Positions 1 through 64,000 of a stretch of DNA of 64,000 nt are shown here, piece by piece; within the stretch, counting starts at the first letter, position 1, and every line of letters starts with the position of its first letter. Under the pieces are notes generated by a model. It searched no databases and was not told the DNA's origin. It saw only the letters and a program-made list of their open reading frames with translations. The DNA comes from Methylomonas koyamae (GTDB lineage Bacteria; Pseudomonadota; Gammaproteobacteria; Methylococcales; Methylomonadaceae): contig NZ_AP019778.1 of assembly GCF_019669905.1 (NCBI RefSeq), positions 124,001 through 188,000 of the forward strand, read 5' to 3'. A program made the position numbers and the translations under genes.

Positions 1-434
1 GCGACCGCCAAAAAATCCAGCAACAAGCCGGCGGGCACAGCCTGAGTCAAATCGTCAGCGCCTTGTTCAATGCCATCGACCCGGATGCGGTCAGCCAAAA
101 AGCCTGCGAATTGGCCGGTTTGCCTGCCGACGTCGAGCCCAGCGAACAACAGTATCAACTCGCTCAGGCGCAAATGGTCAAAGAGGCGTCTAAGGTCTTG
201 AACGGGCCATTGATCGAACTGATCGACAGCATCCGCCGCGACAAGGAACAAACCATCGACCACGTCAATCTGGACACACTCGAGTTTGCCGGTTGGTCCG
301 CCGATGCTCAGGCCAGTGCCCAAAACCTGGCGCAGGAATTTGCCGACACGCTGGCCAGCTACAAAGACCAGATCGAAGCGCTCAGCATCTTTTACGACCA
401 GCCGCAACGCCGCCGCGACATCACCTACGTGTAA
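1..434 (+). CDS. hsdR: Type I restriction enzyme R subunit, C-terminal fragment
   Basis: The frame is open from the left edge (codons from base 3) and ends at TAA 432-434. The 143 visible residues resemble the C-terminal helical domain of EcoEI-type HsdR, which helps the ATP-driven restriction motor bind the M/S core. The alpha-helical run ends with ALSIFYDQPQRRRDITYV. Relatives usually continue about 20-30 residues past the RRRELTY-like motif, so the gene appears cut by the transposon end that begins at 430; the last codon and stop come from the element. hsdM lies on the same strand 25.7 kb downstream, suggesting one original R-M locus. The family call is recognition from the residues, and activity of the truncated protein is unknown. 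Confidence 0.72.
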   Translation, partial: DRQKIQQQAGGHSLSQIVSALFNAIDPDAVSQKACELAGLPADVEPSEQQYQLAQAQMVKEASKVLNGPLIELIDSIRRDKEQTIDHVNLDTLEFAGWSADAQASAQNLAQEFADTLASYKDQIEALSIFYDQPQRRRDITYV

Positions 435-640
435 CGGCTTGCATTTGAAAGCGGCTGGACTCGCATTTATCGCCGATTTCGGCTCAGATTAACTGCAACT
501 GAAAATTCCGCTGAGCTCGAATTAATTGCAACTGAGCTTGCATTTATTCCTTCGGGCTCGCATTTGCTATTCTCCAGCTCACTTTAACTGCAAATGAAAC
601 CAAGCTTTAAATCGGCAAGCCTGCTGCCAAAAATTGGCTA
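430..640. repeat. Left complex end of outer transposon
   Basis: This stretch is the inverted counterpart of 25605-25816, at roughly 90 percent identity by eye. The tip reads TGTAACGGCTTGCATTTGAAA here and TGTATCGGCTCGCGTTTGAAA at the other end. Inside are repeated short boxes in two types: TCGCATTT-like (about 4) and TTAACTGCAACTGA-like (3). Multiple transposase-binding sites in a long end are typical of Tn7/Mu/Tn5053-type elements. The inner part runs into the 3' end of the ATPase gene. Confidence 0.75.
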
Positions 641-1218
641 CGCAGTTCCGCTGCGCGCGTAGCGTCTAAGTTATTGCTGAATAGCGACTTGATTTCGGCC
701 GGCTTGACGTCGAATTGTTCAACCAGGTCTTTGATGCGGTAGCCGTGACGAGCCAATGTCGGCTCCAGGTCGTCCAGTTGACGGGATAATACCGAATCAA
801 TCAAGTCGGCCGATATAGGCGTTTCGCCGGTTTGGTAGCCCGCTTCCAAGGCCAAAGCCAGATGCAGTTGGATTTGCAACGGCGTCCGCAAGCGTGCGGC
901 CAACTGATCGATGGCCTCCGCTGTCAGGATCGATTCAACCGCCGTCTCGTTTTTCGTACAGGATTTCAGCAGCCAATGAATGTATTCGCGCTGGCTGCCG
1001 GCGATGCCATCCAGGTTGAACACATCGGTGCGGAAGCCAATCTCTTCCATCGTCGGTCGCCGCAAGTCGTTGCGTAATTTGGGGTGGCCTGACAGTACCA
1101 CGGACAAGCGGCCATCGCCGTCCTCGATCACTTCCATTAGCCGCTTCAAACCGATCAAGGTGTGGCCGTTCAGATCGTGCGCCTCGTCGATGAATAAAGC
1201 CACCGGCCGCTTGTTCTT
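607..1218 (-). pseudogene. TniB/ExeA-type AAA+ transposition ATPase, 3' part (split by Tn3 element)
   Basis: This is the C-terminal two thirds of an ATPase that would activate the DDE transposase and choose targets. It begins in frame at KNKRPVALFIDEAHDL, which holds the Walker B motif (LFIDEAHD), followed by a sensor-like VVLSGHPKL and a helical C-terminus ending LAAGLPI. The 5' part is at 15839-16195. Removing 1219-15833 and one copy of the 5-bp duplication restores the frame exactly as ...ELVRK-NKRPVALF..., so the insertion is recent and unaccompanied by decay. Any ORF beginning at 1260 uses transposon sequence and is artificial. Confidence 0.85.
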
Positions 1219-1269
1219 GGCTATTTTTGCCCATCCCCTCGAAAAGGTAAAAATTAGCAATATCTAATA
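1219..1269. repeat. Left terminal inverted repeat of Tn3-family element
   Basis: It starts GGCTATTTTTGCCC and continues through CCTCGAAAAGG to CTAATA. It is longer than the canonical 38-bp Tn3 repeat and does not begin with the usual GGGG. It is paired with 15783-15833. Confidence 0.92.
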
Positions 1270-1392
1270 GGCTAGTATGCACATAGCCTATTTCCACCAT
1301 GTTATCTGGCACATAATTCACTCCCGCTATTACCCATTTCAACACGAGCCCTTACGTTTGCCCGAGTACGCAAGCGCCTGTCAGTCTGTCTA

Positions 1393-1420
1393 TTGACAAA
1401 CGTAGCCCATCGGCTACACT
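1393..1420 (+). promoter_or_regulatory. Promoter and dyad of the higBA-like pair
   Basis: TTGACA at 1393-1398, a 16-base spacer and TACACT at 1415-1420 lie just before the toxin ATG at 1427. The dyad GTAGCC/GGCTAC (1402-1407 and 1412-1417) overlaps the spacer and -10 box, where an autoregulating antitoxin would bind. Confidence 0.55.
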
Positions 1421-1426
1421 TAAATC

Positions 1427-1717
1427 ATGGTCGATATAAAGAAAACCAATGTTTATGCCCGATGGCTGGACGATCTTCGCGATATTCGTGCTCGCGCAAG
1501 AGTTTTGGCCAGGGTCGAACGTCTGGTTGCTGGCAATCCGGGTGACGTTAAGTCGGTTGGGGAAGGTGTATTAGAAATGCGAATCGACTATGGCCCCGGT
1601 TATCGGGTGTATTTCACGCAACGCGGCAACGAAATCGTCATTTTGTTGGCTGGTGGCGATAAAAGCACTCAGGATGCCGATATTAAAACCGCCCAAGGTC
1701 TGGCCCGTAACCTCTAG
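1427..1717 (+). CDS. HigB/RelE-type toxin, type II TA
   Basis: A 96-residue protein of the RelE/HigB 'addiction module killer' type, expected to act as an mRNA-cleaving interferase, although the activity is inferred. Visible family features are an early RARARVLARVERL basic helix, the GVLEMRIDYGPGYRVYF beta segment (a signature of this subgroup) and IVILLAGGDKSTQ near the end. The antitoxin gene starts 10 bases after its stop, in the toxin-first order of HigBA. As the first gene inside the left Tn3 end it may stabilise the transposon's replicon. Confidence 0.85.
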   Translation: MVDIKKTNVYARWLDDLRDIRARARVLARVERLVAGNPGDVKSVGEGVLEMRIDYGPGYRVYFTQRGNEIVILLAGGDKSTQDADIKTAQGLARNL

Positions 1718-1727
1718 GATAACCGCA

Positions 1728-2021
1728 ATGACAAAAACTATCATCAGCCGCTACGATGTCGCCGAGCACTTGAGAACCACCGAAGAAATGGCGGCCTATC
1801 TGGATGCCTGCATTGAGGAGGCCGATGGCGATGCGGCCTTCATAGCCAAGGCACTTGGCGATATTGCCCGTGCACGCGGCATGTCGCAGATTGCCCGAGA
1901 TACTGGGCTTTCCCGCGAAAGCCTGTATCGATCCCTGGACGGCGAGCACATCCCCAGTTTCGATACGATCCTCAAGGTAACGAAGGCGTTAGGCATTCAT
2001 CTACATGCCGATCCGGCCTGA
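1728..2021 (+). CDS. HigA-like HTH antitoxin
   Basis: 97 residues starting at ATG 1728, the first start downstream of the toxin stop. The C-terminal half carries an Xre-like helix-turn-helix (MSQIARDTGLSRESLYRSL) followed by GEHIPSFDTILKVTKALGI. This is the COG3636 type of probable addiction-module antidote usually paired with the upstream toxin family. It should neutralise the toxin and repress the promoter at 1393-1420. An ORF extending further upstream overlaps the toxin and is not needed. Confidence 0.85.
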   Translation: MTKTIISRYDVAEHLRTTEEMAAYLDACIEEADGDAAFIAKALGDIARARGMSQIARDTGLSRESLYRSLDGEHIPSFDTILKVTKALGIHLHADPA

Positions 2022-2277
2022 TCTTGGGATTGAAAATCCAACAGCTCGAAAACTTACGTTAGCATCTAATATAATTCGATTATTGGCTTTCTTGAGCCTG
2101 CTGACGGTCAACACCCGGCCAGACTTCGGTCGTTCATCCGATCGCCAAAGCGGCTACTGGAACGTCGAATCCAATCCAGGTAACTGCTGCTCGCACACCT
2201 ACTAAGGCTTTATCTTTACGGAGCACCTGGTCTTATAAAACATTGACCTAGGCCAATAGTCGGTTATCATTTTGACC

Positions 2278-2727
2278 ATGATTTTTTCTCGTCGTTTACA
2301 TATCCGGGTATCGCTCGTCCTGATTCTGACAGTTCTCAGCCATTTCGGCCTGAATCCCGCTCTGTATTCGGGTGAAGTCTGGTGTTTTGGCGAGGACGGT
2401 CATGTTGCCATGGAATCGGCTAACCACCATCACGATCATGAATTCAGCCATAACGTAAAGCACTCGGTTGACGAAACCGGGCAAATGGCGATGGGAAAAT
2501 CCCATTGCACGGATATTGCCTATCCCAATGCCGAGCAGATTTGTAACATTGATCCCATCAAGGATTTCTCGAAACACTTCTTGAATGATTGGGTATTGGC
2601 CCTTGGCGCTATCCTATTCATTCTTTCATACCTTTGCCCGCCTACTTTCCGCTTACGTTATCGTCGCCATCGGCATTTTGTCGATTCAGGGCACCTCGCG
2701 CTACGTAGCATCGTTCTACTTAATTAG
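2278..2727 (+). CDS. Histidine-rich membrane-associated protein of metal operon
   Basis: 149 residues from ATG 2278. The N-terminus is hydrophobic and signal-like (VSLVLILTVLSHFGL), a periplasmic-type stretch contains the His/Asp cluster NHHHDHEFSH, and a second hydrophobic segment (WVLALGAILFILSYL) lies near residues 105-120. Similar small His-rich proteins precede czc-type operons in gammaproteobacteria and may buffer or sense Zn/Co/Cd; that role is inference. It is 79 bases upstream of czcC on the same strand, so probably cotranscribed. Confidence 0.6.
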   Translation: MIFSRRLHIRVSLVLILTVLSHFGLNPALYSGEVWCFGEDGHVAMESANHHHDHEFSHNVKHSVDETGQMAMGKSHCTDIAYPNAEQICNIDPIKDFSKHFLNDWVLALGAILFILSYLCPPTFRLRYRRHRHFVDSGHLALRSIVLLN

Positions 2728-2806
2728 CCGTCTCTTCATAAACCCAACGTCCTTGCAGTTTGGTGCTGCGGGCTTTGCTTTGTATTTTTTATGAAGAGAG
2801 ATTTCC

Positions 2807-4144
2807 ATGTTTGCAATCAAAACGCGACTCAGCAGTCGTGTCGTTTTGTTATTTTTCTTGTCGGGTCTGGCGATTGTTGCCAACGCGGCGGATGAACCCT
2901 TAAATCTTAAGCAACCGCTTAATACTCTAGCGATCGACAGTGTGCCGGAAGAGCCTATGGGCACGCTAATCTTGCCCCAGGCACTCGCGATTGCCTTGCT
3001 TAAAAATCCCGAATTGTCCGCTTATTCGTCGGAAATTCGCGCGCAAGAGGCTGCCAGTCTGCAAGCGAGCTTAGTGCCGAATCCTGTTTTTGGTGCCAAT
3101 GCAGCCAATTTCGGCAATAGCGTAATTCGCGGTTTTGACGGCGATGCCGTTACATTGCAACTCAGCCAGTTGATCGAACTGGGCGGGAAGCGCGCGGCAC
3201 GGACGACGGCAGCCGATCTCACCAAGCAATTGGCCGCTTGGGATTATGAAGCCAAACGGGCCGACATCTTGACATTGGTGACGCAAGGGTTTATCGATGT
3301 GCTCATCAGCCAACAGCGCTTGGCACTGACCCAACAAATGCAGGCCTTGGCCCAGCAAACCTACGACAGCACGGCGGCACGGGTGCAAGCCGGTAAAGTG
3401 TCGCCCGTCGAAGAAAGCAAAGCCAAAATCGCGTTATCTTCGGCGCAAATTGAATTCCAAAGGACCTTGCGCGAACTGGAAGCGGCCAAGAAGCGTTTGG
3501 CGGCGACATGGGGCAGTAACTCACCCCATTTTGAACAGGTGAGCGGCAATCTGGAAACCCTTGAACCACCACCCAGTTTGGATAGCCTGCTACAGCGGCT
3601 TAGCGACAATCCCGACCTCGCGCGTTGGGCAACGGAGATTACCCAGCGCCAAGCGTTGGTCGACGTTGAAAAAAGCAAAGCGATTCCCGATTTAACCGCA
3701 ACGGTGGGTGCCAGCAAATACCTGATGCCCAATGATTATGCCTTGCTGGTGGGTTTTAGCCTGCCGATACCGGTATTCGATCGCAATCAAGGCCGAATCG
3801 AAGAGGTACAACAACGCTTGAATAAGGCAGAAGATGAACGACGGAGCGCCGAAGTCCGCATCCAGACTGCCTTAAACACCGCCTATCAACGCTTGGCCGC
3901 GGCGTATGCCGAAGTCAATGCGCTGCATCAAGACATTCTGCCCAATGCCCAAACCACATACAACGCAGCCAGCGAAGGTTATCGCCTGGGAAAATTCGGC
4001 TTCCTCGATATGCTCGATGCCCAACGTACATTGTTCAGCACCCAACACCAGCACTTACAGGCCGAAGCCGAATACCACAAGGCGCTGGCCGACGTTGAAC
4101 GTTTGATCGGCGGCAGTCCCAACCCATCGCCTAAGGCCCCATAA
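2807..4144 (+). CDS. czcC: Heavy-metal efflux outer membrane factor, CzcC/TolC family
   Basis: 445 residues with a signal peptide (VVLLFFLSGLAIVANAA). The mature protein shows the duplicated TolC/OEP helical pattern: LKNPELSAYSSEIRAQEAA in the first half and LGKFGFLDMLDAQRTLF in the last third. It would be the trimeric outer-membrane exit duct of a CBA efflux complex. The periplasmic adaptor starts 16 bases downstream and the RND pump follows, giving the standard C-B-A order. Length is normal. Start ATG 2807 has an upstream GAGAG and directly precedes the signal peptide. Confidence 0.93.
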   Translation: MFAIKTRLSSRVVLLFFLSGLAIVANAADEPLNLKQPLNTLAIDSVPEEPMGTLILPQALAIALLKNPELSAYSSEIRAQEAASLQASLVPNPVFGANAANFGNSVIRGFDGDAVTLQLSQLIELGGKRAARTTAADLTKQLAAWDYEAKRADILTLVTQGFIDVLISQQRLALTQQMQALAQQTYDSTAARVQAGKVSPVEESKAKIALSSAQIEFQRTLRELEAAKKRLAATWGSNSPHFEQVSGNLETLEPPPSLDSLLQRLSDNPDLARWATEITQRQALVDVEKSKAIPDLTATVGASKYLMPNDYALLVGFSLPIPVFDRNQGRIEEVQQRLNKAEDERRSAEVRIQTALNTAYQRLAAAYAEVNALHQDILPNAQTTYNAASEGYRLGKFGFLDMLDAQRTLFSTQHQHLQAEAEYHKALADVERLIGGSPNPSPKAP

Positions 4145-4160
4145 AAGAAGAGCGCGAATC

Positions 4161-5636
4161 ATGAACAAAAAACAACTCTGGATGATTTTAGGCATGTTTG
4201 CCGTAGGCCTCGTTTTGGCCATTTTGATATTAAGTTTGGAACGCCCCGTTGTCGGCGAAGCGGAAGGCGAAAGTGAACATCAACAGCCCGCTGAAAACCT
4301 CGGTTCTCATGGCGGGCAGCTACTGACGAATGGGCCGATCGCACTAGAGATTTTGTTATCGGAAAAAAGCGGTGAACCGCATTTTCAGATTTATCGGTAC
4401 GAAAACGACCGGTTATTGCCGCCACAAGTCGGTGAATTAACCATGACCTTGAACCGTCCCGACGGCGAATCGCAAACGATCGATTTCGAGGCTAATCAGG
4501 ATTTTTTGCAGAGCCAGCAAACCATCGAAGAACCTCACGTCTTCGATACGTCCATTATGGTACGGAGCGATAAGAGCACTGCCCAATTTGATTTTGCTAA
4601 GGATGAAGGAAAAATCGTCCTGACCGACCCGCAAATCGAAGAAGCGGGTATCCAGTTACAAACAGCCGGGCCCGCACGCATCCAAAAACGCATCACCTTG
4701 CCAGGTGAAATTCGCTTCAACGAAGATCGCACTTCGCATGTGGTGCCACGTGTCGCCGGTATTGCCGAAGGCATTCCCGCCAATCTGGGGCAGCATGTCA
4801 AAAAAGGCGACCTGCTGGCGGTGATTGGCAGTGCCAGTCTCTCCGAACAGCGCAGCGAACTCTACAGCGCACAAAAACGACTGGAGTTGGCAAAAGCGAC
4901 TTTTGACCGGGAAAAACATCTGTGGGAAGCTAAGATTTCCGCCCAACAGGATTACCAGCAGGCCCGCCAAACCTTGAGCGAAGCGGAAATTGCCCTGCAT
5001 AACGCCCAGCAGAAATTACGGGTTTTAGGCGCGAAACCGGATGTCCAAGGTGAGTTGAGCCGTTATGAAATTCGCGCACCGTTCGAGGGCATCGTCGTCG
5101 ACAAACACATTTCCATCGGCGAGGCGGTTAAGGAAGACAGCAGTATCTTTACCATCAGTGATTTGTCTTCGGTTTGGGCGGAAATGATCGTCTCGGCCAA
5201 GGATTTGAACGTGGTACGTATCGGTGAACCGGTCACCATCAAAGCCACGGCGCTCGATTCAGTAGCAAGCGGCACGGTGTCTTATGTCGGGGCGTTGATG
5301 GGTGAGCAAACCCGTACCGCCAAGGCCAGAGTCACGTTGGCCAATCCTCAAATGGCCTGGCGTCCCGGCCTGTTCATCACGGTCGACATGGTGGCCAGCG
5401 AAGCGAATGTGTCGGTAGCCGTTGCCGCAGAAGCCGTCCAATCGATCAACAATGAACCCACCGTGTTCGTCAAAATTCCAGGTGGTTTCATCGGCCAACC
5501 CGTCGAGACGGGACTTTCCGATGGCCAAGCGGTGGAAATCGTCAAAGGATTAAAGCCGGGGGCACAAGTCGCCGTCGATGGCAGCTTCGTCCTAAAGTCG
5601 GAACAAGGCAAGGCGGGAGCGTCGCATGAACACTGA
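4161..5636 (+). CDS. czcB: Efflux RND periplasmic adaptor, CzcB family
   Basis: 491-residue membrane fusion protein. It has an N-terminal membrane anchor (LGMFAVGLVLAILILSL), then an acidic/His segment (EAEGESEHQQPAENLGSHGG) and the extra N-terminal domain seen in Czc-type adaptors. Next come the lipoyl/barrel-sandwich halves (GIAEGIPANLGQHVKKGDLLAVIGS and APFEGIVVDKHISIGEAV) around a coiled-coil hairpin, and C-terminal beta-barrel domains. It should couple the inner-membrane pump to CzcC and may hand over metal. Its position between czcC and czcA supports a single operon. Confidence 0.93.
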   Translation: MNKKQLWMILGMFAVGLVLAILILSLERPVVGEAEGESEHQQPAENLGSHGGQLLTNGPIALEILLSEKSGEPHFQIYRYENDRLLPPQVGELTMTLNRPDGESQTIDFEANQDFLQSQQTIEEPHVFDTSIMVRSDKSTAQFDFAKDEGKIVLTDPQIEEAGIQLQTAGPARIQKRITLPGEIRFNEDRTSHVVPRVAGIAEGIPANLGQHVKKGDLLAVIGSASLSEQRSELYSAQKRLELAKATFDREKHLWEAKISAQQDYQQARQTLSEAEIALHNAQQKLRVLGAKPDVQGELSRYEIRAPFEGIVVDKHISIGEAVKEDSSIFTISDLSSVWAEMIVSAKDLNVVRIGEPVTIKATALDSVASGTVSYVGALMGEQTRTAKARVTLANPQMAWRPGLFITVDMVASEANVSVAVAAEAVQSINNEPTVFVKIPGGFIGQPVETGLSDGQAVEIVKGLKPGAQVAVDGSFVLKSEQGKAGASHEH

Positions 5637-5677
5637 TCGGATAATTTTATTATTGGCGGATTCGGGAGTGGCTGACC

Positions 5678-8600
5678 ATGTTTGAGCGCATCATACGTCT
5701 GGCTATCGAACAGCGCTGGCTGACCCTCATTGCCGTCGTGGCGATGGCGGCGGCCGGCATCTACAACTACCGGGTACTGCCGATCGATGCGGTGCCCGAC
5801 ATTACCAATGTACAAGTCCAAATCAACACCACGGCGTCCGGTTATTCGCCGCTGGAAGTCGAGCAACGGGTTACTTATCCGCTCGAAACCGTGATGGCGG
5901 GCTTGCCGCATCTGGAACAAACCCGATCATTATCACGCTACGGACTCTCGCAAATCACGGTCATATTTGAAGACGGCACCGATGTCTATTTTGCCCGGCA
6001 GTTGGTCAATCAAAGGCTACAGGAAGCCAAGGACCGCTTGCCCGCAGGCGTGATGCCGGCGATGGGGCCGATTTCAACCGGGCTGGGTGAAATTTATCTG
6101 TGGACCGTCGAAGCCGAGGAAGGCGCTAAAAAAGCCGATGGCAACGCCTATACCGCTACCGATTTACGCGAGATTCAGGACTGGATTATCAAACCGCAAC
6201 TACGCACCGTGCGAGGCGTCACCGAAATCAATTCGATTGGCGGTTATGCCAAGCAGTTCCAGGTTGCCGCCATCCCTGAAAAATTGGCGTCATACGGCTT
6301 GACGCTGGGCGATGTCGTCACGGCCCTGGAGAAAAATAACGGCAACGTCGGTGCCGGATATATCGAAAAACACGGTGAGCAGTATTTGATCCGTGCGCCC
6401 GGCCAGGTTCATTCCATCGAAGACATCCGTAGCATCATTCTCGGCAATGTCGATGGGGTGCCCATTCGTATTCGCGACATTGGTGAGGTTGACATCGGTC
6501 GGGAGCTACGTACTGGGGCGGCGACGGAGAATGGTCATGAAGTGGTGCTGGGTACGGTGTTCATGTTGATCGGCGAAAACAGCCGCAGCGTCTCGCAAGC
6601 CGCCGACCAAAAAATGCAGGAAATCAATCGGACGCTGCCGCCTGGGGTAAAGGCCGTGACGGTCTATGATCGGACGGTGTTGGTCGATAAGGCGATCAAT
6701 ACGGTGAAGAAAAACCTGACCGAAGGTGCGGTCCTGGTGATCGTCATCTTGTTTCTGTTCTTGGGCAACATCCGTGCCGCTATCATCACCGCGTTGGTCA
6801 TTCCTTTGGCCATGCTGTTCACCTTTACCGGCATGGTGAGTTATCACGTCAGTGCCAATCTGATGAGTCTTGGGGCCTTGGATTTCGGCATCATCATCGA
6901 CGGTGCCGTGGTGATCGTCGAAAACTGCGTGCGCCGACTCGCCCATGCGCAAAGCCATCATGGCCGACCACTCACCCGGCAAGAACGCTTTGACGAGGTA
7001 TTTGCCGCATCCAAGGAAGCGCGCCGGGCGCTGCTGTTCGGACAATTGATCATCATGGTGGTATATCTGCCGATCTTTGCGCTAACTGGTGTCGAAGGCA
7101 AGATGTTTCATCCGATGGCGTTTACGGTGGTGATTGCGCTGTTGGGGGCAATGTTGCTATCGATCAGTTTCATTCCGGCAGCGGTGGCCTTGTTCATCGG
7201 ACAAAAAGTCGACGAGAAAGAAAACGTAATCATGCAATCCGCCAAGCGTTTTTATGCGCCGGTATTAAACGATGTGATGGCGAACAAGCCGGTGGTGGTC
7301 GCGTTCGCAGCCATCACGATTGTCTTGTCCGGCTTATTATTAACCAGAATGGGCAGCGAGTTCGTACCCAGTCTCAATGAAGGCGACTTGGCAATTCAGG
7401 CAATGCGGGTGCCGGGTACCAGTCTGTCGCAGTCAGTGGCGATGCAACAGCAAATTGAAAACGACTTGAAACGGCATTTTCCTGAGATTGATCGCGTATT
7501 TGCCCGAAGCGGCACGGCGGAAATCGCTTCTGATCCGATGCCGCCCAATATTTCGGACGGCTACATCATGCTCAAACCGCAGGACCAATGGCCTGAGCCG
7601 AAAAAATCGCGTGATGAATTATTGGCGGCCATTCAAAAAACGGCCAATCAACTGCCGGGCAACATTTATGAATTTTCCCAACCGATCCAGTTGCGCTTCA
7701 ATGAATTGATTTCCGGGGTACGCAGTGATGTGGCGGTCAAAATCTTTGGTGACGACATGGCGGTACTGAATACCACTGGGACGGATATCGCCGAAGTGTT
7801 GAAGAAAATTCCCGGTGCGTCGGAAGTCAAAGTGGAGCAGACCACCGGTTTGCCGATGCTAACGGTCAATATCGATCGGGAAAAAACGACGCGTTACGGC
7901 CTCAATATCGGCGATGTTCAGGATACCGTCGCCATTGCGATGGGTGGTAAAGAGGCGGGGATGCTGTTTCAGGGCGATCGACGCTTCGACATCATCGTCC
8001 GTTTACCGGAACATTTGCGTAACGACCTGGATACCATCCAACGCTTGCCGATTTCGTTGCCGCGCTCGGCGGGTGTGAGTGAAAAAGCCGCGTTCATCCC
8101 ACTCGCGGAAGTCGCCACGCTGGAATTGGCGCCGGGGCCCAACCAAATCAGCCGCGAAAATGGCAAGCGCCGTATTGTCGTCAGCGCCAATGTGCGTGGA
8201 CGCGATTTGGGTTCATTCGTCGCCGAGGCGCAACAAAAACTCCTGCAAGTCAAAATCCCTGCCGGTTACTGGACCAGTTGGGGCGGACAATTCGAACAAC
8301 TGCAATCCGCGACGCAACGCCTGGAAATCGTGGTGCCTGTGGCGTTATTGTTGGTGTTTACCTTGTTGTTCATGATGTTCGGTAACGCAAAAGACGGCCT
8401 ACTGGTATTCAGCGGCATTCCCTTCGCGCTGACCGGTGGGTTGGTTGCCTTATGGCTGCGGGACATCCCATTATCAATTTCAGCCGCCGTTGGCTTTATT
8501 GCTTTATCCGGCGTGGCAGTCTTAAACGGTTTGGTAATGATCGCCTTCATCCGCAATTTGCGCGAGGACGGTTTGTCTCTGGAAAAAGCCATTTTTGAAG

Positions 8601-8869
8601 GCGCATTGACCCGATTGCGACCTGTGCTGATGACGGCATTGGTCGCATCGTTCGGTTTTGTGCCGATGGCGATTGCTACAGGTACAGGCGCCGAAGTCCA
8701 ACGCCCACTGGCTACCGTCGTCATTGGTGGCATTCTCTCGTCAACGATGTTGACGTTGTTGGTATTACCGATTTTGTATTGGTTCGCCCATCGTCAGGAC
8801 GAACCCGCTACTGCCGAGGCGCCTGACGATTCGCCGATGGCTTTTAAAGAGGAATTGAAGCATGAGTAA
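5678..8869 (+). CDS. czcA: Heavy-metal RND pump, CzcA family
   Basis: 1063 residues, full length for HME-RND proton/cation antiporters, with the twelve-helix, two-large-loop layout. The TM4 motif DFGIIIDGAVVIVEN at about residues 401-415 is of the acidic type associated with Co/Zn/Cd exporters rather than the Cu/Ag CusA type. Other landmarks are the N-terminal YRVLPIDAVPDITNVQVQ and the C-terminal FIALSGVAVLNGLVMI. The stop overlaps the downstream P-type ATPase start by eight bases, implying translational coupling. Exact metal specificity is inferred. Confidence 0.94.
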   Translation: MFERIIRLAIEQRWLTLIAVVAMAAAGIYNYRVLPIDAVPDITNVQVQINTTASGYSPLEVEQRVTYPLETVMAGLPHLEQTRSLSRYGLSQITVIFEDGTDVYFARQLVNQRLQEAKDRLPAGVMPAMGPISTGLGEIYLWTVEAEEGAKKADGNAYTATDLREIQDWIIKPQLRTVRGVTEINSIGGYAKQFQVAAIPEKLASYGLTLGDVVTALEKNNGNVGAGYIEKHGEQYLIRAPGQVHSIEDIRSIILGNVDGVPIRIRDIGEVDIGRELRTGAATENGHEVVLGTVFMLIGENSRSVSQAADQKMQEINRTLPPGVKAVTVYDRTVLVDKAINTVKKNLTEGAVLVIVILFLFLGNIRAAIITALVIPLAMLFTFTGMVSYHVSANLMSLGALDFGIIIDGAVVIVENCVRRLAHAQSHHGRPLTRQERFDEVFAASKEARRALLFGQLIIMVVYLPIFALTGVEGKMFHPMAFTVVIALLGAMLLSISFIPAAVALFIGQKVDEKENVIMQSAKRFYAPVLNDVMANKPVVVAFAAITIVLSGLLLTRMGSEFVPSLNEGDLAIQAMRVPGTSLSQSVAMQQQIENDLKRHFPEIDRVFARSGTAEIASDPMPPNISDGYIMLKPQDQWPEPKKSRDELLAAIQKTANQLPGNIYEFSQPIQLRFNELISGVRSDVAVKIFGDDMAVLNTTGTDIAEVLKKIPGASEVKVEQTTGLPMLTVNIDREKTTRYGLNIGDVQDTVAIAMGGKEAGMLFQGDRRFDIIVRLPEHLRNDLDTIQRLPISLPRSAGVSEKAAFIPLAEVATLELAPGPNQISRENGKRRIVVSANVRGRDLGSFVAEAQQKLLQVKIPAGYWTSWGGQFEQLQSATQRLEIVVPVALLLVFTLLFMMFGNAKDGLLVFSGIPFALTGGLVALWLRDIPLSISAAVGFIALSGVAVLNGLVMIAFIRNLREDGLSLEKAIFEGALTRLRPVLMTALVASFGFVPMAIATGTGAEVQRPLATVVIGGILSSTMLTLLVLPILYWFAHRQDEPATAEAPDDSPMAFKEELKHE

Positions 8870-11186
8870 CTGCAATCAAACACAGAAATCCTGCTGTTGC
8901 CCTGGCGATAAGCCGGTTACCACTCAGCCGGCGGAAACAAACGCCCCAAGTGGCATGACGTTCAAGATCGAGGGTCTGGATTGCGCAGAAGAAGTCGCGA
9001 CTCTAAAAAGTGCGATAGGCCCGCTAGTGGGTGGCAGCGACAAGCTGGCGTTTGATATCTTAAATGGGCGAATGACGCTGTTATCTGATGCGGAGCCTGT
9101 AACGGAAAAAACTATCATTAAAGCCGTTGCCAAAACAGGCATGAAGGCCTCACGTTGGCAACCCGGTCAGACCGATACCGATGTCAAGAAACTGCACCGT
9201 TCGAAGACCACTTATACCGTGTTGAGCGGTTTGTTTATTATTGCTGGTATGGTGATTCATATCGCCATTGCCGGTGGGTTTAGTGATGCGCAAACGTTTC
9301 TCAGCCACCCCGAAACCTGGTTCGTACGCTGGGAGGTTATCACCGAATACCTCACCAGCTTATTGAACGCACATACCCAGCAGGCTATACCGTTGCCTGA
9401 AAAAATCGCGTTCGGCTTGGCGGTGATTTTCGGTGGGCGGCATGTGGTTGTTAAAGCGTTTTATGCGTTGAAACGATTGCGTGCCGATATGAATTTACTG
9501 ATGACGGTTGCCGTCATCGGCGCCATGTTCATTAATGAGTGGTTCGAAGCGGCTACCGTGAGTTTCCTGTTTGCCCTGTCCTTGGCGATTGAAAGCTGGA
9601 GCATTGGCCGTGCCCGTCATGCGGTAGAAGCATTGCTGGATTTAGCGCCATCGACGGTCAGGGTCAAGGATGAAAGCGGACAGGAACGCTTGGCACCCGT
9701 CGCGGAAGTCAGTATCGGCACCCATTTCATTCTCGCGCCCGGCGATAAAATACCGTTGGATGGCGAGGTGATTGCGGGTTTTAGTTCAGTCAATCAGGCA
9801 CCGATTACCGGAGAAAGTATTCCGGTTGCCAAGCAAGTGGGCGATGAAGTGTTTGCCGGCAGTATCAATGGCGAAGGAACCCTGGAAATCCGCTCTACCA
9901 AGCTCGCCACGGATACCACGCTGGCACAAATCACGCGTCTGGTTGGAGAAGCGCATGGCAAGCGAGCGGAAGCCGAACAATGGGTGGAAAAATTTGCACG
10001 TATTTATACGCCGGTGGTGATGAGCTTGGCGTTGGCCGTCTGGGTCATTCCGCCGTTGTTTTTAGCGGGCGTCTGGAGCGAATGGCTATACCGAGCCTTA
10101 GTGTTATTGGTGATTGCTTGCCCTTGTGCATTGGTCATTTCGACGCCGGTCAGTATTGTTGCTGCATTAGCGAGTGCGGCACGGCAAGGTATTCTGATTA
10201 AAGGCGGGATTTATATCGAAACGCCGGCCCATCTTAATGCGATCGCCTTTGATAAAACCGGTACGCTGACTCGCGGCGAGCCGATCGTCACCGGTGTTTA
10301 CCCGTTCAATGGTCATAGCGAAGCGGAACTGTTAAGCCGTGCGGCCGCATTGGAAGCACGCAGCAATCATCCGCTGGCAAAAGCCATTCTGCAATACACG
10401 GAAAACCGGGGCATCAGTGTCGCCAGTGCGGACAACGTGACGGTTCTGCCCGGTAAAGGCGTAACCGGGCTATTTAATGGAACCGATTACTGGCTGGGCT
10501 CGCGTCGTTATCTATTGGAACGTAGCCAGGAAATTCCGGAAATCAGTGCAAAAGCAATTGCCCTTGAACAGTCCGGGCAAACCGTTATTGCCATTGGCAG
10601 CGAGCGGCACATTTGCGGCCTGATTGCCGTCGCCGATCAACCTCGCGCGCAAATCAAATCGATTTTGCAACGCCTCAGACAAACGGGGATCGAGCACTTG
10701 GTGATGTTGACCGGCGATAATCAGGTGACGGCCAACAATATCGCGGCCCAAATCGGTATTGACGAAATTCATGCCGAATTGTTGCCGGTCGATAAAGTGG
10801 AGATCGTCGGCCAAATGGTCGGGAAATACCGACAAGTGGCGATGATCGGCGACGGCGTCAATGATGCCCCGGCGCTGGGTCGGGCTAATCTGGGCATTGC
10901 CATGGGGGTATTGGGTTCGGATGCGGCGATAGAAATAGCGGATATTGCCTTAATGGGAGACGATCTGTCCAAGTTGCCTTGGCTGATTGTTCATTCCAAA
11001 AGAACGCTCTTGATCATTCGGCAGAATATAACCTTTGCGCTGACGATCAAGGCGGCTTTTGCCGTGCTCGCTTTTGCCGGTTTGGCGACCTTATGGGAAG
11101 CCATTGCCGCCGACACGGGCGCCTCGCTGCTGGTCGTTGCCAACGGTTTGCGACTGCTGCGCCCTCGCAATCTCGCGATTGATTAG
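8862..11186 (+). CDS. Zn/Cd/Pb-type P1B ATPase (CadA/ZntA-like)
   Basis: 774 residues. The N-terminus is cysteine-rich (QKSCCCPGDK), followed by an HMA-like domain with GLDCAEEV. Later come membrane helices with the CPC motif (IACPCALVIS, about residue 420), the phosphorylation motif DKTGTLT (about 465), the hinge GDGVNDAPAL (about 665) and the PIB-2 C-terminal signature DTGASLLVVANGLRLL. It should pump Zn2+, Cd2+ or Pb2+ from the cytoplasm to the periplasm, where CzcCBA can take over. The start overlaps the end of czcA, showing operon membership. Confidence 0.93.
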   Translation: MSNCNQTQKSCCCPGDKPVTTQPAETNAPSGMTFKIEGLDCAEEVATLKSAIGPLVGGSDKLAFDILNGRMTLLSDAEPVTEKTIIKAVAKTGMKASRWQPGQTDTDVKKLHRSKTTYTVLSGLFIIAGMVIHIAIAGGFSDAQTFLSHPETWFVRWEVITEYLTSLLNAHTQQAIPLPEKIAFGLAVIFGGRHVVVKAFYALKRLRADMNLLMTVAVIGAMFINEWFEAATVSFLFALSLAIESWSIGRARHAVEALLDLAPSTVRVKDESGQERLAPVAEVSIGTHFILAPGDKIPLDGEVIAGFSSVNQAPITGESIPVAKQVGDEVFAGSINGEGTLEIRSTKLATDTTLAQITRLVGEAHGKRAEAEQWVEKFARIYTPVVMSLALAVWVIPPLFLAGVWSEWLYRALVLLVIACPCALVISTPVSIVAALASAARQGILIKGGIYIETPAHLNAIAFDKTGTLTRGEPIVTGVYPFNGHSEAELLSRAAALEARSNHPLAKAILQYTENRGISVASADNVTVLPGKGVTGLFNGTDYWLGSRRYLLERSQEIPEISAKAIALEQSGQTVIAIGSERHICGLIAVADQPRAQIKSILQRLRQTGIEHLVMLTGDNQVTANNIAAQIGIDEIHAELLPVDKVEIVGQMVGKYRQVAMIGDGVNDAPALGRANLGIAMGVLGSDAAIEIADIALMGDDLSKLPWLIVHSKRTLLIIRQNITFALTIKAAFAVLAFAGLATLWEAIAADTGASLLVVANGLRLLRPRNLAID

Positions 11187-11220
11187 AACCGCATTTTTTG
11201 AACCCTTTTGGAGAACACGC

Positions 11221-11541
11221 ATGCAACCCATAATCCCGATACTGTTAATCACCTCTTTGAGCCTATTGGTGGGGTGTACTACCTTGACCGAGCGTTCGGA
11301 ACCCCATCTGGCCGTTCAGCATTCGGCACTGATCAAACATTTTGAAGACGAAGCGGTCGAGCTAAAGGCAAAAATTGCCGAGCATCAAACTTTCGTCGAT
11401 AGCTTCGAGTCACGGCGCTATTTGTACGGTCGCCATGCTGACGACCTCAAGGCTCATAGCCAGGAAGTGATCGAGTTGTATCAAAAGGCCGAGACGGCGA
11501 ATCGGGAAATGGCCGATATGGTTCGGCAGGCTGGCTATTGA
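11221..11541 (+). CDS. Small coiled-coil lipoprotein
   Basis: 106 residues from ATG 11221, preceded by GGAGAAC. A lipobox (LSLLVGC) predicts a lipidated Cys near residue 19. The rest is helical and charged (EDEAVELKAKIAEHQTF ... MADMVRQAGY). It is the last gene of the metal operon, 34 bases after the ATPase. The family is not recognised; small lipoproteins at the end of czc clusters occur, but a function cannot be assigned. Confidence 0.7.
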   Translation: MQPIIPILLITSLSLLVGCTTLTERSEPHLAVQHSALIKHFEDEAVELKAKIAEHQTFVDSFESRRYLYGRHADDLKAHSQEVIELYQKAETANREMADMVRQAGY

Positions 11542-11955
11542 GTCGATCTGTGGCAGATATAATGGATTCGAGTATCCGGAGAGTCGCTGTTGTTGCGAAA
11601 GACTTTTCGGAAATCTCTTGCCCGAAAAATCGGTGGAAATTACGCGACCATTGATGCCTTGTCCCGGAGTTCCTCCGTCCAGTTTGACGGTGCCGGTAAA
11701 TCGGCAAAATCTTTTGATACCTTTCAAAACCAAGCAAAAGAACTTAGCGCGGCCCCTTTATGACTTTGGCTTTTAGAATTTACCGAGTTGTTTGAATGTT
11801 TGGTTTGTATCCGTAATCAGACTATCAACTAGTTTGAGGCTGAATGTCGCCTTGGGGTCAGGTGTTGCCGGCCAGACAGGGCATACAGAATCATTAGCGC
11901 CTTATCTTAGGCGCTAACTCGGTTTTTTCGTTTGAATCAACAGCTCAATGCAATT
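11542..11955. other. Noncoding stretch between metal operon and tnpR
   Basis: No convincing gene is present. It contains the terminator at 11894-11928 and, at about 11790-11865, a sequence related to 56555-56630. Both copies include TTGAATGTTTG, a GTAAYCAGAC box and CTGAATGTCGCCTTGGGGTC, so a dispersed repeat or element end lies here. Confidence 0.5.
11894..11928 (+). terminator. Intrinsic terminator of metal operon
   Basis: Perfect 8-bp stem TTAGCGCC/GGCGCTAA (11894-11901 with 11910-11917), 8-base loop, and six T at 11923-11928. It lies downstream of the czc operon and next to the convergent tnpR stop. Confidence 0.75.
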
Positions 11956-12552
11956 TTAGGTTTTAGCAGAACCATTCCGTTTCTCTGCCACGTAGGAGAA
12001 GAATTTTCGTCTCCCAACGCCGGTAATCTCACAAACCTCGGCGGCGGTTTTATCCGAATTTTCGTAGAGGATTCTGGCATTCTCCAATTTTTCTGGGTCA
12101 GTTTTAGGTCTTCCGCCCGTTTTGCCACGCGCTTTAGCAGATGAACGGCCGGCCGCCGCCCGCTCTGCGCGAAGTTCCCGTTCCATTTGGTGAATAGCGC
12201 CCATCATCGACAAGAAACAACGGCCAGTCGCCGTGGTGGTGTCGATATTTTCGCGCAATGACACTAAGTTAATTTGCCGCTGTTCCAGTACCTTTGCCGT
12301 GGTCAGTAGATCCATCAAAGAACGCGTCATGCGACTTAATTCGCTGACGACCAGGGTATCGCCAGGGCGAGCATATTCTAAAAGCTGATCCCAGCCGGGC
12401 CGATCCATATGCGAGCCGGTCATCTTGTCGGAAAATATTTTGCCGCACCCGGCTTTTTGCAACGCATCAATCTGAGAATCCAGATTTTGGCCGGTACTGC
12501 TGACTCGGGCATAGCCGATTCGATGAAATGGCGTCGTCGTATTGGTTTGCAT
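11956..12552 (-). CDS. tnpR: Serine recombinase (TnpR resolvase)
   Basis: 198 residues from ATG 12552; an in-frame ATG at 12570 is possible. The N-terminal resolvase domain contains the catalytic serine context IGYARVSSTGQNLDSQ and the VVSELSRMTRSL motif. The C-terminus has a helix-turn-helix DNA-binding part (DKTAAEVCEITGVGRRKFFSYV). It resolves cointegrates formed by TnpA at the res region directly upstream and probably represses both divergent genes. tnpA begins about 150 bases away on the other strand, the usual Tn3-subgroup arrangement. Confidence 0.93.
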   Translation of the reverse strand: MQTNTTTPFHRIGYARVSSTGQNLDSQIDALQKAGCGKIFSDKMTGSHMDRPGWDQLLEYARPGDTLVVSELSRMTRSLMDLLTTAKVLEQRQINLVSLRENIDTTTATGRCFLSMMGAIHQMERELRAERAAAGRSSAKARGKTGGRPKTDPEKLENARILYENSDKTAAEVCEITGVGRRKFFSYVAEKRNGSAKT

Positions 12553-12704
12553 GGTGCAAAAAGTTAGCACAGAGTAGGGTTAAATGCATTATGATTTTGG
12601 CAAAGGTTTCTGCACTAAAAATTTAAGGAATTGAAATTGGAAAGGATGGGTGAAGGTGGAGTGCAAAAAGTGTACTTTCTGCACTCGCCGAAAAGCGGTG
12701 CCGA
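12553..12704. promoter_or_regulatory. res region and divergent tnpR/tnpA promoters
   Basis: The interval contains several dyads sharing TGCA half sites. The best is the near-perfect palindrome 12661-12684 (GTGCAAAAAGT / ACTTTCTGCAC). Another is GTGCAAAAAGTTAGCAC around 12555-12571, and further half-site-like TGCA sequences lie between. Multiple subsites between divergent tnpR and tnpA are expected for resolution and autoregulation. Confidence 0.65.
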
Positions 12705-15700
12705 ATGAACGTCAATTCGCGCCGCCTGTCTATCCTGACGAAAAGTGAAATCGATGATCTTTACGGTTTGCCTCGTTTCAGCGATGACGACCGCAGTCTC
12801 TTCTTCGATTTAAGCGCGGTTGAACAGAAAGCCGTCGACGCCGTTTATGCCCGCTCATCGGCAGTCCATTTAATCCTTCAAATCGGGTATTTCAAGGCCA
12901 AGCAACAGTTTTTTGTTTACGAGCGGGAGAGTGTGCTCGACGACCTACACTATATTCTCCAGCGGTATTTCCCCGACCAGGCATTAGATAAGATCAAAAC
13001 CCTATCCAAGCCGACCCGACTCGAACAGCAACAGATCATCCTCCAGTTATTCGACTATCACCTATGCGACGGCGAAGCCAAGGCGGCACTGGAACTGAAA
13101 GCGCAGCGGGTCGCCATGCTGTCAACACAGCCGATTTACATCCTACGCGAAACCTTACAATACCTGACAAACCAACGCTTAATTGCTCCAGGCTACACCT
13201 ATCTACAAGACATGGTGAGCCGGGTTGTGACTGGCGAACGACGGCGGATTACGGGCTTACTGGAAAAAGCCATGACGCCGGATGTCGACAAGCAACTCGA
13301 AGCCTTGCTTGAGTCTGAGGAAGGCATGTACCGCATCAGCCTTCTCAAGCACGAGCCTAAGGATTTCAGTTACCGCGAGTTACGCCAGGAGGTTGACCGC
13401 CGCAAATTTTTCCAGCCGCTGTATGAATTTGGGCAAAGCTTTCTGGGTACTGCCGGCCTGTCCAATGAGAGCATAAAATACTATGCCTCATTGGTTCCAT
13501 TCTACTCCGTCTATAAGCTTCGGCGCATGGCGGAACCCACGACACGCCTGTATTTGCTGTGTTTCGCCTTTCATCGCTTTCGGCAAATTAACGATAATTT
13601 GATCGAAGCGTTGATTTGTCTGATTGGCCAATACGAGAAACAAGCCAAACTTGCCGCCGATGAAGCCATGCAGCAAGCCATCGACGAGGCCGGCGCGAAT
13701 CTACAGGCGGCAGGCCAAGTTCTGGAACTGTTCATCGACGATTCAATCCCTGACGAAACACCGTTTGCGGCCATCAAGGAAAAGGCTTTCGAGCTACTCA
13801 ACATCGAGAGCTTTCCAGTCGTATCGGATTTTATGCGTAACATCGCATTCGATAAAACCGCTTTTGAATGGTCGTATTACGGTACGCTGCGGCATAAATT
13901 CAAGCTCAATTTACGGCATTTGTTCTGTAACCTCGATTTCGTTTGCTTGGTGTCGGATGAACCCCTGCTGGAATCTATCCTATTTCTACAGGAGCTGCTG
14001 CGCCAGGGCAAGACACCACGACAGATGAATCCGGCCAACTTTCCGACCGGAATCATCGGCAAGAATGTGCAGCGGTATTTGTATACCAGGGCGGAAGAAC
14101 AAAAAAAGAAAACCCTGGAGGTTGACCGCTATGAGTTCCTGGTATACCGCGAGCTACGGAAGGCGCTTGAAGCCTGTGACGTATTTGTTCGGGATAGCAA
14201 CGAATTCCGCAGCTTTGATGACGACCTGATCAACGCCGAGCGCTGGAATAAGGATAAAGACGCGATATTGCAAGAAATCGGCGCACCGATTCTGTTGACA
14301 CCGATTCAGGATACGTTAGCCGCGCTCAAGCAGGAATTGGAAGCCAAGTACAAGTCCGTGAACCAGCATATTGAAAGCGGCGACAATAAACATATCAAAA
14401 TCACCGGTAGCGGGGACAAACTTCGCTGGGCGTTGGTTTATCCCTCCGAAGAAGAATTAACCAACAGCCCTTTCTATGCTCAATTGCCGAGTATCGGCGT
14501 GGCCGACCTGCTTTGGTTCGTCGCTGAAAGAACAGGATACTTGAAGTCATTTGCCCACGTTTTGGAGCGCTACGTCAAACAAGATACTGATCCCAAGCTC
14601 ATTCTGGCGTGTATCGTTGCTATGGGCACTAATATGGGTTTATGGAAAATGGCGGAAGTCTCGGGGCTTAGTTATTCTGCGTTGCTGACGACGGCTCGCA
14701 ATTTTCTGCGAGCGGAAACGCTACATGCGGCGAATGACGCCATTTCCAACGCTACGGCGGCGTTGCCTGTTTTCCAAGCGTACGACATCCACCAACAGAA
14801 GCATTCTAGCAGTGATGGCCAGCATATAGTCACGCAGATCGACACGGTCAATGCCCGACACTCCAGCAAGTTTTTTGCGCTAAAGAAAGGCGTAAACGCC
14901 ATTACCTTGGCCATGAATCATGTCCCGATTAATGCCAAGATTATCGGTGCGCACGAACACGAATCACATTTCGTGTTCGACATCCTGTACAACAATACCA
15001 CGGAGATCAAGCCGGAAAGGCATTCGACGGACACACATGGCACCAATCAAGTGAATTTCTTTATCTTGCGCGTCTTCGGCTACCAATTTTCGCCACGTTA
15101 TCGCGACCTGCATAAAAAGATCGATAGCCTGGTTGGATTCCAGCACCCAAGCCGTTATGGCGATATCCTGTTTAAACCATCGCGTAAAGTCTTTGATACC
15201 TTAATCTGCAAGGAGTGGCCGAATATCCAGCGCATTCTGGCTTCGCTGGCACAAAAGGACGTGACTCAAGCAACCATCGTGCGTAAGCTCGCCAGTTATA
15301 AGCGGCAAAACCAGACCAAGAAGGCCCTATGGGAATTGGACAATATTTATCGGTCACTTCATATTCTTGATTTCATCGATGACCCAATACTCAGGCAGCG
15401 CATTCAGAAGGCGCTTAATCGCGGCGAGGCGTATCATCGTATGCGACGAGCGATTTCCTATGTCAATGGCGGTAAATTCCGGGTAAAAACCGAAGCGGAG
15501 CAACAAATCTGGAACGATTGTTCCCGGCTGATTGCCAACGCCATCATCCACTACAACACGCTAATCTTGTCACGGGTGTATGAGCAAAAACTGGCTGCCG
15601 GCGACCAGGATGCTATCGAGATCATCAAAGGCACGTCGCCCGTCGCCTGGCAAAATGTGAATCTGATCGGTAAGTTTGAATTTACGGAAGAAAATGCCAA

Positions 15701-15782
15701 GGTTGACATCGAGGCGTTGGCCGCACGATATAACGACCCTGATTTTTGGCGAAAGTCTGTTGAGGGTTATAGCGATGCTTAA
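12705..15782 (+). CDS. tnpA: Tn3-family transposase
   Basis: 1025 residues, normal for the family. An N-terminal DUF4158-type DNA-binding domain (LTKSEIDDLYGLPRFSDDDR) binds the terminal repeat. The C-terminal DDE catalytic domain includes GQHIVTQIDTVNARHSSKFF, with the first catalytic Asp region, and later TDTHGTNQVNFFILRVFGYQFSPR. It carries out replicative transposition giving cointegrates. The stop codon abuts the right inverted repeat. The gene is intact, so the element may be active. Confidence 0.95.
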   Translation: MNVNSRRLSILTKSEIDDLYGLPRFSDDDRSLFFDLSAVEQKAVDAVYARSSAVHLILQIGYFKAKQQFFVYERESVLDDLHYILQRYFPDQALDKIKTLSKPTRLEQQQIILQLFDYHLCDGEAKAALELKAQRVAMLSTQPIYILRETLQYLTNQRLIAPGYTYLQDMVSRVVTGERRRITGLLEKAMTPDVDKQLEALLESEEGMYRISLLKHEPKDFSYRELRQEVDRRKFFQPLYEFGQSFLGTAGLSNESIKYYASLVPFYSVYKLRRMAEPTTRLYLLCFAFHRFRQINDNLIEALICLIGQYEKQAKLAADEAMQQAIDEAGANLQAAGQVLELFIDDSIPDETPFAAIKEKAFELLNIESFPVVSDFMRNIAFDKTAFEWSYYGTLRHKFKLNLRHLFCNLDFVCLVSDEPLLESILFLQELLRQGKTPRQMNPANFPTGIIGKNVQRYLYTRAEEQKKKTLEVDRYEFLVYRELRKALEACDVFVRDSNEFRSFDDDLINAERWNKDKDAILQEIGAPILLTPIQDTLAALKQELEAKYKSVNQHIESGDNKHIKITGSGDKLRWALVYPSEEELTNSPFYAQLPSIGVADLLWFVAERTGYLKSFAHVLERYVKQDTDPKLILACIVAMGTNMGLWKMAEVSGLSYSALLTTARNFLRAETLHAANDAISNATAALPVFQAYDIHQQKHSSSDGQHIVTQIDTVNARHSSKFFALKKGVNAITLAMNHVPINAKIIGAHEHESHFVFDILYNNTTEIKPERHSTDTHGTNQVNFFILRVFGYQFSPRYRDLHKKIDSLVGFQHPSRYGDILFKPSRKVFDTLICKEWPNIQRILASLAQKDVTQATIVRKLASYKRQNQTKKALWELDNIYRSLHILDFIDDPILRQRIQKALNRGEAYHRMRRAISYVNGGKFRVKTEAEQQIWNDCSRLIANAIIHYNTLILSRVYEQKLAAGDQDAIEIIKGTSPVAWQNVNLIGKFEFTEENAKVDIEALAARYNDPDFWRKSVEGYSDA

Positions 15783-15833
15783 TATTAGGTGTTGCTAATT
15801 TTTACCTTTTCGAGGGGATGGGCAAAAATAGCC
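15783..15833. repeat. Right terminal inverted repeat of Tn3-family element
   Basis: This is the inverse of the left repeat, beginning one base after the tnpA stop codon (15780-15782). It is followed by the TTCTT target duplication 15834-15838 and then the interrupted ATPase gene. Confidence 0.92.
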
Positions 15834-15838
15834 TTCTT

Positions 15839-16195
15839 GCGCACGAGTTCTCGCAATGCCCGCTCCCGCTGTTCGCCTTTCGGTATTTGCACTTTCTTGT
15901 CGGTGGCCAGATCGTAAAATAAGGCGGCAATCAACGTGCTCAATTTGACGCTGTGCTTTTCGACACTCAGCGATTTCGAGACGGTGATTTTGTTTTCGTC
16001 CTTCAACTGCTGTTGTAAGCGTCGCATGGTGACGGTCTTGCCGCTGCCCACCACGCCGCAGACCGCGATGAGCTTGCCTTCCTGGATGGCCCCCTTGATG
16101 TCCTTGAGCAACTGTTTATGCTGTTCTGTCTCGAAATAGCCGGTTTGGCTGAGCGGCTGTGTCAGCCCAAAATATTGCATCACTTCAACCCGCAT
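15839..16195 (-). pseudogene. TniB/ExeA-type ATPase, 5' part (split by Tn3 element)
   Basis: It starts at ATG 16195 (MRVEVMQYFGLTQPLSQTGY, the usual ExeA/TniB opening) and contains the Walker A motif GVVGSGKTVTMRR. It ends at RELVRKK where the Tn3 element inserted; a further 14 residues read into the transposon end before a stop. The start overlaps the stop of the transposase gene (16185) by 11 bases, so the two were translationally coupled. The separated ATP-binding and Walker B halves should inactivate transposition of the outer element. Confidence 0.87.
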
Positions 16196-17819
16196 GTCCT
16201 TCTCCTGCTTGTTGTTCACGAAAGTAGCTATGCACACGCGACAACACTACGCTACGCGTCAGGGTTTCGGCCAGAATCTGATCGATCGCCGCTCGCTCGG
16301 ATGGCGAAAGCTTGGCTAGTGGCATAGCCAGATCGTCTGCAATAGCCAGCTTGGCGGCGATTGCATTGGGAAACTGGTATTCCTGCACTGGGGGCTCGAA
16401 AGGTTGTTTCGGCAGTTCTACCGTCGTCGCTGTCGGCTTCAAACGGATGTCGTCGCCGGACAGCGCCGATATCGGTAACGCCAGCTGATCGGCCAAGGCG
16501 CGAATACGCTCGGCGCGCGCTGCGGTTTTACCCCGCTTGAAGGCGCGGTACCGATGGAGCGGGATGGGGCCGGATACCGGATAGTAAGGCCCGAACTTTT
16601 CGCCTTCGAACTCGACAACCATTTCGTCGTCGAACAGCCCCCACAATAAGATGACGGTCTCGCCCGCCATATCGGGCTCCACTTCATACGTCGTGCCGGA
16701 TATATTGATCCGGGCATCGACACCGACTTTGCGGGTTTCGGGTTCCCGCGCGAAACGACAGAATTGCTCCCAGCTGCACATTTCACGTAGACCTTCCGCC
16801 GGCAAATGTGTCAGCCAGTCCGTCAAGCGGGAATGTTTCTCGGTGCGGTGATTCTGATCGTTGTAACGAAGCAGATAGCGCAGTAACCATTCATTGGCTT
16901 GTTTTTCGGTCTCCGGCTTATGAAAATGGTACAGGGTTTCGTGAGCTTCTTTGACGGTTCTGAAGGGCCGCTCGACTTTGCCCTTTGATCGGGCGGTGGT
17001 ACGCGTTCCGTCCTTGCCGGCGGGCAGATGGGTTTGCCATTCGACGCCCAGGGCCAGCATCACATTCTGGAACACCAGACTCTTGGCGACCGGGCCGTTA
17101 TCCAGGTAAATCATCTTAGGGCGTCCTTGAAAGGGAAAGCCGGCATCGGCTTTAGCAGCCATGGCATTGAACAGAAAACGCAAGGCCGATTCGGCATCTT
17201 CACCATATACACAGCGGTATTCCTGATAACAAACGCCGCTACGATCATCGACCACGCTGAACAGCATCAAGGTGGGTTGGCCTTTGGCCGGATCTATCCA
17301 TTCCGGCTTATCGATATGCTTGAGGTCGGAAGGCGACAGATCGAATTGCCAGCAGTCATTGCTAAATTCGGCCTGGAAACGCACGGCGGGCGGTTCGCGC
17401 AACAAGCGCGGATGATCCAGATGATAAGTCGACAGATAGCGGTTGATCGTGGCTCGCTTCAATAAGCCTTTTGGCGTTTTGACCAGCCCTTGGGCGGTTT
17501 CCACGCCATGGTCTTCCAAGAGCCGAATGGCTTGCTGGGTGGATAGATGCCGGCCTTGTTTGTTGGTGGTCCGCAGTTTCAGCGCCGCAATCAGTTCGCA
17601 GTAACGCTCCAAGTCGGCCGCCGGCAGCAAGCGGGATTTGCCGTAATCGGCGCGATGCGCGGCGTGAGGTTTGCGGAAGTCGTTTAATGCCCGGTAGACG
17701 GTCGTGGTCGAAATGCCATACAAATCGGCGACCGCCGCGATTTGGGTAGCGCGTTCCGGACTTTTGGGCGGCAAGCGGTCAAGCCGCTGCCGTAATTGCA
17801 GCAGGGAATCGACCGGAAT
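16185..17819 (-). CDS. DDE transposase, TniA/Mu-type integrase core
   Basis: About 544 residues. N-terminal HTH segments (VADLYGISTTTVYRALNDF and LSTQQAIRLLEDHG) precede an rve core with candidate catalytic acids in CWQFDLSPSD, MIYLDNGPVA and SKGKVERPF, and a C-terminal Mu-type beta-barrel. It would cut and join the complex ends at 430 and 25816 with help from the ATPase. No ATG lies at the expected place. The frame is open back into the resolvase gene, and an AAGG precedes GTT/ATT codons at 17822/17819, so a rare start (ATT 17819) or an ATG inside the resolvase gene (17918) must be used. Start uncertain, family confident. Confidence 0.85.
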   Translation of the reverse strand: MPVDSLLQLRQRLDRLPPKSPERATQIAAVADLYGISTTTVYRALNDFRKPHAAHRADYGKSRLLPAADLERYCELIAALKLRTTNKQGRHLSTQQAIRLLEDHGVETAQGLVKTPKGLLKRATINRYLSTYHLDHPRLLREPPAVRFQAEFSNDCWQFDLSPSDLKHIDKPEWIDPAKGQPTLMLFSVVDDRSGVCYQEYRCVYGEDAESALRFLFNAMAAKADAGFPFQGRPKMIYLDNGPVAKSLVFQNVMLALGVEWQTHLPAGKDGTRTTARSKGKVERPFRTVKEAHETLYHFHKPETEKQANEWLLRYLLRYNDQNHRTEKHSRLTDWLTHLPAEGLREMCSWEQFCRFAREPETRKVGVDARINISGTTYEVEPDMAGETVILLWGLFDDEMVVEFEGEKFGPYYPVSGPIPLHRYRAFKRGKTAARAERIRALADQLALPISALSGDDIRLKPTATTVELPKQPFEPPVQEYQFPNAIAAKLAIADDLAMPLAKLSPSERAAIDQILAETLTRSVVLSRVHSYFREQQAGEGHAG

Positions 17820-17823
17820 AACC

Positions 17824-18384
17824 TTACGTTTCCTGTCCACCGCTCGCCAGTGCGCGATACACCGTCGCGCGGCCGATGCCCAGCCGCCGCGCGATCTCGG
17901 TCGCCCCCAGTTTTTCATCGTGGCGAAGGCGCTTGATTTCGGCGGTATCAATCGAGGGCTTACGGCCTCGATAAACACCGCGTGATTTTGCGGCGGCAAT
18001 GCCTTCAATCTGCCGCTCGCGGCGCAGGTTGGTTTCAAATTCGGCGAATACGCCCAGCATGTCCAAAAACGCTTTCCCGGCCGCCGTGCGGGTATCGATC
18101 GGTTGCTCGGTGGCTTTCAAGGTGACGCCTTGCGCCTTCAGCGTAAAAACGATGTCTTGAAGGTCTTTGATGCTACGCGCGAGCCGGTCAATGCGCGTGA
18201 CGACCAAGGTATCGCCGCACCGCAGGAAATCCAGTAAAACTTGAAGCTCTGTCCGTCCCGTTCGACTGGTGCCGGTGGCTTTCTCCGCCCGAATGACTTC
18301 GCAGCCGGCGGCGCGAAGCGCCAGTTCTTGTAAAGTGAAATCCTGATCGTTGCTGGAAACGCGAGCGTACCCGTAGAGCGCCAT
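17824..18384 (-). CDS. Serine resolvase (TniR/BinL-like)
   Basis: 186 residues from ATG 18384. The catalytic domain has MALYGYARVSSNDQDFTLQ with the nucleophilic serine, GDTLVVTRIDRLARS, and the E-helix region FAEFETNLRRERQ. A Hin-like HTH (GATEIARRLGIGRATVYRAL) forms the C-terminus. It is the partner resolvase of the outer transposon and immediately precedes the transposase gene. Its likely target dyads are at 18395-18477. Confidence 0.9.
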   Translation of the reverse strand: MALYGYARVSSNDQDFTLQELALRAAGCEVIRAEKATGTSRTGRTELQVLLDFLRCGDTLVVTRIDRLARSIKDLQDIVFTLKAQGVTLKATEQPIDTRTAAGKAFLDMLGVFAEFETNLRRERQIEGIAAAKSRGVYRGRKPSIDTAEIKRLRHDEKLGATEIARRLGIGRATVYRALASGGQET

Positions 18385-18394
18385 AAACCGGTAG

Positions 18395-18477
18395 TGTCTC
18401 ATTAGCCTTATAGAGGCTAAGACAGTACCATATCAAAAATAACAAAACAACCCTATTGAGACAGATAAATTGTCTCA
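18395..18477. promoter_or_regulatory. Putative res site of outer transposon
   Basis: Two dyads lie just upstream of the resolvase start. One is TGTCTCATTAGCC/GGCTAAGACA (18395-18407 with 18415-18424). The other is TGAGACA/TGTCTCA (18457-18463 with 18471-18477). Shared TGTCT half sites suggest resolvase binding. Confidence 0.55.
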
Positions 18478-18571
18478 TTGGATTGACGCATACGGGTATA
18501 CTCAAAAGAAACGATATTTTTCGCGCCCACGAAAAGTTCTGAAACAAGGCAAGTGGTGTTTTTCAAGGTAG

Positions 18572-18805
18572 TTGACGCGAGGGACTTTGGAGGCCATTGT
18601 CAACCCGCGTCCAGAATCGACGCCGGCACAGCCACAGGGACTGTACCTGGACAAAGGTTATGACTACGACGAAATGCGTGAGCTGATGGAGGCATTCGGT
18701 TATACGGCGCCTACCCGTCCCCATGGTAAGATGCTGACCCGCTGGGAAAAACGGGCCGCGTCTTATCTGGCCATGCTCCACCTGGCCAGTGGCATAATCA
18801 GTTGA
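18572..18805 (+). pseudogene. IS5-family transposase C-terminal relic
   Basis: The reading frame contains LYLDKGYDYDEMRELMEAFGY, then skips to MLTRWEKRAASYLAMLHLA. In IS5-family transposases these two motifs are separated by a longer segment with the catalytic Glu region, so an internal part is deleted. No N-terminal half is present. It lies in the IS graveyard between the transposition genes and the cargo of the outer element. Confidence 0.65.
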
Positions 18806-18911
18806 TAAGCAAAAGGTCTATTGGGACAGTTAATCCATACCGGTGCTTAGTAAGATTACCACAAACTGTTCTTTAATTAGCTATGAGAAACTGGGTCAAT
18901 GCGGAATCAAA

Positions 18912-19110
18912 TCAGGCCTCTTTCGCGCTATCAATTTTTGTTAAAGCGGTTTTAACTTGCTGACGAAACCAATTATTAGGATGGTTGATAAACTGTTCGA
19001 TGTCGCTTCTGGCCTCCACCGCTTTGAGTTTTCCGAGCCCTATCACAGCTGCCACTGCGATATCACTATCACTAAGACATTTCCTTAGAAAAGGAATCGC
19101 ATTTTTACCC
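18912..19110 (-). pseudogene. HEAT-repeat protein fragment
   Basis: The minus-strand frame ends with AIPFLRKCLSDSDIAVAAVI and GLGKLKAVEARSDIEQFINH, typical HEAT/PBS-lyase repeat units. Upstream of about 19110 the frame becomes the antisense of a transposase relic, so only about 65 residues are genuine. The parent gene was truncated by IS insertion, and no function can be inferred. Confidence 0.55.
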
Positions 19111-19502
19111 TGTATTCCTGCCTGGAACAGGCGGAAATTCTGTGCGGCGTCAAAGTCGAGGAAGCCTTTGAGGATCTGGGTTATCGCGGCGTTGAGATCC
19201 CCGCCGTCAGGCTTTACAAAGCCCGGCAAAAGCGCGGCCTGAACACGCGCCGATTGAAGCGAGCCTTGAAACGACGCAATGCCATCGAACCGATTATCGG
19301 CCACCTGAAAAACGACGGGCTTCTGCGCCGTAACCACCTCAAAGGCATGTTGGGCGATGCCATGCATGCCATTTTGTGCGGCGCCGGCCATAACATCCGC
19401 TTGATTCTCAGGCAGCTGAGAATTTTTTGGCCTGAATTTTGGCAAGCTCTCCATCGCTTCTGGGCGCTCTCACCGCGTGGGCTTGTTTTACTTCCAGCAT
19501 GA
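19111..19502 (+). pseudogene. IS5-type transposase C-terminal fragment
   Basis: Plus-strand translation gives a transposase tail with RRNAIEPIIGHLKNDGLLRR, NHLKGMLGDAMHAILCGAGH and NIRLILRQLRIFW, characteristic of the C-terminus of IS5-like transposases including the catalytic Glu region (AIEPIIGHLK). The N-terminal half is missing. It abuts the HEAT fragment on the opposite strand. Confidence 0.65.
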
Positions 19503-19564
19503 CGACCCTTGTTTTAAAGTTCAGGCTTTTTCAGGGCCAACTAAATACAATTAACGTTCCATTG

Positions 19565-20875
19565 CTATTCCATCCTTGATTCGTATAAGCCGATTAATAT
19601 CGGTAAGAACCTTTCTGAAATAATTATCCCTGTAAGCCCCGCAACGGCTACAAAAAACATAGAAGCGACTAATTTTCTAATCAAAGAACCATTTCTGGTT
19701 TGAAGAACAAATGAAAAACTAAAAGCAATGCTTGCAAACGAAGCCAATATCGAAGCCTTACTTGCGAGCGCTGCCGAAATGCTTCCGTGCGACGCAAGAT
19801 TGGCTGAAGCGGCCACGGAACTGGCGCTCGACACTAATCCGCCAATAATGCTAACGGTATAAAATCCAGTTTCTCCAAAAATGTTTTGGGATAGTGTTCC
19901 AAATATGTGAATGACTAGAAATACAAAACCGTATTTCAAGGCAGTCCATAAAGAAAACGGTAAACCCAGTGTTAATTGTATGGGCTCGTTTTCGACGATG
20001 ACTCTACCACTACGATGGCTGATCAAAACCAAAACGGCGCTTGTAAAAAACATCAATACAAACGCCAGCCAACTATTTAATAAAACATTTGGTGCCAAGA
20101 TGAGCAAGAGCATCGCATTACGCGCTAACATCGCCGTTGTTGCCAATAATATGCTTCTATAAGCATAGTCGACCAACCTATCGTTATATTTAATGCGGCT
20201 GGTAAGCTCAATGACAGTAAAATTACTATTTACTAATCCTCCTAAAAAACCAGAAATTTCCGTGCCTCGCGCACCATAAATCTTTAAAAGAACATAGTTT
20301 GTAAAACCTATGCTTGAAATTAATATAACTGTAACCCATGTCGCTCTTGGATCGATCAATTTCCAGGGACCAATTGAACCGGGTGGCAATGCTGGATAAA
20401 TTACGATAGCCAGAATCGCCAAAAGTAGTGCGGAACGCAGTTCGCTTTCCGTTAATCCGACCGAAAAACCGCTTAGAGGTTCTTTCAAAGCCAAAAGTGC
20501 GGTGACTATAACCATAACTGCCGCAGGAGAAATGGTATGCCCTTGCCCGCATAGAATACCAGCGAAACAGGTGATCAACATGGCGGCCGAAGTTGTTAAC
20601 TCGATAGTTTGTTTAGTATGTAACAATTGGATGTTTAGAGTATAAGTCAGTAGCCCGACCAGAAAAAGGCTCAATAAGGCAAAGTTTTCCCCCATTGCGC
20701 CGCCTATTCCTCCGAGTAGCGCAATAAGTCCGAATGTTCTTAGACCGGCTTCTTTATCGCGCCTTTCTCGTTCAAGCCCGATTAGCAAACCCAACACCAG
20801 ACTCAGCGACAAACGAATTAAAGTTTCACCGTAAGGCCAAATAATGGTAGGCAATAAAACTGATTGATCCTGCAT
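19565..20875 (-). CDS. DUF4010 / MgtC-SapB-type membrane protein
   Basis: 436 residues with about 12 hydrophobic segments. The N-terminus carries the MgtC/SapB-like signature LGLLIGLERERRDKEAGLRTF, followed by a DUF4010 domain (SALLLAILAIVIYPALPPG and the later SIIGGLVSSASSVAASANLA). It is an inner-membrane protein of unknown transport or stress function. It is transcribed away from the two-component genes and separated from them by 227 bases. Codon use is more AT-rich than its neighbours, suggesting separate acquisition. Confidence 0.8.
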   Translation of the reverse strand: MQDQSVLLPTIIWPYGETLIRLSLSLVLGLLIGLERERRDKEAGLRTFGLIALLGGIGGAMGENFALLSLFLVGLLTYTLNIQLLHTKQTIELTTSAAMLITCFAGILCGQGHTISPAAVMVIVTALLALKEPLSGFSVGLTESELRSALLLAILAIVIYPALPPGSIGPWKLIDPRATWVTVILISSIGFTNYVLLKIYGARGTEISGFLGGLVNSNFTVIELTSRIKYNDRLVDYAYRSILLATTAMLARNAMLLLILAPNVLLNSWLAFVLMFFTSAVLVLISHRSGRVIVENEPIQLTLGLPFSLWTALKYGFVFLVIHIFGTLSQNIFGETGFYTVSIIGGLVSSASSVAASANLASHGSISAALASKASILASFASIAFSFSFVLQTRNGSLIRKLVASMFFVAVAGLTGIIISERFLPILIGLYESRME

Positions 20876-21102
20876 TTTATTTTAAATAAATAAACATTTA
20901 TCGTTGCCGTTACATTCGGTAAATAAAATATGTTTATCTTGCGACGCGCAAGTTTAACGATCCAGAATACACTGCCGAACGCCTCGGGAAAATAAAGTTG
21001 TTAATGGCGATGTAAAAAGTTAACAATAATTACGCGATCGTTTTTAACGATTAACTCTTGAACCGAGCTTTCAAAACCAGTTTAACTTTCCTTCAATAGA
21101 TT
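20876..21102. promoter_or_regulatory. Divergent intergenic region with repeated TTAAC boxes
   Basis: This AT-rich 227-base spacer lies between the DUF4010 gene and the response regulator. TTTAACGAT, GTTAAC, TTTTTAACGATTAACTC and GTTTAAC-TTTCC recur, and may be OmpR-family half sites for autoregulation. This is a visual assignment only. Confidence 0.3.
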
Positions 21103-21762
21103 ATGCGTATCCTGCTTGCCGAAGACGATACGTCTTTAGGCGCCACCTTGCAATCCTGGCTGCAACTCGACGGCTATGCGGTCGATTGGGTTAAACGCGG
21201 CGACCATGCCGAGACGGCATTGCGCGCACAATCTTACCAATGCCTATTACTCGATCGTGGCTTGCCAGCATTGAGCGGCGACCGCTTACTATCCGCTTTG
21301 CGGGCCAGCGGCAACGACATGCCGGTATTGTTAATTACCGCCCGCGACGCCTTGTCGGACCGCATTGCGGGTCTCGATCTCGGTGCCGACGATTATCTGG
21401 TGAAACCTTTCGATTTGGAAGAATTATCGGCGCGCATTCGCGCTGCTATTCGGCGCGGCTCCGGGCAGGCTGCCGGCGTGCTGCGCCACGGCGGCATCAC
21501 GCTTGACCCGGCCGGCAAGCATGTTACCCAAAACGGGGCAACCGTCGCGTTAACCGCACGAGAATTCGCCATCCTTCATGCCTTAATGCTGCACGGCGGC
21601 CGGCCGGTCGGTCGCGATAGGCTCGAAGATGCTCTATATGGCTGGGGCGAGGAAGTGGAAAGTAATACAGTCGAAGTACACATTTACCACCTGCGCAAAA
21701 AGCTCGGGCACGGCCTGATTCGCACGATGCGCGGCTTGGGTTATGTGCTGGAATCGCCATGA
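21103..21762 (+). CDS. OmpR-family response regulator (QseB/PmrA-like)
   Basis: 219 residues. The receiver domain begins RILLAEDDTSLG with the acidic pocket; the phospho-acceptor Asp is in CLLLDRGLPALSG (about residue 51), and the conserved Lys is in GADDYLVKPFDLEEL. The C-terminal winged helix contains SNTVEVHIYHLRKKLG and RTMRGLGYVLE. It overlaps the sensor kinase by four bases. The neighbourhood (regulator, sensor, then a YgiW-like BOF protein) mirrors the ygiW-qseBC locus of enterics. The signal is unknown. Confidence 0.9.
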   Translation: MRILLAEDDTSLGATLQSWLQLDGYAVDWVKRGDHAETALRAQSYQCLLLDRGLPALSGDRLLSALRASGNDMPVLLITARDALSDRIAGLDLGADDYLVKPFDLEELSARIRAAIRRGSGQAAGVLRHGGITLDPAGKHVTQNGATVALTAREFAILHALMLHGGRPVGRDRLEDALYGWGEEVESNTVEVHIYHLRKKLGHGLIRTMRGLGYVLESP

Positions 21763-23168
21763 CGGGTTGGTTTCTGCAATGGCTGCGCGGCAAGGCCGGC
21801 CGCGTTTCCCATCCGCCCTATTCGCTAAGAAGGCGATTGTTGGTTTCGGTGCTGGGGGCCAGCGCGCTGTTATGGTCGGTCAGTTTGGCGATCATGGTCA
21901 ATATTGCCTGGGACGAAACCAACGATGTGTTCGACGACGGCCTGGAGGACGCCGCTCAATTGATTCGCGCGGCTGGCGCCGATGTGTCCGGGCCGGCAGT
22001 GGCGAATACCGGCCCGATAGACCGCGATCGCCGCCATGCCGGCATTTATTACCAACTCGTCGCCGACAACCGTGTATTGCGCCGTACCGGACCGACCCCC
22101 GATGAACCGTTCGTGACCGATTTCGATCGGCACAAAGGATTCCGAACAGCATGGGTCGGCATCGTGCCGTGGCGGGTATTCGTCTTGCGTGACGAAGATG
22201 GCGGCGCTGAAGTCCAGGTCGGCCAGCCGCTGCAAGCACGCACCGAAATTCTCGAAGAATTGGCGGACGATCTGATTTGGCCGGCCATGACGTTACTGGC
22301 ATTACTCGGTGCGGTTATCTGGCTGGCGATCAGCCGGTTGATCGGACCGATCGAACAAACGGCGCTGACCATCGCCGGCAAAACCCCGGAAGATTTGACG
22401 CCGGTGGCGGTTATTGAGCAACCGGTAGAATTGCAACCGATCGTCAATGCGCTCAATACCGTGTTAGGCCGTTTGGACCATGCGCTGCAAGCCGAACGCC
22501 GCTTCACCGCGGACGCCGCGCACGAATTGCGCACACCGTTGTCCGCGCTGCGGATGAAGATCCAGTTGCTGGAACGGCAGCATCCCGAGCATCGGCCGTC
22601 GTTACGCCAGCTCTACCACGACACCGACCGCTGCACCGCGCTGATCGAAAATCTGCTGACCCTGGCCCGTTTCGATGCCGCCCAGGCGGCGACAGTGCCG
22701 CGCGAATCCGTGGCGTTGCCGGATTTGCTCGACGAACTGCGCCGCTATCATCTACCTCAAGCCGAAACCGGACAGATCGAGTTGGCCGTGGAGTGTAGTG
22801 TGGCGACATTGGTCGGTAATGCGGATTTGTTGCGTATCGCGCTGCGCAATTTGCTCGACAACGCGCTGCGTTACTGCCCGCCGGGCTGCCGGGTGCGTAT
22901 CGAGGCGCGGTCCATTGCCGCCGGGATACGCCTGACGGTACGCGACGACGGTCCGGGGGTCGAAGCATCCCAGCGCAGCCAGCTGGCCGGACGTTTTTTT
23001 CGAGTGCTCGGCAGCGACCGGAGCGGAAGCGGCCTGGGGCTGTCCATCGTTGAGCGCATTGCCGCGCTGCACGGCGCCACGCTGTATTTCGAGACCGGCC
23101 TCAATCAACGCGGCTTGAGCGCGGTGCTGGACTTTCCCAGCCCCGGGCAGGAAAGAAACGCCGTTTAG
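21759..23168 (+). CDS. Sensor histidine kinase (QseC-like)
   Basis: 469 residues. TM1 is near residues 28-48 (LLVSVLGASALLWSVSLAI), then a periplasmic sensor loop, TM2 near 170-190 and a HAMP-like linker. The H-box FTADAAHELRTPLSAL has the phosphorylated His near residue 254. The N-box LLDNALRY, G1 DDGPGV and G2 GSGLGLSIV complete an intact kinase core. The ATGA overlap with the regulator ensures paired expression. Placement on the transposon suggests environmental stress or metal sensing, which is inference. Confidence 0.9.
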   Translation: MTGWFLQWLRGKAGRVSHPPYSLRRRLLVSVLGASALLWSVSLAIMVNIAWDETNDVFDDGLEDAAQLIRAAGADVSGPAVANTGPIDRDRRHAGIYYQLVADNRVLRRTGPTPDEPFVTDFDRHKGFRTAWVGIVPWRVFVLRDEDGGAEVQVGQPLQARTEILEELADDLIWPAMTLLALLGAVIWLAISRLIGPIEQTALTIAGKTPEDLTPVAVIEQPVELQPIVNALNTVLGRLDHALQAERRFTADAAHELRTPLSALRMKIQLLERQHPEHRPSLRQLYHDTDRCTALIENLLTLARFDAAQAATVPRESVALPDLLDELRRYHLPQAETGQIELAVECSVATLVGNADLLRIALRNLLDNALRYCPPGCRVRIEARSIAAGIRLTVRDDGPGVEASQRSQLAGRFFRVLGSDRSGSGLGLSIVERIAALHGATLYFETGLNQRGLSAVLDFPSPGQERNAV

Positions 23169-23278
23169 CTTCATATTCGCTTCATCGCCGCGTGGTCAAA
23201 TGGTTGCCACGATCCCGGTGCCTGCCGACGCGGGTACGGGACGTGCCTTTCATTTATCGATTATTTGGAGAAGCCGCC

Positions 23279-23626
23279 ATGAAACGCTTATCGACCTTGA
23301 TTATTCTCGTTTTCGTTGCCCACACCGCACAGGCGGAATACGCCGGCCCAAGCAACGTGCCGGCCATGACCGTCAAGCAATTGCTGGATACCGGCACTGA
23401 CGACCAATACGCGACCTTACACGGCCGATTGGTATCGCACGACGGCGGTAAACATTACACCTTCGCGGACGACAGCGGTAAATTGCGCGTGGAAATCGAG
23501 CCGCAACTGTTGCCGGCCGGCCAAACCATTGACGCCAAAACCCGAGTAGAAATCAGCGGCGAGTTCGACAAAGACTTCGGCGAGGCGGAAGAATTGGAGG
23601 TCAAACAGATCAAAGTGTTGCCTTGA
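23279..23626 (+). CDS. Periplasmic BOF-domain (YgiW/YdeI) protein
   Basis: 115 residues from ATG 23279, preceded by a GGAG motif; the upstream extension to 23192 lacks a signal peptide start. The N-terminus is a signal peptide (STLIILVFVAHTAQAEY). The mature part is a bacterial OB-fold: VKQLLDTGTDDQYATLHGRL, HYTFADDSGKLRVEI and VEISGEFDKDFGEAEELEV. YgiW-type proteins are periplasmic stress-tolerance factors often beside qseBC. The same neighbourhood here supports the assignment. Confidence 0.85.
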   Translation: MKRLSTLIILVFVAHTAQAEYAGPSNVPAMTVKQLLDTGTDDQYATLHGRLVSHDGGKHYTFADDSGKLRVEIEPQLLPAGQTIDAKTRVEISGEFDKDFGEAEELEVKQIKVLP

Positions 23627-23688
23627 TTTACCCAGGGGACGGCCGGTTTCGCTCCGTCTTCATTAATGAACTTTGCAAAACAATACGG

Positions 23689-24456
23689 ATGCCAACAATG
23701 TCCGCAATCGTCAGCAAAGCGCTAAACAATCTTCGTTCCCACAGATTGTCGGCCAGATCAGCCTGGCTCGTCCTGCTGGCGGGATGTCTGTTGGGAACGA
23801 CGGCGCAAGCCGGTTCCGTGGAAAACATGGCGGGTAACTGGAGTTCGCTTACTCTCTCGGGCAGTCTCCGCGCTATCTCGCCCAAGTTTCATCAATTCCG
23901 CTGGATCCTGATCAATCAGACTCGCCTGCGGGACGACAACCCCGCTGCCTGGCGCCTCAACGAAGACCAGTTCTACGCGCAAATGGGCTTTACCGTTAAT
24001 TCATACGCCAGCGTCTGGCTGGGCTACGTCCACGATTGGCATCATTCTCTCGGCAAAACAGCCTACCACGAAAGCCGGACCTACCAGGACCTGCTGTTCG
24101 ACGTTCCGATTACGCCTTTCAAGGCCAAAATCCGCACCCGACTGGAACAGCGGGTCAACCAAACCACGGGCAACATGGGTATCCGCCTGCGACAAATGGC
24201 CACGCTCCAGTTTCCCCTGGTCTTCATCGATCCAAAACTGTCTTTGTACGCGAGCGACGAGGTGCTTTGCCACCTGAACGCCAATAGCTTCGGGGCTACC
24301 GGGTTCAGTGAAAACCGCGCAATGGCGGGATTTAGCTTCCAATTCAATCGCCGGCTCGGCGTGGACCTTGGGTATCTCGGGCAAACCATTCAGGAAGCCG
24401 GCGGCGACATAGTCCTCACGCATAATGTGAACGCCAACCTGAGTTACCGGTTTTAA
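23689..24456 (+). CDS. DUF2490-type outer membrane protein
   Basis: 255 residues from ATG 23689 (ATG 23698 also possible), with a signal peptide ending GCLLGTTAQA. The body has alternating beta strands ending in aromatic residues (FRWILINQTRLRDD, RIRTRLEQRVN-like) and a terminal NVNANLSYRF, whose last Phe is the usual OMP assembly signal. WLGYVHDWHHS-type motifs match DUF2490 beta-barrels. The function is unknown. It follows the YgiW-like gene by 62 bases and is probably cotranscribed. Confidence 0.72.
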   Translation: MPTMSAIVSKALNNLRSHRLSARSAWLVLLAGCLLGTTAQAGSVENMAGNWSSLTLSGSLRAISPKFHQFRWILINQTRLRDDNPAAWRLNEDQFYAQMGFTVNSYASVWLGYVHDWHHSLGKTAYHESRTYQDLLFDVPITPFKAKIRTRLEQRVNQTTGNMGIRLRQMATLQFPLVFIDPKLSLYASDEVLCHLNANSFGATGFSENRAMAGFSFQFNRRLGVDLGYLGQTIQEAGGDIVLTHNVNANLSYRF

Positions 24457-24494
24457 TGCCATAACATTCAAATGGCCACAATAACCGGCTTGTC

Positions 24495-25493
24495 ATGAAA
24501 GGCTACCGATTTTCGGGCCCTTGTACTTTGGCCGTTGCGATCGTTTTGGCTTCCGGATGCGCTAGTCAAGCACCCAAATCGACCGGTGAAGCACCGGTCG
24601 CCAACGCTGTGGAACGCAAATGCGGTCCTGCATCAGTGTTTAAAGAACTAAATTCCAGTTCGGAACGGTACGATGAAGAAAATACGGCGCTACTCATTTC
24701 GGAACTCTCTGCGTTATCTCCCGCAATGTTGGATATCGCCAATATCATAGGCGTTACAAAGTCATTTGAAGGACTTCATTTGCGAGATGTAAGGAATCCG
24801 CAACCTGAATCAGACAAGCGCATACAACAGTTGCAAGTTAGAGAACAGCTAACCATTCGGATATTGCAGGCCTTGCTAGCCGTAAAGAGCGCTGCAGCGG
24901 AAGCCGACTGCGAAGAAGAACGAGCTGCAGATGTCGCTGATCGTCTTCAAGACAGTCAGGAGTTTCAGTCGACGCAGTTCACCGTACTTTCCCTTCTCGG
25001 CAGCGGTTTGGGCGGAGCATTATCCGGCGGACTGTCTCTCGGCGCACAAGCCACTTGGTCGGCAATCGCAGGCATTATCGCCGGTATTACCGAAGCAACA
25101 TTCGGCACTATGGCGCTATCGAATTCGTTAACCCTTGAGTTCAACCACGAACGCAATATATTGAAGGAAATTTGGGATGGCCCCAAGCAATCAAAATTAT
25201 TTCCACGGTCAGTGTGGCGGTTCTTGAATCGGCCGTTGCCGGACGATGTTTCCCATCGATCACTACGGGAGACATTGATTGCTCGTTGGCAGCGCGATGG
25301 GCGCCTCGGAGAGGCTAATTCAATAGCGGAGCAACACCGTATCGAACTGTTTTTCGGTGCCGGCGGTTTGTACACCGCAAACGAGCTACGGGACCGCGCC
25401 GCGATGTTAGACATGGTGGAATCAGATGTAAATCTAATGAGTCATGATCTGGAACATTTTCTGGATGAACTTTTATCTCATTCAGTTCTATAG
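24495..25493 (+). CDS. Lipoprotein of unknown function
   Basis: 332 residues. The signal peptide has lipobox VLASGCAS (lipidated Cys near residue 23). A helical acidic region contains several Cys and Glu (KCGPAS, AEADCEEERAAD). A glycine-rich hydrophobic hairpin GSGLGGALSGGLSLGAQATW...IAGIIAGITEATFGTMALS around residues 170-210 resembles a membrane-inserting segment. The C-terminus is helical. No family is recognised. It is the last cargo gene before the right transposon end, 38 bases after the OMP gene. Confidence 0.65.
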   Translation: MKGYRFSGPCTLAVAIVLASGCASQAPKSTGEAPVANAVERKCGPASVFKELNSSSERYDEENTALLISELSALSPAMLDIANIIGVTKSFEGLHLRDVRNPQPESDKRIQQLQVREQLTIRILQALLAVKSAAAEADCEEERAADVADRLQDSQEFQSTQFTVLSLLGSGLGGALSGGLSLGAQATWSAIAGIIAGITEATFGTMALSNSLTLEFNHERNILKEIWDGPKQSKLFPRSVWRFLNRPLPDDVSHRSLRETLIARWQRDGRLGEANSIAEQHRIELFFGAGGLYTANELRDRAAMLDMVESDVNLMSHDLEHFLDELLSHSVL

Positions 25494-25534
25494 CCTTGCG
25501 TTGACTGGAATTTGGTTTCTATCAAATTCGTAGG

Positions 25535-25637
25535 ATGATCAAGATGCTAAAATTCTACAATAACAGGGATTTGGAGACAGCGTGCGTAGCTGAAGCGGAT
25601 CTGCGAGGTCAACTTTTGGCGGCGGGTTTGCCGATTT
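25535..25637 (+). pseudogene. Remnant of a second TniB-type ATPase 3' end
   Basis: The plus-strand frame reads KFYNNRDLETACVAEADLRG and then QLLAAGLPI-stop. This aligns with the ATPase tail at the left end (SNNLDATRAAELRSQFLAAGLPI-stop) but is clearly diverged. The same order (ATPase stop, then complex repeats, then tip) follows, so this end comes from the ATPase-proximal end of a related transposon rather than from the distal end of the same one. Confidence 0.7.
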
Positions 25638-25816
25638 AAAGCTTGGTTTCATTTGCAGTTAGAGTGAGCTGGAGAATAGCAATTGCGAGCCCGAAGGGAT
25701 AAATGCAAGCTCAGTTGCAATTAATTCGAGCTTAGCGGAGTTTTCAGTTGCAGTTAATTCGAGCCGAAATCGGCGTTAAATGCGAGCCCGACCAATTTCA
25801 AACGCGAGCCGATACA
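25605..25816. repeat. Right complex end of outer transposon
   Basis: Inverted counterpart of 430-640. It keeps the same order of TCGCATTT-like and TGCAACTGA-like boxes and the tip TGTATCGG on the minus strand. The junction with vapC is at 25816/25817. Confidence 0.75.
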
Positions 25817-25817
25817 A

Positions 25818-26093
25818 TTAGCGGGTATCGATTCGCCAAGCTGCGCTTACAGTGCGATTACGCGCATGGAGTTGCTGAGTTTTCCTGATTTGACGGATGT
25901 GGAAGCGACGTTTATCAGGCAATTATTGGAACCGATGACCTATCTCGCTGTTAGTCAGATTATTGAGGAACGCACCATCGAATTTAGGCATTTGCATCGC
26001 GTCAAATTGCCTGACGCCATTATTGCTGCAACCGCGCAAACACACGATCTCCAGTTGTTGACACTGGACAAAAAACTAGCCGCCAAACTGTAA
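25818..26093 (+). pseudogene. vapC: VapC-type PIN-domain toxin, 5'-truncated
   Basis: The frame is continuous from the transposon junction: SAITRMELLSFPDL, then EERTIEFRHLHRVKLPDAII and AATAQTHDLQLLTLDKKL. These are the middle and C-terminal PIN motifs, including the conserved Glu of the ITRMELL box and the Asp of KLPDAI. The N-terminal DTN motif strand is missing, lost at the transposon junction, and no vapB precedes it. An internal ATG at 25866 exists but the product would lack the first catalytic acid. It ends 10 bases before hsdM, so it was probably part of the R-M operon as a guard or passenger. Confidence 0.8.
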
Positions 26094-26103
26094 AGTCACT
26101 TTT

Positions 26104-27579
26104 ATGAACGCCGAATCCATCGTTTCCAAAGTCTGGAGTTTTTGTACCACCCTGCGCGACGACGGCGTGGGTTATGGCGATTATCTGGAACAGCTGACTT
26201 ATCTGATCTTTTTGAAGATGGCCGACGAATACAGCCGGCCACCGCATAACCGCAATGTCGGCATCCCCGCCGAATACAACTGGCAAAGCCTTAAGACTAA
26301 AAAAGGCGCGGCGCTGGAAGGCCATTATGTGGTGCTGTTGCGCGAGCTGGGTAATAAGCCGGGTATATTGGGGCAAATTTTTACCAAGGCGCAAAACAAG
26401 ATTCAGGATCCGGCTAAGTTGTCGCGCTTGATCGATATGGTCAACGACACCGATTGGGTGGTGATGGGCGCGGATACCAAAGGCACCATCTACGAGGGTT
26501 TGCTGGAGAAAAACGCCGAGGATACCAAGTCCGGCGCTGGGCAATACTTCACGCCACGGGCTTTGATCAAGGCAATGGTGGAGTGTGTGCGGCCTGAACC
26601 CAGCAAATCGATTGCCGACCCAGCCTGCGGGACCGGCGGTTTCTTTTTGGCGGCCTATGACTTTTTAAAAGCCAACTACCCGCTGGATAAAAAGCAGTTG
26701 GCATTCTTAAAACACGAAACCTTTTACGGCAACGAGATTGTCGCCAATACCCGCCGCATGTGCTTGATGAATATGTTTTTGCATAACATCGGCGAAATCG
26801 ATGGCAACAACGCCATTTCATCCAACGACGCCTTGGTGGCGCCACCGGCAGAAACCGTCGATTACGTGCTGGCTAATCCGCCGTTTGGAAAGAAAAGCAG
26901 CATGACCTTTACCAACGAGGAAGGCGAGCAGGAAAAGGACGAGCTGACTTATAACCGCCAGGATTTTTGGGCAACCACATCCAACAAGCAGCTTAATTTT
27001 GTGCAGCACATTCGCAGCCTGCTGAAAATCAGTGGTCGCGCGGCGGTGGTGGTGCCGGATAACGTGTTGTTCGAAGGCGGTGCCGGCGAGTTGGTGCGCA
27101 AAAAGCTGATGCAGAATACCGATTTGCACACCATTCTGCGGCTGCCGACCGGCATTTTCTACGCTAACGGCGTCAAGGCGAACGTGCTGTTCTTCGATAA
27201 CCGCGAAGCCAGCCCCAACCCATGGACCAAGGAAATCTGGTATTACGATTACCGCACCAATATTCATCACACCCTGAAAAAGAAGCCGTTGCGCTACGAG
27301 GATTTGCAGGATTTCATTGCCTGCTACAACCCGGCCAACCGCCATCAGCGCCATGAAACCTGGCACGAGCAAAACAACCCCGAAGGCCGCTGGCGCAAGT
27401 TCAGCTATGAGCAAATTCTGGCGCGGGATAAGACCAGTCTGGATATTTTTTGGCTGAAAGATAAATCGCTGGCCGATCTGGACAACCTGCCGGAGCCGGA
27501 CGACATCGCCGCCGAGATTATTGAAAACGTGGAGGCGGGGCTGGCTTGTTTTCGGGAGATTGCCGGGGTGTTGGGTTAA
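26104..27579 (+). CDS. hsdM: Type I R-M system methyltransferase subunit
   Basis: 491 residues, full length. The N-terminal HsdM_N helical domain (SKVWSFCTTLRDDGVGYGDY) is followed by an N6-adenine MTase core with motif I DPACGTGGFFLAAYDF and motif IV NPPFGKK. It would methylate adenine in the sequence chosen by HsdS and form the core for HsdR. Start ATG 26104 follows the vapC stop by 10 bases. No hsdS is found downstream. The hsdR fragment at the left edge points to the same direction, so the locus is incomplete in this window. Solitary methylation would still require an HsdS from elsewhere. Confidence 0.93.
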   Translation: MNAESIVSKVWSFCTTLRDDGVGYGDYLEQLTYLIFLKMADEYSRPPHNRNVGIPAEYNWQSLKTKKGAALEGHYVVLLRELGNKPGILGQIFTKAQNKIQDPAKLSRLIDMVNDTDWVVMGADTKGTIYEGLLEKNAEDTKSGAGQYFTPRALIKAMVECVRPEPSKSIADPACGTGGFFLAAYDFLKANYPLDKKQLAFLKHETFYGNEIVANTRRMCLMNMFLHNIGEIDGNNAISSNDALVAPPAETVDYVLANPPFGKKSSMTFTNEEGEQEKDELTYNRQDFWATTSNKQLNFVQHIRSLLKISGRAAVVVPDNVLFEGGAGELVRKKLMQNTDLHTILRLPTGIFYANGVKANVLFFDNREASPNPWTKEIWYYDYRTNIHHTLKKKPLRYEDLQDFIACYNPANRHQRHETWHEQNNPEGRWRKFSYEQILARDKTSLDIFWLKDKSLADLDNLPEPDDIAAEIIENVEAGLACFREIAGVLG

Positions 27580-27762
27580 TGGTTACCTGACGTCGTGGAT
27601 AAAAATGCCAGCCATTTCTCCGCTAATGATTTACCCGGCTTGGCATAATCAACGCTGCAAAGGCTGTCTGTATTGCCAAGGCAGGTACCTTCTTTCGCTT
27701 TGGCTGCCTCTTTGGTGATTTTGCAGTAGTACCTGAAAGGTGGGCATTTTTAATGGTGTCGC

Positions 27763-28167
27763 TTGGCAAGTACCGTGGTCATTCCTCAGATTGTGACTTG
27801 CATCGTAGCAACCGAGAGGAATTTGCGGCAACATGCATCTAAAAAAATTAACTTGCCACTACTGCTGGGATCGTTCCAATTGGTTATCGCTTGGTCAGCT
27901 TTCAAAGTTAAACTGGACAGCCAGCCCACTACACTTTCCGATGCGATTGAGAGATTGCTATTGATTTTGCGTGAGGAAGATAAACGAACTATCGCGGCAA
28001 TGACCGAGGAGGATTTGTGTGACCTCCATTTTAGTCTTGGTCTACTGATCCGGAATGCTTGGTTGCATCAAGCGGATAGTGATTTGCTTGCTGCGTGCGG
28101 GACTCATTCTTCAGATGAAGCTTCTTGTCGGGTTATCGGCGCATTATGGCGGGCGTTACAGCCTTAA
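27763..28167 (+). CDS. DUF6794-like protein
   Basis: About 100-134 residues. The recognisable part is PTTLSDAIERLLLILREEDK, then RTIAAMTEEDLCDLHFSLGL and LIRNAWLHQADSDLLAACG, matching the DUF6794 pattern (a helical protein of unknown function often near TA or ICE genes). The start is uncertain: TTG 27763 opens the longest frame, but the N-terminal 30 residues look unlike the family, so a later start is likely. The preceding 180 bases show no gene. Confidence 0.55.
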   Translation: MASTVVIPQIVTCIVATERNLRQHASKKINLPLLLGSFQLVIAWSAFKVKLDSQPTTLSDAIERLLLILREEDKRTIAAMTEEDLCDLHFSLGLLIRNAWLHQADSDLLAACGTHSSDEASCRVIGALWRALQP

Positions 28168-28176
28168 GGATGTATT

Positions 28177-28977
28177 ATGGGCATACAAGATCGAGACTAT
28201 TACTGGGAAAGACATCAGGCGGCATCAAAAGCAAACGTTTCTGACTTCGACAAGTTGCGCCGACACCGTCCACCACCGACCAACCGGTCTTCTGGGAGCT
28301 TAAAATACCTCTTAACTCCGGCCATGATCCTCTTTAGCCTTTGGTGGGGGACCGATAAGCTTATAAAGCTGAAAGGGGTGCATCTTCCAGCATCACCCTC
28401 TGTATCAATTCCGGCAGAGAACACCCCGGTTGCTATGCCTATTTCTGGTGGGCTTGAAATAGCGGCCGATCGACAAGGACATTTCCGGGGAACCGTGTTG
28501 ATCAATAATGTGCCGATGCCTTTTTTGATCGATACCGGCGCGACCATGACCTCAATTCCAGCGCGCTTTGCCGATGCCGCTGGTCTACCGGTCGGCAGGC
28601 CCATTAATAGCAATACCGCGGGTGGACAGGTGATTGATCGGCTGACCCAAGTCAATAGCCTGAAAATTGGCAATGCGGAAATCAGAAATCTCGATGCGAC
28701 GATCAACCAGCATCTGGATGAAGTCTTAGTTGGCATGAACACCTTGAAATATTTCACCATTACCCAAAGCCATAACAGGATGACGCTGGTGGCCAATGGT
28801 TCTTCACCGGAACAAATAGTCAGGGCGCCTGTTATGTTCCCGGTCCCAATTCGACCCGCCACACTGGCCGTCGAGCAACCGATTGCAACGCCTGAAATTA
28901 AGCGAGTGACCAAGGTGAAAAAGACGGTAAATTGCAATGCCCAACAAGTCTGTACGACGACGTATAGCGACCACTAG
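28177..28977 (+). CDS. Membrane-anchored retropepsin-like aspartic protease
   Basis: 266 residues with a single TM helix at about 48-62 (YLLTPAMILFSLWWG). The following domain matches the TIGR02281/gag-asp type: GHFRGTVLINNVPMPFLIDTGATMTSIPA with the catalytic DTGA, AGLPVGRPI, and DEVLVGMNTLKYF, the usual strand before the flap. A Pro-rich tail ends with a CNAQQVC Cys pair. It probably acts in the periplasm as a homodimer; the substrate is unknown. It starts nine bases after the DUF6794 gene, suggesting cotranscription. Confidence 0.8.
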   Translation: MGIQDRDYYWERHQAASKANVSDFDKLRRHRPPPTNRSSGSLKYLLTPAMILFSLWWGTDKLIKLKGVHLPASPSVSIPAENTPVAMPISGGLEIAADRQGHFRGTVLINNVPMPFLIDTGATMTSIPARFADAAGLPVGRPINSNTAGGQVIDRLTQVNSLKIGNAEIRNLDATINQHLDEVLVGMNTLKYFTITQSHNRMTLVANGSSPEQIVRAPVMFPVPIRPATLAVEQPIATPEIKRVTKVKKTVNCNAQQVCTTTYSDH

Positions 28978-29077
28978 CGTAGTTCGGATTTGAGTATTTG
29001 AAGGTGTAGTAGAGTAGGGGGCCGAACGTTTATTGGTGCTGCCTGTCCGTTGTCGGCTTAAAATAGCCCTATTGAAT

Positions 29078-29260
29078 ATGGCTGTATCAGATTTGTTGAC
29101 CCAAATTGTACAACTCGAACAATTTCGAGCCTTGACAAAACAAGAAGGCCTGGCAGCGCTCGAACGCCTCTATCGGGTTGCACATAACGATACCGGCCAA
29201 GCTTTGTGCGTGAGGCGTTTTTTCGGGTACAACCGACATACGGGTAAAAAGAGGACATAG
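29078..29260 (+). pseudogene. DUF7673-like small protein, truncated
   Basis: 60 residues from ATG 29078. The segment KQEGLAALERLYRVAHNDTG resembles the DUF7673 core, which in relatives continues into FLLGLYNG/FDLT motifs. Here it ends CVRRFFGYNRHTGKKRT, out of register with the family, implying a frameshift or deletion. It is weakly supported and could still be expressed. Confidence 0.4.
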
Positions 29261-29289
29261 CGGCTAATCTCCGCTGTACAGCCCCGAAA

Positions 29290-29308
29290 AGCCCCTTGTT
29301 CAGGGGCT
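29290..29308 (-). terminator. Intrinsic terminator after Uma2-type gene
   Basis: Stem AGCCCC/GGGGCT with a seven-base loop, followed on the minus strand by TTTTC. It lies 15 bases past the Uma2-type stop and could also stop plus-strand transcription from 29260. Confidence 0.6.
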
Positions 29309-29322
29309 AAAATCGAAGGCGA

Positions 29323-29955
29323 CTATTGATGATCGGTATCAAACTTCGCCTGTTCAAATTGTATTAGATCGTCATTGTCCACGCGATCGTAAATATCTTC
29401 CACGGACAAGGTCAGTTGAATCGAATCGAACGTGACGTGATCCCCCAGATAATAATACTCCGAACGCCAGTCGCGTTTCCGGCGCATCACGATGATCGAG
29501 ACGATATCCTGTTCGATCAGCACATATTCCTCAAGTGCTGGAATATTGATGTAGTAAAGCAACTTTTTAGTGGTATCGATTTTACGAGTCGAATTCGATA
29601 GCACTTCGACAATCAGCAGGGGCGACGTTAGAAAATCCGCATCGCCGGCCGCATTCGTACAATCCACTACGACATCCGGATAAAAGTAGTTCTGACCGGC
29701 TTTCACCTTGGTATCGGCCATGAACGCCTCGCAAGGCCGGCCTTTTAAATGACTGCGAAACTCGCCAAGCACGTTGGCTGAAATCCGCGAATGGTTGTGA
29801 TTCGCGCCGGCCATGGCCAGAACCCGGCCATCGAGATATTCGTGTTTAGTTTCGGACACGCGCTCGCTCGCGAGGTATTGCGCCTCGGTCATGAAAGACT
29901 CGCTGGATTGTAACGTCATCGCTGGTTCCGTAGAGTGTGGAGAGTGTGTGTTCAT
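29323..29955 (-). CDS. Uma2-family (DUF820) putative endonuclease
   Basis: 210 residues. The PD-(D/E)xK-like fold of DUF820 is visible as TEAQYLASERVSETKHEYLD, then GRVLAMAGANHNHSRISANV, FYPDVVVDC (catalytic Asp) and PLLIVEVLSNSTRKIDTTKK (E-x-L in place of E-x-K). Cellular substrates of the family are unknown. The start ATG 29955 follows a structured leader of the class described for the rest of this module. It is the last gene of the minus-strand module and is isolated by terminators on both sides. Confidence 0.85.
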   Translation of the reverse strand: MNTHSPHSTEPAMTLQSSESFMTEAQYLASERVSETKHEYLDGRVLAMAGANHNHSRISANVLGEFRSHLKGRPCEAFMADTKVKAGQNYFYPDVVVDCTNAAGDADFLTSPLLIVEVLSNSTRKIDTTKKLLYYINIPALEEYVLIEQDIVSIIVMRRKRDWRSEYYYLGDHVTFDSIQLTLSVEDIYDRVDNDDLIQFEQAKFDTDHQ

Positions 29956-30035
29956 GCTGGTTTCCTCGAATTGTTATGAAAAACCGTCGGGAAAACAAGC
30001 CCCCAGACCGGGAAGCTGTTTCCCGTCCGGGCGGA
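29956..30035 (-). ncRNA. radC-type structured leader (Uma2 gene)
   Basis: On the minus strand CGGGAAACA pairs with TGTTTTCCCG (one bulge) around the inner hairpin CCCGG-TCT-GGGGG. The SD region GAGGAAACCAGC resembles the stem's 5' strand and can pair with the same 3' strand. An alternative GGGAA/TTCCC hairpin is also possible. Confidence 0.65.
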
Positions 30036-30064
30036 TTGCGATTGAATCGCGTTAAGCGGTAAAA

Positions 30065-30094
30065 CATCCCCCTAACGCGATCGTCAGGGGGATG
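30065..30094 (-). terminator. Intrinsic terminator after the 96-residue gene
   Basis: Perfect 9-bp stem CATCCCCCT/AGGGGGATG with a 12-base loop, followed on the minus strand by TTTTA. It closes the GHKL ATPase operon just before the Uma2 leader. Confidence 0.7.
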
Positions 30095-30097
30095 GGG

Positions 30098-30388
30098 TTA
30101 ATCGCCGACAGACTGCTCGGCGTGTATTTTCCTCAGCATGCTATCGAGGACAGTCGGCAATAGCGCGCCGAACCGGCCTTGAAAGTCTAAGGGCTCGTTT
30201 TTGGCATAGCGCCTAGCCGCCAAACCTAACCGTTGTCTAACCCAAGGACTGGCCTTGAATTGGCTTCTCAGCCAGGTCAAATAGGCGTCGTCGTCGCCCG
30301 TCCAATCCGCCGGCGGCGAAAAGGGCGACTCGGGATGACCAGGCTCCGTATCCAGCGTTTGCGCGTCGATGACGAATTTCGAGGTCAT
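30098..30388 (-). CDS. Hypothetical protein cotranslated with GHKL ATPase
   Basis: 96 residues; the family is not recognised. The sequence has a Pro/acidic N-terminus (GHPESPFSPPADWTGDDD) and a helical basic body (WVRQRLGLAARRYAKNEPL). Its ATG overlaps the stop of the upstream ATPase gene by four bases, so it has no leader of its own and depends on coupled translation. A partner role for the ATPase is plausible but unproven. Confidence 0.65.
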   Translation of the reverse strand: MTSKFVIDAQTLDTEPGHPESPFSPPADWTGDDDAYLTWLRSQFKASPWVRQRLGLAARRYAKNEPLDFQGRFGALLPTVLDSMLRKIHAEQSVGD

Positions 30389-32052
30389 GACGGCCGTTCG
30401 AGGTCGGTTAAAGCGGGTTCCGCTATCGAAACGGCTGCCAGCTGCCCATCAGGGGCAATCTCCACCACGAATCGGTTGCCGTGCAACACTTTGCATCCGG
30501 TTAGATCCGGCATCAGCCGTTTCAACGCGTCTGCGGGATCATCGGCGGTGTTCGCCACGATGAAGCAGCCAAATTGCTCGATATCCTGATCGTGACAGGA
30601 ACCTTGATAGTCATCGTCGTTCTCGCAGAAACGCGACACCTGTTCCAGCACGTCACCCCACTTTTCCTGGCAGGGAATCAGGACGATATCATCCTGTTCG
30701 TTGCCGGTATAGGCGCCGTGCTCATCGATTTCTATGCTATCGTCACCGATCCGGATCCGGTAAGCCCGGCAAAACACCGCGGTCACCCAAACCCAGATGC
30801 CTTGAAATTGCGCGCGATGTGACTCCTCAAGGATCTCACTCCGCACTTCTTCTTGGCTCAAGTGCCGCAGGTAAGGCTGCACCCAATGCCCGGCGTCGAA
30901 TTGGTTATCGACGAGCACCCAGCCTTTTTTCCAGGCCAGCAGGTATCGCAAGGCCCCATCGGACTGGAGATCGTCGTCAATCGTCACCAATTGCACTTGT
31001 CCGCTTTTGACGGCGGACTGGGTAATTGGTTGGTCAACCATTTCCAGAAAGTCGCCAAATAGGTCGGTATCGCAGACCGGTGGTCCTTGGATGCGGGAGA
31101 CTAGCGCTTTGGGCAGTCGGTCGACATCGTTGAGTAAGTGTATCAAGCCACACTCGCGTAGCACCGGGTAGTAGGTCAGGAAATCGTCCGCGCTCAAGGC
31201 CGTTTTCAGTGCCATGAGCTGGCTTTCGACCGCCGCGGCGATCGCCTCATGGATCAGCTTAATCACATCGGCTTCATCCACCAATTTGTCGCGATCCGGT
31301 AAGCGGGCCATGAATTGAGCGCTATCCAGATGCACGATATTGCCAAGGTGGCTGGTGTCTCCGATACGGTAATAGTGGCCTCGATATACCGGTAGGCCTT
31401 GCAAATACACCAAGCAATCCCGGTAATACCGATACGAATCGATCAGGTTGATCAAGCGAATTTCGCCGACCGGTGATGCCACAAACTCCGCCGCCCCGAT
31501 AGAATCGATGGCGTTGGGTCGCGGTAGCGAGACTCCGTTAAAATGCACCGGAATTGGAAAACCGGCCGCTAATTCCTCCAGGGTATTTTTGAGTTTACCT
31601 GGGTCGATATCGACCAGCCGGATTTCGGTCAGACCGTTCCAATCGGTCACCGGCGAAACCTCCACCGGTTGAAACCCCAGGATATGATCGGTATCGACCG
31701 AAAAACACCCGCCTTTACTGGATAACCCCAGATGCCGGCAGGCGAAGATCGCGGATAGAAAACCGACGCCAAAGGCGTGTTCCTTCGCAATCAGTTCCAT
31801 GTCCCAGCCGGACTCGGCGACGGTGAGCAGGGTTTCGAGCGAATCGATTCCGCAGCCGTCGTCCGTCACAGTCAAGGTGTTGGTATCGGCGCAGTAGTCG
31901 AACGCGACATAGCTGGCGCCGGCGCGGCGGGCATTCTGCATCAGTTCACCCAAATACGTCGTCCGATTGGTAAAACTCCACTTCAGACTGTGGACTAAAT
32001 TTTCAGGGTTTACTTTCAGTTGTAGGGGTGCGTTCATGGTGTTTTTCCTCAA
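30385..32052 (-). CDS. GHKL (HSP90/MutL-type) ATPase of ICE
   Basis: 555 residues. The N-terminal ATP-binding fold shows the N-box TYLGELMQNARRAGASYVAF, G1 VTDDGCGIDSLETLL and G2 HAFGVGFLSAIFA within the first 110 residues. The remaining 400 residues are unassigned, with an acidic C-terminal part. Proteins of this shape occur in ICEs and defence islands, but the client is unknown. It starts at ATG 32052 after a structured leader and is coupled to the 96-residue gene downstream. The complete ATPase motifs suggest an active enzyme. Confidence 0.75.
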   Translation of the reverse strand: MRKNTMNAPLQLKVNPENLVHSLKWSFTNRTTYLGELMQNARRAGASYVAFDYCADTNTLTVTDDGCGIDSLETLLTVAESGWDMELIAKEHAFGVGFLSAIFACRHLGLSSKGGCFSVDTDHILGFQPVEVSPVTDWNGLTEIRLVDIDPGKLKNTLEELAAGFPIPVHFNGVSLPRPNAIDSIGAAEFVASPVGEIRLINLIDSYRYYRDCLVYLQGLPVYRGHYYRIGDTSHLGNIVHLDSAQFMARLPDRDKLVDEADVIKLIHEAIAAAVESQLMALKTALSADDFLTYYPVLRECGLIHLLNDVDRLPKALVSRIQGPPVCDTDLFGDFLEMVDQPITQSAVKSGQVQLVTIDDDLQSDGALRYLLAWKKGWVLVDNQFDAGHWVQPYLRHLSQEEVRSEILEESHRAQFQGIWVWVTAVFCRAYRIRIGDDSIEIDEHGAYTGNEQDDIVLIPCQEKWGDVLEQVSRFCENDDDYQGSCHDQDIEQFGCFIVANTADDPADALKRLMPDLTGCKVLHGNRFVVEIAPDGQLAAVSIAEPALTDLERPS

Positions 32053-32120
32053 TTAAATTGGAACGTCGAGGAAATCGAGACGCACCCCTGGCGGGGAATG
32101 TCCGTTTCCCCGAGTCATTG
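32053..32120 (-). ncRNA. radC-type structured leader (GHKL ATPase gene)
   Basis: Minus-strand stem TCGGGGAAA/TTTCCTCGA with one G-U, and inner hairpin CCCC-GCCA-GGGG. SD GAGGAAA is a perfect complement of TTTCCTC in the stem's 3' strand. An alternative hairpin GGGGAA/TTCCCC exists. Confidence 0.7.
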
Positions 32121-32171
32121 GGTTTTAACGCGCGTCACCGGGTTATCCCAAGTGATGCGCGGGTGTGGTGT

Positions 32172-32281
32172 TAAGCTGCCAGAGCTTCACCGCCAGACGA
32201 ATGACCGATGTAACCGGCAAAGCGTACGGTTCCGTCGTAAGACAAATCCACGTGGTTTCCGACGAATTGGCTAAGAAATAA
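32172..32281 (-). pseudogene. In-frame 3' extension or relic after zinc-ribbon gene
   Basis: Directly after the TAG of the zinc-ribbon gene, the same frame continues as SQFVGNHVDLSYDGTVRFAG and YIGHSSGGEALAA-stop. This tail is homologous to the C-terminus of the gene at 32848-33183 (...FAGHASHSFGSEALAA). Either the zinc-ribbon gene once ended with this tail and gained a stop, or it is a remnant of a paralogue. There is no separate start codon. Confidence 0.55.
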
Positions 32282-32704
32282 CTAGCTTTTCAAATCGAAG
32301 TGAATACCTTGAACGCCATGGGCTTCCAAGAATTCTTGATCGCTAGAAAAGTGCTGTTTACATGGTTCAATGCAAGACGAGCATAAACCCCATCCAGTGT
32401 CTTGGCCGGACCATTGGCGACCAATAAATTTATTGAAACAATGTGTGCAGCGGAGGGTAATGGGTGTTGATAACACATGGACGGGCAAATCGAAGTGAAT
32501 ACCTTGAACGCCATGGGCTTCCAAGAATTCTTGATCGCTAGAACAGTGCCGTTTACATGGTTCAATGCAAGACGAGCATAAACCCCATCCAGTGTCTTGG
32601 CCGGACCATTGGCGACCAATAACTTTGATGCCGCAACATGTGCAGCGGAGGATAATGGGTGTTGACAACACATGGTTTGCTTCATGCGGTTTTTCTTGAT
32701 GCAT
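32282..32704 (-). CDS. Tandem-duplicated zinc-ribbon protein
   Basis: 140 residues from ATG 32704, chosen because it follows the leader and SD directly. It comprises two nearly identical units of about 63 residues, each VLSTPI-LRCTxC then WSGQDTGWGLCSSCIEPCK and SSDQEFLEAHGVQGIHFDL. Each has paired CxxC/CxxC metal ligands. The DNA is repeated with few changes (about 32300-32475 and 32500-32675), so the duplication is recent. The role is unknown; small zinc-ribbon proteins are common in ICE accessory modules. Confidence 0.7.
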   Translation of the reverse strand: MHQEKPHEANHVLSTPIILRCTCCGIKVIGRQWSGQDTGWGLCSSCIEPCKRHCSSDQEFLEAHGVQGIHFDLPVHVLSTPITLRCTHCFNKFIGRQWSGQDTGWGLCSSCIEPCKQHFSSDQEFLEAHGVQGIHFDLKS

Positions 32705-32772
32705 CTGTGTTTCCTCATAGGAAGCCAGGAAACGCAATCCGCAAGCGGGAATGAGTTTCCCGGCAGGGTTAG
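32705..32772 (-). ncRNA. radC-type structured leader (zinc-ribbon gene)
   Basis: Stem CCGGGAAAC/GTTTCCTGG with one G-U, inner CCGC-TT-GCGG, and alternative GGGAA/TTCCC. SD AGGAAAC exactly complements GTTTCCT of the stem's 3' strand. Confidence 0.7.
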
Positions 32773-32847
32773 AAAAATAATAATGAATTAAAGTGCTGTT
32801 ACCGAAGCGACAATACCTTGATCATCAAGGAGTAAAGCAACTTGGTC

Positions 32848-33183
32848 TTAAGCCGCCAGGGCCTCGCTGCCAAACGAATGGCTAGCATGGCCGGCAAAGC
32901 AAGACGGTTCGGTTGCAAGATTAATCCGCGTCGTTTTCTGAAACGTATCCGTCACAATTCGAATACTGTCCAGGCCGGACAGCTTGAATTGCGAAACGAT
33001 CGGTCCGCCGCAGACGAGGGACAGGCCGTTTTCCTGTTCTTCGTCCAGATTGATATCGCCCCAATCGCCGTTGGCATGTCGGTCCAACAACGCTGTCATT
33101 TCGACACCGCAAGCGGTTAACAACGCCAGTGCGGCGATAGAGGTTTGTATCCTTCCGTTTGAGAGTGATACGAGTGCAGTCAT
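32848..33183 (-). CDS. Small ICE protein with conserved FAG-H-EALAA tail
   Basis: 111 residues from ATG 33183, the first ATG after the leader; the longer frame to 33348 lies within the upstream gene. Segments LLTACGVEMTALLDRHANGD and WGDINLDEEQENGLSLV match the region found in many ICE proteins that also occurs as LLEDMLLDAG...HAADWA in the neighbouring 33257-33883 gene. The C-terminus FAGHASHSFGSEALAA matches the relic at 32172-32281. The function is unknown. Confidence 0.65.
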   Translation of the reverse strand: MTALVSLSNGRIQTSIAALALLTACGVEMTALLDRHANGDWGDINLDEEQENGLSLVCGGPIVSQFKLSGLDSIRIVTDTFQKTTRINLATEPSCFAGHASHSFGSEALAA

Positions 33184-33256
33184 GGTTCCTTCTCCAAAAA
33201 TGACGGGGAACACAGGCTCCCGTACGGGAAAGACAGTGCTCCCCGCAAGGGTGGTT
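33184..33256 (-). ncRNA. radC-type structured leader
   Basis: It fills the whole gap between two genes. Stem CGGGGAGCAC/GTGTTCCCCG with one G-U, inner palindrome CCCGTACGGG, then T5. The SD region GGAGAAGGAACC contains GGAAC, complementary to GTTCC of the stem. Confidence 0.7.
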
Positions 33257-33883
33257 TCAAAAAGGCTCAGGGTAATATTCGTCCGGCAACAACACTGTTG
33301 TCGCCGAATGATCGGCTTTGGTGATGACCCAGACGGTGTGTGCGTCATTAATCCGATACACCGACATCAGTTGACCGCCTTCAGCCAACACAAATTGTTC
33401 TAACACCGGATCCTCTACGGCCCAATCGGCAGCGTGGCGCGAGAGCAAGTAGCCCGCATCGAGCAGCATGTCTTCCAGCAGAGCGAGTACGCCGGGTGTT
33501 ACCACCGTGGTACCCAGCCGGAAGGGCTGTTTTTGCGGTTCATTCCGGATCAGACGGACGGCGTAACTTTCCGCGACCCGCGCGTCGATGGCAGCCGAAA
33601 ATTCCGCGATTGCCTTCCGAATCGTGTCGGCATTGGCCGTTTCCGGCAATGTTACGAGTAGCGATTCCAGGATATTGCGGCCTTGACTGTCATAGCCGGC
33701 GGTCACTACCCATTCGTTTGCCCAGTAGCTTACGAATACATAGGCCTGCTTGCGTCCGACCGCGGTGGCATAGCCTTTCGTGGCGATGGCCACGCTGTTG
33801 AGCGCGACCCAGCCTTGGTCCGTCAAAGATTGCTGTACGCTGCGTTTGATGGCGGCGTCATTGTTTTGTGGTTGGTCTGTCAT
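33257..33883 (-). CDS. Conserved ICE protein with SATTVLLPDEY motif
   Basis: 208 residues from ATG 33883. The C-terminal 90 residues match a frequent ICE/plasmid protein family: VVTPGVLALLEDMLLDAGYL, HAADWAVEDPVLEQ, LMSVYRINDAHTVWVITKAD and SATTVLLPDEYYPEPF. The N-terminal domain (VQQSLTDQGWVALNSVAIAT) is unassigned. These proteins are often annotated only by context near radC and recombination genes; no biochemical role is known to me. It shares homology with the next gene downstream. Confidence 0.7.
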   Translation of the reverse strand: MTDQPQNNDAAIKRSVQQSLTDQGWVALNSVAIATKGYATAVGRKQAYVFVSYWANEWVVTAGYDSQGRNILESLLVTLPETANADTIRKAIAEFSAAIDARVAESYAVRLIRNEPQKQPFRLGTTVVTPGVLALLEDMLLDAGYLLSRHAADWAVEDPVLEQFVLAEGGQLMSVYRINDAHTVWVITKADHSATTVLLPDEYYPEPF

Positions 33884-33950
33884 GGTGATTTTCCTCAGAA
33901 AATGCCCCGACAAGCCGCACCCAAACGGGTAGGGTACCCGTCGGGGTTAA
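33884..33950 (-). ncRNA. radC-type structured leader (divergent sequence)
   Basis: The stem is CCCCGAC/GTCGGGG, replacing the GGGAA-type strand by its polarity opposite, around ACGGGT-ACCCT-ACCCGT or ACCC-GTTT-GGGT. The SD GAGG sits in the loop of ATTTTC/GAAAAT. The architecture is kept with different sequence. Confidence 0.55.
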
Positions 33951-33972
33951 ATACAATGTCAATCGCGCCCGG

Positions 33973-34596
33973 TTACTGCAGTGCGTGCCAATACCGCGTC
34001 GCTTCAGCTTCAGACAAAAAAGCGGCCTTCTGCCGGTCGTTCACCCAAACTTGCCAGGGTAAATCGTCGTTTTCGCACTCGATTAGCCCGTGCTTGTCGA
34101 CGGGCAAGGCAAAGCGTTGGCCTTGAATGAAGGCAGCAAACGCATTTGCCCGCCGTTTGTTTACAAAGCCGGCATGGACTTGGCCGTCGATCGTGACCGA
34201 CCACGGATAATCGACGTGGACCCCTTTTTGGATGGCAACGTCGCCAACCCGAAAGGTCGGGTGCTGATAAATGGTCCGAAACGGACTGTCAATCCGCACG
34301 ATACAGTGGTCCAAAATAGCCAGACCGCCGCTTTCACCGGGTTCGATCAGCAACGGCACCTTGATCTTGCCGCATGAGCGACCGATAGTGCCGATGACAT
34401 CGTTCTCGTCGAACCAGGACTGTCCCGTTGCCGGGTCGCCATAGTACAAACGGATTTTCCGTTGCGTACCCTGGACTTCCTCAAGCAGAGCAATGACTTC
34501 TTGAGGCGTGTCCTCGTGATAACAGGTGCCGGACGGCAGACGCTGATAGCGAACTGTATTCCCGTGACTGGTCTGTTCAATAATGTGGTGTTGCAT
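33973..34596 (-). CDS. Hypothetical ICE protein
   Basis: 207 residues from ATG 34596; an upstream ATG at 34626 would lie inside the leader. It is a beta-rich soluble protein with no recognised family: KIRLYYGDPATGQSWFDEND, VIGTIGRSCGKIKVPLLIEP, VGDVAIQKGVHVDYPWSV. The C-terminal AAFLSEAEATRYWHAL resembles a short helical motif. It sits between radC and the SATTVLLPDEY gene, each with its own leader. Confidence 0.65.
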   Translation of the reverse strand: MQHHIIEQTSHGNTVRYQRLPSGTCYHEDTPQEVIALLEEVQGTQRKIRLYYGDPATGQSWFDENDVIGTIGRSCGKIKVPLLIEPGESGGLAILDHCIVRIDSPFRTIYQHPTFRVGDVAIQKGVHVDYPWSVTIDGQVHAGFVNKRRANAFAAFIQGQRFALPVDKHGLIECENDDLPWQVWVNDRQKAAFLSEAEATRYWHALQ

Positions 34597-34665
34597 GATG
34601 TTCTCCAGTTGAAGCGGGAACACCACGCCCCAGTCGGGAACAGGTATTCCCGCAGGGTAAGGTAC
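34597..34665 (-). ncRNA. radC-type structured leader
   Basis: An 11-bp stem GCGGGAATACC/GGTGTTCCCGC with one G-U, inner CCC-GACT-GGG, and alternative GGGAA/TTCCC. SD region GGAGAACATC pairs with GGTGTTCCC of the same 3' strand. Confidence 0.75.
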
Positions 34666-34742
34666 TGGTGAGACCAGTAGTTAACTTAAGATAGGGTCGG
34701 TCTTTGGCTTAATCGAGGAGTAAGCTTGACGCCAATACTTTT

Positions 34743-35216
34743 TCACAACAAGCCATGCTCAGCGAATGAATGCACGGTTTCGCCGACGATGAAGTGATCA
34801 AGTACACGAACGTCAATCAAGGCCAAGGCTTCTTGAAGTTTTGCTGTAATCGCGCGATCGGCCCGACTAGGTTCGCTAATCCCCGACGGGTGGTTATGCG
34901 CCATAATCAGAGCTGCCGCATTATGGTGCAGCGCAGCTTTGACCACTTCGCGCGGATACACACTAGCGCCATCAATCGTCCCCCGGAACAATTCATCGCA
35001 AGCGATAACGCGATGTTGATTGTCCAAGAACAAACACAGAAATACTTCGTGCTCGTATGGCGCCAACTTCAATTTGATACAGTCCTTCGCGTCGTCAGGA
35101 CTGGTCAAGGCTTCACCTCGACTGAACGTGCGGTTGTAGATCTTAATGGCCTCTGATATGACATCCTGTTCATCAGCCATACGATAACTATTATTGGTTT
35201 CTTGAATGAATAACAT
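34743..35216 (-). CDS. radC: RadC-family JAB-domain protein
   Basis: 157 residues, the short ICE/plasmid form that lacks the N-terminal HhH domain of chromosomal RadC. The JAMM metalloprotease-like motif is intact: Glu in the early segment and [14 protein letters not shown], with both His and the Asp. [20 protein letters not shown] precedes it, as in the family. Despite the name, a repair role is doubtful and the activity is unknown. In SXT/R391 ICEs a radC gene likewise follows the recombination/CobT block. Its leader has the most perfect competing helices in the window. Confidence 0.93.
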
Positions 35217-35290
35217 GGGCTTTCTCCGGTAATCTTAAAATGTGGAGAAAGCCGTCCCCTGCCGGGGTAGACTTTCTCCGGAAGGGTTGT
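35217..35290 (-). ncRNA. radC-type structured leader (radC gene)
   Basis: Stem GGAGAAAG/CTTTCTCC around CCCC-GGCA-GGGG. The SD region GGAGAAAGCC is a perfect 10-base complement of GGCTTTCTCC, so the middle strand can pair either with the upstream copy or with the SD. This is the clearest example of the switch geometry. Confidence 0.8.
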
Positions 35291-35368
35291 CAAAAATATT
35301 CAAAGCCTCATCAGCGATGTCTACCGACGTTGACCGTCGGCAGAACATATTTTGCTAAAGAGGCTCAA

Positions 35369-37138
35369 TTACGACGCCAAAGGCAGATCTTGATTGGACT
35401 CCAAGGCATCAATCCATTCCAGCAAATTGCGGTTGACGGGTTCATTCGCCAACATCGCATCCGGATCGATCCCTCGGCTGGCCAGTACCGCGCTCATTGC
35501 CTGGGCTAAAAGGGCGTTGCCTTTTTCCCGTTCCGACTCGCCGCCGTGCTTGATGGCCCAAAAGGGATCGAAGCGTAAGTGTCTGGTGCCGCTTGGACAC
35601 TGTTTATTTACCTCGGCATGAAATGCCCGATCGAGCGATTCAGCCTGTTCGAACTGCTGCCAGAAACCTGGACCGGCTTGAGTATCCACCGGCGGTAACC
35701 AGCGTCGCCGACAGCCAACCCAACGGTTCATGCGGTCGATCAAGGTCTTGCTTTTCGGAAAAAAGTGGATGGTCCCGGCGCCCGGATAGTAACGAACGTC
35801 AAAGTAACTACTGCTTATCCGTTCACCGTCCTTAAGCGCACTGAAATGCTGCCTAAACACCGATACCAAACTTACTTCCGCTTCGGTCTTGCCGTCGAGC
35901 AAGGCAAAGACCTTGTCGAAATCGGCTAGAAGTTGCTCCGAATTCCAGTCAAGACCTGTGTGGTAGGACTCGACTTTATGCCCTGGCAGTACGAAGCGTG
36001 TGGTCTTGATCCGCATCCCCAGCGTGCGGTGTTTATCATTGGATTTCCACCCCATGTAATACACTGCATTGTCGCTGTGGTAGCGCGTGATCAGATCGAA
36101 CACATCGCAGACCATGCTGAGTTGAATTTCACCTTGCTGATCGATGATGCCTTGCAGAAAACCGTAAATATTCGCCACGGTAAATTCCAAAGACTTGATC
36201 GATTCGAAATCCGACTCCAACCGCTTTTGCGCCGCCGATGACAATCGTGACTTGACCTGAGTCGAACGCAGAATGCTACTCCACGCGCGATTTTTCAGGT
36301 CCTGATAACGTTCGTACAGCGTCTGCTTCACCGCATCCAATGACGAATCGTCTACAGTGTGCACACCGCCACCACTCAGCTCACCCAGGGTTTTACCTAG
36401 CATGGCTCGATAGCGGCTGGCACGGGCTTCACTGAATACAGCCTGCCGTGTCGCTTCGAAGGCGGCATCGAACATCAATACCGCGTTATCGATATAAGCA
36501 GTCGGTAAGGCTAACTCCTGGGGCACATGAAATGCGCTGGCCAAGTCGTCCGCTTCACAACGATCCTGACGCAAATTGTCCAAAATATTGCCGAGGATCT
36601 CCTGTTCGAAGGTTGAGGTTTTTTTCAACCAGATCAGGGCAATTTCGACGTTGGTTTTGCGTTCGGCATCTTCGCCGGCGAACATGTCAGATAAGAACTC
36701 CACCTCGCCATGCTGTTCGATCAAACGCACTAACAGCTGGCGTTCTTTCGAAAATGGATTCCGTACGGTTTCGGCATTGAGGATGGCGACGATTTCAGCG
36801 TCGAACAAGATGTCCCAGGCCTTCAGCACGTGGTGAGCGCCCTGTGCAAAAGGCGGATTCATAATGCAGTGCGAGTAACTGCTGCCGTTTTGAAACTGCA
36901 GGAAATCCAACCCGACCACCGTGTAGCCTTGCGCACGTAACACCGCATGCTTACGCATATCGATTTCGACGCAATCAATCGCTACCCGTTGGTGCTGTTT
37001 GAATGGCTTGGCTTTGAGCAAATGCCCTTCGCCGGCCGATGGATCCAGTACCCGCACAAATCGGGTGTTCCTGAACTTTGCCCAAGCCCGGATACTCAGC
37101 GCTTCCGTCGAGGCATATTGTTGAAAGTGGTCTCTCAT
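35369..37138 (-). CDS. DUF4942 protein with N6-adenine methyltransferase domain
   Basis: 589 residues from ATG 37138. The N-terminal class I SAM fold has motif I VLDPSAGEGHLL and motif IV IMNPPFAQGAHH, typical of an amino-methylating DNA MTase. The C-terminal half carries DUF4942 (NIYGFLQGIIDQQGEIQLSM, VYYMGWKSNDKHRTLGMRIK, YFDVRYYPGAGTIHFFPKS). These ICE/plasmid proteins are thought to modify element DNA, perhaps as antirestriction; that is inference. No cognate nuclease gene is adjacent. It has its own leader and lies upstream of radC. Confidence 0.85.
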   Translation of the reverse strand: MRDHFQQYASTEALSIRAWAKFRNTRFVRVLDPSAGEGHLLKAKPFKQHQRVAIDCVEIDMRKHAVLRAQGYTVVGLDFLQFQNGSSYSHCIMNPPFAQGAHHVLKAWDILFDAEIVAILNAETVRNPFSKERQLLVRLIEQHGEVEFLSDMFAGEDAERKTNVEIALIWLKKTSTFEQEILGNILDNLRQDRCEADDLASAFHVPQELALPTAYIDNAVLMFDAAFEATRQAVFSEARASRYRAMLGKTLGELSGGGVHTVDDSSLDAVKQTLYERYQDLKNRAWSSILRSTQVKSRLSSAAQKRLESDFESIKSLEFTVANIYGFLQGIIDQQGEIQLSMVCDVFDLITRYHSDNAVYYMGWKSNDKHRTLGMRIKTTRFVLPGHKVESYHTGLDWNSEQLLADFDKVFALLDGKTEAEVSLVSVFRQHFSALKDGERISSSYFDVRYYPGAGTIHFFPKSKTLIDRMNRWVGCRRRWLPPVDTQAGPGFWQQFEQAESLDRAFHAEVNKQCPSGTRHLRFDPFWAIKHGGESEREKGNALLAQAMSAVLASRGIDPDAMLANEPVNRNLLEWIDALESNQDLPLAS

Positions 37139-37205
37139 GACATTCTCCAAAAAAAGGGGAATGCCACGCCCCGGTCGGGAACAGACATTCCCGCAGGGAT
37201 TGATA
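37139..37205 (-). ncRNA. radC-type structured leader (DUF4942 gene)
   Basis: Stem GGGAATG/CATTCCC followed by T8, inner CCCG-AC-CGGG, and alternative GGGAA/TTCCC. SD region GGAGAATGTC matches the 5' strand and pairs with GGCATTCCCC at 9 of 10 positions. Confidence 0.78.
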
Positions 37206-37245
37206 ATGAGGCTCGCCGCGGATATCGCGAAAAGCCGAAGGATGA

Positions 37246-37827
37246 TTAAGCGGCTGGGTCTGAATCAGACAATCCCAGTGCTTGTTTAGCTAACGTTAAC
37301 AATTGGTCCAAATTGTCCCAATCGATACTGCCGCCGGCGTCTTTACCGCGCTGGTAGGCGTCGATCAGACCGCGGCACACTGCCATCGCGGTGCGTTCTT
37401 GACGTAGCTTCACCACCGAGGCATCGGCCTTGGGCCAGACGTCGACCGCTTCGACCTGCCAACGCGGGGTTTTGCCGTCGACTTCCTCGAAGTCGTCGAA
37501 CAACAGCGGCATTTCCGGGGTGTCGTCCCAGATGGTACCGTCGTCGAAGGCGGCTTCTGCCACCGCTTGCGCGCCGTCTGCCGACTCTGCGACGATGCCG
37601 ACTACCACCCGGTGCGTGTAATCGAGGGTGTACGTCACGGCGTAGGCCGGTGATGGGTTCTCCTCGGTCAGCACCTCGCTGTGGTAGGGTGAGATTTCGG
37701 CATTGCACGATGGGCAACGGTCGTTGCAGGCGCAATTCCATTCGTCGTCCCATTGGATCTGGCAATAGGGACAACGGTATTGGTTCAGATACAGAATCTC
37801 CGAAACCGGAGCTGGTAAGAATGACAT
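37246..37827 (-). CDS. Zinc-ribbon ICE protein
   Basis: 193 residues from ATG 37827, placed right after the leader; the longer frame to 37971 runs through the leader. The N-terminal zinc ribbon is YRCPYCQIQWDDEWNCACND with RCPSCNAEI: a CxxC, a CxC-like middle and a further CxxC. The remainder is acidic (EMPLLFDDFEEVDGKTPRW), ending in a helical tail. The family is not recognised. A nucleic-acid or protein-binding role is possible but not shown. Confidence 0.65.
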   Translation of the reverse strand: MSFLPAPVSEILYLNQYRCPYCQIQWDDEWNCACNDRCPSCNAEISPYHSEVLTEENPSPAYAVTYTLDYTHRVVVGIVAESADGAQAVAEAAFDDGTIWDDTPEMPLLFDDFEEVDGKTPRWQVEAVDVWPKADASVVKLRQERTAMAVCRGLIDAYQRGKDAGGSIDWDNLDQLLTLAKQALGLSDSDPAA

Positions 37828-37895
37828 GGCAATACCCTCCGTGATCGGCGGGAACCGCCACCCTGCAGGATGGAGTCCCGCCAGGGTGAATAAAA
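37828..37895 (-). ncRNA. radC-type structured leader with visible pseudoknot option
   Basis: GGCGGGA pairs with TTCCCGCC, while CACCCTG just upstream pairs perfectly with CAGGGTG lying between those strands. The order a-b-a'-b' gives an H-type pseudoknot. SD GGAGGG follows. Confidence 0.65.
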
Positions 37896-37980
37896 AACCG
37901 CCGGCCGCGCGGGCAAACGGTTGCACTTTAAATAAGTCGTTGTAAGGTCTGCGTACGCTTCCTTTTTTCAAGGTACGACG

Positions 37981-38337
37981 ATGAACCCGATAATGACCCG
38001 ATTAGTGAACTGGGTGAAGTGGCTGGATCGAATCATCGATCCACCACCTAAACCCCGGTCACAACCCGAACCAAAACCGATGGCGATTCTGGTAGGGCCC
38101 GGCAAACGCCACTTCGATTTGTATCGAAAAATCCTGGAGGAATTGAACGATGCCGAAGTCGGCGTGTTAACCAAACTGCGCGATCCCCAGGTTGCAGGAC
38201 CGCTGTTAGCCCGCATCCGCGCGCTCCGGCAGGAGACGATCGTTGAGATTGCGCCTCAGCTCGGGCTCGATGTCGAGCGGGAACTGAAGAGCAACAACGT
38301 CTTCCACCTGCCTTCGGATAGGACCAGGCTGCACTGA
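37981..38337 (+). CDS. Hypothetical helical protein
   Basis: 118 residues on the strand opposite to the module. The N-terminus is amphipathic (TRLVNWVKWLDRIIDPPPKP), followed by a Pro linker and a helical domain (RKILEELNDAEVGVLTKLRD, LARIRALRQETIVEIAPQLG). No family is known to me. It stands alone, convergent with the 38345-38851 gene (7-base gap), and is not preceded by a radC-type leader, so it may be controlled separately. Confidence 0.5.
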   Translation: MNPIMTRLVNWVKWLDRIIDPPPKPRSQPEPKPMAILVGPGKRHFDLYRKILEELNDAEVGVLTKLRDPQVAGPLLARIRALRQETIVEIAPQLGLDVERELKSNNVFHLPSDRTRLH

Positions 38338-38344
38338 CCGCCGA

Positions 38345-38851
38345 TTAATGCACGGCCGAACGCGAGCCCTCTTTGCCGCTGCCAAGCGCTTTGCGCAATT
38401 CAGAGGCTGGATTCGGCCTTTTGGCCGGTACTTCCACCTGCGTTTTGCGCCGCTTTTTTGCAGGCTGCGCGAGCAGTTCCTGTGCTTGGGCCAAACTGAG
38501 TTGCAATTTGGCTATTTCAATGTCCGCAAGCATAATCGCTTGGGTTTTCTGTTTAACCTGCAGCTCGATATCGAGTGTTTCGAGCCGGTAGGTCGGACGG
38601 TTGTTGCGTTCCAAAATACCCTGCCTTACGGTTTGGGATAAGGTTTCCCAATCCGTTGCCGGCAGGCTGTTTTGTGCGGTAAAGCGGGGTGGTAGTAGGG
38701 CCGGCATTACCGAAGCTTGGCGCAAGCGTGCTGTTTGCCATAACGCCCAGTGCTGACTAAACCAGAGCCGGGCGGACTTGAGAGTATGCCAGATCACCCG
38801 GATGGCCAGGATGAATAGGGCAAGAATGATGGTGCCTAAAATGAAGTGCAT
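38345..38851 (-). CDS. Membrane-anchored coiled-coil protein
   Basis: 168 residues from ATG 38851. An N-terminal TM helix (FILGTIILALFILAIRVIWH) is followed by a cytoplasmic helical region (LDIELQVKQKTQAIMLADIE, IAKLQLSLAQAQELLAQPA) and a Lys/Arg-rich tail (KKRRKTQVEVPAKRPN). The family is not recognised. The 388-base upstream gap contains a leader and the five-hairpin element A, the most structured untranslated region in the window. Confidence 0.6.
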   Translation of the reverse strand: MHFILGTIILALFILAIRVIWHTLKSARLWFSQHWALWQTARLRQASVMPALLPPRFTAQNSLPATDWETLSQTVRQGILERNNRPTYRLETLDIELQVKQKTQAIMLADIEIAKLQLSLAQAQELLAQPAKKRRKTQVEVPAKRPNPASELRKALGSGKEGSRSAVH

Positions 38852-38930
38852 TGAAACCTCCTTCCGAAATGGAAGAACATGCTTCAAACGCACGACCCGG
38901 TTCGGGCGATGGCGCCCGAAGCGGGATGGA
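38852..38930 (-). ncRNA. radC-type structured leader (membrane protein gene)
   Basis: Minus strand: the perfect hairpin TTCGGGCG-CCAT-CGCCCGAA competes with GCTTC/TGAAGC. Inner pairing CCCG/CGGG is possible. SD GGAGG is preceded by the small hairpin CTTCC/GGAAG. This is a divergent member of the class. Confidence 0.5.
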
Positions 38931-38934
38931 TAAA

Positions 38935-39050
38935 GGCTTGTAACAAGCCCGATTAAGGATCGGCATTAACGCAACCGATACAAGCAAAACGGATTTTGCT
39001 CGCCGCCTGAAGACGGAACGCCGGCAGAAGCCGGAATCAGCATTCTCGAA
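38935..39050 (-). ncRNA. Five-hairpin structured element, copy A
   Basis: On the minus strand, in order: H0 CCGGC/GCCGG (39034-39021), H1 CCGTC-TTCA-GGCGG (39016-39003), H2 AGCAAAA/TTTTGCT (39000-38983), H3 ATCGG/CCGAT with loop containing TGCGTTAA (38979-38959), H4 GGCTTG/CAAGCC (38949-38935). The same order, loops and spacing recur at 45055-45170 and 47821-47935 with different but still paired stems. Confidence 0.7.
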
Positions 39051-39164
39051 AGAACGCATGAAGTCGATTTTTTCATGTCCCGTCGCGGACGACGCATGAA
39101 AAAACCGGCTGATATCGCACGCACCCACTGTAGCCCGATCCGGCCGGGCGTGCAATAGGGAAGG

Positions 39165-39219
39165 GTGTCGATACGGGCAGGACTTCATCAAGGATGAAGT
39201 TCTGGCCACGCATCGACAC
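39165..39219. other. Long hairpin at 3' end of VWA gene
   Basis: GTGTCGAT (39165-39172) pairs with ATCGACAC (39212-39219), enclosing ACTTCAT/ATGAAGT. It begins about 20 bases past the VWA gene stop and could stabilise or delimit its mRNA; no T-run follows. A second hairpin at 39068-39104 (TTTTTTCATG/CATGAAAAAA) lies between it and element A. Confidence 0.55.
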
Positions 39220-39239
39220 GATTCAAGTCACCTAACCGC

Positions 39240-41003
39240 TCACGCCGCCAATAGCATGGCTTTGGACAGTGCGAACAGCTGAGGCCTCAATTCAGCCAGG
39301 TCATGAATGGTGAGGGCGACCGGAAACAAATGGCCGACCTCCACCCCTAAGCCGATGCCGAGGGTTTCGATGCCGCTGTCACGGCAACGCTTTAAGATCG
39401 ACAGCGTGCCCGGTAAATCGTTGGGTACGCCGTCGGTCACCGTTAACAGCAGTTTGCGCGGTTCGCGGCATTGCAGCAATTGCGCCGCGGCAAACCAAAC
39501 GGCTTGCGTCATCGGCGTGGTATAGGCCGAAAAGACCGAAAAACGTCCCAAATTGTCGCGGACTTTTTCGCCGTGCCGTAACACCTGGTGCACCGATTCA
39601 TCGTTGGCGCCGGGAAAGGCGGTGATTGCCGGATTGACCCCTTGAATGCTCTCCAACGCGAGGGCCAAGGCCATCGACGCTTCCAGGGCCAGAGTGAGCA
39701 AACTCACCTCTTCGCCCTGAATGACAAGGGTTTCGCCCATGCTTTCGGATTTGTCCAACAAGATATGCACCGCACAATTGGGCGCAACTCGTTGCCCGGA
39801 TCGGCAAAACACCCGCGTATCGCCCAACGCGAGTTTGGTTAAGCGGCGAGGATTGATACGCCGGCCGTTTCGCGCGGCTTGCGGCCGATTTTGCCGGTGG
39901 GCTTGCACCGCGCTTTGCAACGCGACCCGCAGGGCTTTGCTGTTCTGCTCCACCCGGTTTGCTAAGGCTTGGCCGACTAGCCGACTACCTTTCGGAAACA
40001 GACCGACAGGTAGCGTACATTTTTCGGCCGAATCCGGCGTCAAACCCAATTGCGATTTCGCCGTCTCGAACCAATCCTGTTCCAGGTCTGGCTCTGATAG
40101 CGTGTTGAGCTGGTCCATTAAGGACGCTTGCTTCGCGCTGTCTAGGTTGGCCGGCTCCCCCGTTCCGGACGGTGGGTTGGGCGAAGTCGCCGAACCGTTT
40201 CCGGGATCGTTGTCCTGGTCGGACGGTGCAGAATCTTCCGGGTTGGTGCCGTTTTGATCGTCCTTTGCGTCCGAATCGGAAGAGGGTTGATCGTCCTGTG
40301 CCGAGTCCGCGCCGGATTGAAGGGTGTTGTCATCCTCCGGGTCCGTATCCGACTGGTCGTCAGACGCGGTAGCCGCAGGTTTCGCACATTCCTCTTCGAG
40401 CATCGCCAGAATCCGATCGGTCAGATCAAGACAGTCGCGTTCACAGGTCAAGCCCTCCGGTACTTCGGACAACAAGCCTTCCAAGCGAATCAAAGCGCCG
40501 CGTGGAAAACATGCGCGCAAGGCCTGTCGCGTAGCGTCGACTAAGGGTTCGAGTACCGTTTGGCCCAACACCTTGGCCCGAAGCCGTTTCAGAATGTAGC
40601 CGAACAGGACATTGCCGGGATGATCGGATGCGGCCTGGGCCGTTAAGCGACCTTCGGTCAACATCTGTTCCACCATCTTTGCCAGGGTCAAGCGGGTGCC
40701 CGGATAGACCTTGGCCAGTTCATGCTCAATGCGCACGTCTTCGATCGCGCCGCAGATACGCCGGCGCAGAACCGAGTCACCAAAATCGAGCTGAAAGTCC
40801 GAAAACCGAATATGCGCCGCTTCATGGGCCAGATAGCCCCACGCGTAGTTCTGGTACTGCGGTTCTGACCCGTTGTAGCCAGGTAGTTGTATCGATTGGC
40901 CGTCGGTGTAGGCTTCAGTACCGCCGACCGAGATCGAAATGCCAAAGCGGTTGCCGATCGCGGCCGCCACAATGGGAAACGCGCGTTCTAAAGTTTGATG
41001 CAT
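39240..41003 (-). CDS. CobT-like VWA-domain protein
   Basis: 587 residues from ATG 41003. The N-terminal part has an HEAAH zinc-site-like motif (YLAHEAAHIRFSDFQLD), then a long acidic Asp/Ser/Gln linker at about 235-300, and a C-terminal von Willebrand A domain with the MIDAS sequence ILLDKSESMGET and TVTDGVPNDLPG. CobT-like VWA proteins work with a CobS/MoxR AAA+ ATPase as a chelatase-like remodelling machine. The matching ATPase is at 42848-43789. In SXT/R391 ICEs a cobS/cobT-like pair occupies the same place; no cobalamin role is implied. Confidence 0.85.
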   Translation of the reverse strand: MHQTLERAFPIVAAAIGNRFGISISVGGTEAYTDGQSIQLPGYNGSEPQYQNYAWGYLAHEAAHIRFSDFQLDFGDSVLRRRICGAIEDVRIEHELAKVYPGTRLTLAKMVEQMLTEGRLTAQAASDHPGNVLFGYILKRLRAKVLGQTVLEPLVDATRQALRACFPRGALIRLEGLLSEVPEGLTCERDCLDLTDRILAMLEEECAKPAATASDDQSDTDPEDDNTLQSGADSAQDDQPSSDSDAKDDQNGTNPEDSAPSDQDNDPGNGSATSPNPPSGTGEPANLDSAKQASLMDQLNTLSEPDLEQDWFETAKSQLGLTPDSAEKCTLPVGLFPKGSRLVGQALANRVEQNSKALRVALQSAVQAHRQNRPQAARNGRRINPRRLTKLALGDTRVFCRSGQRVAPNCAVHILLDKSESMGETLVIQGEEVSLLTLALEASMALALALESIQGVNPAITAFPGANDESVHQVLRHGEKVRDNLGRFSVFSAYTTPMTQAVWFAAAQLLQCREPRKLLLTVTDGVPNDLPGTLSILKRCRDSGIETLGIGLGVEVGHLFPVALTIHDLAELRPQLFALSKAMLLAA

Positions 41004-41080
41004 GGCTTGCTCCTTAAAAAGCAAGGGGCAAGCCACAGCCCCGAGGGGCGTGTCGCATTGCCCCGATAGGGTGATAAAAA
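41004..41080 (-). ncRNA. radC-type structured leader (VWA gene)
   Basis: Stem GGGGCAA/TTGCCCC, inner GCCCC-TC-GGGGC. SD region GGAGCAAGCC pairs with GGCTTGCCCC at 9 of 10 positions. CACCCTA upstream could add a pseudoknot with the GGGG. Confidence 0.78.
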
Positions 41081-41086
41081 TAACGC

Positions 41087-42280
41087 TTAGAACCAGAATT
41101 CGGTAACCGCTTCCTCCGGTAGTTCGGATTCGTCGGTGCCGTGGGTATCGGGTTCGTTGTCGTTGTCGGATCCGTGCGCTTGCGCAGCCAACGCGGGCGG
41201 TGCAACGGGTAGAACCGGCCGCGAAGCGATGTCGGCAAAGGATTGAGCTTCGCCTTCATCGTCGGTAAACAGATCGTCTAACAAGCCGGCAAACAGATCG
41301 TCCGGGTCCACCGTGGGCGGCTCTTTCGGTTCGAGCAGGCTGGTTTGCACCGGGGCGATCACGGCTGTCGATATCGGCGATGCCGGATGCCCTGACGACA
41401 ACACGTCATCCGCGTCTTCGTCGTTCGTTACCTTGGACGGGTTCGACGACAAGCCTTCTCCGTGACGGCGAAGCTTGTCGGGATCGGCCAATAGCATGGT
41501 CATTGCCATGATCTCCTGCAGCAAGGCCCCCTCGATCGCGCCGCGATTGGGGATTTCTTGCAGTACGCCATCGATCCAGGTGACGATCGGTGCCACGCGA
41601 TAATCCAAAAAGCTCAAGCCATCCAGTTTGTCGCGAATCCGCTTAATCGGCCGCAACGCATTCCGGGTGACCTGATCTTTTCCGATCAAGGATTGTTCCA
41701 GCAATAACTCGGCGTCGTTGGCCACTTCTTGAAACAACTGGCCGCCGATCGAATCGATTTGCTGTTCCAGCCGTGCCACATCTTTCGGGCTGGAGGCTTC
41801 CGGTTGTCGGATGGCGACCACCATGAAGTCGAAACCCAACTTCGTGGCCACGTACGCCATAGGGTCGATCGCCTTTTCGATAATGCCGGCAAAGCTCGGA
41901 TGCTTTTTGATCCAATCGCGCACGGCGTCGTCGTAGCCGGCCAGGAACTTCGCTTTATTAACCGCGAATTCCTGAGCGACTTTTTCCAGCTCGCTCACGA
42001 TGGCGTCCGCGTGTTCGACCGGCACCACAAAACCGCCCATGAAGCGGGTGCCGACCCGTAAACAGTGGCGTTCGGCCGCTTTTTTCAAGCGATTGAAGTC
42101 CGCCAACTGGTCGGGATCGAGCAAACGTTTCGAGCCTAAGCTGGCCAAGTCCTCGGGCGGTAATTCACTGCCGTCGGCCAGTACCAGATCTTCTTTGCGC
42201 AATTTTTTCCGCGCGCCGTAGATGTTGGCTTGGATTTTGACCAAGACCACACGGTCCAATATTTGATTACACTTCGTCAT
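41087..42280 (-). CDS. DUF3150 protein
   Basis: 397 residues. The N-terminal two thirds match DUF3150: LDRVVLVKIQANIYGARKKL, DLASLGSKRLLDPDQLADFN, VGTRFMGGFVVPVEHADAIV, SFAGIIEKAIDPMAYVATKL. The C-terminal 120 residues are acidic and low-complexity (LFAGLLDDLFTDDEGEAQSF). DUF3150 genes consistently sit between cobS-like and cobT-like genes in SXT-type ICEs, as here, suggesting a third subunit of that machine; the function is unknown. Confidence 0.85.
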   Translation of the reverse strand: MTKCNQILDRVVLVKIQANIYGARKKLRKEDLVLADGSELPPEDLASLGSKRLLDPDQLADFNRLKKAAERHCLRVGTRFMGGFVVPVEHADAIVSELEKVAQEFAVNKAKFLAGYDDAVRDWIKKHPSFAGIIEKAIDPMAYVATKLGFDFMVVAIRQPEASSPKDVARLEQQIDSIGGQLFQEVANDAELLLEQSLIGKDQVTRNALRPIKRIRDKLDGLSFLDYRVAPIVTWIDGVLQEIPNRGAIEGALLQEIMAMTMLLADPDKLRRHGEGLSSNPSKVTNDEDADDVLSSGHPASPISTAVIAPVQTSLLEPKEPPTVDPDDLFAGLLDDLFTDDEGEAQSFADIASRPVLPVAPPALAAQAHGSDNDNEPDTHGTDESELPEEAVTEFWF

Positions 42281-42350
42281 AGTGCCTCCTTAAAAGAGGC
42301 CTACGACAGCCCCGGAGGGCAGTGTAAGCCCCTTCCGGGTTGATAAAGCC
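42281..42350 (-). ncRNA. radC-type structured leader (DUF3150 gene)
   Basis: Stem AGGGGCTTAC/GTAGGCCTCT with two wobbles, inner GCCC-TCC-GGGGC. GCCTC of the 3' strand pairs directly with SD GAGGC six bases on, forming a short SD-masking hairpin. Confidence 0.7.
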
Positions 42351-42390
42351 TGTTGAAAGGCGGGTTCAAAAAAGTAAAAACCGTGACCGG

Positions 42391-42846
42391 TTAAAACCAG
42401 TCACTGTCCATTTCGCCTAAAGCGGCAACCAGATCCAAGGACGGCAACAGCAAGCCTAGTGCTTCAGCCACAGGCCGGATCTGCACTAGGTTGGTACCGA
42501 ATAGCTGTAACACCTCGGATTCCTGGTGTAAGTTGGTCGAGGTTTCGCGAGACGCATCGGTGACAATGCCCACGTCGATGCCGACGAAGCCGGCTTTTTT
42601 CAACGCCGTTAGCCATAACCAGGGGGCAATGCCGTGTTCCGGGTGTATTTGGCCGCTGGTGTCAAAGCCGCGGCCGATTTCACTTAAACGCAGCAGCGAG
42701 TCCCAATCCGGCCAACCCACATAACTCAAACCAAGGTCTTGCTGCCAGCGGTCGATACAAGATCGCCACTGATGTAAGGCGTGGTTTACGGCAAAGACGA
42801 CCGGTTGCGGTGCGCGGCATTCGACTTGCCAATACAGCACCGACAT
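42391..42846 (-). CDS. Hypothetical partner of CobS-like ATPase
   Basis: 151 residues from ATG 42846; the start overlaps the ATPase stop (CAGGTGTGACATG) so translation is coupled and no leader is present. The sequence is alpha/beta with many Trp (VGWPDWDSLLRLSEIGRGFD, GIAPWLWLTALKKAGFVGID). The family is not recognised. Its fixed place between the AAA+ and DUF3150 genes suggests it belongs to the same complex. Confidence 0.65.
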   Translation of the reverse strand: MSVLYWQVECRAPQPVVFAVNHALHQWRSCIDRWQQDLGLSYVGWPDWDSLLRLSEIGRGFDTSGQIHPEHGIAPWLWLTALKKAGFVGIDVGIVTDASRETSTNLHQESEVLQLFGTNLVQIRPVAEALGLLLPSLDLVAALGEMDSDWF

Positions 42847-42847
42847 G

Positions 42848-43789
42848 TCACACCTGCCAATCGCTGCCGAACACGTCTTGCGCCAACCGGTGGATGGCCT
42901 CGCGTTCGGCCGCATCCCCCCGCAGAACCAGCGCCCGATCCAAGGCATAGGCCAGGGCGTTCGGGGAACCTTTGTAGTTGGCACTGAGCTGGGCCCAACG
43001 CAACAAGCTGCGGGTCGACATGGTGATCGAAAGCAGGCCGGCCGAATCGCTGCCGCCAATAAAGACCTTGCGGATCTCGTTGGCCAGCTGAATCATGCGT
43101 TCCCGAATGCTCAGCGGCATGGTCGGGACCGCGCGTTCCAGCATGCTCATTTCGTCGTCCGGTTCCGGATAGCCCACTTCCATCAAACGAAAGCGGTCCA
43201 TAAAGGCCAGGCTTTGACGCATCACTCCTTGATACAAGCCCGACTGGTCGCCGGCGCCGGCACTGTTGCCGGTTGCAACCAGACGGAACTTCGGGTGTGG
43301 AATGACGACTTCGTCGGTGGCCGCAATCATCAGCGGTTTGCCTTCGACGATATCGTTTAAACCCAGCAACTCGGCCGGGTCGGTCGCATCGATCTCGTTG
43401 AGCAAGAGCACGTGGCCGTGGCGCACGGCGCTGGTCAACGGGCCGTCGGTCCATTTCATCGTGCCGTTGCCGGTTAAGACGAATTGGCCCAACAAATCGT
43501 TGAACTCAAGCCGGCCATGACCGGCAACGGCATGCACACCCCAATGTAAGCGCGCGGCGGCTTGCTCAACCAACGAGGTTTTACCGGAGCCCGTGGGACC
43601 GGTGATATACAGTCCATCGCCATTCGGATTCCGAAAGAACGCCAGGACGTCGCGCAATGGCTCGCGCCGAAACACATACGGTTTTTGGACCGGCACGAAT
43701 GGATTATTTGCCGGGACAAAGCCTTCGACGGTCATCGAGGCCGGTGCGGATACGCCGAAGGTATCGGCGACGGAATACTGTTGGTACAT
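42848..43789 (-). CDS. CobS/MoxR-like AAA+ ATPase
   Basis: 313 residues. Walker A is GLYITGPTGSGKTSLVEQAA, Walker B HVLLLNEIDATDPAELLGLN, then sensor 1 KFRLVATGNSAG and a C-terminal helical lid. MoxR/CobS ATPases form hexamers that act with VWA partners; the VWA protein is two genes downstream. It corresponds in context to the cobS-like gene of SXT/R391, next to the exonuclease and Bet genes. Start ATG 43789 follows its leader. Confidence 0.88.
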   Translation of the reverse strand: MYQQYSVADTFGVSAPASMTVEGFVPANNPFVPVQKPYVFRREPLRDVLAFFRNPNGDGLYITGPTGSGKTSLVEQAAARLHWGVHAVAGHGRLEFNDLLGQFVLTGNGTMKWTDGPLTSAVRHGHVLLLNEIDATDPAELLGLNDIVEGKPLMIAATDEVVIPHPKFRLVATGNSAGAGDQSGLYQGVMRQSLAFMDRFRLMEVGYPEPDDEMSMLERAVPTMPLSIRERMIQLANEIRKVFIGGSDSAGLLSITMSTRSLLRWAQLSANYKGSPNALAYALDRALVLRGDAAEREAIHRLAQDVFGSDWQV

Positions 43790-43870
43790 ACTGCCTCCTG
43801 ATTTAAGAGTGACTCCCGAAATAGAAGGCGTGCGCCCCCGGTAGGGAAGCGAACCTCCCTTGCGGGGTTG
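43790..43870 (-). ncRNA. radC-type structured leader (CobS-like gene)
   Basis: The GGGA/TCCC hairpin with CCGGGGG inner strand is clear. The outer stem is weak. GCCT of the middle strand can pair with SD AGGC. A longer, less regular member of the class. Confidence 0.5.
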
Positions 43871-43920
43871 ATTAATGAGTCATAGCGGTTACGATGGTCT
43901 AAACCATTGAGGGCTCCGAT

Positions 43921-44130
43921 ATGATTCGACTAGGGGATAAACTACGTTTAAGCGACCGGGAACGGCACGCCTTTCGGGTGATGACCGATCGCGCCGCGCC
44001 GCCGAAGACGGTGGCGGAGTACAATGCGGCCTTGCAAGTCGCGGCCGATGCCGTGCGGGATAAGGACACGAGTGCCGAATCCCGCTTGCTGCAAGCCGTG
44101 TTACTCGGCGAATGCCTCCAACAGGAGTAA
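43921..44130 (+). CDS. Small basic helical protein, paralogue 1
   Basis: 69 residues: IRLGDKLRLSDRERHAFRVM, TDRAAPPKTVAEYNAALQVA, ending LLGECLQQE. The pattern L-x-E/R-x-x-R...K-TxAEYxxAL is shared with the plus-strand gene 44502-44738, so both are probably real and related. It runs opposite to the module and its 3' end overlaps the convergent 44101-44391 gene by 30 bases. The function is unknown. Confidence 0.45.
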   Translation: MIRLGDKLRLSDRERHAFRVMTDRAAPPKTVAEYNAALQVAADAVRDKDTSAESRLLQAVLLGECLQQE

Positions 44131-44391
44131 TTCGGCCAGAAGGTGGGCTTTAGCTTCGCCGATCGCCTTGCTCGCCAGCAATTGGCGTAAGGTGTCGGCT
44201 TGGCCGCGGTCGACGAGCGATAGCACCAAGGTGGTGGCAATTGACTCGTTGAGATCCCGGAAGATATCGGGATGATTCAATAAAGCGCCTGCGACCGTGG
44301 CCGGTTTTAACGCGGCCAGTTCGAGGATCTTCTCCGCCGTGGACATGGAGGGTTCGCGGCGTGGCAATTTCGAAACAGAATTGAGGTTCAT
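44101..44391 (-). CDS. Small helical ICE protein
   Basis: 96 residues from ATG 44391, directly after its leader. It is entirely helical, Leu/Ala-rich: STAEKILELAALKPATVAGA, ESIATTLVLSLVDRGQADTL, RQLLASKAIGEAKAHLLAEL. No family is recognised. The presence of a leader of the common class, with perfect SD complementarity, supports it as a genuine member of the regulated set. Confidence 0.6.
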   Translation of the reverse strand: MNLNSVSKLPRREPSMSTAEKILELAALKPATVAGALLNHPDIFRDLNESIATTLVLSLVDRGQADTLRQLLASKAIGEAKAHLLAELLLLEAFAE

Positions 44392-44460
44392 GGTCGTATC
44401 TCCTATAAAAAAGGGAGACACGCCCCCATCGGGAGAGGTCTCCCTGGGTGGGGTGGGTAA
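44392..44460 (-). ncRNA. radC-type structured leader
   Basis: Stem AGGGAGAC/GTCTCCCT followed by T6, inner CCC-GAT-GGG. SD region GGAGATAC pairs with GTGTCTCC at 8 of 8 positions, including one G-U. Confidence 0.78.
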
Positions 44461-44501
44461 TCATCAAACGATATCAAACATCAACACCGATCGAGGTTTG
44501 C

Positions 44502-44738
44502 ATGATCAAACATGCGGGTAAAGTCCGATTGACCCGAGCGGAATTTCGCCGCTTACAACGCAACAACGCCAGGCGCGGTTACGCGGTCAATACGATTAAA
44601 ACGACAGCGGAGTACGATGTCGCCTTGGTTCAGGCGTGCTCCCCGGTGTTCCTGGCCGATTTACTGCAGGCGTTGGAAACGGGTAGCAGTCCTTTAATGC
44701 GTGGCGAGGTCACTTTCGATCAGTTGACCGACAGTTAA
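44502..44738 (+). CDS. Small basic protein, paralogue 2
   Basis: 78 residues from ATG 44502: RLTRAEFRRLQRNNARRGYA, VNTIKTTAEYDVALVQACSP. It shares the TxAEYxxAL core with 43921-44130. The N-terminal half is strongly basic and could bind nucleic acid. It lies in the gap between two minus-strand leader genes and has no leader of that class. Weakly supported beyond the similarity. Confidence 0.45.
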   Translation: MIKHAGKVRLTRAEFRRLQRNNARRGYAVNTIKTTAEYDVALVQACSPVFLADLLQALETGSSPLMRGEVTFDQLTDS

Positions 44739-44752
44739 CCTACGGTTGGCAT

Positions 44753-44983
44753 TCAACCGACAGACACTGCACGTTCGGCGATCGCGGTCAGCGCAACTGC
44801 GTGCAGCTGCTTGAGCAAGTCGACTTCGGGATCGTCACGGTGTTGCCAATTGTCCGGCAACGACGCGATATACGTCGTGACCAGGGTGGGCTCGGTTTTA
44901 GCCATCTCGAACAGGCGACGGGTAGTATCCCGGCGGTGCTTAAGATCGGTTAAAAACAGCCAAACAGCTTCTGATTTTGTCAT
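44753..44983 (-). CDS. Small hypothetical ICE protein
   Basis: 76 residues from ATG 44983: SEAVWLFLTDLKHRRDTTRR, LFEMAKTEPTLVTTYIASLP, LLKQLHAVALTAIAER. Helical, no known family. The start is fixed by the adjacent leader and SD GGAGG. Upstream lies five-hairpin element B. Confidence 0.55.
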   Translation of the reverse strand: MTKSEAVWLFLTDLKHRRDTTRRLFEMAKTEPTLVTTYIASLPDNWQHRDDPEVDLLKQLHAVALTAIAERAVSVG

Positions 44984-45050
44984 AGTGCACCTCCAACAAT
45001 CAGGGGGCACCGATGGCCCGATAGGGCGTGATGCCCCATTCGGGTTATAA
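44984..45050 (-). ncRNA. radC-type structured leader
   Basis: Stem GGGGCA/TGCCCC, inner GCCC-TAT-CGGGC. The SD segment GGAGGTGCAC can pair with GTGC-CCCC with a bulge. A moderately clear member. Confidence 0.6.
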
Positions 45051-45054
45051 AATA

Positions 45055-45170
45055 GGCCGTTGATAGCAACGGCCGGACGAAGCCGGGTTTGACGCACCCG
45101 GTACCACCAAGGACATGCCTTGATCGCCGCCTGAAGACGGAGCGCCTGCTCTGCAGGATTTTCAGCGTAT
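45055..45170 (-). ncRNA. Five-hairpin structured element, copy B
   Basis: Minus-strand order: H0 CCTGC-AGA-GCAGG (45157-45145), H1 CCGTC-TTCA-GGCGG (45140-45127), H2 CAAGG/CCTTG (45122-45108), H3 CCGGGT-GCGTCAA-ACCCGG (45101-45083), H4 GGCCGTTG-CTAT-CAACGGCC (45074-45055). Every stem is intact though H2-H4 differ in sequence from copies A and C. There is no reading frame across it. Confidence 0.75.
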
Positions 45171-45248
45171 CGATGACGATAGCGCTAGAAAAGTCGGTTG
45201 AGGGCTTGGCTTACACCTTAAAACAAGCCCTGAATCGACTTAAAGAAA

Positions 45249-45272
45249 CGAACACTACCGAGGTAGTGTTCG
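45249..45272 (-). terminator. Hairpin terminator after YqaJ gene
   Basis: Perfect 11-bp stem CGAACACTACC/GGTAGTGTTCG with a 2-base loop, followed on the minus strand by TTTCTTT. It lies just past the stop of the exonuclease gene. Confidence 0.65.
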
Positions 45273-45290
45273 TTCGTTGCTAACGTGTTT

Positions 45291-46289
45291 TCAAAACCAA
45301 CTGCTTTCCGTCACGGCCAAGGAATCCGGGTCAAACGCTACTTGCGCGTTTTTGCCATTGTCGTCTCGGCACGTCACGCGTACCCGCGAGGCCGGAGCCT
45401 TTCGGTACGGGGCCAGCTCCGCCTCAGTCAGTTGCGGGAGCAGGGCCGTTAAAGCCGCCTTGTAATCGATACCCCCCTGGCTGACGCTTCGACAGACACG
45501 CACGCCGGAATGTTCGGCGATGACGTAGTCGGCCATTTGCTCTACCCATTGGGCTTCGGTCTTGGCTTGCAGTTCGGCCAGTTGGGTGGCTTCGGCTTTC
45601 AATGCCTCCAGTTTCTTCTGCCGGGCACGGTATTCGGCCGCCAGTCGATGCCATTGAATTTCGGCGTCGCCTTCAGGCAAATACAAGTCCCGCTTCAGGT
45701 CTTTCGGCGGCTCTTTTTTGGTGATGACCCAACCGTAAAACGTGATCGTCGCGTTGATTAAAGTCACCAAAAAGGCGTCATCGCGCGCGATGTCGAACAC
45801 CTTGACTTGCTGGTCGTCGAGATAGAAGCACAGATAGCCTCTTTTAGCATCGGCGACCAACAGCTGCTGCTGCATTTGCACCCAATACAATTTATAGGCG
45901 GCCGACTGCTCGCCTTCCTGTACCACGTTTTCGTAGGTGCTGGGATGCGGGCATTTGATTTCGACGGGTTCGCCGTTAGCGGGAATGCCGTCGAACGAGG
46001 CGCGGATCAACGGGTATTGATCGCACTCGCCGCACAAGGGCAACAACAGTTCGTCACACGTGGCTTCGAACCATTGCGCCGCCTTCGTTTCCAGTTCGCG
46101 GCCGCGACGAACCAATGGATGGTTGTCGAGGTTGGCTTCCAGGACGATGCCGACCCGTTCCGCCCACAAGCGCCAAGGCGTTTTGTAAGGCGAGCGGTTC
46201 AGAATGATTGCTGCTTCACTGGCGGTTACGCCTTGCGATCGCCATAGCCGCCACGCATCGCTGCGTTGGGCGATATCGACGATTTTCAT
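45291..46289 (-). CDS. YqaJ-type (lambda Exo-like) recombination exonuclease
   Basis: 332 residues from ATG 46289, overlapping the upstream gene stop by four bases. The YqaJ fold shows TASEAAIILNRSPYKTPWRL, a RRGRELETKAAQWFE helix, and the active-site strands ASFDGIP...VEIKCPHPSTYE with D and E-x-K, then YYWVQMQQQLL-like. It should digest duplex DNA 5' to 3' to expose single strands for the RecT/Bet annealase encoded upstream, forming a Red-type pair as in SXT (exo/bet). The C-terminal 100 residues are coiled and extra. Confidence 0.88.
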   Translation of the reverse strand: MKIVDIAQRSDAWRLWRSQGVTASEAAIILNRSPYKTPWRLWAERVGIVLEANLDNHPLVRRGRELETKAAQWFEATCDELLLPLCGECDQYPLIRASFDGIPANGEPVEIKCPHPSTYENVVQEGEQSAAYKLYWVQMQQQLLVADAKRGYLCFYLDDQQVKVFDIARDDAFLVTLINATITFYGWVITKKEPPKDLKRDLYLPEGDAEIQWHRLAAEYRARQKKLEALKAEATQLAELQAKTEAQWVEQMADYVIAEHSGVRVCRSVSQGGIDYKAALTALLPQLTEAELAPYRKAPASRVRVTCRDDNGKNAQVAFDPDSLAVTESSWF

Positions 46290-46633
46290 TCGAACTCTCC
46301 GTCGATCCGGATGTGACAGCCGTGCAGCACGCCTTCTAATTTGCGTTGTTTCAACACCGCGTGGCAACGCTGTGCGAGACGGACATCGTCGAATAGCAAC
46401 AAGGTGCAACCCGGCGATAGGGTGCAGATGCCGCCGAAGGTATCGGCGATACTGACCAAGTCGGCGTAGGAATGCCGGCGATGAAATAGCCGGGTTTCCG
46501 TGTCCGGATCCAGCGCTTTATCAAGAAATCCCGGCCCATAGCGGCGCAGGACGGTCGGTGAGTCGTAACGGCTCCAGTCGGTAAAGCTGGGTATCCGGTT
46601 GAGGGATTGATCGAAGGTGGTGATTTCAGTCAT
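46286..46633 (-). CDS. Small protein between recT and exo
   Basis: 115 residues from ATG 46633: SLNRIPSFTDWSRYDSPTVL, LVSIADTFGGICTLSPGCTL, LLFDDVRLAQRCHAVLKQRK. An alpha/beta protein with no recognised family. Its ATGA overlap with the exonuclease gene makes the leader upstream a regulator of both. In SXT the corresponding place holds an SSB gene, but no OB-fold signature is evident here. Confidence 0.6.
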   Translation of the reverse strand: MTEITTFDQSLNRIPSFTDWSRYDSPTVLRRYGPGFLDKALDPDTETRLFHRRHSYADLVSIADTFGGICTLSPGCTLLLFDDVRLAQRCHAVLKQRKLEGVLHGCHIRIDGEFE

Positions 46634-46705
46634 GACGTTTCTCCAACAGAAGAGCGTCACGAATAGCCCACCGGGCGAATCATGACGCCCTGGATGGGTA
46701 AATGA
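46634..46705 (-). ncRNA. radC-type structured leader
   Basis: Stem AGGGCGTCA/TGACGCTCT with one G-U, inner GCCC-GGT-GGGC. The start region ACGTCATG carries CGTCA, complementary to TGACG, and AGA complementary to TCT, so the start codon itself can be masked. Confidence 0.72.
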
Positions 46706-46723
46706 GAAAAACCGAAAGTCGGT

Positions 46724-47746
46724 TTAATTTCTGAGTGCTTGACGAGCCTTGCTAAGCTCGGCGTCTTTCGCAGATAGCGGCGGCATGGTCATGCCTTCGC
46801 TATGCGTTAACGCGGGTTTCGGTTTGGCTTTGTCTAATTCCGCACGGGCATAGATCAGGTCAACACCAGTAAATCGGCTGGTGATGAATTCTTCGGCCGC
46901 CGCCCATGCGTTTGCATCTTTTGTCCGCTTAATCAGGGTTTCAACTGCCTTAATCAAATTTGGATGGAGCTTAGATGCATCGATCACCTCCGGCTTGGCT
47001 TCAGCTTGAGGCTGTTGCTCGGGTGTCGCAGTAGTCGGTTCGGCCGGCGGATCGATATCGATAACATCGGAGCCGTCGATATCGATGATTTTGCCGTCCA
47101 TTTCCTCGGCGGCATAACCGCATTCTTCCGGAAAGGCCGCACGCAAAGACGCCGCTTTACCGCATTTGGCCAATTGCCCTTTGGGGCGCTTGATCCACAT
47201 CGCGGTAGGCACTTGCGAGTTTTTGCCGCCGGCCGTGCTGTAGGCTTCAAGCCAATAGACTTCCTCGGTAAAGGCGCAACGTTGGCCGCCGACGATCCGG
47301 TACACGGTAACCGCCACCCATTCGGGAAAAGTTACGCTGACATTGACGTCCTGCCATTGGTCGTTGTCGTCTTTGTAGCGCCCGGTAAAGGTCTTGGTGA
47401 CATCCGGGCCCCACACGGGACGGTCCATTCCAGCCCAAACACCGGTTCGGGACGCGGTGGTCTGAATTTCCGTGATGGAGGGCCAGACGGTTTCGACATT
47501 GCGACCTAAAGCGGTACTCCACATCGGGACGATATGCACCGGTTTTTTGAAGATGTCGAGTTTTCGGGTTTTGCAATAATCCAGAGCCATCAAGATGGCT
47601 TCTGCGGTTTTGGCTGTGGGAAAGGTGACTTCCGTCAGCACTTTCCAGGATTGCTCCGTCAGGCCATAGGTTTGTTTCGCAGCATCCGGTATTGCCGGGC
47701 GAGTATGCGTATCGGAGGTATTTCTGCAGGGATTGCTTTGAGCCAT
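46724..47746 (-). CDS. RecT/Bet-family single-strand annealing protein
   Basis: 340 residues from ATG 47746. The RecT core is evident: WKVLTEVTFPTAKTAEAILM, DYCKTRKLDIFKKPVHIVPM, WPSITEIQTTASRTGVWAGM, and the C-terminal LAKCGKAASLRAAFPEECGY typical of Bet proteins. The remaining 110 residues form an acidic Pro/Glu linker and a helical tail. It anneals complementary strands exposed by the YqaJ exonuclease. It heads the minus-strand module, and five-hairpin copy C and a leader precede it. Confidence 0.9.
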   Translation of the reverse strand: MAQSNPCRNTSDTHTRPAIPDAAKQTYGLTEQSWKVLTEVTFPTAKTAEAILMALDYCKTRKLDIFKKPVHIVPMWSTALGRNVETVWPSITEIQTTASRTGVWAGMDRPVWGPDVTKTFTGRYKDDNDQWQDVNVSVTFPEWVAVTVYRIVGGQRCAFTEEVYWLEAYSTAGGKNSQVPTAMWIKRPKGQLAKCGKAASLRAAFPEECGYAAEEMDGKIIDIDGSDVIDIDPPAEPTTATPEQQPQAEAKPEVIDASKLHPNLIKAVETLIKRTKDANAWAAAEEFITSRFTGVDLIYARAELDKAKPKPALTHSEGMTMPPLSAKDAELSKARQALRN

Positions 47747-47820
47747 AATCGTTCTCCTTAAAAAAAGGGAACGACGGACTCCCATTGGGGAATCGGATCG
47801 TTCCCCATTGGGTGGTATAG
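47747..47820 (-). ncRNA. radC-type structured leader (RecT/Bet gene)
   Basis: Stem GGGAACGA/TCGTTCCC followed by T7, inner CCC-AAT-GGG. The alternative GGGGAA/TTCCCC excludes it. SD region GGAGAACGAT copies the 5' strand and pairs with GTCGTTCCC except for one mismatch. Confidence 0.8.
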
Positions 47821-47935
47821 GCGTCTTGAATGACGCATGGATTGAAAGTTGAGATTGACGCACTCAGTACGGGAACATCGGTTCCCGCCGCCTAAAGACG
47901 GAGCGCCTGCTGCTGCAGGATCTTCAGCGTTGATT
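47821..47935 (-). ncRNA. Five-hairpin structured element, copy C
   Basis: Minus-strand order: H0 CCTGC/GCAGG (47919-47906), H1 CCGTC-TTTA-GGCGG (47901-47888), H2 GGGAAC-CGAT-GTTCCC (47886-47871), H3 TGAG/CTCA with loop TGCGTCAAT (47866-47850), H4 GCGTC-ATTCAA-GACGC (47836-47821). It runs straight into the RecT leader. Confidence 0.73.
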
Positions 47936-48139
47936 AACGCTAAATAATAGTGGCTTTTATAACAAAAGAAATTGCGAAGTGGAAGTGGATTTTAGCGGCG
48001 ACTGGGTACCTGAGCATGTTGCTCGAAGAATCGGTAGAATGGTTAAACGCTTGGCGATATCCCCGAAGCCTTAACAGGAGCAAGCCACTATTTGACTTAC
48101 CGAAGACAATGCAGGGTAATAGCCGGTCCACGGGCTGAA
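47936..48139. other. Spacer without a supported gene
   Basis: About 200 bases between element C and mazF. Short frames exist on both strands (for example 47950-48138 plus), but none shows a recognisable motif or convincing ribosome site. The promoter for the recT module may lie here on the minus strand. Confidence 0.4.
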
Positions 48140-48478
48140 TTATTGAATAAGAGCCTCGATTTTGGCCAAGACTTCGGCCAATACCGCCCCGTCCACCATA
48201 GATATCTTTTCGGCCTGACGCGCCGCCCAATCCAGACTGCGAATCTGATCCGCCAATATCACACCACTCACACGGTCGCCGACCGGTAACGGTACCTCAA
48301 ACGGATATCCTTTAACCCGACTTGTTACAGGGCAAATCAACGCCAACCCGGCTTTGACGTTATAAGTGCGTGGCGTAACGACCAGGCCGGGGCGGCGCCC
48401 CGCTTGTTCGTGGCCTGCTTGAGGATCGAACGCAATCCACACCAAATCCCCGCGCTCAGGTACGTACGATACAGCCAT
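48140..48478 (-). CDS. mazF: MazF/PemK-type endoribonuclease toxin
   Basis: 112 residues. The family core is clear: YVPERGDLVWIAFDPQAGHE, QAGRRPGLVVTPRTYNVKAG, LALICPVTSRVKGYPFEVPL, GVILADQIRSLDWAAR. It cleaves mRNA at short sequences when freed from MazE. Its ATG shares one base with the antitoxin stop (TAATG), so the pair is coupled. It sits at the border of the recombination module and may stabilise the element. Confidence 0.94.
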   Translation of the reverse strand: MAVSYVPERGDLVWIAFDPQAGHEQAGRRPGLVVTPRTYNVKAGLALICPVTSRVKGYPFEVPLPVGDRVSGVILADQIRSLDWAARQAEKISMVDGAVLAEVLAKIEALIQ

Positions 48479-48726
48479 TAATTGTTACCCTCTCGGCCAA
48501 CATCCGGCCCCCAGTCAATGCAATCATGCCGATTATCGTCAGTCATGCCAGCCAGTAATTCCTCCAACTTAAAAACAGGTTTGGCCGTGGTCGGTACAAT
48601 CCGTAGCCCGGCATCGTCCGCTGTCAGCTCGACCGGCGAACCGACTTCCAGCTTTAACTGTGCCAGCATCGCCGCCGGCAATCGAATCACGGCGCTATTA
48701 CCCCATTTTTTAATTTCAGTTTGCAT
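48478..48726 (-). CDS. mazE: MazE-type antitoxin
   Basis: 82 residues with the AbrB-like DNA-binding N-terminus EIKKWGNSAVIRLPAAMLAQ and LKLEVGSPVELTADDAGLRI, and a disordered acidic tail that would wrap MazF. It is the first gene of the operon; dyads at 48883-48942 upstream may be its operator or that of the divergent kfrA-like gene. Confidence 0.93.
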   Translation of the reverse strand: MQTEIKKWGNSAVIRLPAAMLAQLKLEVGSPVELTADDAGLRIVPTTAKPVFKLEELLAGMTDDNRHDCIDWGPDVGREGNN

Positions 48727-48882
48727 CAGATTTACTCCCGTTAAACGCGCTTAATGCAAATCTTTGTCGACCGATATAGCGCCGCCAAAAATGACTTACC
48801 CGAGGCCGGCGCCTGCCGTAAAAGTGCCTAGAGCAGTTTGCGGCCCAACTTTCATTGTTACCTCTGAAATAAATTCAAATCG

Positions 48883-48942
48883 GTAGCTACATTGTGGCTA
48901 CGTTTTTTGTGGGTTGCAATCCTGTGGCGACAATGATTGCAA
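48883..48942. promoter_or_regulatory. Dyads between mazE and kfrA-like gene
   Basis: There are two inverted repeats. One is GTAGCTAC/GTGGCTAC (48883-48901, imperfect). The other is TTGCAATC/GATTGCAA (48914-48921 with 48935-48942). They lie in the 338-base divergent region and are candidate operators. No other gene is visible in the region. Confidence 0.5.
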
Positions 48943-49064
48943 ATTTGACAATCAGGATGGCGTGAGATGTGAAGCGTGGGAATTAACTTTCTTTCTTACT
49001 TTCTTTATTTCTTTTAATATGTCAAACTCCTGCCGTCGCAGTTGATTCCGAATGGGAGTTCGCC

Positions 49065-49970
49065 ATGCAAGCAGAAGACGTTGAATCCAGTTTGGGTCGC
49101 CCCGCCGATATTACCGACGACCAAATTATCGAAGCCGGCAAGGCGTTGACGAAGGCGAATCGGAATGTCACCGGATTTGCGTTACGCAAGCTAACCGGCG
49201 GCGGCGATCCGAAGCGGCTCAAAGAGGTTTGGGACAGGCACAATGCCACTCAAGCGGTGACAAATTCGGAGCCCGTCGTCGAGTTGCCGCTGGAAGTGGC
49301 CGAAAGCTTGGCGGTGTTGACCAAGGGGTTGGTCGACAAAATTAACGTGTTAGCGCTGGAACTGAATGACAGAGCGGTCAAAACCCAAGAGCGGCGGGTA
49401 GCTGATGTGTTGCGAGCGGCGCGCGAACAGCAAGCCCAATCAGAGCGCGAGCTGGCCGATGCCTCGCAGGCGGTCGATGAATTGGAGACCATGCTGGCGG
49501 ATGAGAAGGCCAGGGTGGGGGAGTTGATCAAACGCTTGACCGAAGCGCAGGCCGCGAACCAGTTACAGGCGGTTGAGCTAGCCACCTTGCGCGAACGATT
49601 GGAGGCGATCGAGAAGAACGCGAAGGCAGCAACCGAACAGCATGAAGCAGAGCAAGCCAGGCTGCGGCAACAGGTGACGGCTCAGAAACAAGCCGCCCAA
49701 TCTATCGCGGCCGAGCGAGACCAATTGAAAACGGATTTGACCAAACTGCAGACCAAAGTGGAAACCGCGGAGGAACAGCGAAAGGAGGAACGACAAAGAG
49801 CCGCTGCGGAACTTCAACGTACGGGCGAAAAGCTGATTAAGCTCGAAGCTGAAACAGATCGCGCTAAAAAAGAGGCTGGCAACGCGCGAGAACAGGTTGC
49901 GCTTCTAACAGGCCAATTAACGGCCACGAAAACACAGGTCGAACAGTTAATGAAAGCTATTGGTAATTAG
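49065..49970 (+). CDS. KfrA-like coiled-coil DNA-binding protein
   Basis: 301 residues. The N-terminal KfrA_N domain is RPADITDDQIIEAGKALTKA and VTGFALRKLTGGGDPKRLKE (winged HTH). It is followed from residue 110 by a long uninterrupted coiled coil (QAQSERELADASQAVDELET ... TGEKLIKLEAETDRAKKEA). KfrA proteins on plasmids and ICEs autoregulate and help segregation. Divergent from mazE; a second KfrA-like gene is at 60984-61901. Confidence 0.82.
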   Translation: MQAEDVESSLGRPADITDDQIIEAGKALTKANRNVTGFALRKLTGGGDPKRLKEVWDRHNATQAVTNSEPVVELPLEVAESLAVLTKGLVDKINVLALELNDRAVKTQERRVADVLRAAREQQAQSERELADASQAVDELETMLADEKARVGELIKRLTEAQAANQLQAVELATLRERLEAIEKNAKAATEQHEAEQARLRQQVTAQKQAAQSIAAERDQLKTDLTKLQTKVETAEEQRKEERQRAAAELQRTGEKLIKLEAETDRAKKEAGNAREQVALLTGQLTATKTQVEQLMKAIGN

Positions 49971-50158
49971 TTAATTGAGCTGAACCGGGGGCCTGAAAAG
50001 TCGCCGTTGACGATCTCAACTCAACCGGCCAAAAGCTGCCAGCCAAGTAATCGAAATAGTTCAAACCTAAATGACCGCGTAAATTCATAAAGCGGGCAGT
50101 CGTCGCATAAATCCAAAATCCTGATATAGTTCACAAATATTCATGTCTATCCAGCGGT

Positions 50159-50386
50159 TCATTTGTGAACCCAGATACCACAAATAAGAACTTGTCTTGT
50201 CGGTCGACAACCCCGGTTCATCGACATTTCACAGCTATATCGACGGCCAGCGCAACTTGGGCATTGAAAACCGGATGGCCATCGCGCCTGAAATAGGGCT
50301 TCGGCGCATTGGGTTTCGGTACCGTAGCGCTTCAGGAAATCCATCAAACTGAAGCCTTTTTGAAATTGGACCGGGTTCTTTTTCAT
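50159..50386 (-). pseudogene. IS1595-family transposase N-terminal fragment
   Basis: It starts MKKNPVQFQKGFSLMDFLKR and continues YGTETQCAEALFQARWPSGF with QCPSCAGRRYSC, the zinc-ribbon N-terminus of IS1595 transposases. After about residue 50 the sequence is unrelated and stops. The catalytic domain is absent. Flanking stretches 49971-50158 and 50387-50604 show nothing else identifiable. Confidence 0.7.
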
Positions 50387-50604
50387 GGCACGATCTCCAG
50401 TCAGATGAGGGTTTTCATTGGACTTGCAGGAGGCTTCAAAGTTGCTGAGGTTTATGGGGAATCAGGAAAAGTTATTGGTACTACTAGTAATTGGACATAG
50501 CCTATGGATATTCCCCCTCGGCACCATCAAGCGCCCCAACGGAAATAGCCACTTTTCATAGGTTTTCGGTCGATTGGCTGTAAACCTTTTTCTAAAATAA
50601 GGAG

Positions 50605-51201
50605 ATGGTTTTGTTTAAAAAACAGTTTCAACGCAGTCTTTTATTATTTGCCTTGGCATTGCCTGCACAAGCGAGTGTAGTGATCAGTCTCAACACGGAT
50701 ACCCCGCAAATTCAGGTGGGCGATAACGTCAGTTTTGCCGTCAACATCTCCAGACTGGATGCTGCCGTGGCGCTGAGTAGTTACGATCTGTCTGTAAATT
50801 TTGATCCCGCCTTACTCCAGTTCGATCACGCGATATTTGGTGACTCAATACTGGGCGATCAATTGGATATTGCGCAGTCCGGTTTGAATTTTCCTTCCGT
50901 GTTGGCTGGCGACGGCTTGGTCAGCTTGATTGAGTTTTCGCTGGATGATTCGTCCGTTTTGTTAAGCCAGCAGGCTAATGACTTCACCCTCGCTAGATTG
51001 TTTTTCACGGCTATTTCAACCGGTATCAGTCCACTGAATCTGACGATTATCAGTCTGGCAGATCATGATGCCAAACCCCTAATTGCCGACAGCAACAACA
51101 GTTCGGTGTCCATTGCTGCCGTGCCAATCCCCCCGGCAATCTGGACGTTCATTTCTCCATTAGCCTTATTTATGCGTAAACGCGGCAAACTTCAAGATTA
51201 A
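50605..51201 (+). CDS. Cohesin-domain protein with PEP-CTERM-type sorting tail
   Basis: 198 residues. The signal peptide LLLFALALPAQASV is followed by a beta-sandwich domain of the cohesin type: TPQIQVGDNVSFAVNISRLD, SSYDLSVNFDPALLQFDHAI, VSLIEFSLDDSSVLLSQQAN. The C-terminal VPIPPAIWTFISPLALFMRK resembles the VPxPxA variant of PEP-CTERM tails (motif, TM helix, basic end), implying exosortase-dependent surface sorting. GGAG directly abuts ATG 50605, so the real start may be TTG 50611. The RHS gene 16 bases downstream has a dockerin-like segment. Confidence 0.72.
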   Translation: MVLFKKQFQRSLLLFALALPAQASVVISLNTDTPQIQVGDNVSFAVNISRLDAAVALSSYDLSVNFDPALLQFDHAIFGDSILGDQLDIAQSGLNFPSVLAGDGLVSLIEFSLDDSSVLLSQQANDFTLARLFFTAISTGISPLNLTIISLADHDAKPLIADSNNSSVSIAAVPIPPAIWTFISPLALFMRKRGKLQD

Positions 51202-51217
51202 TTTCAGGAACAGACGG

Positions 51218-54200
51218 ATGAAACAAGGAACCTCCCCGGTAAATTCTCAAAACAATTCCCTACAGACCTCAACTCGATGGTTTTGGCTGCTGGCTGCTGT
51301 TTTTTTTGCTGTCAATGTTTTTGCGGAACAGCGTTATACGATCACCGATTTGGGTACGTTGGGTGGAAATTACAGTATGGGTAATGCAATAAATGCTTCT
51401 GGACAGGTGACCGGTGTAGCTTACACGGCAAACGGTCAATCTCATGCATTTGTTACTAACAGCAGTGGTCAAATGATCGATTTGGGTACGCTTGGAGGCA
51501 ATAACAGTGAAGGCTTAGGCATCAATGCAGCGGGGCAAGTGACGGGGTGGGCGCAAATTGCCAATAGCTATCGGCATGCGATTCTGGTAAACCCTAGTGG
51601 GGTAATGCAGGATTTGGGCACATTGGGCACACTAATGAGCCAGGGAAATTCAATCAACAACTTAGGGCAAGTCGCCGGAACCCTGACAGCAGGAGGTAAT
51701 CAATATTACTGCTTCGTGACCGATGCCAGTGGACAAATGACTTGGTTTCAGTTGGGGACTTACTGCAAGGCAAATGGCATCAATGATTCCGGATTGGTAA
51801 CTGGTGAGTTTCAATACCCTAATTTTGTGAAAAGTCATGCCTTTGTTGCAAATGATAAAGGTGATTTGCTTTTAAATTATGGATATGGAGCTTTTGGGAC
51901 CAGCATCAATAATCGTAGCCAAGTAGCGTTAGTGCATGAACACTATAACGCCTCGAACATGTTTTTTACTTCTGTGGCCACAATTGTGTCTGGAGAAAGC
52001 CCACAATTTATCGGTGTAGGTTTGCCGAGTTCATCTAACAATATAGTATGGAGTATTAATAACTCGGGTGATGCAGTAGGTTCTTCCGCGTCAAGGGTAG
52101 GAGCAGCGCCAACGGCAACTATATCGAAAAATGGGATTACGAGAGATTTGAATAATATGCTTGATTCAAGTGTGACTGGTTGGTATCTGGTTGTCGCCAA
52201 AGGAATTAACGACGCTGGTCAAATTACTGGATACGGTTCTCATAATGGTCAATCACGTGCATTTCTGTTAACCCCTATCCCAGACGCTCCCATTTCAGCA
52301 TCTCCAAAAAATTACGGCAATTCAAACCCCGATTGCCCCAAAGCACTTTGCGGAAACCCGATTGATACAGCCACCGGCAACAAATTCCAGGCAGAAACCG
52401 ATTTCATAGGCGCACCTAACACCGGTCTGGAAATGCGCCGCTTTTACAATAGCCAAAGCAATGTAAAAACCACCCTGGGCTTCGGCTGGCGTGGCAGTTG
52501 GCAGCAGGCATTGACTATCGATTCCGCCAATACCACGGTTAAAGCCACCCGAGAAGATGGCCGGGTCGAAAGCTTTACAAAATCCGCGACTGGCGACTGG
52601 CAGTCCGATGCTGACGTGGTCAACCAATTGAGTGTGATCAAGGATGCGGCTAACCAACAAACCGGCTGGCAATTGTTGACTCGGGATGACGCAATCGAAA
52701 GCTATACGCTGGACGGCCGGTTAAGCGCGATCACCACCCGCGCCGGCATGACGACGAGTTTGAGCTATGACAATCAAAATCGTCTCAGCAAGGTGACAGG
52801 CCACTTCGGCTACGCGCTCAGTTTTGCCTACAACAGCAGCAACCAACTGGCCAGCATCAGCTTGCCGGATGGCAGCCGCTATCAATATGCTTACGATGCC
52901 AATAACAATCTGATTTCGGTGACTAATCCCGATCAAACCAAGCGGCAATATGTTTACGAAAACAGCACGTTTACCCACCTATTAACCGGCATCATCGACG
53001 AGAAAGGCAAACGCTTCGCCACTTGGACTTACGATGCCAAAGGCCGTGCAACCTCATCGCAACATGCCGGCGGTGCTGAATTGACCAGCGTGGCTTATAA
53101 CGCCGATGGCTCATCCACGGTGACTGACGCCTTGGGTAATCAACACGGTTACAACTTCACCACCCAGTTTGATGTAGTCAAACCGACCAACGTGACCGGA
53201 GCCGCCAATAAAGGTCTGGGCGCAAAAGCGTTTACTTACGATGCCAATGGCTTTGTCGCCAGCAAGACCGACTTCAACGGTAATGTCACGACCTTCGTGC
53301 GTGATGCCGGCGGTCAGGAAACTTCCCGAACTGAAGCGGCGGGTACTCCTTTGGCGCGGACTATTACCACCACATGGCATGCCAACTATCGTTTGCCGAT
53401 CAAGATTACTGAACCCAATCGAGTCACCAGCTTCAGTTATGACGCTAACGGTAATCTGCTGAAACGTACTGTAACAGCCGGAAACGACAGCCGGAGCTGG
53501 ACGTTTACCTACAATGCCGCCGGGCAAGTGTTGACGGTGGACGGCCCGAGAACTGACGTCAACGACATTAGCCAATTTGCCTATGACAATCTGGGCAATC
53601 TCAGCAGTGTCACCGATGCGCTGGGGCACGTGATGCAATTCACGGCCTACAACGCCAACGGTCAGCTGCTTAGCAGCAAGGATGCGAACGGCTTGGTAAA
53701 AACTCTGACCTATGATGCACGCGGGCGGGTTACTTCGATAAAAGCAGGTGATGAAACCACCGCGTATGTCTACGATGCGGTTGGGCAAGTCATTAAAACC
53801 ATTGCTCCGGATGGCACTGCTATCGTGTTTAGTTATGACGACGCCCATCGTTTGGTCAAAGTGACTGATCAACTCGGTAACCACCTTGACTATACGCTGG
53901 ACGCTATGGGCAATAAGCTGAAGGAGCAGATTTACGATCCCAACAACAATTTGGCGCAAACCCTGAGCCAACAGTTCGACAACCTGAATCGTTTGGTTGC
54001 CACGCTGGATGCTGCAGGCAAAAAGCAAGTGTATGCCTATGACAGCAACGATAATCCGCTGACTGTGACCGACCCGCTCGGCAATGTCACCAGCTTATCT
54101 TACGATGCCCTGAATCGCATGATAGGCAGCGTTGATCCGGACGGCAATCACCTGACAACGGCTTATGACGCTAACGACAATCTAGTGTCGGTCACCGATC

Positions 54201-56269
54201 CGTTAACGCATGCCACGCAGTATAGCTATGACGGCCTGGGTAATGCCTTGACTATCGATACCCCGGATACCGGAGTGTCAACCAACAAGTATGACAGTGC
54301 CGGTAACAAGATCGAATCCACCGATGCCCGTGGCGAAAAGGTCGGTTATAGCTACGATGCCCTCAATAGGGTTAAGCAAATCCAGTACGGCAATAGCCAA
54401 ATCGTCAGTTTCACATACGATCAAGGCACTCATGGCATAGGTCATCTTACCCAGATGAATGATGCCGCCGGTGTGACGCGCTGGAGTTACAACCAACACG
54501 GGCGCATCAGCAGCAAAACCTTTACCTCGGGCAGTTTAACGTTGGTGACCCGATACAATTATGATGCCAATGGCAGGCTTTCAAGCATCGTCTATCCGTC
54601 CGGCAATCTGGTGCAAGTGAGCTATCAAAACGGTTTGGTCACCGCGATGGATAGCAACGGCAAATCGTTGTTGAGCAGTATTGCTTATCAACCGTTTGGT
54701 GCGCCTACCGTATGGAACTTCGGCAACGGGGCGAAAACCACTCGTGAGTTTGATTTGGATGGACGCTTGGTGGCTTATGACTTGGGCGAGCGTAATCGGC
54801 AACTGATTTACGATGATGAAGGTCGAATCTCGGGGTATCAAGACAGCAACATGAACTACGATCAAAGCTTTGCCTACGATGCCTTGAGCCGCTTGCTAGC
54901 TGATTCCACACCCAGTAGCCAGATCGATTACAGCTATGACGCCAACGGCAACCGCACAGGTAAGCTGTCCGGCACAGTTACGGACACTTCGACTATAGAT
55001 GCAGCCAGCAACCGCTTGCTGAAAAACAGTAACCCGGCCAAAGACTACAGCTACGATGCTGCAGGCAATCTCATCAATGACGGCATTCATCAATTTACTT
55101 ACGATGCTCGTGGCCGTTTGGTCAAAGCCTCCAGCTTACTGGGCACCGAGCATTATTTGCTGAATGGCTTGGGACAAAGGTTGGCTAAGCTGAAAAGCAG
55201 CCCGGTGGATATGGCCGGTGATGCCAATCAGGACGGCGTTTTGACGGCTGTCGATTTGCGCCTGATCGTGTTGATGACCCAAGGCAGTGCGCCAGTCAAT
55301 CTGGCGGCCGATTGTAATCACGACAGCAAAATCACCAGCGCCGATGCGGTGTGTACGCAAAGCAAGATGGCGGATATGCGCATCAACCCCAACAAATATG
55401 CGCCACTGGGCACGTATTTTGTCTATGACGAAGCAGGGCATTTAATCGGCGAATACAACCAAAAAGGCACGCCAATTCAGGAAACCGTCTGGCTGGGCGA
55501 TATGCCGGTGGCGGTGATGGCCGGCGGTAGTAACTATTACGTGTATGCCGATCATCTCAACACCCCCAAAGCCATTGCTGACGAAGCCGGCAAAACCATC
55601 TGGCGCTGGGACAGCGAAGCATTCGGCAGCACTTTGGCGAACGAAGATCCGGACAAAGATGGCAAGGCCTTTGTCTATAACCTGCGCTTTCCGGGACAGT
55701 ATTACGACCAGTTGACCGGCCTGCATTACAACGGCTTTAGGGATTATGACCCGAAGATTGGTAGATATATTGAGAGCGATCCGATTGGGTTGAATGGGGG
55801 TCTAAATACTTATGGGTATGTTGAAGGGAATCCGATTAGTAAAGTGGATGTTAAAGGTTTAGACGTAATAGTTTTTTCTGATTCATTCCATGAGGTTGTT
55901 GGGATTGAAACTCTAAACGGTTTGGCAATTAGAAGTTACGGACCTTCGTTAGCAGGTGGGAGTGTGATACATGGTTTTAAAGCCGAGGAGTATGTTGAAG
56001 TTAGAAGGGTTCCATACTCTTTGCAAGACGGACAACGAATGCTTGAATCTTTACAATCAGAAGATGTTCCACTCTACACAGGATTGATAAATTGTCAGAC
56101 TTATGCTCATTCGATTGCCAATAAGGCTCAATATGGTGCGAGGATGTTTGGTATACCTTATTTTGGATTTTGGACGCCACTACCTGTAGATGTTCCAGGG
56201 ATGATTCAGGCAGTACCTCGTACATTTGAGTTGGGCTGGCGAGAATTCAAGGAAATTATTAAGAAATGA
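51218..56269 (+). CDS. Giant RHS-repeat protein with HAF repeats and dockerin-like insert
   Basis: 1683 residues. Signal peptide near 20-36 (FWLLAAVFFAVNVFA). HAF-type repeats occupy about 45-370 (DLGTLGGNNSEGLGINAAGQ). A DUF6531-like start is at about 377 (CGNPIDTATGNKFQAETDF). YD/RHS repeats run to about 1325, then a dockerin-like pair at about 1330-1385 (GDANQDGVLTAVDLRLIV and ADCNHDSKITSADAV), and the RHS core end near 1493-1545 (LHYNGFRDYDPKIGRYIESD). The 135-residue C-terminal tip is AT-richer and contains INCQTYAHSI and IPYFGFWTPLPVD; its activity is not recognised. It should be secreted as an RHS shell enclosing the tip. No immunity gene is evident downstream. Confidence 0.85.
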   Translation: MKQGTSPVNSQNNSLQTSTRWFWLLAAVFFAVNVFAEQRYTITDLGTLGGNYSMGNAINASGQVTGVAYTANGQSHAFVTNSSGQMIDLGTLGGNNSEGLGINAAGQVTGWAQIANSYRHAILVNPSGVMQDLGTLGTLMSQGNSINNLGQVAGTLTAGGNQYYCFVTDASGQMTWFQLGTYCKANGINDSGLVTGEFQYPNFVKSHAFVANDKGDLLLNYGYGAFGTSINNRSQVALVHEHYNASNMFFTSVATIVSGESPQFIGVGLPSSSNNIVWSINNSGDAVGSSASRVGAAPTATISKNGITRDLNNMLDSSVTGWYLVVAKGINDAGQITGYGSHNGQSRAFLLTPIPDAPISASPKNYGNSNPDCPKALCGNPIDTATGNKFQAETDFIGAPNTGLEMRRFYNSQSNVKTTLGFGWRGSWQQALTIDSANTTVKATREDGRVESFTKSATGDWQSDADVVNQLSVIKDAANQQTGWQLLTRDDAIESYTLDGRLSAITTRAGMTTSLSYDNQNRLSKVTGHFGYALSFAYNSSNQLASISLPDGSRYQYAYDANNNLISVTNPDQTKRQYVYENSTFTHLLTGIIDEKGKRFATWTYDAKGRATSSQHAGGAELTSVAYNADGSSTVTDALGNQHGYNFTTQFDVVKPTNVTGAANKGLGAKAFTYDANGFVASKTDFNGNVTTFVRDAGGQETSRTEAAGTPLARTITTTWHANYRLPIKITEPNRVTSFSYDANGNLLKRTVTAGNDSRSWTFTYNAAGQVLTVDGPRTDVNDISQFAYDNLGNLSSVTDALGHVMQFTAYNANGQLLSSKDANGLVKTLTYDARGRVTSIKAGDETTAYVYDAVGQVIKTIAPDGTAIVFSYDDAHRLVKVTDQLGNHLDYTLDAMGNKLKEQIYDPNNNLAQTLSQQFDNLNRLVATLDAAGKKQVYAYDSNDNPLTVTDPLGNVTSLSYDALNRMIGSVDPDGNHLTTAYDANDNLVSVTDPLTHATQYSYDGLGNALTIDTPDTGVSTNKYDSAGNKIESTDARGEKVGYSYDALNRVKQIQYGNSQIVSFTYDQGTHGIGHLTQMNDAAGVTRWSYNQHGRISSKTFTSGSLTLVTRYNYDANGRLSSIVYPSGNLVQVSYQNGLVTAMDSNGKSLLSSIAYQPFGAPTVWNFGNGAKTTREFDLDGRLVAYDLGERNRQLIYDDEGRISGYQDSNMNYDQSFAYDALSRLLADSTPSSQIDYSYDANGNRTGKLSGTVTDTSTIDAASNRLLKNSNPAKDYSYDAAGNLINDGIHQFTYDARGRLVKASSLLGTEHYLLNGLGQRLAKLKSSPVDMAGDANQDGVLTAVDLRLIVLMTQGSAPVNLAADCNHDSKITSADAVCTQSKMADMRINPNKYAPLGTYFVYDEAGHLIGEYNQKGTPIQETVWLGDMPVAVMAGGSNYYVYADHLNTPKAIADEAGKTIWRWDSEAFGSTLANEDPDKDGKAFVYNLRFPGQYYDQLTGLHYNGFRDYDPKIGRYIESDPIGLNGGLNTYGYVEGNPISKVDVKGLDVIVFSDSFHEVVGIETLNGLAIRSYGPSLAGGSVIHGFKAEEYVEVRRVPYSLQDGQRMLESLQSEDVPLYTGLINCQTYAHSIANKAQYGARMFGIPYFGFWTPLPVDVPGMIQAVPRTFELGWREFKEIIKK

Positions 56270-56755
56270 ATTTAGGCTTTACTCAGGGTTGTAGGGTACG
56301 CACTGCGTACCCTACCGCTGAATCCACTAAGGTAGATTGGGCTGAATGAAATGAAGCCCAACGGTTTGATTTTGTTGGGCTTCGCGTTGCTCAACCCAAC
56401 CTACATTTGGTTGTTTTGACAATCCTTTAGCAGAGCAATGCGAAACCCAGCAGATACCTCGAAATAATCAAGTTTGTTTGCATTCAATCCATAGTAATCC
56501 ATGGAACGGGACAGCGAACAGGATTGCTGGTTTCCAAAAAGACGTTTTAGAAAAAATTTATTGAATGTTTGCTTTGGGTCAGTAACCAGACGATCGGTTA
56601 GATGAACTCTGAATGTCGCCTTGGGGTCGAAGGACTAAACCGCTACGCGGTAGGGAGTCTGTGTAGCCAAGCCTGAGGATAATCGGCAGCATATCCTGTG
56701 TTTTTCCTATCCAAGCGACGAGGCAATCCGCCTTGTACAGGATAGGAGTCGTGTC
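56270..56755. repeat. REP-like palindromes and IS91-unit left flank
   Basis: The 25-base palindrome GTAGGGTACG/CGTACCCTAC lies at 56291-56315. A second palindromic unit with GTTGGGC and CAACCCAACCTAC at about 56338-56405 resembles dispersed genomic REP-type repeats. From 56555 the sequence matches 11790-11865 in part, ending CTGAATGTCGCCTTGGGGTC. No gene is seen. Confidence 0.6.
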
Positions 56756-57631
56756 ATGACCTCGACAGATAAACCCGTCAGCCCCTTGCGTCAACGCATG
56801 ATCGACGATATGCGGATGCGCAAGTTATCGCCAAAAACCCAAGCCAGTTATATTCGTGTCGTGAAGCGATTCGCGAAGTTCCTGGGCCGCTCACCGGATA
56901 CGGCGAGCACGGAAGATCTACGCCGTTATCAGTTGTACTTGGTCGATTCCGGCATTTCGGCGATTTCCCTAAATGCCAATCTCACGGGATTGAAGTTTCT
57001 ATTCGACAACACGCTAGATCATCCAGAGTTAATGGCCAAGATGCATGCAGTGCATGAGCCACGTAAATTGCCGGTGGTCTTGAGTCGCGAAGAGGTGGCT
57101 CGCTTGCTCACCGCCGCCGATAATCTCAAACATCAAACGGCCTTATCGGTGGCGTACGGCGCCGGCTTACGGGCCAGCGAGGTGGTGGCATTGAAGGTCA
57201 GCGACGTCGATAGCCAGCGCATGACTTTACGCGTCGAACAGGGTAAAGGCAGCAAGGATCGCTATGCGATGTTGTCACCGGTGTTACTGGAGCGTTTACG
57301 CGCCTGGTGGAAGTTCGCGCACGCCCAAGGCAAAATGTTGCCAGGCGGTTGGCTGTTTCCGGGCCTGGACCCTATCGACCCGCTCAGCACCCGTCAACTC
57401 ACCCGCGCCGTCCATGCCGCCGCCGAGGCTGCGGGGATAGACAAGCGGGTATCGATGCATACGCTGCGGCACAGTTTCGCCACGCACTTGCTGGAGCAGA
57501 AGGTCGATATTCGCGTCATCCAGGTATTGCTCGGCCACAAGAAACTGGAGACCACGGCATTGTATGCGCAGGTGGCCACCGATATTCTGCGGGAGGTCGT
57601 CAGTCCGATCGAGACGTTGCCGTTAATGTAG
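56756..57631 (+). CDS. Tyrosine recombinase of IS91-type unit
   Basis: 291 residues. The N-terminal SAM-like domain is MRMRKLSPKTQASYIRVVKR. The catalytic domain has LSVAYGAGLRASEVVALKVS (Arg I), MHTLRHSFATHLLEQKVDIR (H-x-x-R), LLGHKKLETTALYAQVATDI (H/Tyr). All active-site residues are present. The stop lies 12 bases before the Y1 transposase gene; such integrase genes regularly accompany IS91-like transposases, with an unclear role in their movement. Confidence 0.92.
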   Translation: MTSTDKPVSPLRQRMIDDMRMRKLSPKTQASYIRVVKRFAKFLGRSPDTASTEDLRRYQLYLVDSGISAISLNANLTGLKFLFDNTLDHPELMAKMHAVHEPRKLPVVLSREEVARLLTAADNLKHQTALSVAYGAGLRASEVVALKVSDVDSQRMTLRVEQGKGSKDRYAMLSPVLLERLRAWWKFAHAQGKMLPGGWLFPGLDPIDPLSTRQLTRAVHAAAEAAGIDKRVSMHTLRHSFATHLLEQKVDIRVIQVLLGHKKLETTALYAQVATDILREVVSPIETLPLM

Positions 57632-57643
57632 TCGAGCACGCCC

Positions 57644-58834
57644 ATGAGGCGGCTTGCGCTTGAGGTCGCGGATATTTTCCGCGCCCACGGTCCCGCTTGG
57701 CGACAAGCTCAGCAGGCTCACTTAAGCCTGGGCCAGCTGAAAGTCATGTCCGCCATCGAACAGTGCCGCACCGCGACATTGGGTGGGCATGTGCTGTGTT
57801 GTCCGGCTTGCCAGCATCAAGACATCGCCTACAACTCCTGCCGCAACCGGCATTGCCCGAAGTGCCAGGCCAGCGCGGCCAAACGCTGGCTCGACGCCCG
57901 CCAGACCGATCTGTTGCCGGTCGAGTATTACCATGTGGTATTCACCCTGCCGGCACCGATCAGCGCCATCGCTTATTACAATAAAACCATCGTCTATGGC
58001 TTGTTGTTCGAGATCGCGGCAGAAACCTTACGCACGATTGCCGCCGATCCGAAACATCTGGGTGCACAGATCGGCGCCACCCTGGTGTTGCATACCTGGG
58101 GTTCGGCCTTAACCCATCATCCGCACGTGCATGGCATCGTTCCGGGTGGTGGCTTGTCGCTGGACGGTGAGCGCTGGGTCAGCTGCAAGCGCGGCTTCTT
58201 TTTATCGGTACGCGTGCTGTCGCGGCTGTTTCGACGCCGGTTTCTGGAGGCACTCAGCCAGGCGCAGGCGGCTGGCCAATTACAGTTCTTCGGCGAATAT
58301 GCGCATCTGTCGGATACCGTGGCTTTCGCCGACTGGCTCGCGCCGCTGCGAAAGTGCGAATGGGTGGTTTACGCCAAACGCCCGTTTGCCGGACCTGAAG
58401 CAGTGCTGGCTTATCTGTCCCGTTATACCCATCGTGTGGCCATTGCCAATTCACGCTTGCTGGCCATGGACGAACGCGGCGTCACCTTCCGCTGGAAAGA
58501 CTACCGGGCTAAAGGCAGGACACGGCAGAAAACCATGACCCTCAACCCAGATGAGTTCATTCGGCGATTTTTGCTGCATGTCCTACCCAGCGGTTTTCAC
58601 CGCATTCGCCATGTGGGCTTGCTGGCCAATGGCAGGCGGCGAGACCATCTGGCCCGAGCCCGGGAATTGCTGAAGGTGATGCCGGAACCCACGCAAACCC
58701 AAGCGGACGCGCTGGAAACAACAACCCCGCCGACCTTCGTCTGCCCGGATTGCGGGGCAGCCATGATAATCATCGAAATCTTGACGCGCAAACCGTTGAT
58801 TCGGGCGCCACCGCCACAGGGTCCTGTGCCATGA
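57644..58834 (+). CDS. IS91-family rolling-circle transposase
   Basis: 396 residues. The N-terminal zinc-binding domain is CPACQHQDIAYNSCRNRHCP-KCQ. The HUH-like motif is TWGSALTHHPHVHGIVPGGG. Y_tnp region: YLSRYTHRVAIANSRLLAMD. A C-terminal CPDCGA zinc finger ends the protein. It nicks and transfers a single strand in rolling-circle transposition, which can also mobilise flanking DNA by one-ended events. The gene appears intact. The full frame begins at ATG 57644. Confidence 0.92.
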   Translation: MRRLALEVADIFRAHGPAWRQAQQAHLSLGQLKVMSAIEQCRTATLGGHVLCCPACQHQDIAYNSCRNRHCPKCQASAAKRWLDARQTDLLPVEYYHVVFTLPAPISAIAYYNKTIVYGLLFEIAAETLRTIAADPKHLGAQIGATLVLHTWGSALTHHPHVHGIVPGGGLSLDGERWVSCKRGFFLSVRVLSRLFRRRFLEALSQAQAAGQLQFFGEYAHLSDTVAFADWLAPLRKCEWVVYAKRPFAGPEAVLAYLSRYTHRVAIANSRLLAMDERGVTFRWKDYRAKGRTRQKTMTLNPDEFIRRFLLHVLPSGFHRIRHVGLLANGRRRDHLARARELLKVMPEPTQTQADALETTTPPTFVCPDCGAAMIIIEILTRKPLIRAPPPQGPVP

Positions 58835-59280
58835 GCCAACACGCCTGCCCAAGCTGGAGCTACCCACCCAAACTTCGTCGGCCAAAGCCGATACGGAAAC
58901 GCTTGGCCAGAGGGCTGAAAATCCTTAATGATCACCTTCTAACGTCACAAAAAAGCAATCCGATTGGTCATTATCGTCTTCGCCAACCACGCTTGAAGCC
59001 CTATCATGATCTTGCAAATCCATGGCTTAATCAGAATAAAACCAGACTCACCATTCAAATCCCCATAGCCGTTCATCCCTGCTAACTCCCTGCTATGTGG
59101 CCCGCGGTTTCCTCCCTCGGGGCTTGTCCGACGCCTGCCCTCGGCAGTTTGTCACAGCAGTACCGTTACGCGGTGAAGGGCAGGCATCCGACAACCCTTA
59201 ACAAAAATAGCCGGCCAGACCTTCTGTTTCATCGCCCGAAAGCGGTCGCTTCCACAATACAACACCCACCAAGCAATGCC
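58835..59280. other. Noncoding right flank of IS91 unit
   Basis: No supported gene. It contains an 18-base imperfect inverted repeat TTGTCCGACGCCTGCCCT (59124-59141) and AGGGCAGGCATCCGACAA (59177-59194), 16 of 18 matching, with the ACCGTTACGCGGT box between them. A large hairpin here could be the IS91-type origin end. Confidence 0.5.
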
Positions 59281-60987
59281 TTAATCACCTGACATTCCCA
59301 ATATGGCTTTGTACCGCGAGTCTTTATCGGAATGTACATAAATCGAGGTAGTGGCGATGTTTTTGTGGCCGAGATTGTCCCGCACGATTTCCAGCGGAAC
59401 CCCTTTGTAAACGGCGTGGCTACCATGCGTATGGCGTAGCCAATGGGTACTGGCTCGGCGGATTTTGTCCGCCGCGACAGGGTCGGTTGGACCGATATCG
59501 TCCGCGGCGGCTTCAAAAAAGGCCTTGAGCTTTTGGTACAGCGCCGATTCGCTGAGGAAAACGGCGCTTTGCGCGTCGTCAGGCGCATCCCTTAAGCGAT
59601 TGCGTAATTTGCCGACAATCGGGGTGTTCGGCGCAGCATAACCAATTGATTTGAGTTGCCGGTCTCGCAAATGAGCATTGATTTCGTCAATCAGCTGCGG
59701 AGCAATCGGGACCTGGCGATGCACCTTACCTTTACCGACGACGTTTAACCACCATTGGTCGCCGTCGTAACCGGTGAGGCGTTCCAGATCGCCAATTCTC
59801 GCTTTGGTCAATTCGTGAAGACGTAAACCGGTCAAGTAAGCGAAGCGCAGAATGAACAAGGTTCGCCGGTGATCGGCCCGCTTATTGTCCGGGGTAGCGG
59901 AGTTGTTGGCTTGCCGTTCGGCAAAGCCAATCAAATAGTCCCAGAGTGGGGGAGACAGTAATCGATCGGTGCCCTGGCGTCGCCCGTAGCCGCGCTTGCT
60001 TAAGCCGGCGAAGGGGTTGCTGTCCAAATAGCGCTGGCCTACCAGCCAGTCGCAGCAGGCACTGAGAATGATTTCGGCTTGGCGAGCACTACTGGGTTTC
60101 AGCGGACCTTTGAACGGTTTCCATTGCGGTGACCAACGTTGTCCAGAGGGACCGATCCAACGCTCGGCCGGCTGCGGGTCTTCGAGGAAACGGCGAAATT
60201 CGGCGCAATCCGGCGTGGTCAGCGACGATATCGCCTTGCCGCGCTCAAAGATCGCCCACAACAAAAACCGCTCTATTTCCTTCCGGTAGGTGCGATGGGT
60301 CGGGGTTCCGGCGTCGTATAAGGACAACCAGGCCAAAATCGCCTCGAAATCGTTGCCGGCGTCCAATAGACACCTAGCGACCGGAGCGCGGTTTGAGCCG
60401 GATTGCCCGCTCAGATGCTCGGGTGGCCGGAATCGTTCGATGGGGGCGATATCGGACGAACCCACTGTTACCGGTGGTCGTGCCGGGGATTTTCTCGCCA
60501 AATCCAGGCGAAGGCCCAATACCTCCGCATGATCGGCAAAAAAAGCCTGAATCTCGGTGGCGGATGTTTGGCCCAAGCGCGGGATTTGCGACCACCAGCG
60601 CTGGCCATGTCGGTTGATGAAATCCGCCAACTGGGTCAGGCTGTGAATGTTTTCGTTTTGCGCTAAGCGCGCCGCGGCCGCGGCTGGCAGCCAACGGCTA
60701 CAGGCTTCATTCGGTTGCGGCAATGGCGCCGGTTTGCTTTTCAGGCGATCCAAAGACTTCAAGGCTTTGTCAATCCACTCGGCACTGCCGGTGCACGGCT
60801 GTTGCCAAATGGCTGCATCGGCCGTCAAATTCAACAGCTCGGCTTTGCGCGCGAGGGTGCGGGACAGGGCCATGACCGTGCGACGGGTCTCAGCGGTACC
60901 GGCGTCATCCAAGTACGCCTCACCGAGCACTGGCCAGGATAAGCCTTGTATCCATCCCCGTAGTAATCCGAGTTCGTTGGGGGTCAT
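59281..60987 (-). CDS. Large site-specific tyrosine integrase
   Basis: 568 residues, longer than phage integrases because of a 330-residue N-terminal region. Catalytic motifs are in the C-terminal third: LRFAYLTGLRLHELTKARIG (Arg), THWLRHTHGSHAVYKGVPL (H-x-x-R-like), NLGHKNIATTSIYVHSDKDS (His and Tyr). It overlaps the upstream KfrA-like gene by four bases. Integrase plus coiled-coil DNA-binding pairs act in TnpS/TnpT-like resolution or ICE maintenance; the exact role here is open. Confidence 0.85.
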   Translation of the reverse strand: MTPNELGLLRGWIQGLSWPVLGEAYLDDAGTAETRRTVMALSRTLARKAELLNLTADAAIWQQPCTGSAEWIDKALKSLDRLKSKPAPLPQPNEACSRWLPAAAAARLAQNENIHSLTQLADFINRHGQRWWSQIPRLGQTSATEIQAFFADHAEVLGLRLDLARKSPARPPVTVGSSDIAPIERFRPPEHLSGQSGSNRAPVARCLLDAGNDFEAILAWLSLYDAGTPTHRTYRKEIERFLLWAIFERGKAISSLTTPDCAEFRRFLEDPQPAERWIGPSGQRWSPQWKPFKGPLKPSSARQAEIILSACCDWLVGQRYLDSNPFAGLSKRGYGRRQGTDRLLSPPLWDYLIGFAERQANNSATPDNKRADHRRTLFILRFAYLTGLRLHELTKARIGDLERLTGYDGDQWWLNVVGKGKVHRQVPIAPQLIDEINAHLRDRQLKSIGYAAPNTPIVGKLRNRLRDAPDDAQSAVFLSESALYQKLKAFFEAAADDIGPTDPVAADKIRRASTHWLRHTHGSHAVYKGVPLEIVRDNLGHKNIATTSIYVHSDKDSRYKAILGMSGD

Positions 60988-61901
60988 CCGGCCGCCTTAT
61001 CGGGGGTATTCTGGGCCGGCCGGCGTTGCTTTCTGACCAATCCGTGCAATCGTTGGCATTTGTCCTTCTCGGCCTGAAGCTCCGCTTCCCGAGCAGCTAG
61101 TTGTGCGCGTAAGGTGGCCAGATCGGCTTCCCATTTGAGTTGGTGTTCATGTCGATCGCTGAGTTGTTGCATCAATTGGGTAATCCGCGCCTGAGCCGTG
61201 GCCAGTTCGAGTCTAAAATCCTCCAGCTCGCGTCCCAGTGCGGTAATGGTCCGTGCATGTTCCTGACGCGCGGCGTTCTTTTCTTCCTCAATGCGAGCCA
61301 AATGCCAATCGTGTTGCTGATCGAAGCGATGCGACCAGGCTGATTCCAGTGCCTGCAGTGCCGCTTTGGATGTCGATAAACTGCCTTCCGCTCTGGACAA
61401 CGCTTCTCGGGTGCTCGCCAATTCGGCGTTGGTGTGGCTGAGCGATTGGCGTGCCTCTGCCAGCGCAGTCGCCAATTCGGCATTCGCGTGCCGAAGTTCC
61501 TCGTTGTGTTGGCTCAGTTGCGATCGCTCGGTGTCCCATTGGGCTTGTTGGTCTACTAGCTGCTGTTGCAATTGGACAATCAGCGCTTGGTCGTTACGGG
61601 CGTTTTCTTCGAGTTGTTGTCGCTGTTCGTCAAACTGTTTACTGGCTTCCTTCAGGGCCAGTTGCCAGAGCGAAACGGCTGTATCCAACATTACGGCCGG
61701 CATATCCGGCCTCTCGAAGGTTTCTTTGTGCTTGTTGGCGAAATGCAGTGTCCAGTCTTTGATGGCTCGGCTGATCACGGTCGGACTATTCACACCGATT
61801 CGATCCCGAATCGCGTCGATGGTCGGAAAGCGGCCGTCTTCCCTTAACACGGTATCGCAGCATTCGTAAGCGAGGGCATAGGTATCGGTTCTATTAGACA
61901 T
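60984..61901 (-). CDS. KfrA-like coiled-coil DNA-binding protein (integrase partner)
   Basis: About 305 residues; ATG 61901 (MSNRTDTYALAYECCDTVL) is chosen, ATG 61913 possible. The N-terminal KfrA-type HTH is FPTIDAIRDRIGVNSPTVIS, followed by a long coiled coil (QLEENARNDQALIVQLQQQL ... EADLATLRAQLAAREAELQA) and a basic end. The coupled downstream integrase suggests that it binds the recombination site or controls the integrase. Confidence 0.75.
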   Translation of the reverse strand: MSNRTDTYALAYECCDTVLREDGRFPTIDAIRDRIGVNSPTVISRAIKDWTLHFANKHKETFERPDMPAVMLDTAVSLWQLALKEASKQFDEQRQQLEENARNDQALIVQLQQQLVDQQAQWDTERSQLSQHNEELRHANAELATALAEARQSLSHTNAELASTREALSRAEGSLSTSKAALQALESAWSHRFDQQHDWHLARIEEEKNAARQEHARTITALGRELEDFRLELATAQARITQLMQQLSDRHEHQLKWEADLATLRAQLAAREAELQAEKDKCQRLHGLVRKQRRPAQNTPDKAAG

Positions 61902-62030
61902 GGATGAAACCATAATTCACAGATGATTCATCTTCGCACGAAATTCACGGCATGCAATAGTGACCGGCACGCGAATCTAACCTTCTCGTTGGTCCGTTTC
62001 AGATGGAGGGGTGGCAATAAGCAGAAGCTG

Positions 62031-62080
62031 ACCCGCTGGCAAAGTGTATTTCAGAGGCATTTAGCCAGCGGGTTTGAATT
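62031..62080. promoter_or_regulatory. Repeat copy 1 and dyad upstream of DUF1845-like gene
   Basis: The 33-base repeat at 62048-62080 (core TTTAGCCAGCGGGTTTGAA) is identical to 62861-62893. ACCCGCTGGC at 62031-62040 and GCCAGCGGGT at 62064-62073 form a perfect 10-bp dyad, a likely operator or RNA stem 54 bases before the start at 62134. Confidence 0.6.
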
Positions 62081-62133
62081 TTCAAATACGCTAGCATGGC
62101 AGCCTTTCAATTTAGTAAAGGAAGGTGAATGCC

Positions 62134-62823
62134 ATGGCCGAAACCCAATCCGGATCCGGAGCAGACCTCTATAGTCGCCCCAGCTTTACGCAGTCGCTGG
62201 TGCTCAACAGCGAATATAGCAAACGCGTCCATCAACGCTACTTCAAATCCGTCGTGTCCGCGCTGTACATGATCGACACGATTTTATACATCATCGGCGA
62301 AAAGGACCATATCGATCAGGTACAAGAGGCGGTGTCCGGGTTGATCGATGCGTGTACTCAAGATCTGCTGGGAGAAATCGAGCGGCTGGAGAAATTGAGA
62401 GACGATAACGGTATTTCCGGAACGCCCAAATACAGTAATCCCGGTCGGTACGATATCGAAATTGTCTCGCCTCAGGTGTCGCAGTTCGTCTCGTTGATGC
62501 TGAAAATGGACGACGCCATGAAATTGGTCGACACCCTTTGGCTAAGCAACATCATCCCGAACGACAAGCGCGCGGACACCGAGCGTCAATGGCAACTGCG
62601 GATTCAGAAACTGGCCCGCCGGATCATTAGCCTCCGCGGTAGTGCTTACAGAGAAGCACGTGCCCGCGGCAAGACGACCGAAGTCGAAACCGCTACACAA
62701 GCCTTGATTGACAAAGGTGTCGACCTCGATACCGACGATGGGAAAGATCTAGCGGATATCGAGACAGATGGCGAGGAAGAGACAGAGGCTGTGGCGCCGA
62801 AATCGACGCGGCGGTACGGCTAA
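62134..62823 (+). CDS. DUF1845 (AcaB-like) ICE regulator candidate
   Basis: 229 residues from ATG 62134, which has AAGGAAGG at good spacing; GTG 62125 is less likely. Segments HIDQVQEAVSGLIDACTQDL, YSNPGRYDIEIVSPQVSQFV, SLMLKMDDAMKLVDTLWLSN and RQWQLRIQKLARRIISLRGS resemble DUF1845 proteins of conjugative elements, some of which (AcaB) regulate transfer genes. The C-terminal tail is acidic. The assignment is by recall of the pattern and is moderate. Identical 33-base repeats flank the gene. Confidence 0.6.
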   Translation: MAETQSGSGADLYSRPSFTQSLVLNSEYSKRVHQRYFKSVVSALYMIDTILYIIGEKDHIDQVQEAVSGLIDACTQDLLGEIERLEKLRDDNGISGTPKYSNPGRYDIEIVSPQVSQFVSLMLKMDDAMKLVDTLWLSNIIPNDKRADTERQWQLRIQKLARRIISLRGSAYREARARGKTTEVETATQALIDKGVDLDTDDGKDLADIETDGEEETEAVAPKSTRRYG

Positions 62824-62860
62824 CTTTTAAGCTTTCGTGGCAGGGATGCCGTGCAGGTGA

Positions 62861-62893
62861 ATTTCAGAGGCATTTAGCCAGCGGGTTTGAATT
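62861..62893. promoter_or_regulatory. Repeat copy 2 upstream of the 63057 gene
   Basis: A perfect second copy of the 33-base repeat, here without the ACCCGCTGGC partner arm. It lies 164 bases before the next start, upstream of the leader at 62990-63056. Confidence 0.6.
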
Positions 62894-62989
62894 CCGGTTT
62901 TTGATATAACGGTTCGCGCTAACGTTCAAGGAGGTAGCTGGCTTCCCTAAATAATCAGCATATCTAACGACTCCCGGCGACGGGCAGTC

Positions 62990-63056
62990 AATTTAAACCC
63001 TAAACGGGGGAATTCTCCGTTTAGGGGGAGTCCTCCGTCTAATTTAGGAGGATCTC
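62990..63056 (+). ncRNA. radC-type structured leader on plus strand
   Basis: CCTAAACGG pairs perfectly with CCGTTTAGG. Then GAGTCCTCC can pair with the SD segment GGAGGATCTC with one bulged base. The same leader/SD logic as the minus-strand set, just before ATG 63057. Confidence 0.6.
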
Positions 63057-63365
63057 ATGAAAATGCGCAAAGACACAGCGGTGCAGGTTCATCCCAGCGT
63101 CGAACAGTTCGATATCTTCGTGATCGATTGGGACGCACTGCCTCAATTCACGGAATCGGAATTCGACGAGCTGCGTTACCGTTTGTTGCTGGCGATGTTG
63201 AGTTCGCTGAAAGACTTACGGGTCTGCGACGAACAAAAGGCGGATGCCTTGGAATGGTTGAAAAGTGACGACACGTCGCCTTTTTCGTTTCGAGTCTGCT
63301 GCGAATCGGAAGGTGTCGATTTCGAAGTAATGCGTGATCTGATTTTGGATCACTTGAGAATGTAA
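63057..63365 (+). CDS. Small ICE protein
   Basis: 102 residues: FDIFVIDWDALPQFTESEFD, ELRYRLLLAMLSSLKDLRVC, LEWLKSDDTSPFSFRVCCES. An acidic helical protein, family not recognised. It is preceded by a structured leader and strong SD AGGAGG. It starts the plus-strand series that leads into DUF1173, so it is probably part of an ICE operon. Confidence 0.6.
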   Translation: MKMRKDTAVQVHPSVEQFDIFVIDWDALPQFTESEFDELRYRLLLAMLSSLKDLRVCDEQKADALEWLKSDDTSPFSFRVCCESEGVDFEVMRDLILDHLRM

Positions 63366-63376
63366 TTTACCGAATC

Positions 63377-63399
63377 GCATCCCATGTTTCATGGGATGC
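63377..63399 (+). other. Perfect hairpin between small ICE genes
   Basis: GCATCCCATG-TTT-CATGGGATGC, a 10-bp stem beginning 12 bases after the previous stop. There is no T-run directly after it, so it is more likely an mRNA processing or leader structure than a terminator. Confidence 0.5.
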
Positions 63400-63432
63400 A
63401 CCTTATTCCTGGCGGCCTCTGGGGTGGGTTTT

Positions 63433-63645
63433 ATGAGTCAAGCGGAACATGGCGGGCATTCTCCTTCATTGGAAGGGATTGAATCCAACCGTACCGACGT
63501 GCAGAGGCCGTTCGCGATCATTCATGTCAAACCCCACATCTGTAATCCGGGTTCCCATCATCCGGATATGTCGTGCCGCGCCTGTGGCACTGGCAGCTAT
63601 GCCGAAGACGCTGCTTCACCCTCTGACAAAACAGACGAACCATGA
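63433..63645 (+). CDS. Small Cys/His-containing ICE protein
   Basis: 70 residues from ATG 63433: SQAEHGGHSPSLEGIESNRT, HVKPHICNPGSHHPDMSCRA-CGTGSY. One C..HH..CxxC arrangement could bind metal. It overlaps the DUF1173 start by four bases (ATGA), so the two are coupled. Family not recognised. Confidence 0.5.
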   Translation: MSQAEHGGHSPSLEGIESNRTDVQRPFAIIHVKPHICNPGSHHPDMSCRACGTGSYAEDAASPSDKTDEP

Positions 63646-64000
63646 GCCATTATCGATTAGACGGTATCGAATTCACCGAAGCTCACGAGGAGTTTCAAAA
63701 CATATTGGCCCGAGCGTACGCCAATAAGCAACGGCCGTTGTGCTTGTGCATGGCAGACGGCGTCGAACTGTATATTGCCTATGCCCATGAACGATATTGG
63801 CTGAAACGGATGCCCAATTCCGGCGGCCACCATCATCCGGGCTGCGAATCCTACGAACCGCCGGCCGAATTGTCCGGCTTGGGCCAGGTGTACGGATCGG
63901 CCATCAAAGAAAATCTCGATACCGGCGTTACCCAATTGAAGTTCGACTTTCGTCTGGCTCCAGGGAAAAGCCGAACGCCGGCCCTAGCATCCGAAACCGA
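63642..64000 (+). CDS. DUF1173 protein, N-terminal part
   Basis: The 119 visible residues match the N-terminus of DUF1173 proteins of ICEs: SHYRLDGIEFTEAHEEFQNI, LYIAYAHERYWLKRMPNSGG, HHHPGCESYEPPAELSGLGQ, VYGSAIKENLDTGVTQLKFD. The H/C cluster HHHPGC is typical. The gene continues beyond the window, so full length and integrity are unknown. It is encoded in several conjugative elements with no known function. Confidence 0.75.
   Translation, partial: MSHYRLDGIEFTEAHEEFQNILARAYANKQRPLCLCMADGVELYIAYAHERYWLKRMPNSGGHHHPGCESYEPPAELSGLGQVYGSAIKENLDTGVTQLKFDFRLAPGKSRTPALASET

Follow-up and report, generated by a model that had tools for sequence, protein, structure and literature searches.

The 29-48 kb block of the window (the whole 64,000-nucleotide stretch of Methylomonas koyamae DNA analysed here) is probably part of a Methylomonas plasmid, and Pfam matches show that this module encodes RadC, RecT, a YqaJ exonuclease, Uma2 and DUF4942. 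Seventeen leaders are present in the module, each directly 5' of a start codon, at the minus-strand starts 29955, 32037, 32704, 33183, 33883, 34596, 35216, 37138, 37827, 38851, 41003, 42280, 43789, 44391, 44983, 46633 and 47746. The first-pass annotation had reported about 17 gene-specific leaders before ATG, and this count is borne out, with three of the 17 fitting poorly. Its claim that the leaders cover the module also holds; three genes have none, and each of these overlaps or abuts the gene upstream.

The leaders share a blueprint of six short strands that alternate between C-rich and G-rich (ACCC, GGGNNN, NNCCC, GGGG, N'N'N'CCC and SD-NNN), in which strands 2 and 5 are the P1-5' and P1-3' of the first-pass annotation and strand 6 is its SD segment. 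Two nested, mutually exclusive folds are predicted, one that hides the SD (pairs 1:4, 2:3 and 5:6) and an alternative (2:5 and 3:4) in which the SD is freed from strand 5. Strands are exemplified by the following leaders, all on the minus strand, with scores from model R1, in whose training set every leader scored in this paragraph was included: radC (35214..35290; GGAGAAAGTC / GGCTTTCTCC / GGAGAAAGCC; 38.9 bits), the DUF4942 gene (37136..37202; GGGAATGTC / GGCATTCCCC / GGAGAATGTC; 51.1 bits), the CobT/VWA gene (41001..41075; GGGGCAA / GGCTTGCCCC / GGAGCAAGCC; 54.2 bits), the DUF3150 gene (42278..42343; GGGGCTTAC / GTAGGCCTC / GGAGGCAC; 44.4 bits), g44391 (44389..44457; GGGAGAC / GTGTCTCCC / GGAGATAC; 41.7 bits), the RecT gene (47744..47816; GGGGAACGAT / GTCGTTCCC / GGAGAACGAT; 40.5 bits) and g34596 (34594..34661; GGGAATACC / GGTGTTCCC / GGAGAACATC; 43.2 bits), where the SD-hiding helix is predicted to extend to the ATG. 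The match first noticed in the radC leader, GGCTTTCTCC against the SD GGAGAAAGCC, is exact (10/10). The other minus-strand leaders precede the Uma2-family gene (29953..30032; 39.7 bits), a HATPase-like gene (32035..32113; a weak fit at 19.1 bits), g32704 (32702..32772; 39.3 bits), g33183 (33181..33255; 50.3 bits), g33883 (33881..33950; 39.3 bits), g37827 (37825..37890; 30.9 bits), the MoxR/CbbQ-type ATPase gene (43787..43871; 33.5 bits), g44983 (44981..45048; 32.4 bits) and g46633 (46631..46702; 35.5 bits). The leader of g33183 is predicted to adopt chiefly the 2:5 fold, with its SD largely free, and that of g33883 is a variant with a local SD hairpin. The g38851 leader (38849..38929, minus strand) is an outlier with strands 1-4 and an SD hairpin and no predicted 2:5 helix. 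At its end, g46633 runs into the beginning of the YqaJ exonuclease gene.

At E<=1, R1 recovers 16 of the 17 module leaders, the weakest being the HATPase-like leader (E 0.17 despite its membership of the training set), and because all 16 had trained the model this recovery is no independent proof. The g38851 leader, which lay outside the training set, was missed at this threshold in the search of the window. From outside both the training set and the module, R1 adds an 18th leader on the opposite strand (62994..63059, plus strand; 22.8 bits, E 0.026), before an ORF at 63057. None of the models in Rfam 15 matches these leaders, and among the matches listed in a search of open-licence main texts there was no publication on them.

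Leaders of the same kind occur on mobile elements of other bacteria, with R1 matching 63 of the 201 genomes searched in the order and 22 of the 398 searched in the phylum. Within the individual loci, R1 was run on 18 of 21 (L004, L016 and L018 were omitted as near copies). In four named records outside Methylomonas, 31 of the 32 plus-strand R1 hits stop precisely at an annotated start codon, as do 13 of the 15 on the plasmid of DH-1, and the 50 of 144 kb of the IncA plasmid pRA1 that were searched gave no hit at E<=1. In the organism's own genome the hits cluster at three places, which could also be expected if the repeats worked in conjugation as single-stranded DNA structures rather than as RNA. 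Frpo-like elements, which are single-strand promoters, would be the model for such a role. We regard this as very improbable, as the leaders lie on the coding strand, run up to the start codon and use the SD, in some cases together with the AUG, as one of their strands. One contig also carries them in both orientations, and their helices are in our judgement short for a duplex promoter. A single-stranded DNA role had been raised for STAXI in a passage of Weinberg et al. (2010; PMC2864571), where RNA was judged more likely.

The proposal that the SD is a copy of one P1 strand, so that the middle strand (P1-3') can pair with either P1-5' or the SD, was examined by exchanging strands between genes, and it stood both in the window and elsewhere. 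Among 16 window leaders, P1-3' paired with its own SD at -12.1 kcal/mol compared with -7.9 kcal/mol for the SDs of other genes, and P1-5' with P1-3' at a mean of -17.2 for own and -10.2 for swapped partners (0/20,000 permutations each). The control pairing of P1-5' with the SD was flat (8133/20,000). That of strand 3 with the SD was not quite flat (-5.5 vs -4.2; 4/20,000), and a small signal of this kind recurred at 2/20,000 in the same test series and at 59/20,000 in 68 outside leaders, suggesting that specificity does not lie wholly within strand 5. Across 34 leaders, strand 5 again fitted its own SD better (-12.1 vs -8.1 kcal/mol swapped; 0/20,000 permutations).

The 68 outside leaders come from elements outside the window's genome and were picked by strands 1-4, the SD and an ORF, with strand 5 ignored; 82 pattern hits were reduced by 11 from the own genome (L121) and by three others (not 58-92 nt long, not parsable, duplicated, or with fewer than 20 nt after strand 4). 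In these, strand 5 paired with its own SD at -12.07 against -7.92 for swapped SDs (own better in 66/68), and strand 2 with strand 5 at -12.37 against -7.84 (59/68), both at 0/20,000. The outside stretches had mostly been fetched for having R1 hits, and 55 of the 68 leaders are such hits; the 13 leaders that R1 did not report gave the same result for 5:6 (-11.32 vs -6.96, better in 13/13) and 2:5 (-10.84 vs -6.46, better in 10/13), again at 0/20,000. Strand 2 also resembles its own SD (7.74 vs 6.57; 0/20,000), and the longest uninterrupted helix of strand 5 with the SD averages 7.85 for own, 6.01 for swapped and 6.18 for reversed strands. Controls in the 68 leaders showed no such fit (strand 2 with the SD, 5869/20,000; reversed strand 5 with the SD, 2979/20,000), nor did 69 ordinary genes of plasmid pRA1 (3348/20,000; one of 70 was dropped for its non-standard start). 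A cruder test, which swapped whole leaders instead of single strands, pointed the same way with less force (26 and 4 of 100,000); the own partner ranked first in few leaders, which we attribute to competition by the C-rich strand 3. The further claim that the bases change jointly in all three strands is upheld by these tests among genes and is thinner among the leaders of 14 VWA orthologs, where the SD helix has two pairs with double changes (4 cells; 1/500 shuffles) and the P1 helix has none.

Each of the 10 leaders examined has a better predicted fold than its dinucleotide shuffles have on average (z -2.4 to -4.2). Equilibrium folding was applied to 15 of the 17 window leaders (those of the HATPase-like gene and g32704 were not parsed by the pattern) and to the 68 outside leaders. 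In the full leaders, the expected number of pairs in 5:6 is at least four in 14/15 and 63/68, respectively, and with the SD masked the 2:5 helix forms in 14/15 and 50/68. A clear toggle between the folds is predicted for 11/15 and 41/68, with no clean toggle in the remaining 4/15 and 27/68. In the VWA leader the minimum fold has 2:5, yet the SD sits in a small local hairpin. When 2:5 is allowed, the SD is predicted to open at a cost of 6.6 instead of 11.6 kcal/mol in the window (n=15) and of 8.3 instead of 12.2 kcal/mol outside it (n=68). Together with the swap tests, these predictions describe two mutually exclusive helices with a common strand, one of which hides the SD, as is characteristic of a bistable SD-sequestering leader. 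Two further features are too infrequent to be claimed for the whole family, namely CRTG as an anti-start-codon motif ahead of strand 5 (14/68 outside leaders) and an SD-hiding helix running into the AUG (13/68).

Predominance of the closed fold in most predictions is also what would be seen if the leaders were static SD-hiding hairpins that lower translation or are opened by upstream translation, their P1 resemblance being a by-product of leader duplication, and four of them (g33183, VWA, g46633 and g33883) start within about 25 nt of an upstream stop codon. This explanation seems improbable to us, because the match of strand 2 to strand 5 is as gene-specific as that to the SD, and the gap from the upstream stop to the leader ranges from 1 to about 450 nt, leaving no constant coupling geometry. 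Transcription attenuation, in which the 2:5 hairpin and a U-run would form an intrinsic terminator for each gene and upstream RNAs of the radC/STAXI type would cause read-through, is likewise unlikely to be the answer. The open hairpin is GC-rich, TTTT is found in the window leaders of DUF4942, RecT and g44391, and radC or STAXI RNAs do lie upstream of leaders in sister elements; among the 68 outside leaders, however, a five-T run lies no more than 3 nt from the C's of strand 5 in 20 and any TTTT occurs in 35, and the close run is therefore absent from 48. Attenuation would also give no reason why strand 5 matches the SD of its own gene, and the closed fold would block expression too. We have thus rejected an intrinsic terminator or attenuator as a general account of the family.

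The leader family, its two folds, its private codes and its distribution are well supported by computation. Our preferred reading, to which we give a probability of roughly 0.6, is that the leaders act in cis as bistable gates on translation initiation, each private to its gene; control of translation by the folds, their kinetic order and their independence of a ligand are what we infer. A role in translation is favoured by the R1 hits that stop at start codons, by the contact of the leaderless genes with the gene upstream, and by the presence of leaders in both orientations on the contig. In the closed state, ACCC:GGGG would enclose GGGNNN:NNCCC while strand 5 pairs with the SD and, in some leaders, into the AUG. 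In the open state, strand 5 would instead be taken up by strand 2, around 3:4, and the SD would be free of it. The open hairpin is predicted to be favoured in most leaders while the SD is unavailable, being either still untranscribed or occupied by a ribosome. Once the SD is free, the closed fold is predicted to be lower in energy in most leaders, so that a nascent or ribosome-busy message would be translatable and then shut, except where a factor holds the leader open. As strands 2, 5 and the SD carry a code private to the gene, the gates should not cross-react with those of their neighbours.

Metastable co-transcriptional folds similarly time SD exposure in the MS2 maturation-gene leader and the hok and aapA3 mRNAs, according to sections of PMC6733600, and in MS2 a transient fold permits translation before the closed fold forms. 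Those cases are single genes with unrelated structures, whereas the present leaders number dozens on one blueprint with private codes. The expression platforms of translational riboswitches have an anti-SD strand common to two exclusive helices, and so do the leaders. Unlike riboswitches, the leaders have no conserved unpaired ligand core in a 34-leader alignment (MAFFT, 43% mean identity, at which misalignment could mask short motifs), where all columns conserved at >=90% are C or G in strands 1-4 or belong to the ATG; there is also no metabolic theme among the Pfam matches of the module.

The same conserved columns bear on another explanation, in which the balance between these two folds is set in trans by a factor of the element or its host that binds the conserved GC core, whether a small molecule, an RNA-binding protein or an RNA chaperone. 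The module would then be a post-transcriptional regulon that is activated all at once, such as upon entry or excision. A common core (ACCC, GGG, CCC, GGGG) before functionally different genes in many elements fits this, and an average SD opening cost of only 6.6-8.3 kcal/mol could be bridged by binding. With conservation confined to strands 1-4 and the ATG there is, however, no clear unpaired binding site, and we consider a trans-acting factor unlikely, though worth serious attention. CsrA and ProQ, each with a single match in the genome, are both encoded on the chromosome and not on this contig, which argues against either as a trigger carried alongside the leaders.

The radC RNA is found upstream of genes of the DNA repair, integration and anti-restriction type, and the module (RadC, RecT, YqaJ exonuclease, Uma2, DUF4942) has this gene context in common with it, as shared context only. 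The suggestion that the leaders are themselves radC RNAs did not survive, as RF01754 has no match in the window, and within 29-49 kb even a threshold of E<=10 yields nothing. It gave none in the own genome or in 229 genomes of the class, results that are uninformative alone since 14 control genomes gave none either; the same program finds 14 matches of 75-124 bits (gathering cut-off 40 bits) in related elements (L080, L087, L088, L100, L104, L125 and L127). In these sister elements the radC RNAs are separate and upstream, mostly terminating just before one of the present leaders, and membership of RF01754 is therefore rejected. Both kinds of RNA lie in 5' leaders on mobile elements, but the radC RNA has 149 positions and other conserved hairpins, and precedes a few genes per element whereas the present leaders precede most module genes.

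STAXI (RF01728) has no match reaching its cut-off in the window. It occurs with EFASI (RF02957) near leaders on a Serratia plasmid and alone in two further genomes (STAXI matches in L082, L083 and L126). We know of no SD-mimic design in either STAXI or EFASI, nor of a function for the radC and STAXI RNAs, which were described in 2010. STAXI consists of repeated pseudoknots according to a section of PMC2864571, and EFASI is likely a trans-acting RNA in the Rfam text quoted in PMC12370729. Three candidate unit-start RNAs lie on the minus strand of the window, upstream of the leaders of g38851 (38930..39064, core GGCGYTCCGTCTTYAGGCGGCG), g44983 (45049..45187) and RecT (47817..47948).

Tentatively, and with some doubt, the mobile elements of Gammaproteobacteria may carry a distributed post-transcriptional regulon, in which dozens of six-strand leaders with private three-strand codes would act as non-cross-reacting, gene-by-gene translation timers, preceded by unit-start RNAs (radC, STAXI and an unnamed one) that may belong to one start-up programme in a new host. 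If true, this would add a widespread cis-regulatory RNA family without match in Rfam 15 and give the radC and STAXI RNAs a regular partner, and mobile elements would be able to control genes one by one inside a single operon. The three-strand design would also supply a natural collection of translation switches that do not interfere with one another.

Inspection of the 120 nt upstream of the starts in the module (the minus-strand gene block at 29-48 kb) showed that 17 starts are preceded by a leader of ~65-90 nt, in agreement with the first-pass annotation, which had proposed about 17 leaders directly before ATG. The remaining three of the 20 minus-strand module genes have no leader; two of them (the exonuclease gene and g30388) share 4 nt with the 3' end of the preceding gene and the third (g42846) begins 1 nt past the end of its own, and no leader was seen by eye before those orthologs of g42846 and the exonuclease gene that were inspected. 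A further leader (62994-63059, plus strand), matched by R1, the covariance model built from the leaders with 16 window leaders in training, lies far from the module on the opposite strand, before a short ORF whose first 81 residues have no Pfam match. From 5' to 3' the leaders comprise strand 1 (ACCC), strand 2 (GGG plus gene-specific bases; the P1 5' strand), strand 3 (matching bases plus CCC), strand 4 (GGGG), strand 5 (bases that complement strand 2, then CCC; the P1 3' strand), often a U-rich stretch, and strand 6 (the SD GGAG plus gene-specific bases), followed by ATG. Two pairing schemes can be drawn, both nested: a closed fold in which 1:4 encloses 2:3 with 5:6 apart, hiding the SD, and an open fold in which 2:5 encloses 3:4. 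The 10 window leaders folded gave z-scores of -2.4 to -4.2, and the minimum fold was closed in eight and contained 2:5 in two, with the SD held in a small local hairpin (VWA) or mostly free (g33183; mean unpaired probability 0.70).

The strands of each leader match one another in a gene-private manner. When own duplexes were compared with swapped ones over 20,000 permutations in 34 leaders (16 from the window and 18 from related loci), own pairing was stronger for 5:6 (-12.1 vs -8.1 kcal/mol), 2:5 (-17.9 vs -10.5) and 2:3 (-9.7 vs -7.4), each at 0/20,000, with a slight effect for 3:6 (-5.0 vs -4.1; 2/20,000) and a flat 2:6 control (3638/20,000). A second set of 68 leaders was collected outside the window's genome with a pattern that required strands 1-4 and, after them, an SD-bearing ORF, but took no account of strand 5 or of SD pairing; it again favoured own 5:6 (-12.07 vs -7.92; better in 66/68), 2:5 (-12.37 vs -7.84; 59/68) and 2:3 (-8.82 vs -7.43; 47/68), all at 0/20,000; 3:6 gave 59/20,000, and the controls were flat (2:6, 5869/20,000; reversed strand 5, 2979/20,000). 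This set is biased, as most stretches were fetched for R1 matches, R1 models four 5:6 pairs and 55/68 are R1 matches at E<=0.5; the 13 leaders unreported by R1 gave -11.32 vs -6.96 for 5:6 (own better in 13/13) and -10.84 vs -6.46 for 2:5 (10/13), both at 0/20,000, with 2:6 flat (11249/20,000). Ordinary genes of plasmid pRA1 showed no own-SD fit (-7.35 vs -7.10; 3348/20,000; 69 genes). The likeness of strand 2 to its own SD exceeded that to other genes' SDs (0/20,000). Together the swap tests support the earlier proposals that the SD copies the P1 5' strand and that the P1 3' strand can pair with either partner.

Among 21 loci carrying DUF4942 relatives, leaders of the same anatomy were seen by eye before orthologous genes in Methylomonas, Methylocaldum and Methyloversatilis, where protein identity, the near-identical L001 and L002 aside, is 42-53% (VWA), 53-56% (DUF3150) and 65-73% (MoxR). 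In the Sideroxydans, Noviherbaspirillum and Acidithiobacillus loci no such leader was seen by eye before the DUF4942 gene, and DUF4942 leaders in other Methylomonas loci look unlike the window's. Across 14 VWA leaders, standard pairs make up 90.5% of 5:6, where double changes occur at 2/6 pairs (4 cells; 1/500 shuffles), and 88% of 2:5, where there is no double change. Together with the swap tests, these counts make the suggested three-way covariation strong between genes but thin within one gene.

The window sits on one (C2; 241,446 bases) of the two contigs of a 5.1 Mb genome, and this contig is most likely a Methylomonas plasmid, because the named entries of the plasmid collection most closely related to it, judged by the DUF4942 protein, are plasmids of Methylomonas sp. 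DH-1 (98% identical) and M. koyamae (94%). Pfam identifies RecT, YqaJ exonuclease, CbbQ-type ATPase, DUF3150, CobT/VWA, DUF4942, RadC and Uma2 on the module's minus strand; a HATPase-like protein scores under the cut-off, a small gene lies beside the YqaJ exonuclease gene, and further genes have no Pfam match. The gene at 32282-32704 (minus strand) encodes two near-identical tandem halves of ~65 residues each with Cys-x2-Cys motifs.

In the window's own genome R1 gave 25 matches at E<=0.1: 14 on the module, nine at 1.121-1.136 Mb of the other contig (C1) and two at 2.80 Mb; the nine mark a second, chromosomal element that carries leaders of this type (C1:1117000-1136999). At E<=0.01, 63/201 genomes of the order and 22/398 of the phylum (own genome counted in both) had a match, numbers that can miss matches because 24 and 12 candidates, respectively, were scored per genome, and single weak matches in the phylum set may be chance. 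Four named records from Pseudomonas, Serratia and Enterobacter have plus-strand matches that end exactly on an annotated start codon in 6/6 (L104), 8/8 (L125), 7/8 (L126) and 10/10 (L127) cases, two further matches (L126, L127) overlying a leader on the minus strand. Matches in L104 and L125 precede the STY4534-family ICE replication gene and its neighbours, and the type IV pilus genes of both have no match at E<=1. A 177 nt element gene in L125 (12855-13031) is called an OXA beta-lactamase by a resistance predictor, probably a database artefact since it is far too short for one. On the DH-1 plasmid, 13/15 plus-strand matches end exactly at an annotated start codon; the annotated start of bet there (gene at 9251-10387) lies ~117 nt upstream of the leader-marked one (match end 9370), and the N-terminus as annotated covers the leader and is probably wrong. 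A near-identical leader and gene in two genomes, one of the same class and one of the same phylum only (L077, L078), reflects either recent transfer or contamination.

The radC motif and STAXI appear in a table row and a section, respectively, of Weinberg et al. (2010; PMC2864571), EFASI and STAXI are treated in PMC12370729, and no published account of these leaders was among the literature matches listed. The first-pass annotation had noted that the context of the leaders matches the described radC motif, but membership of that motif did not hold: Rfam models found 14 radC and four STAXI RNAs in related loci as separate RNAs, with 12/14 radC RNAs ending within ~31 nt of a leader (two of these leaders recognized by eye, in L088 and near 10770 in L125, and three weak R1 matches, E 0.08-0.19), one at ~128 nt and one without a leader, and 3/4 STAXI RNAs having a leader within 85 nt. 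This tally is biased upward because loci were picked via leaders or similarity to such loci; the extra copies in L104, L125 and L127 were not individually chosen. The radC RNA therefore neighbours the leader family but is distinct from it. In the window, the slot taken by radC or STAXI RNAs in sister elements is filled at three unit starts by unnamed structured RNA candidates, all on the minus strand, at 38930-39064 (before the g38851 leader), 45049-45187 (g44983) and 47817-47948 (RecT), three sites without an Rfam match. They share a near-invariant core, GGCGYTCCGTCTTYAGGCGGCG, 74-81 nt upstream of the leader, and predicted hairpins with some covariation, double changes being present at 9/28 predicted pairs (seven sequences, including three near-identical pairs).

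Metastable mRNA structures, including those of MS2 and hok, have been described (PMC6733600). In equilibrium folding predictions, masking the SD as a stand-in for a bound ribosome or an unfinished transcript makes strand 5 exchange the SD for strand 2 as its partner. The expected number of 2:5 pairs goes up both in 15 window leaders (2.0 to 9.3) and in the 68 leaders from elsewhere (1.2 to 6.9), with a clean toggle predicted in 11/15 and 41/68. Strand 2 is predicted to make the SD cheaper to open by a mean of 5.0 and 3.8 kcal/mol, respectively, and by at least 3 kcal/mol in 11/15 and 34/68. The balance between closed and open folds would preferably be tipped by folding order and ribosomes, where we infer the kinetic order; a trans-acting factor is possible, and attenuation is less likely. 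The leaders are best read from these models as bistable gates that would act on translation initiation, each gene having its own private code, which would bar the strand 5 of one leader from the SD of another gene on the same message.
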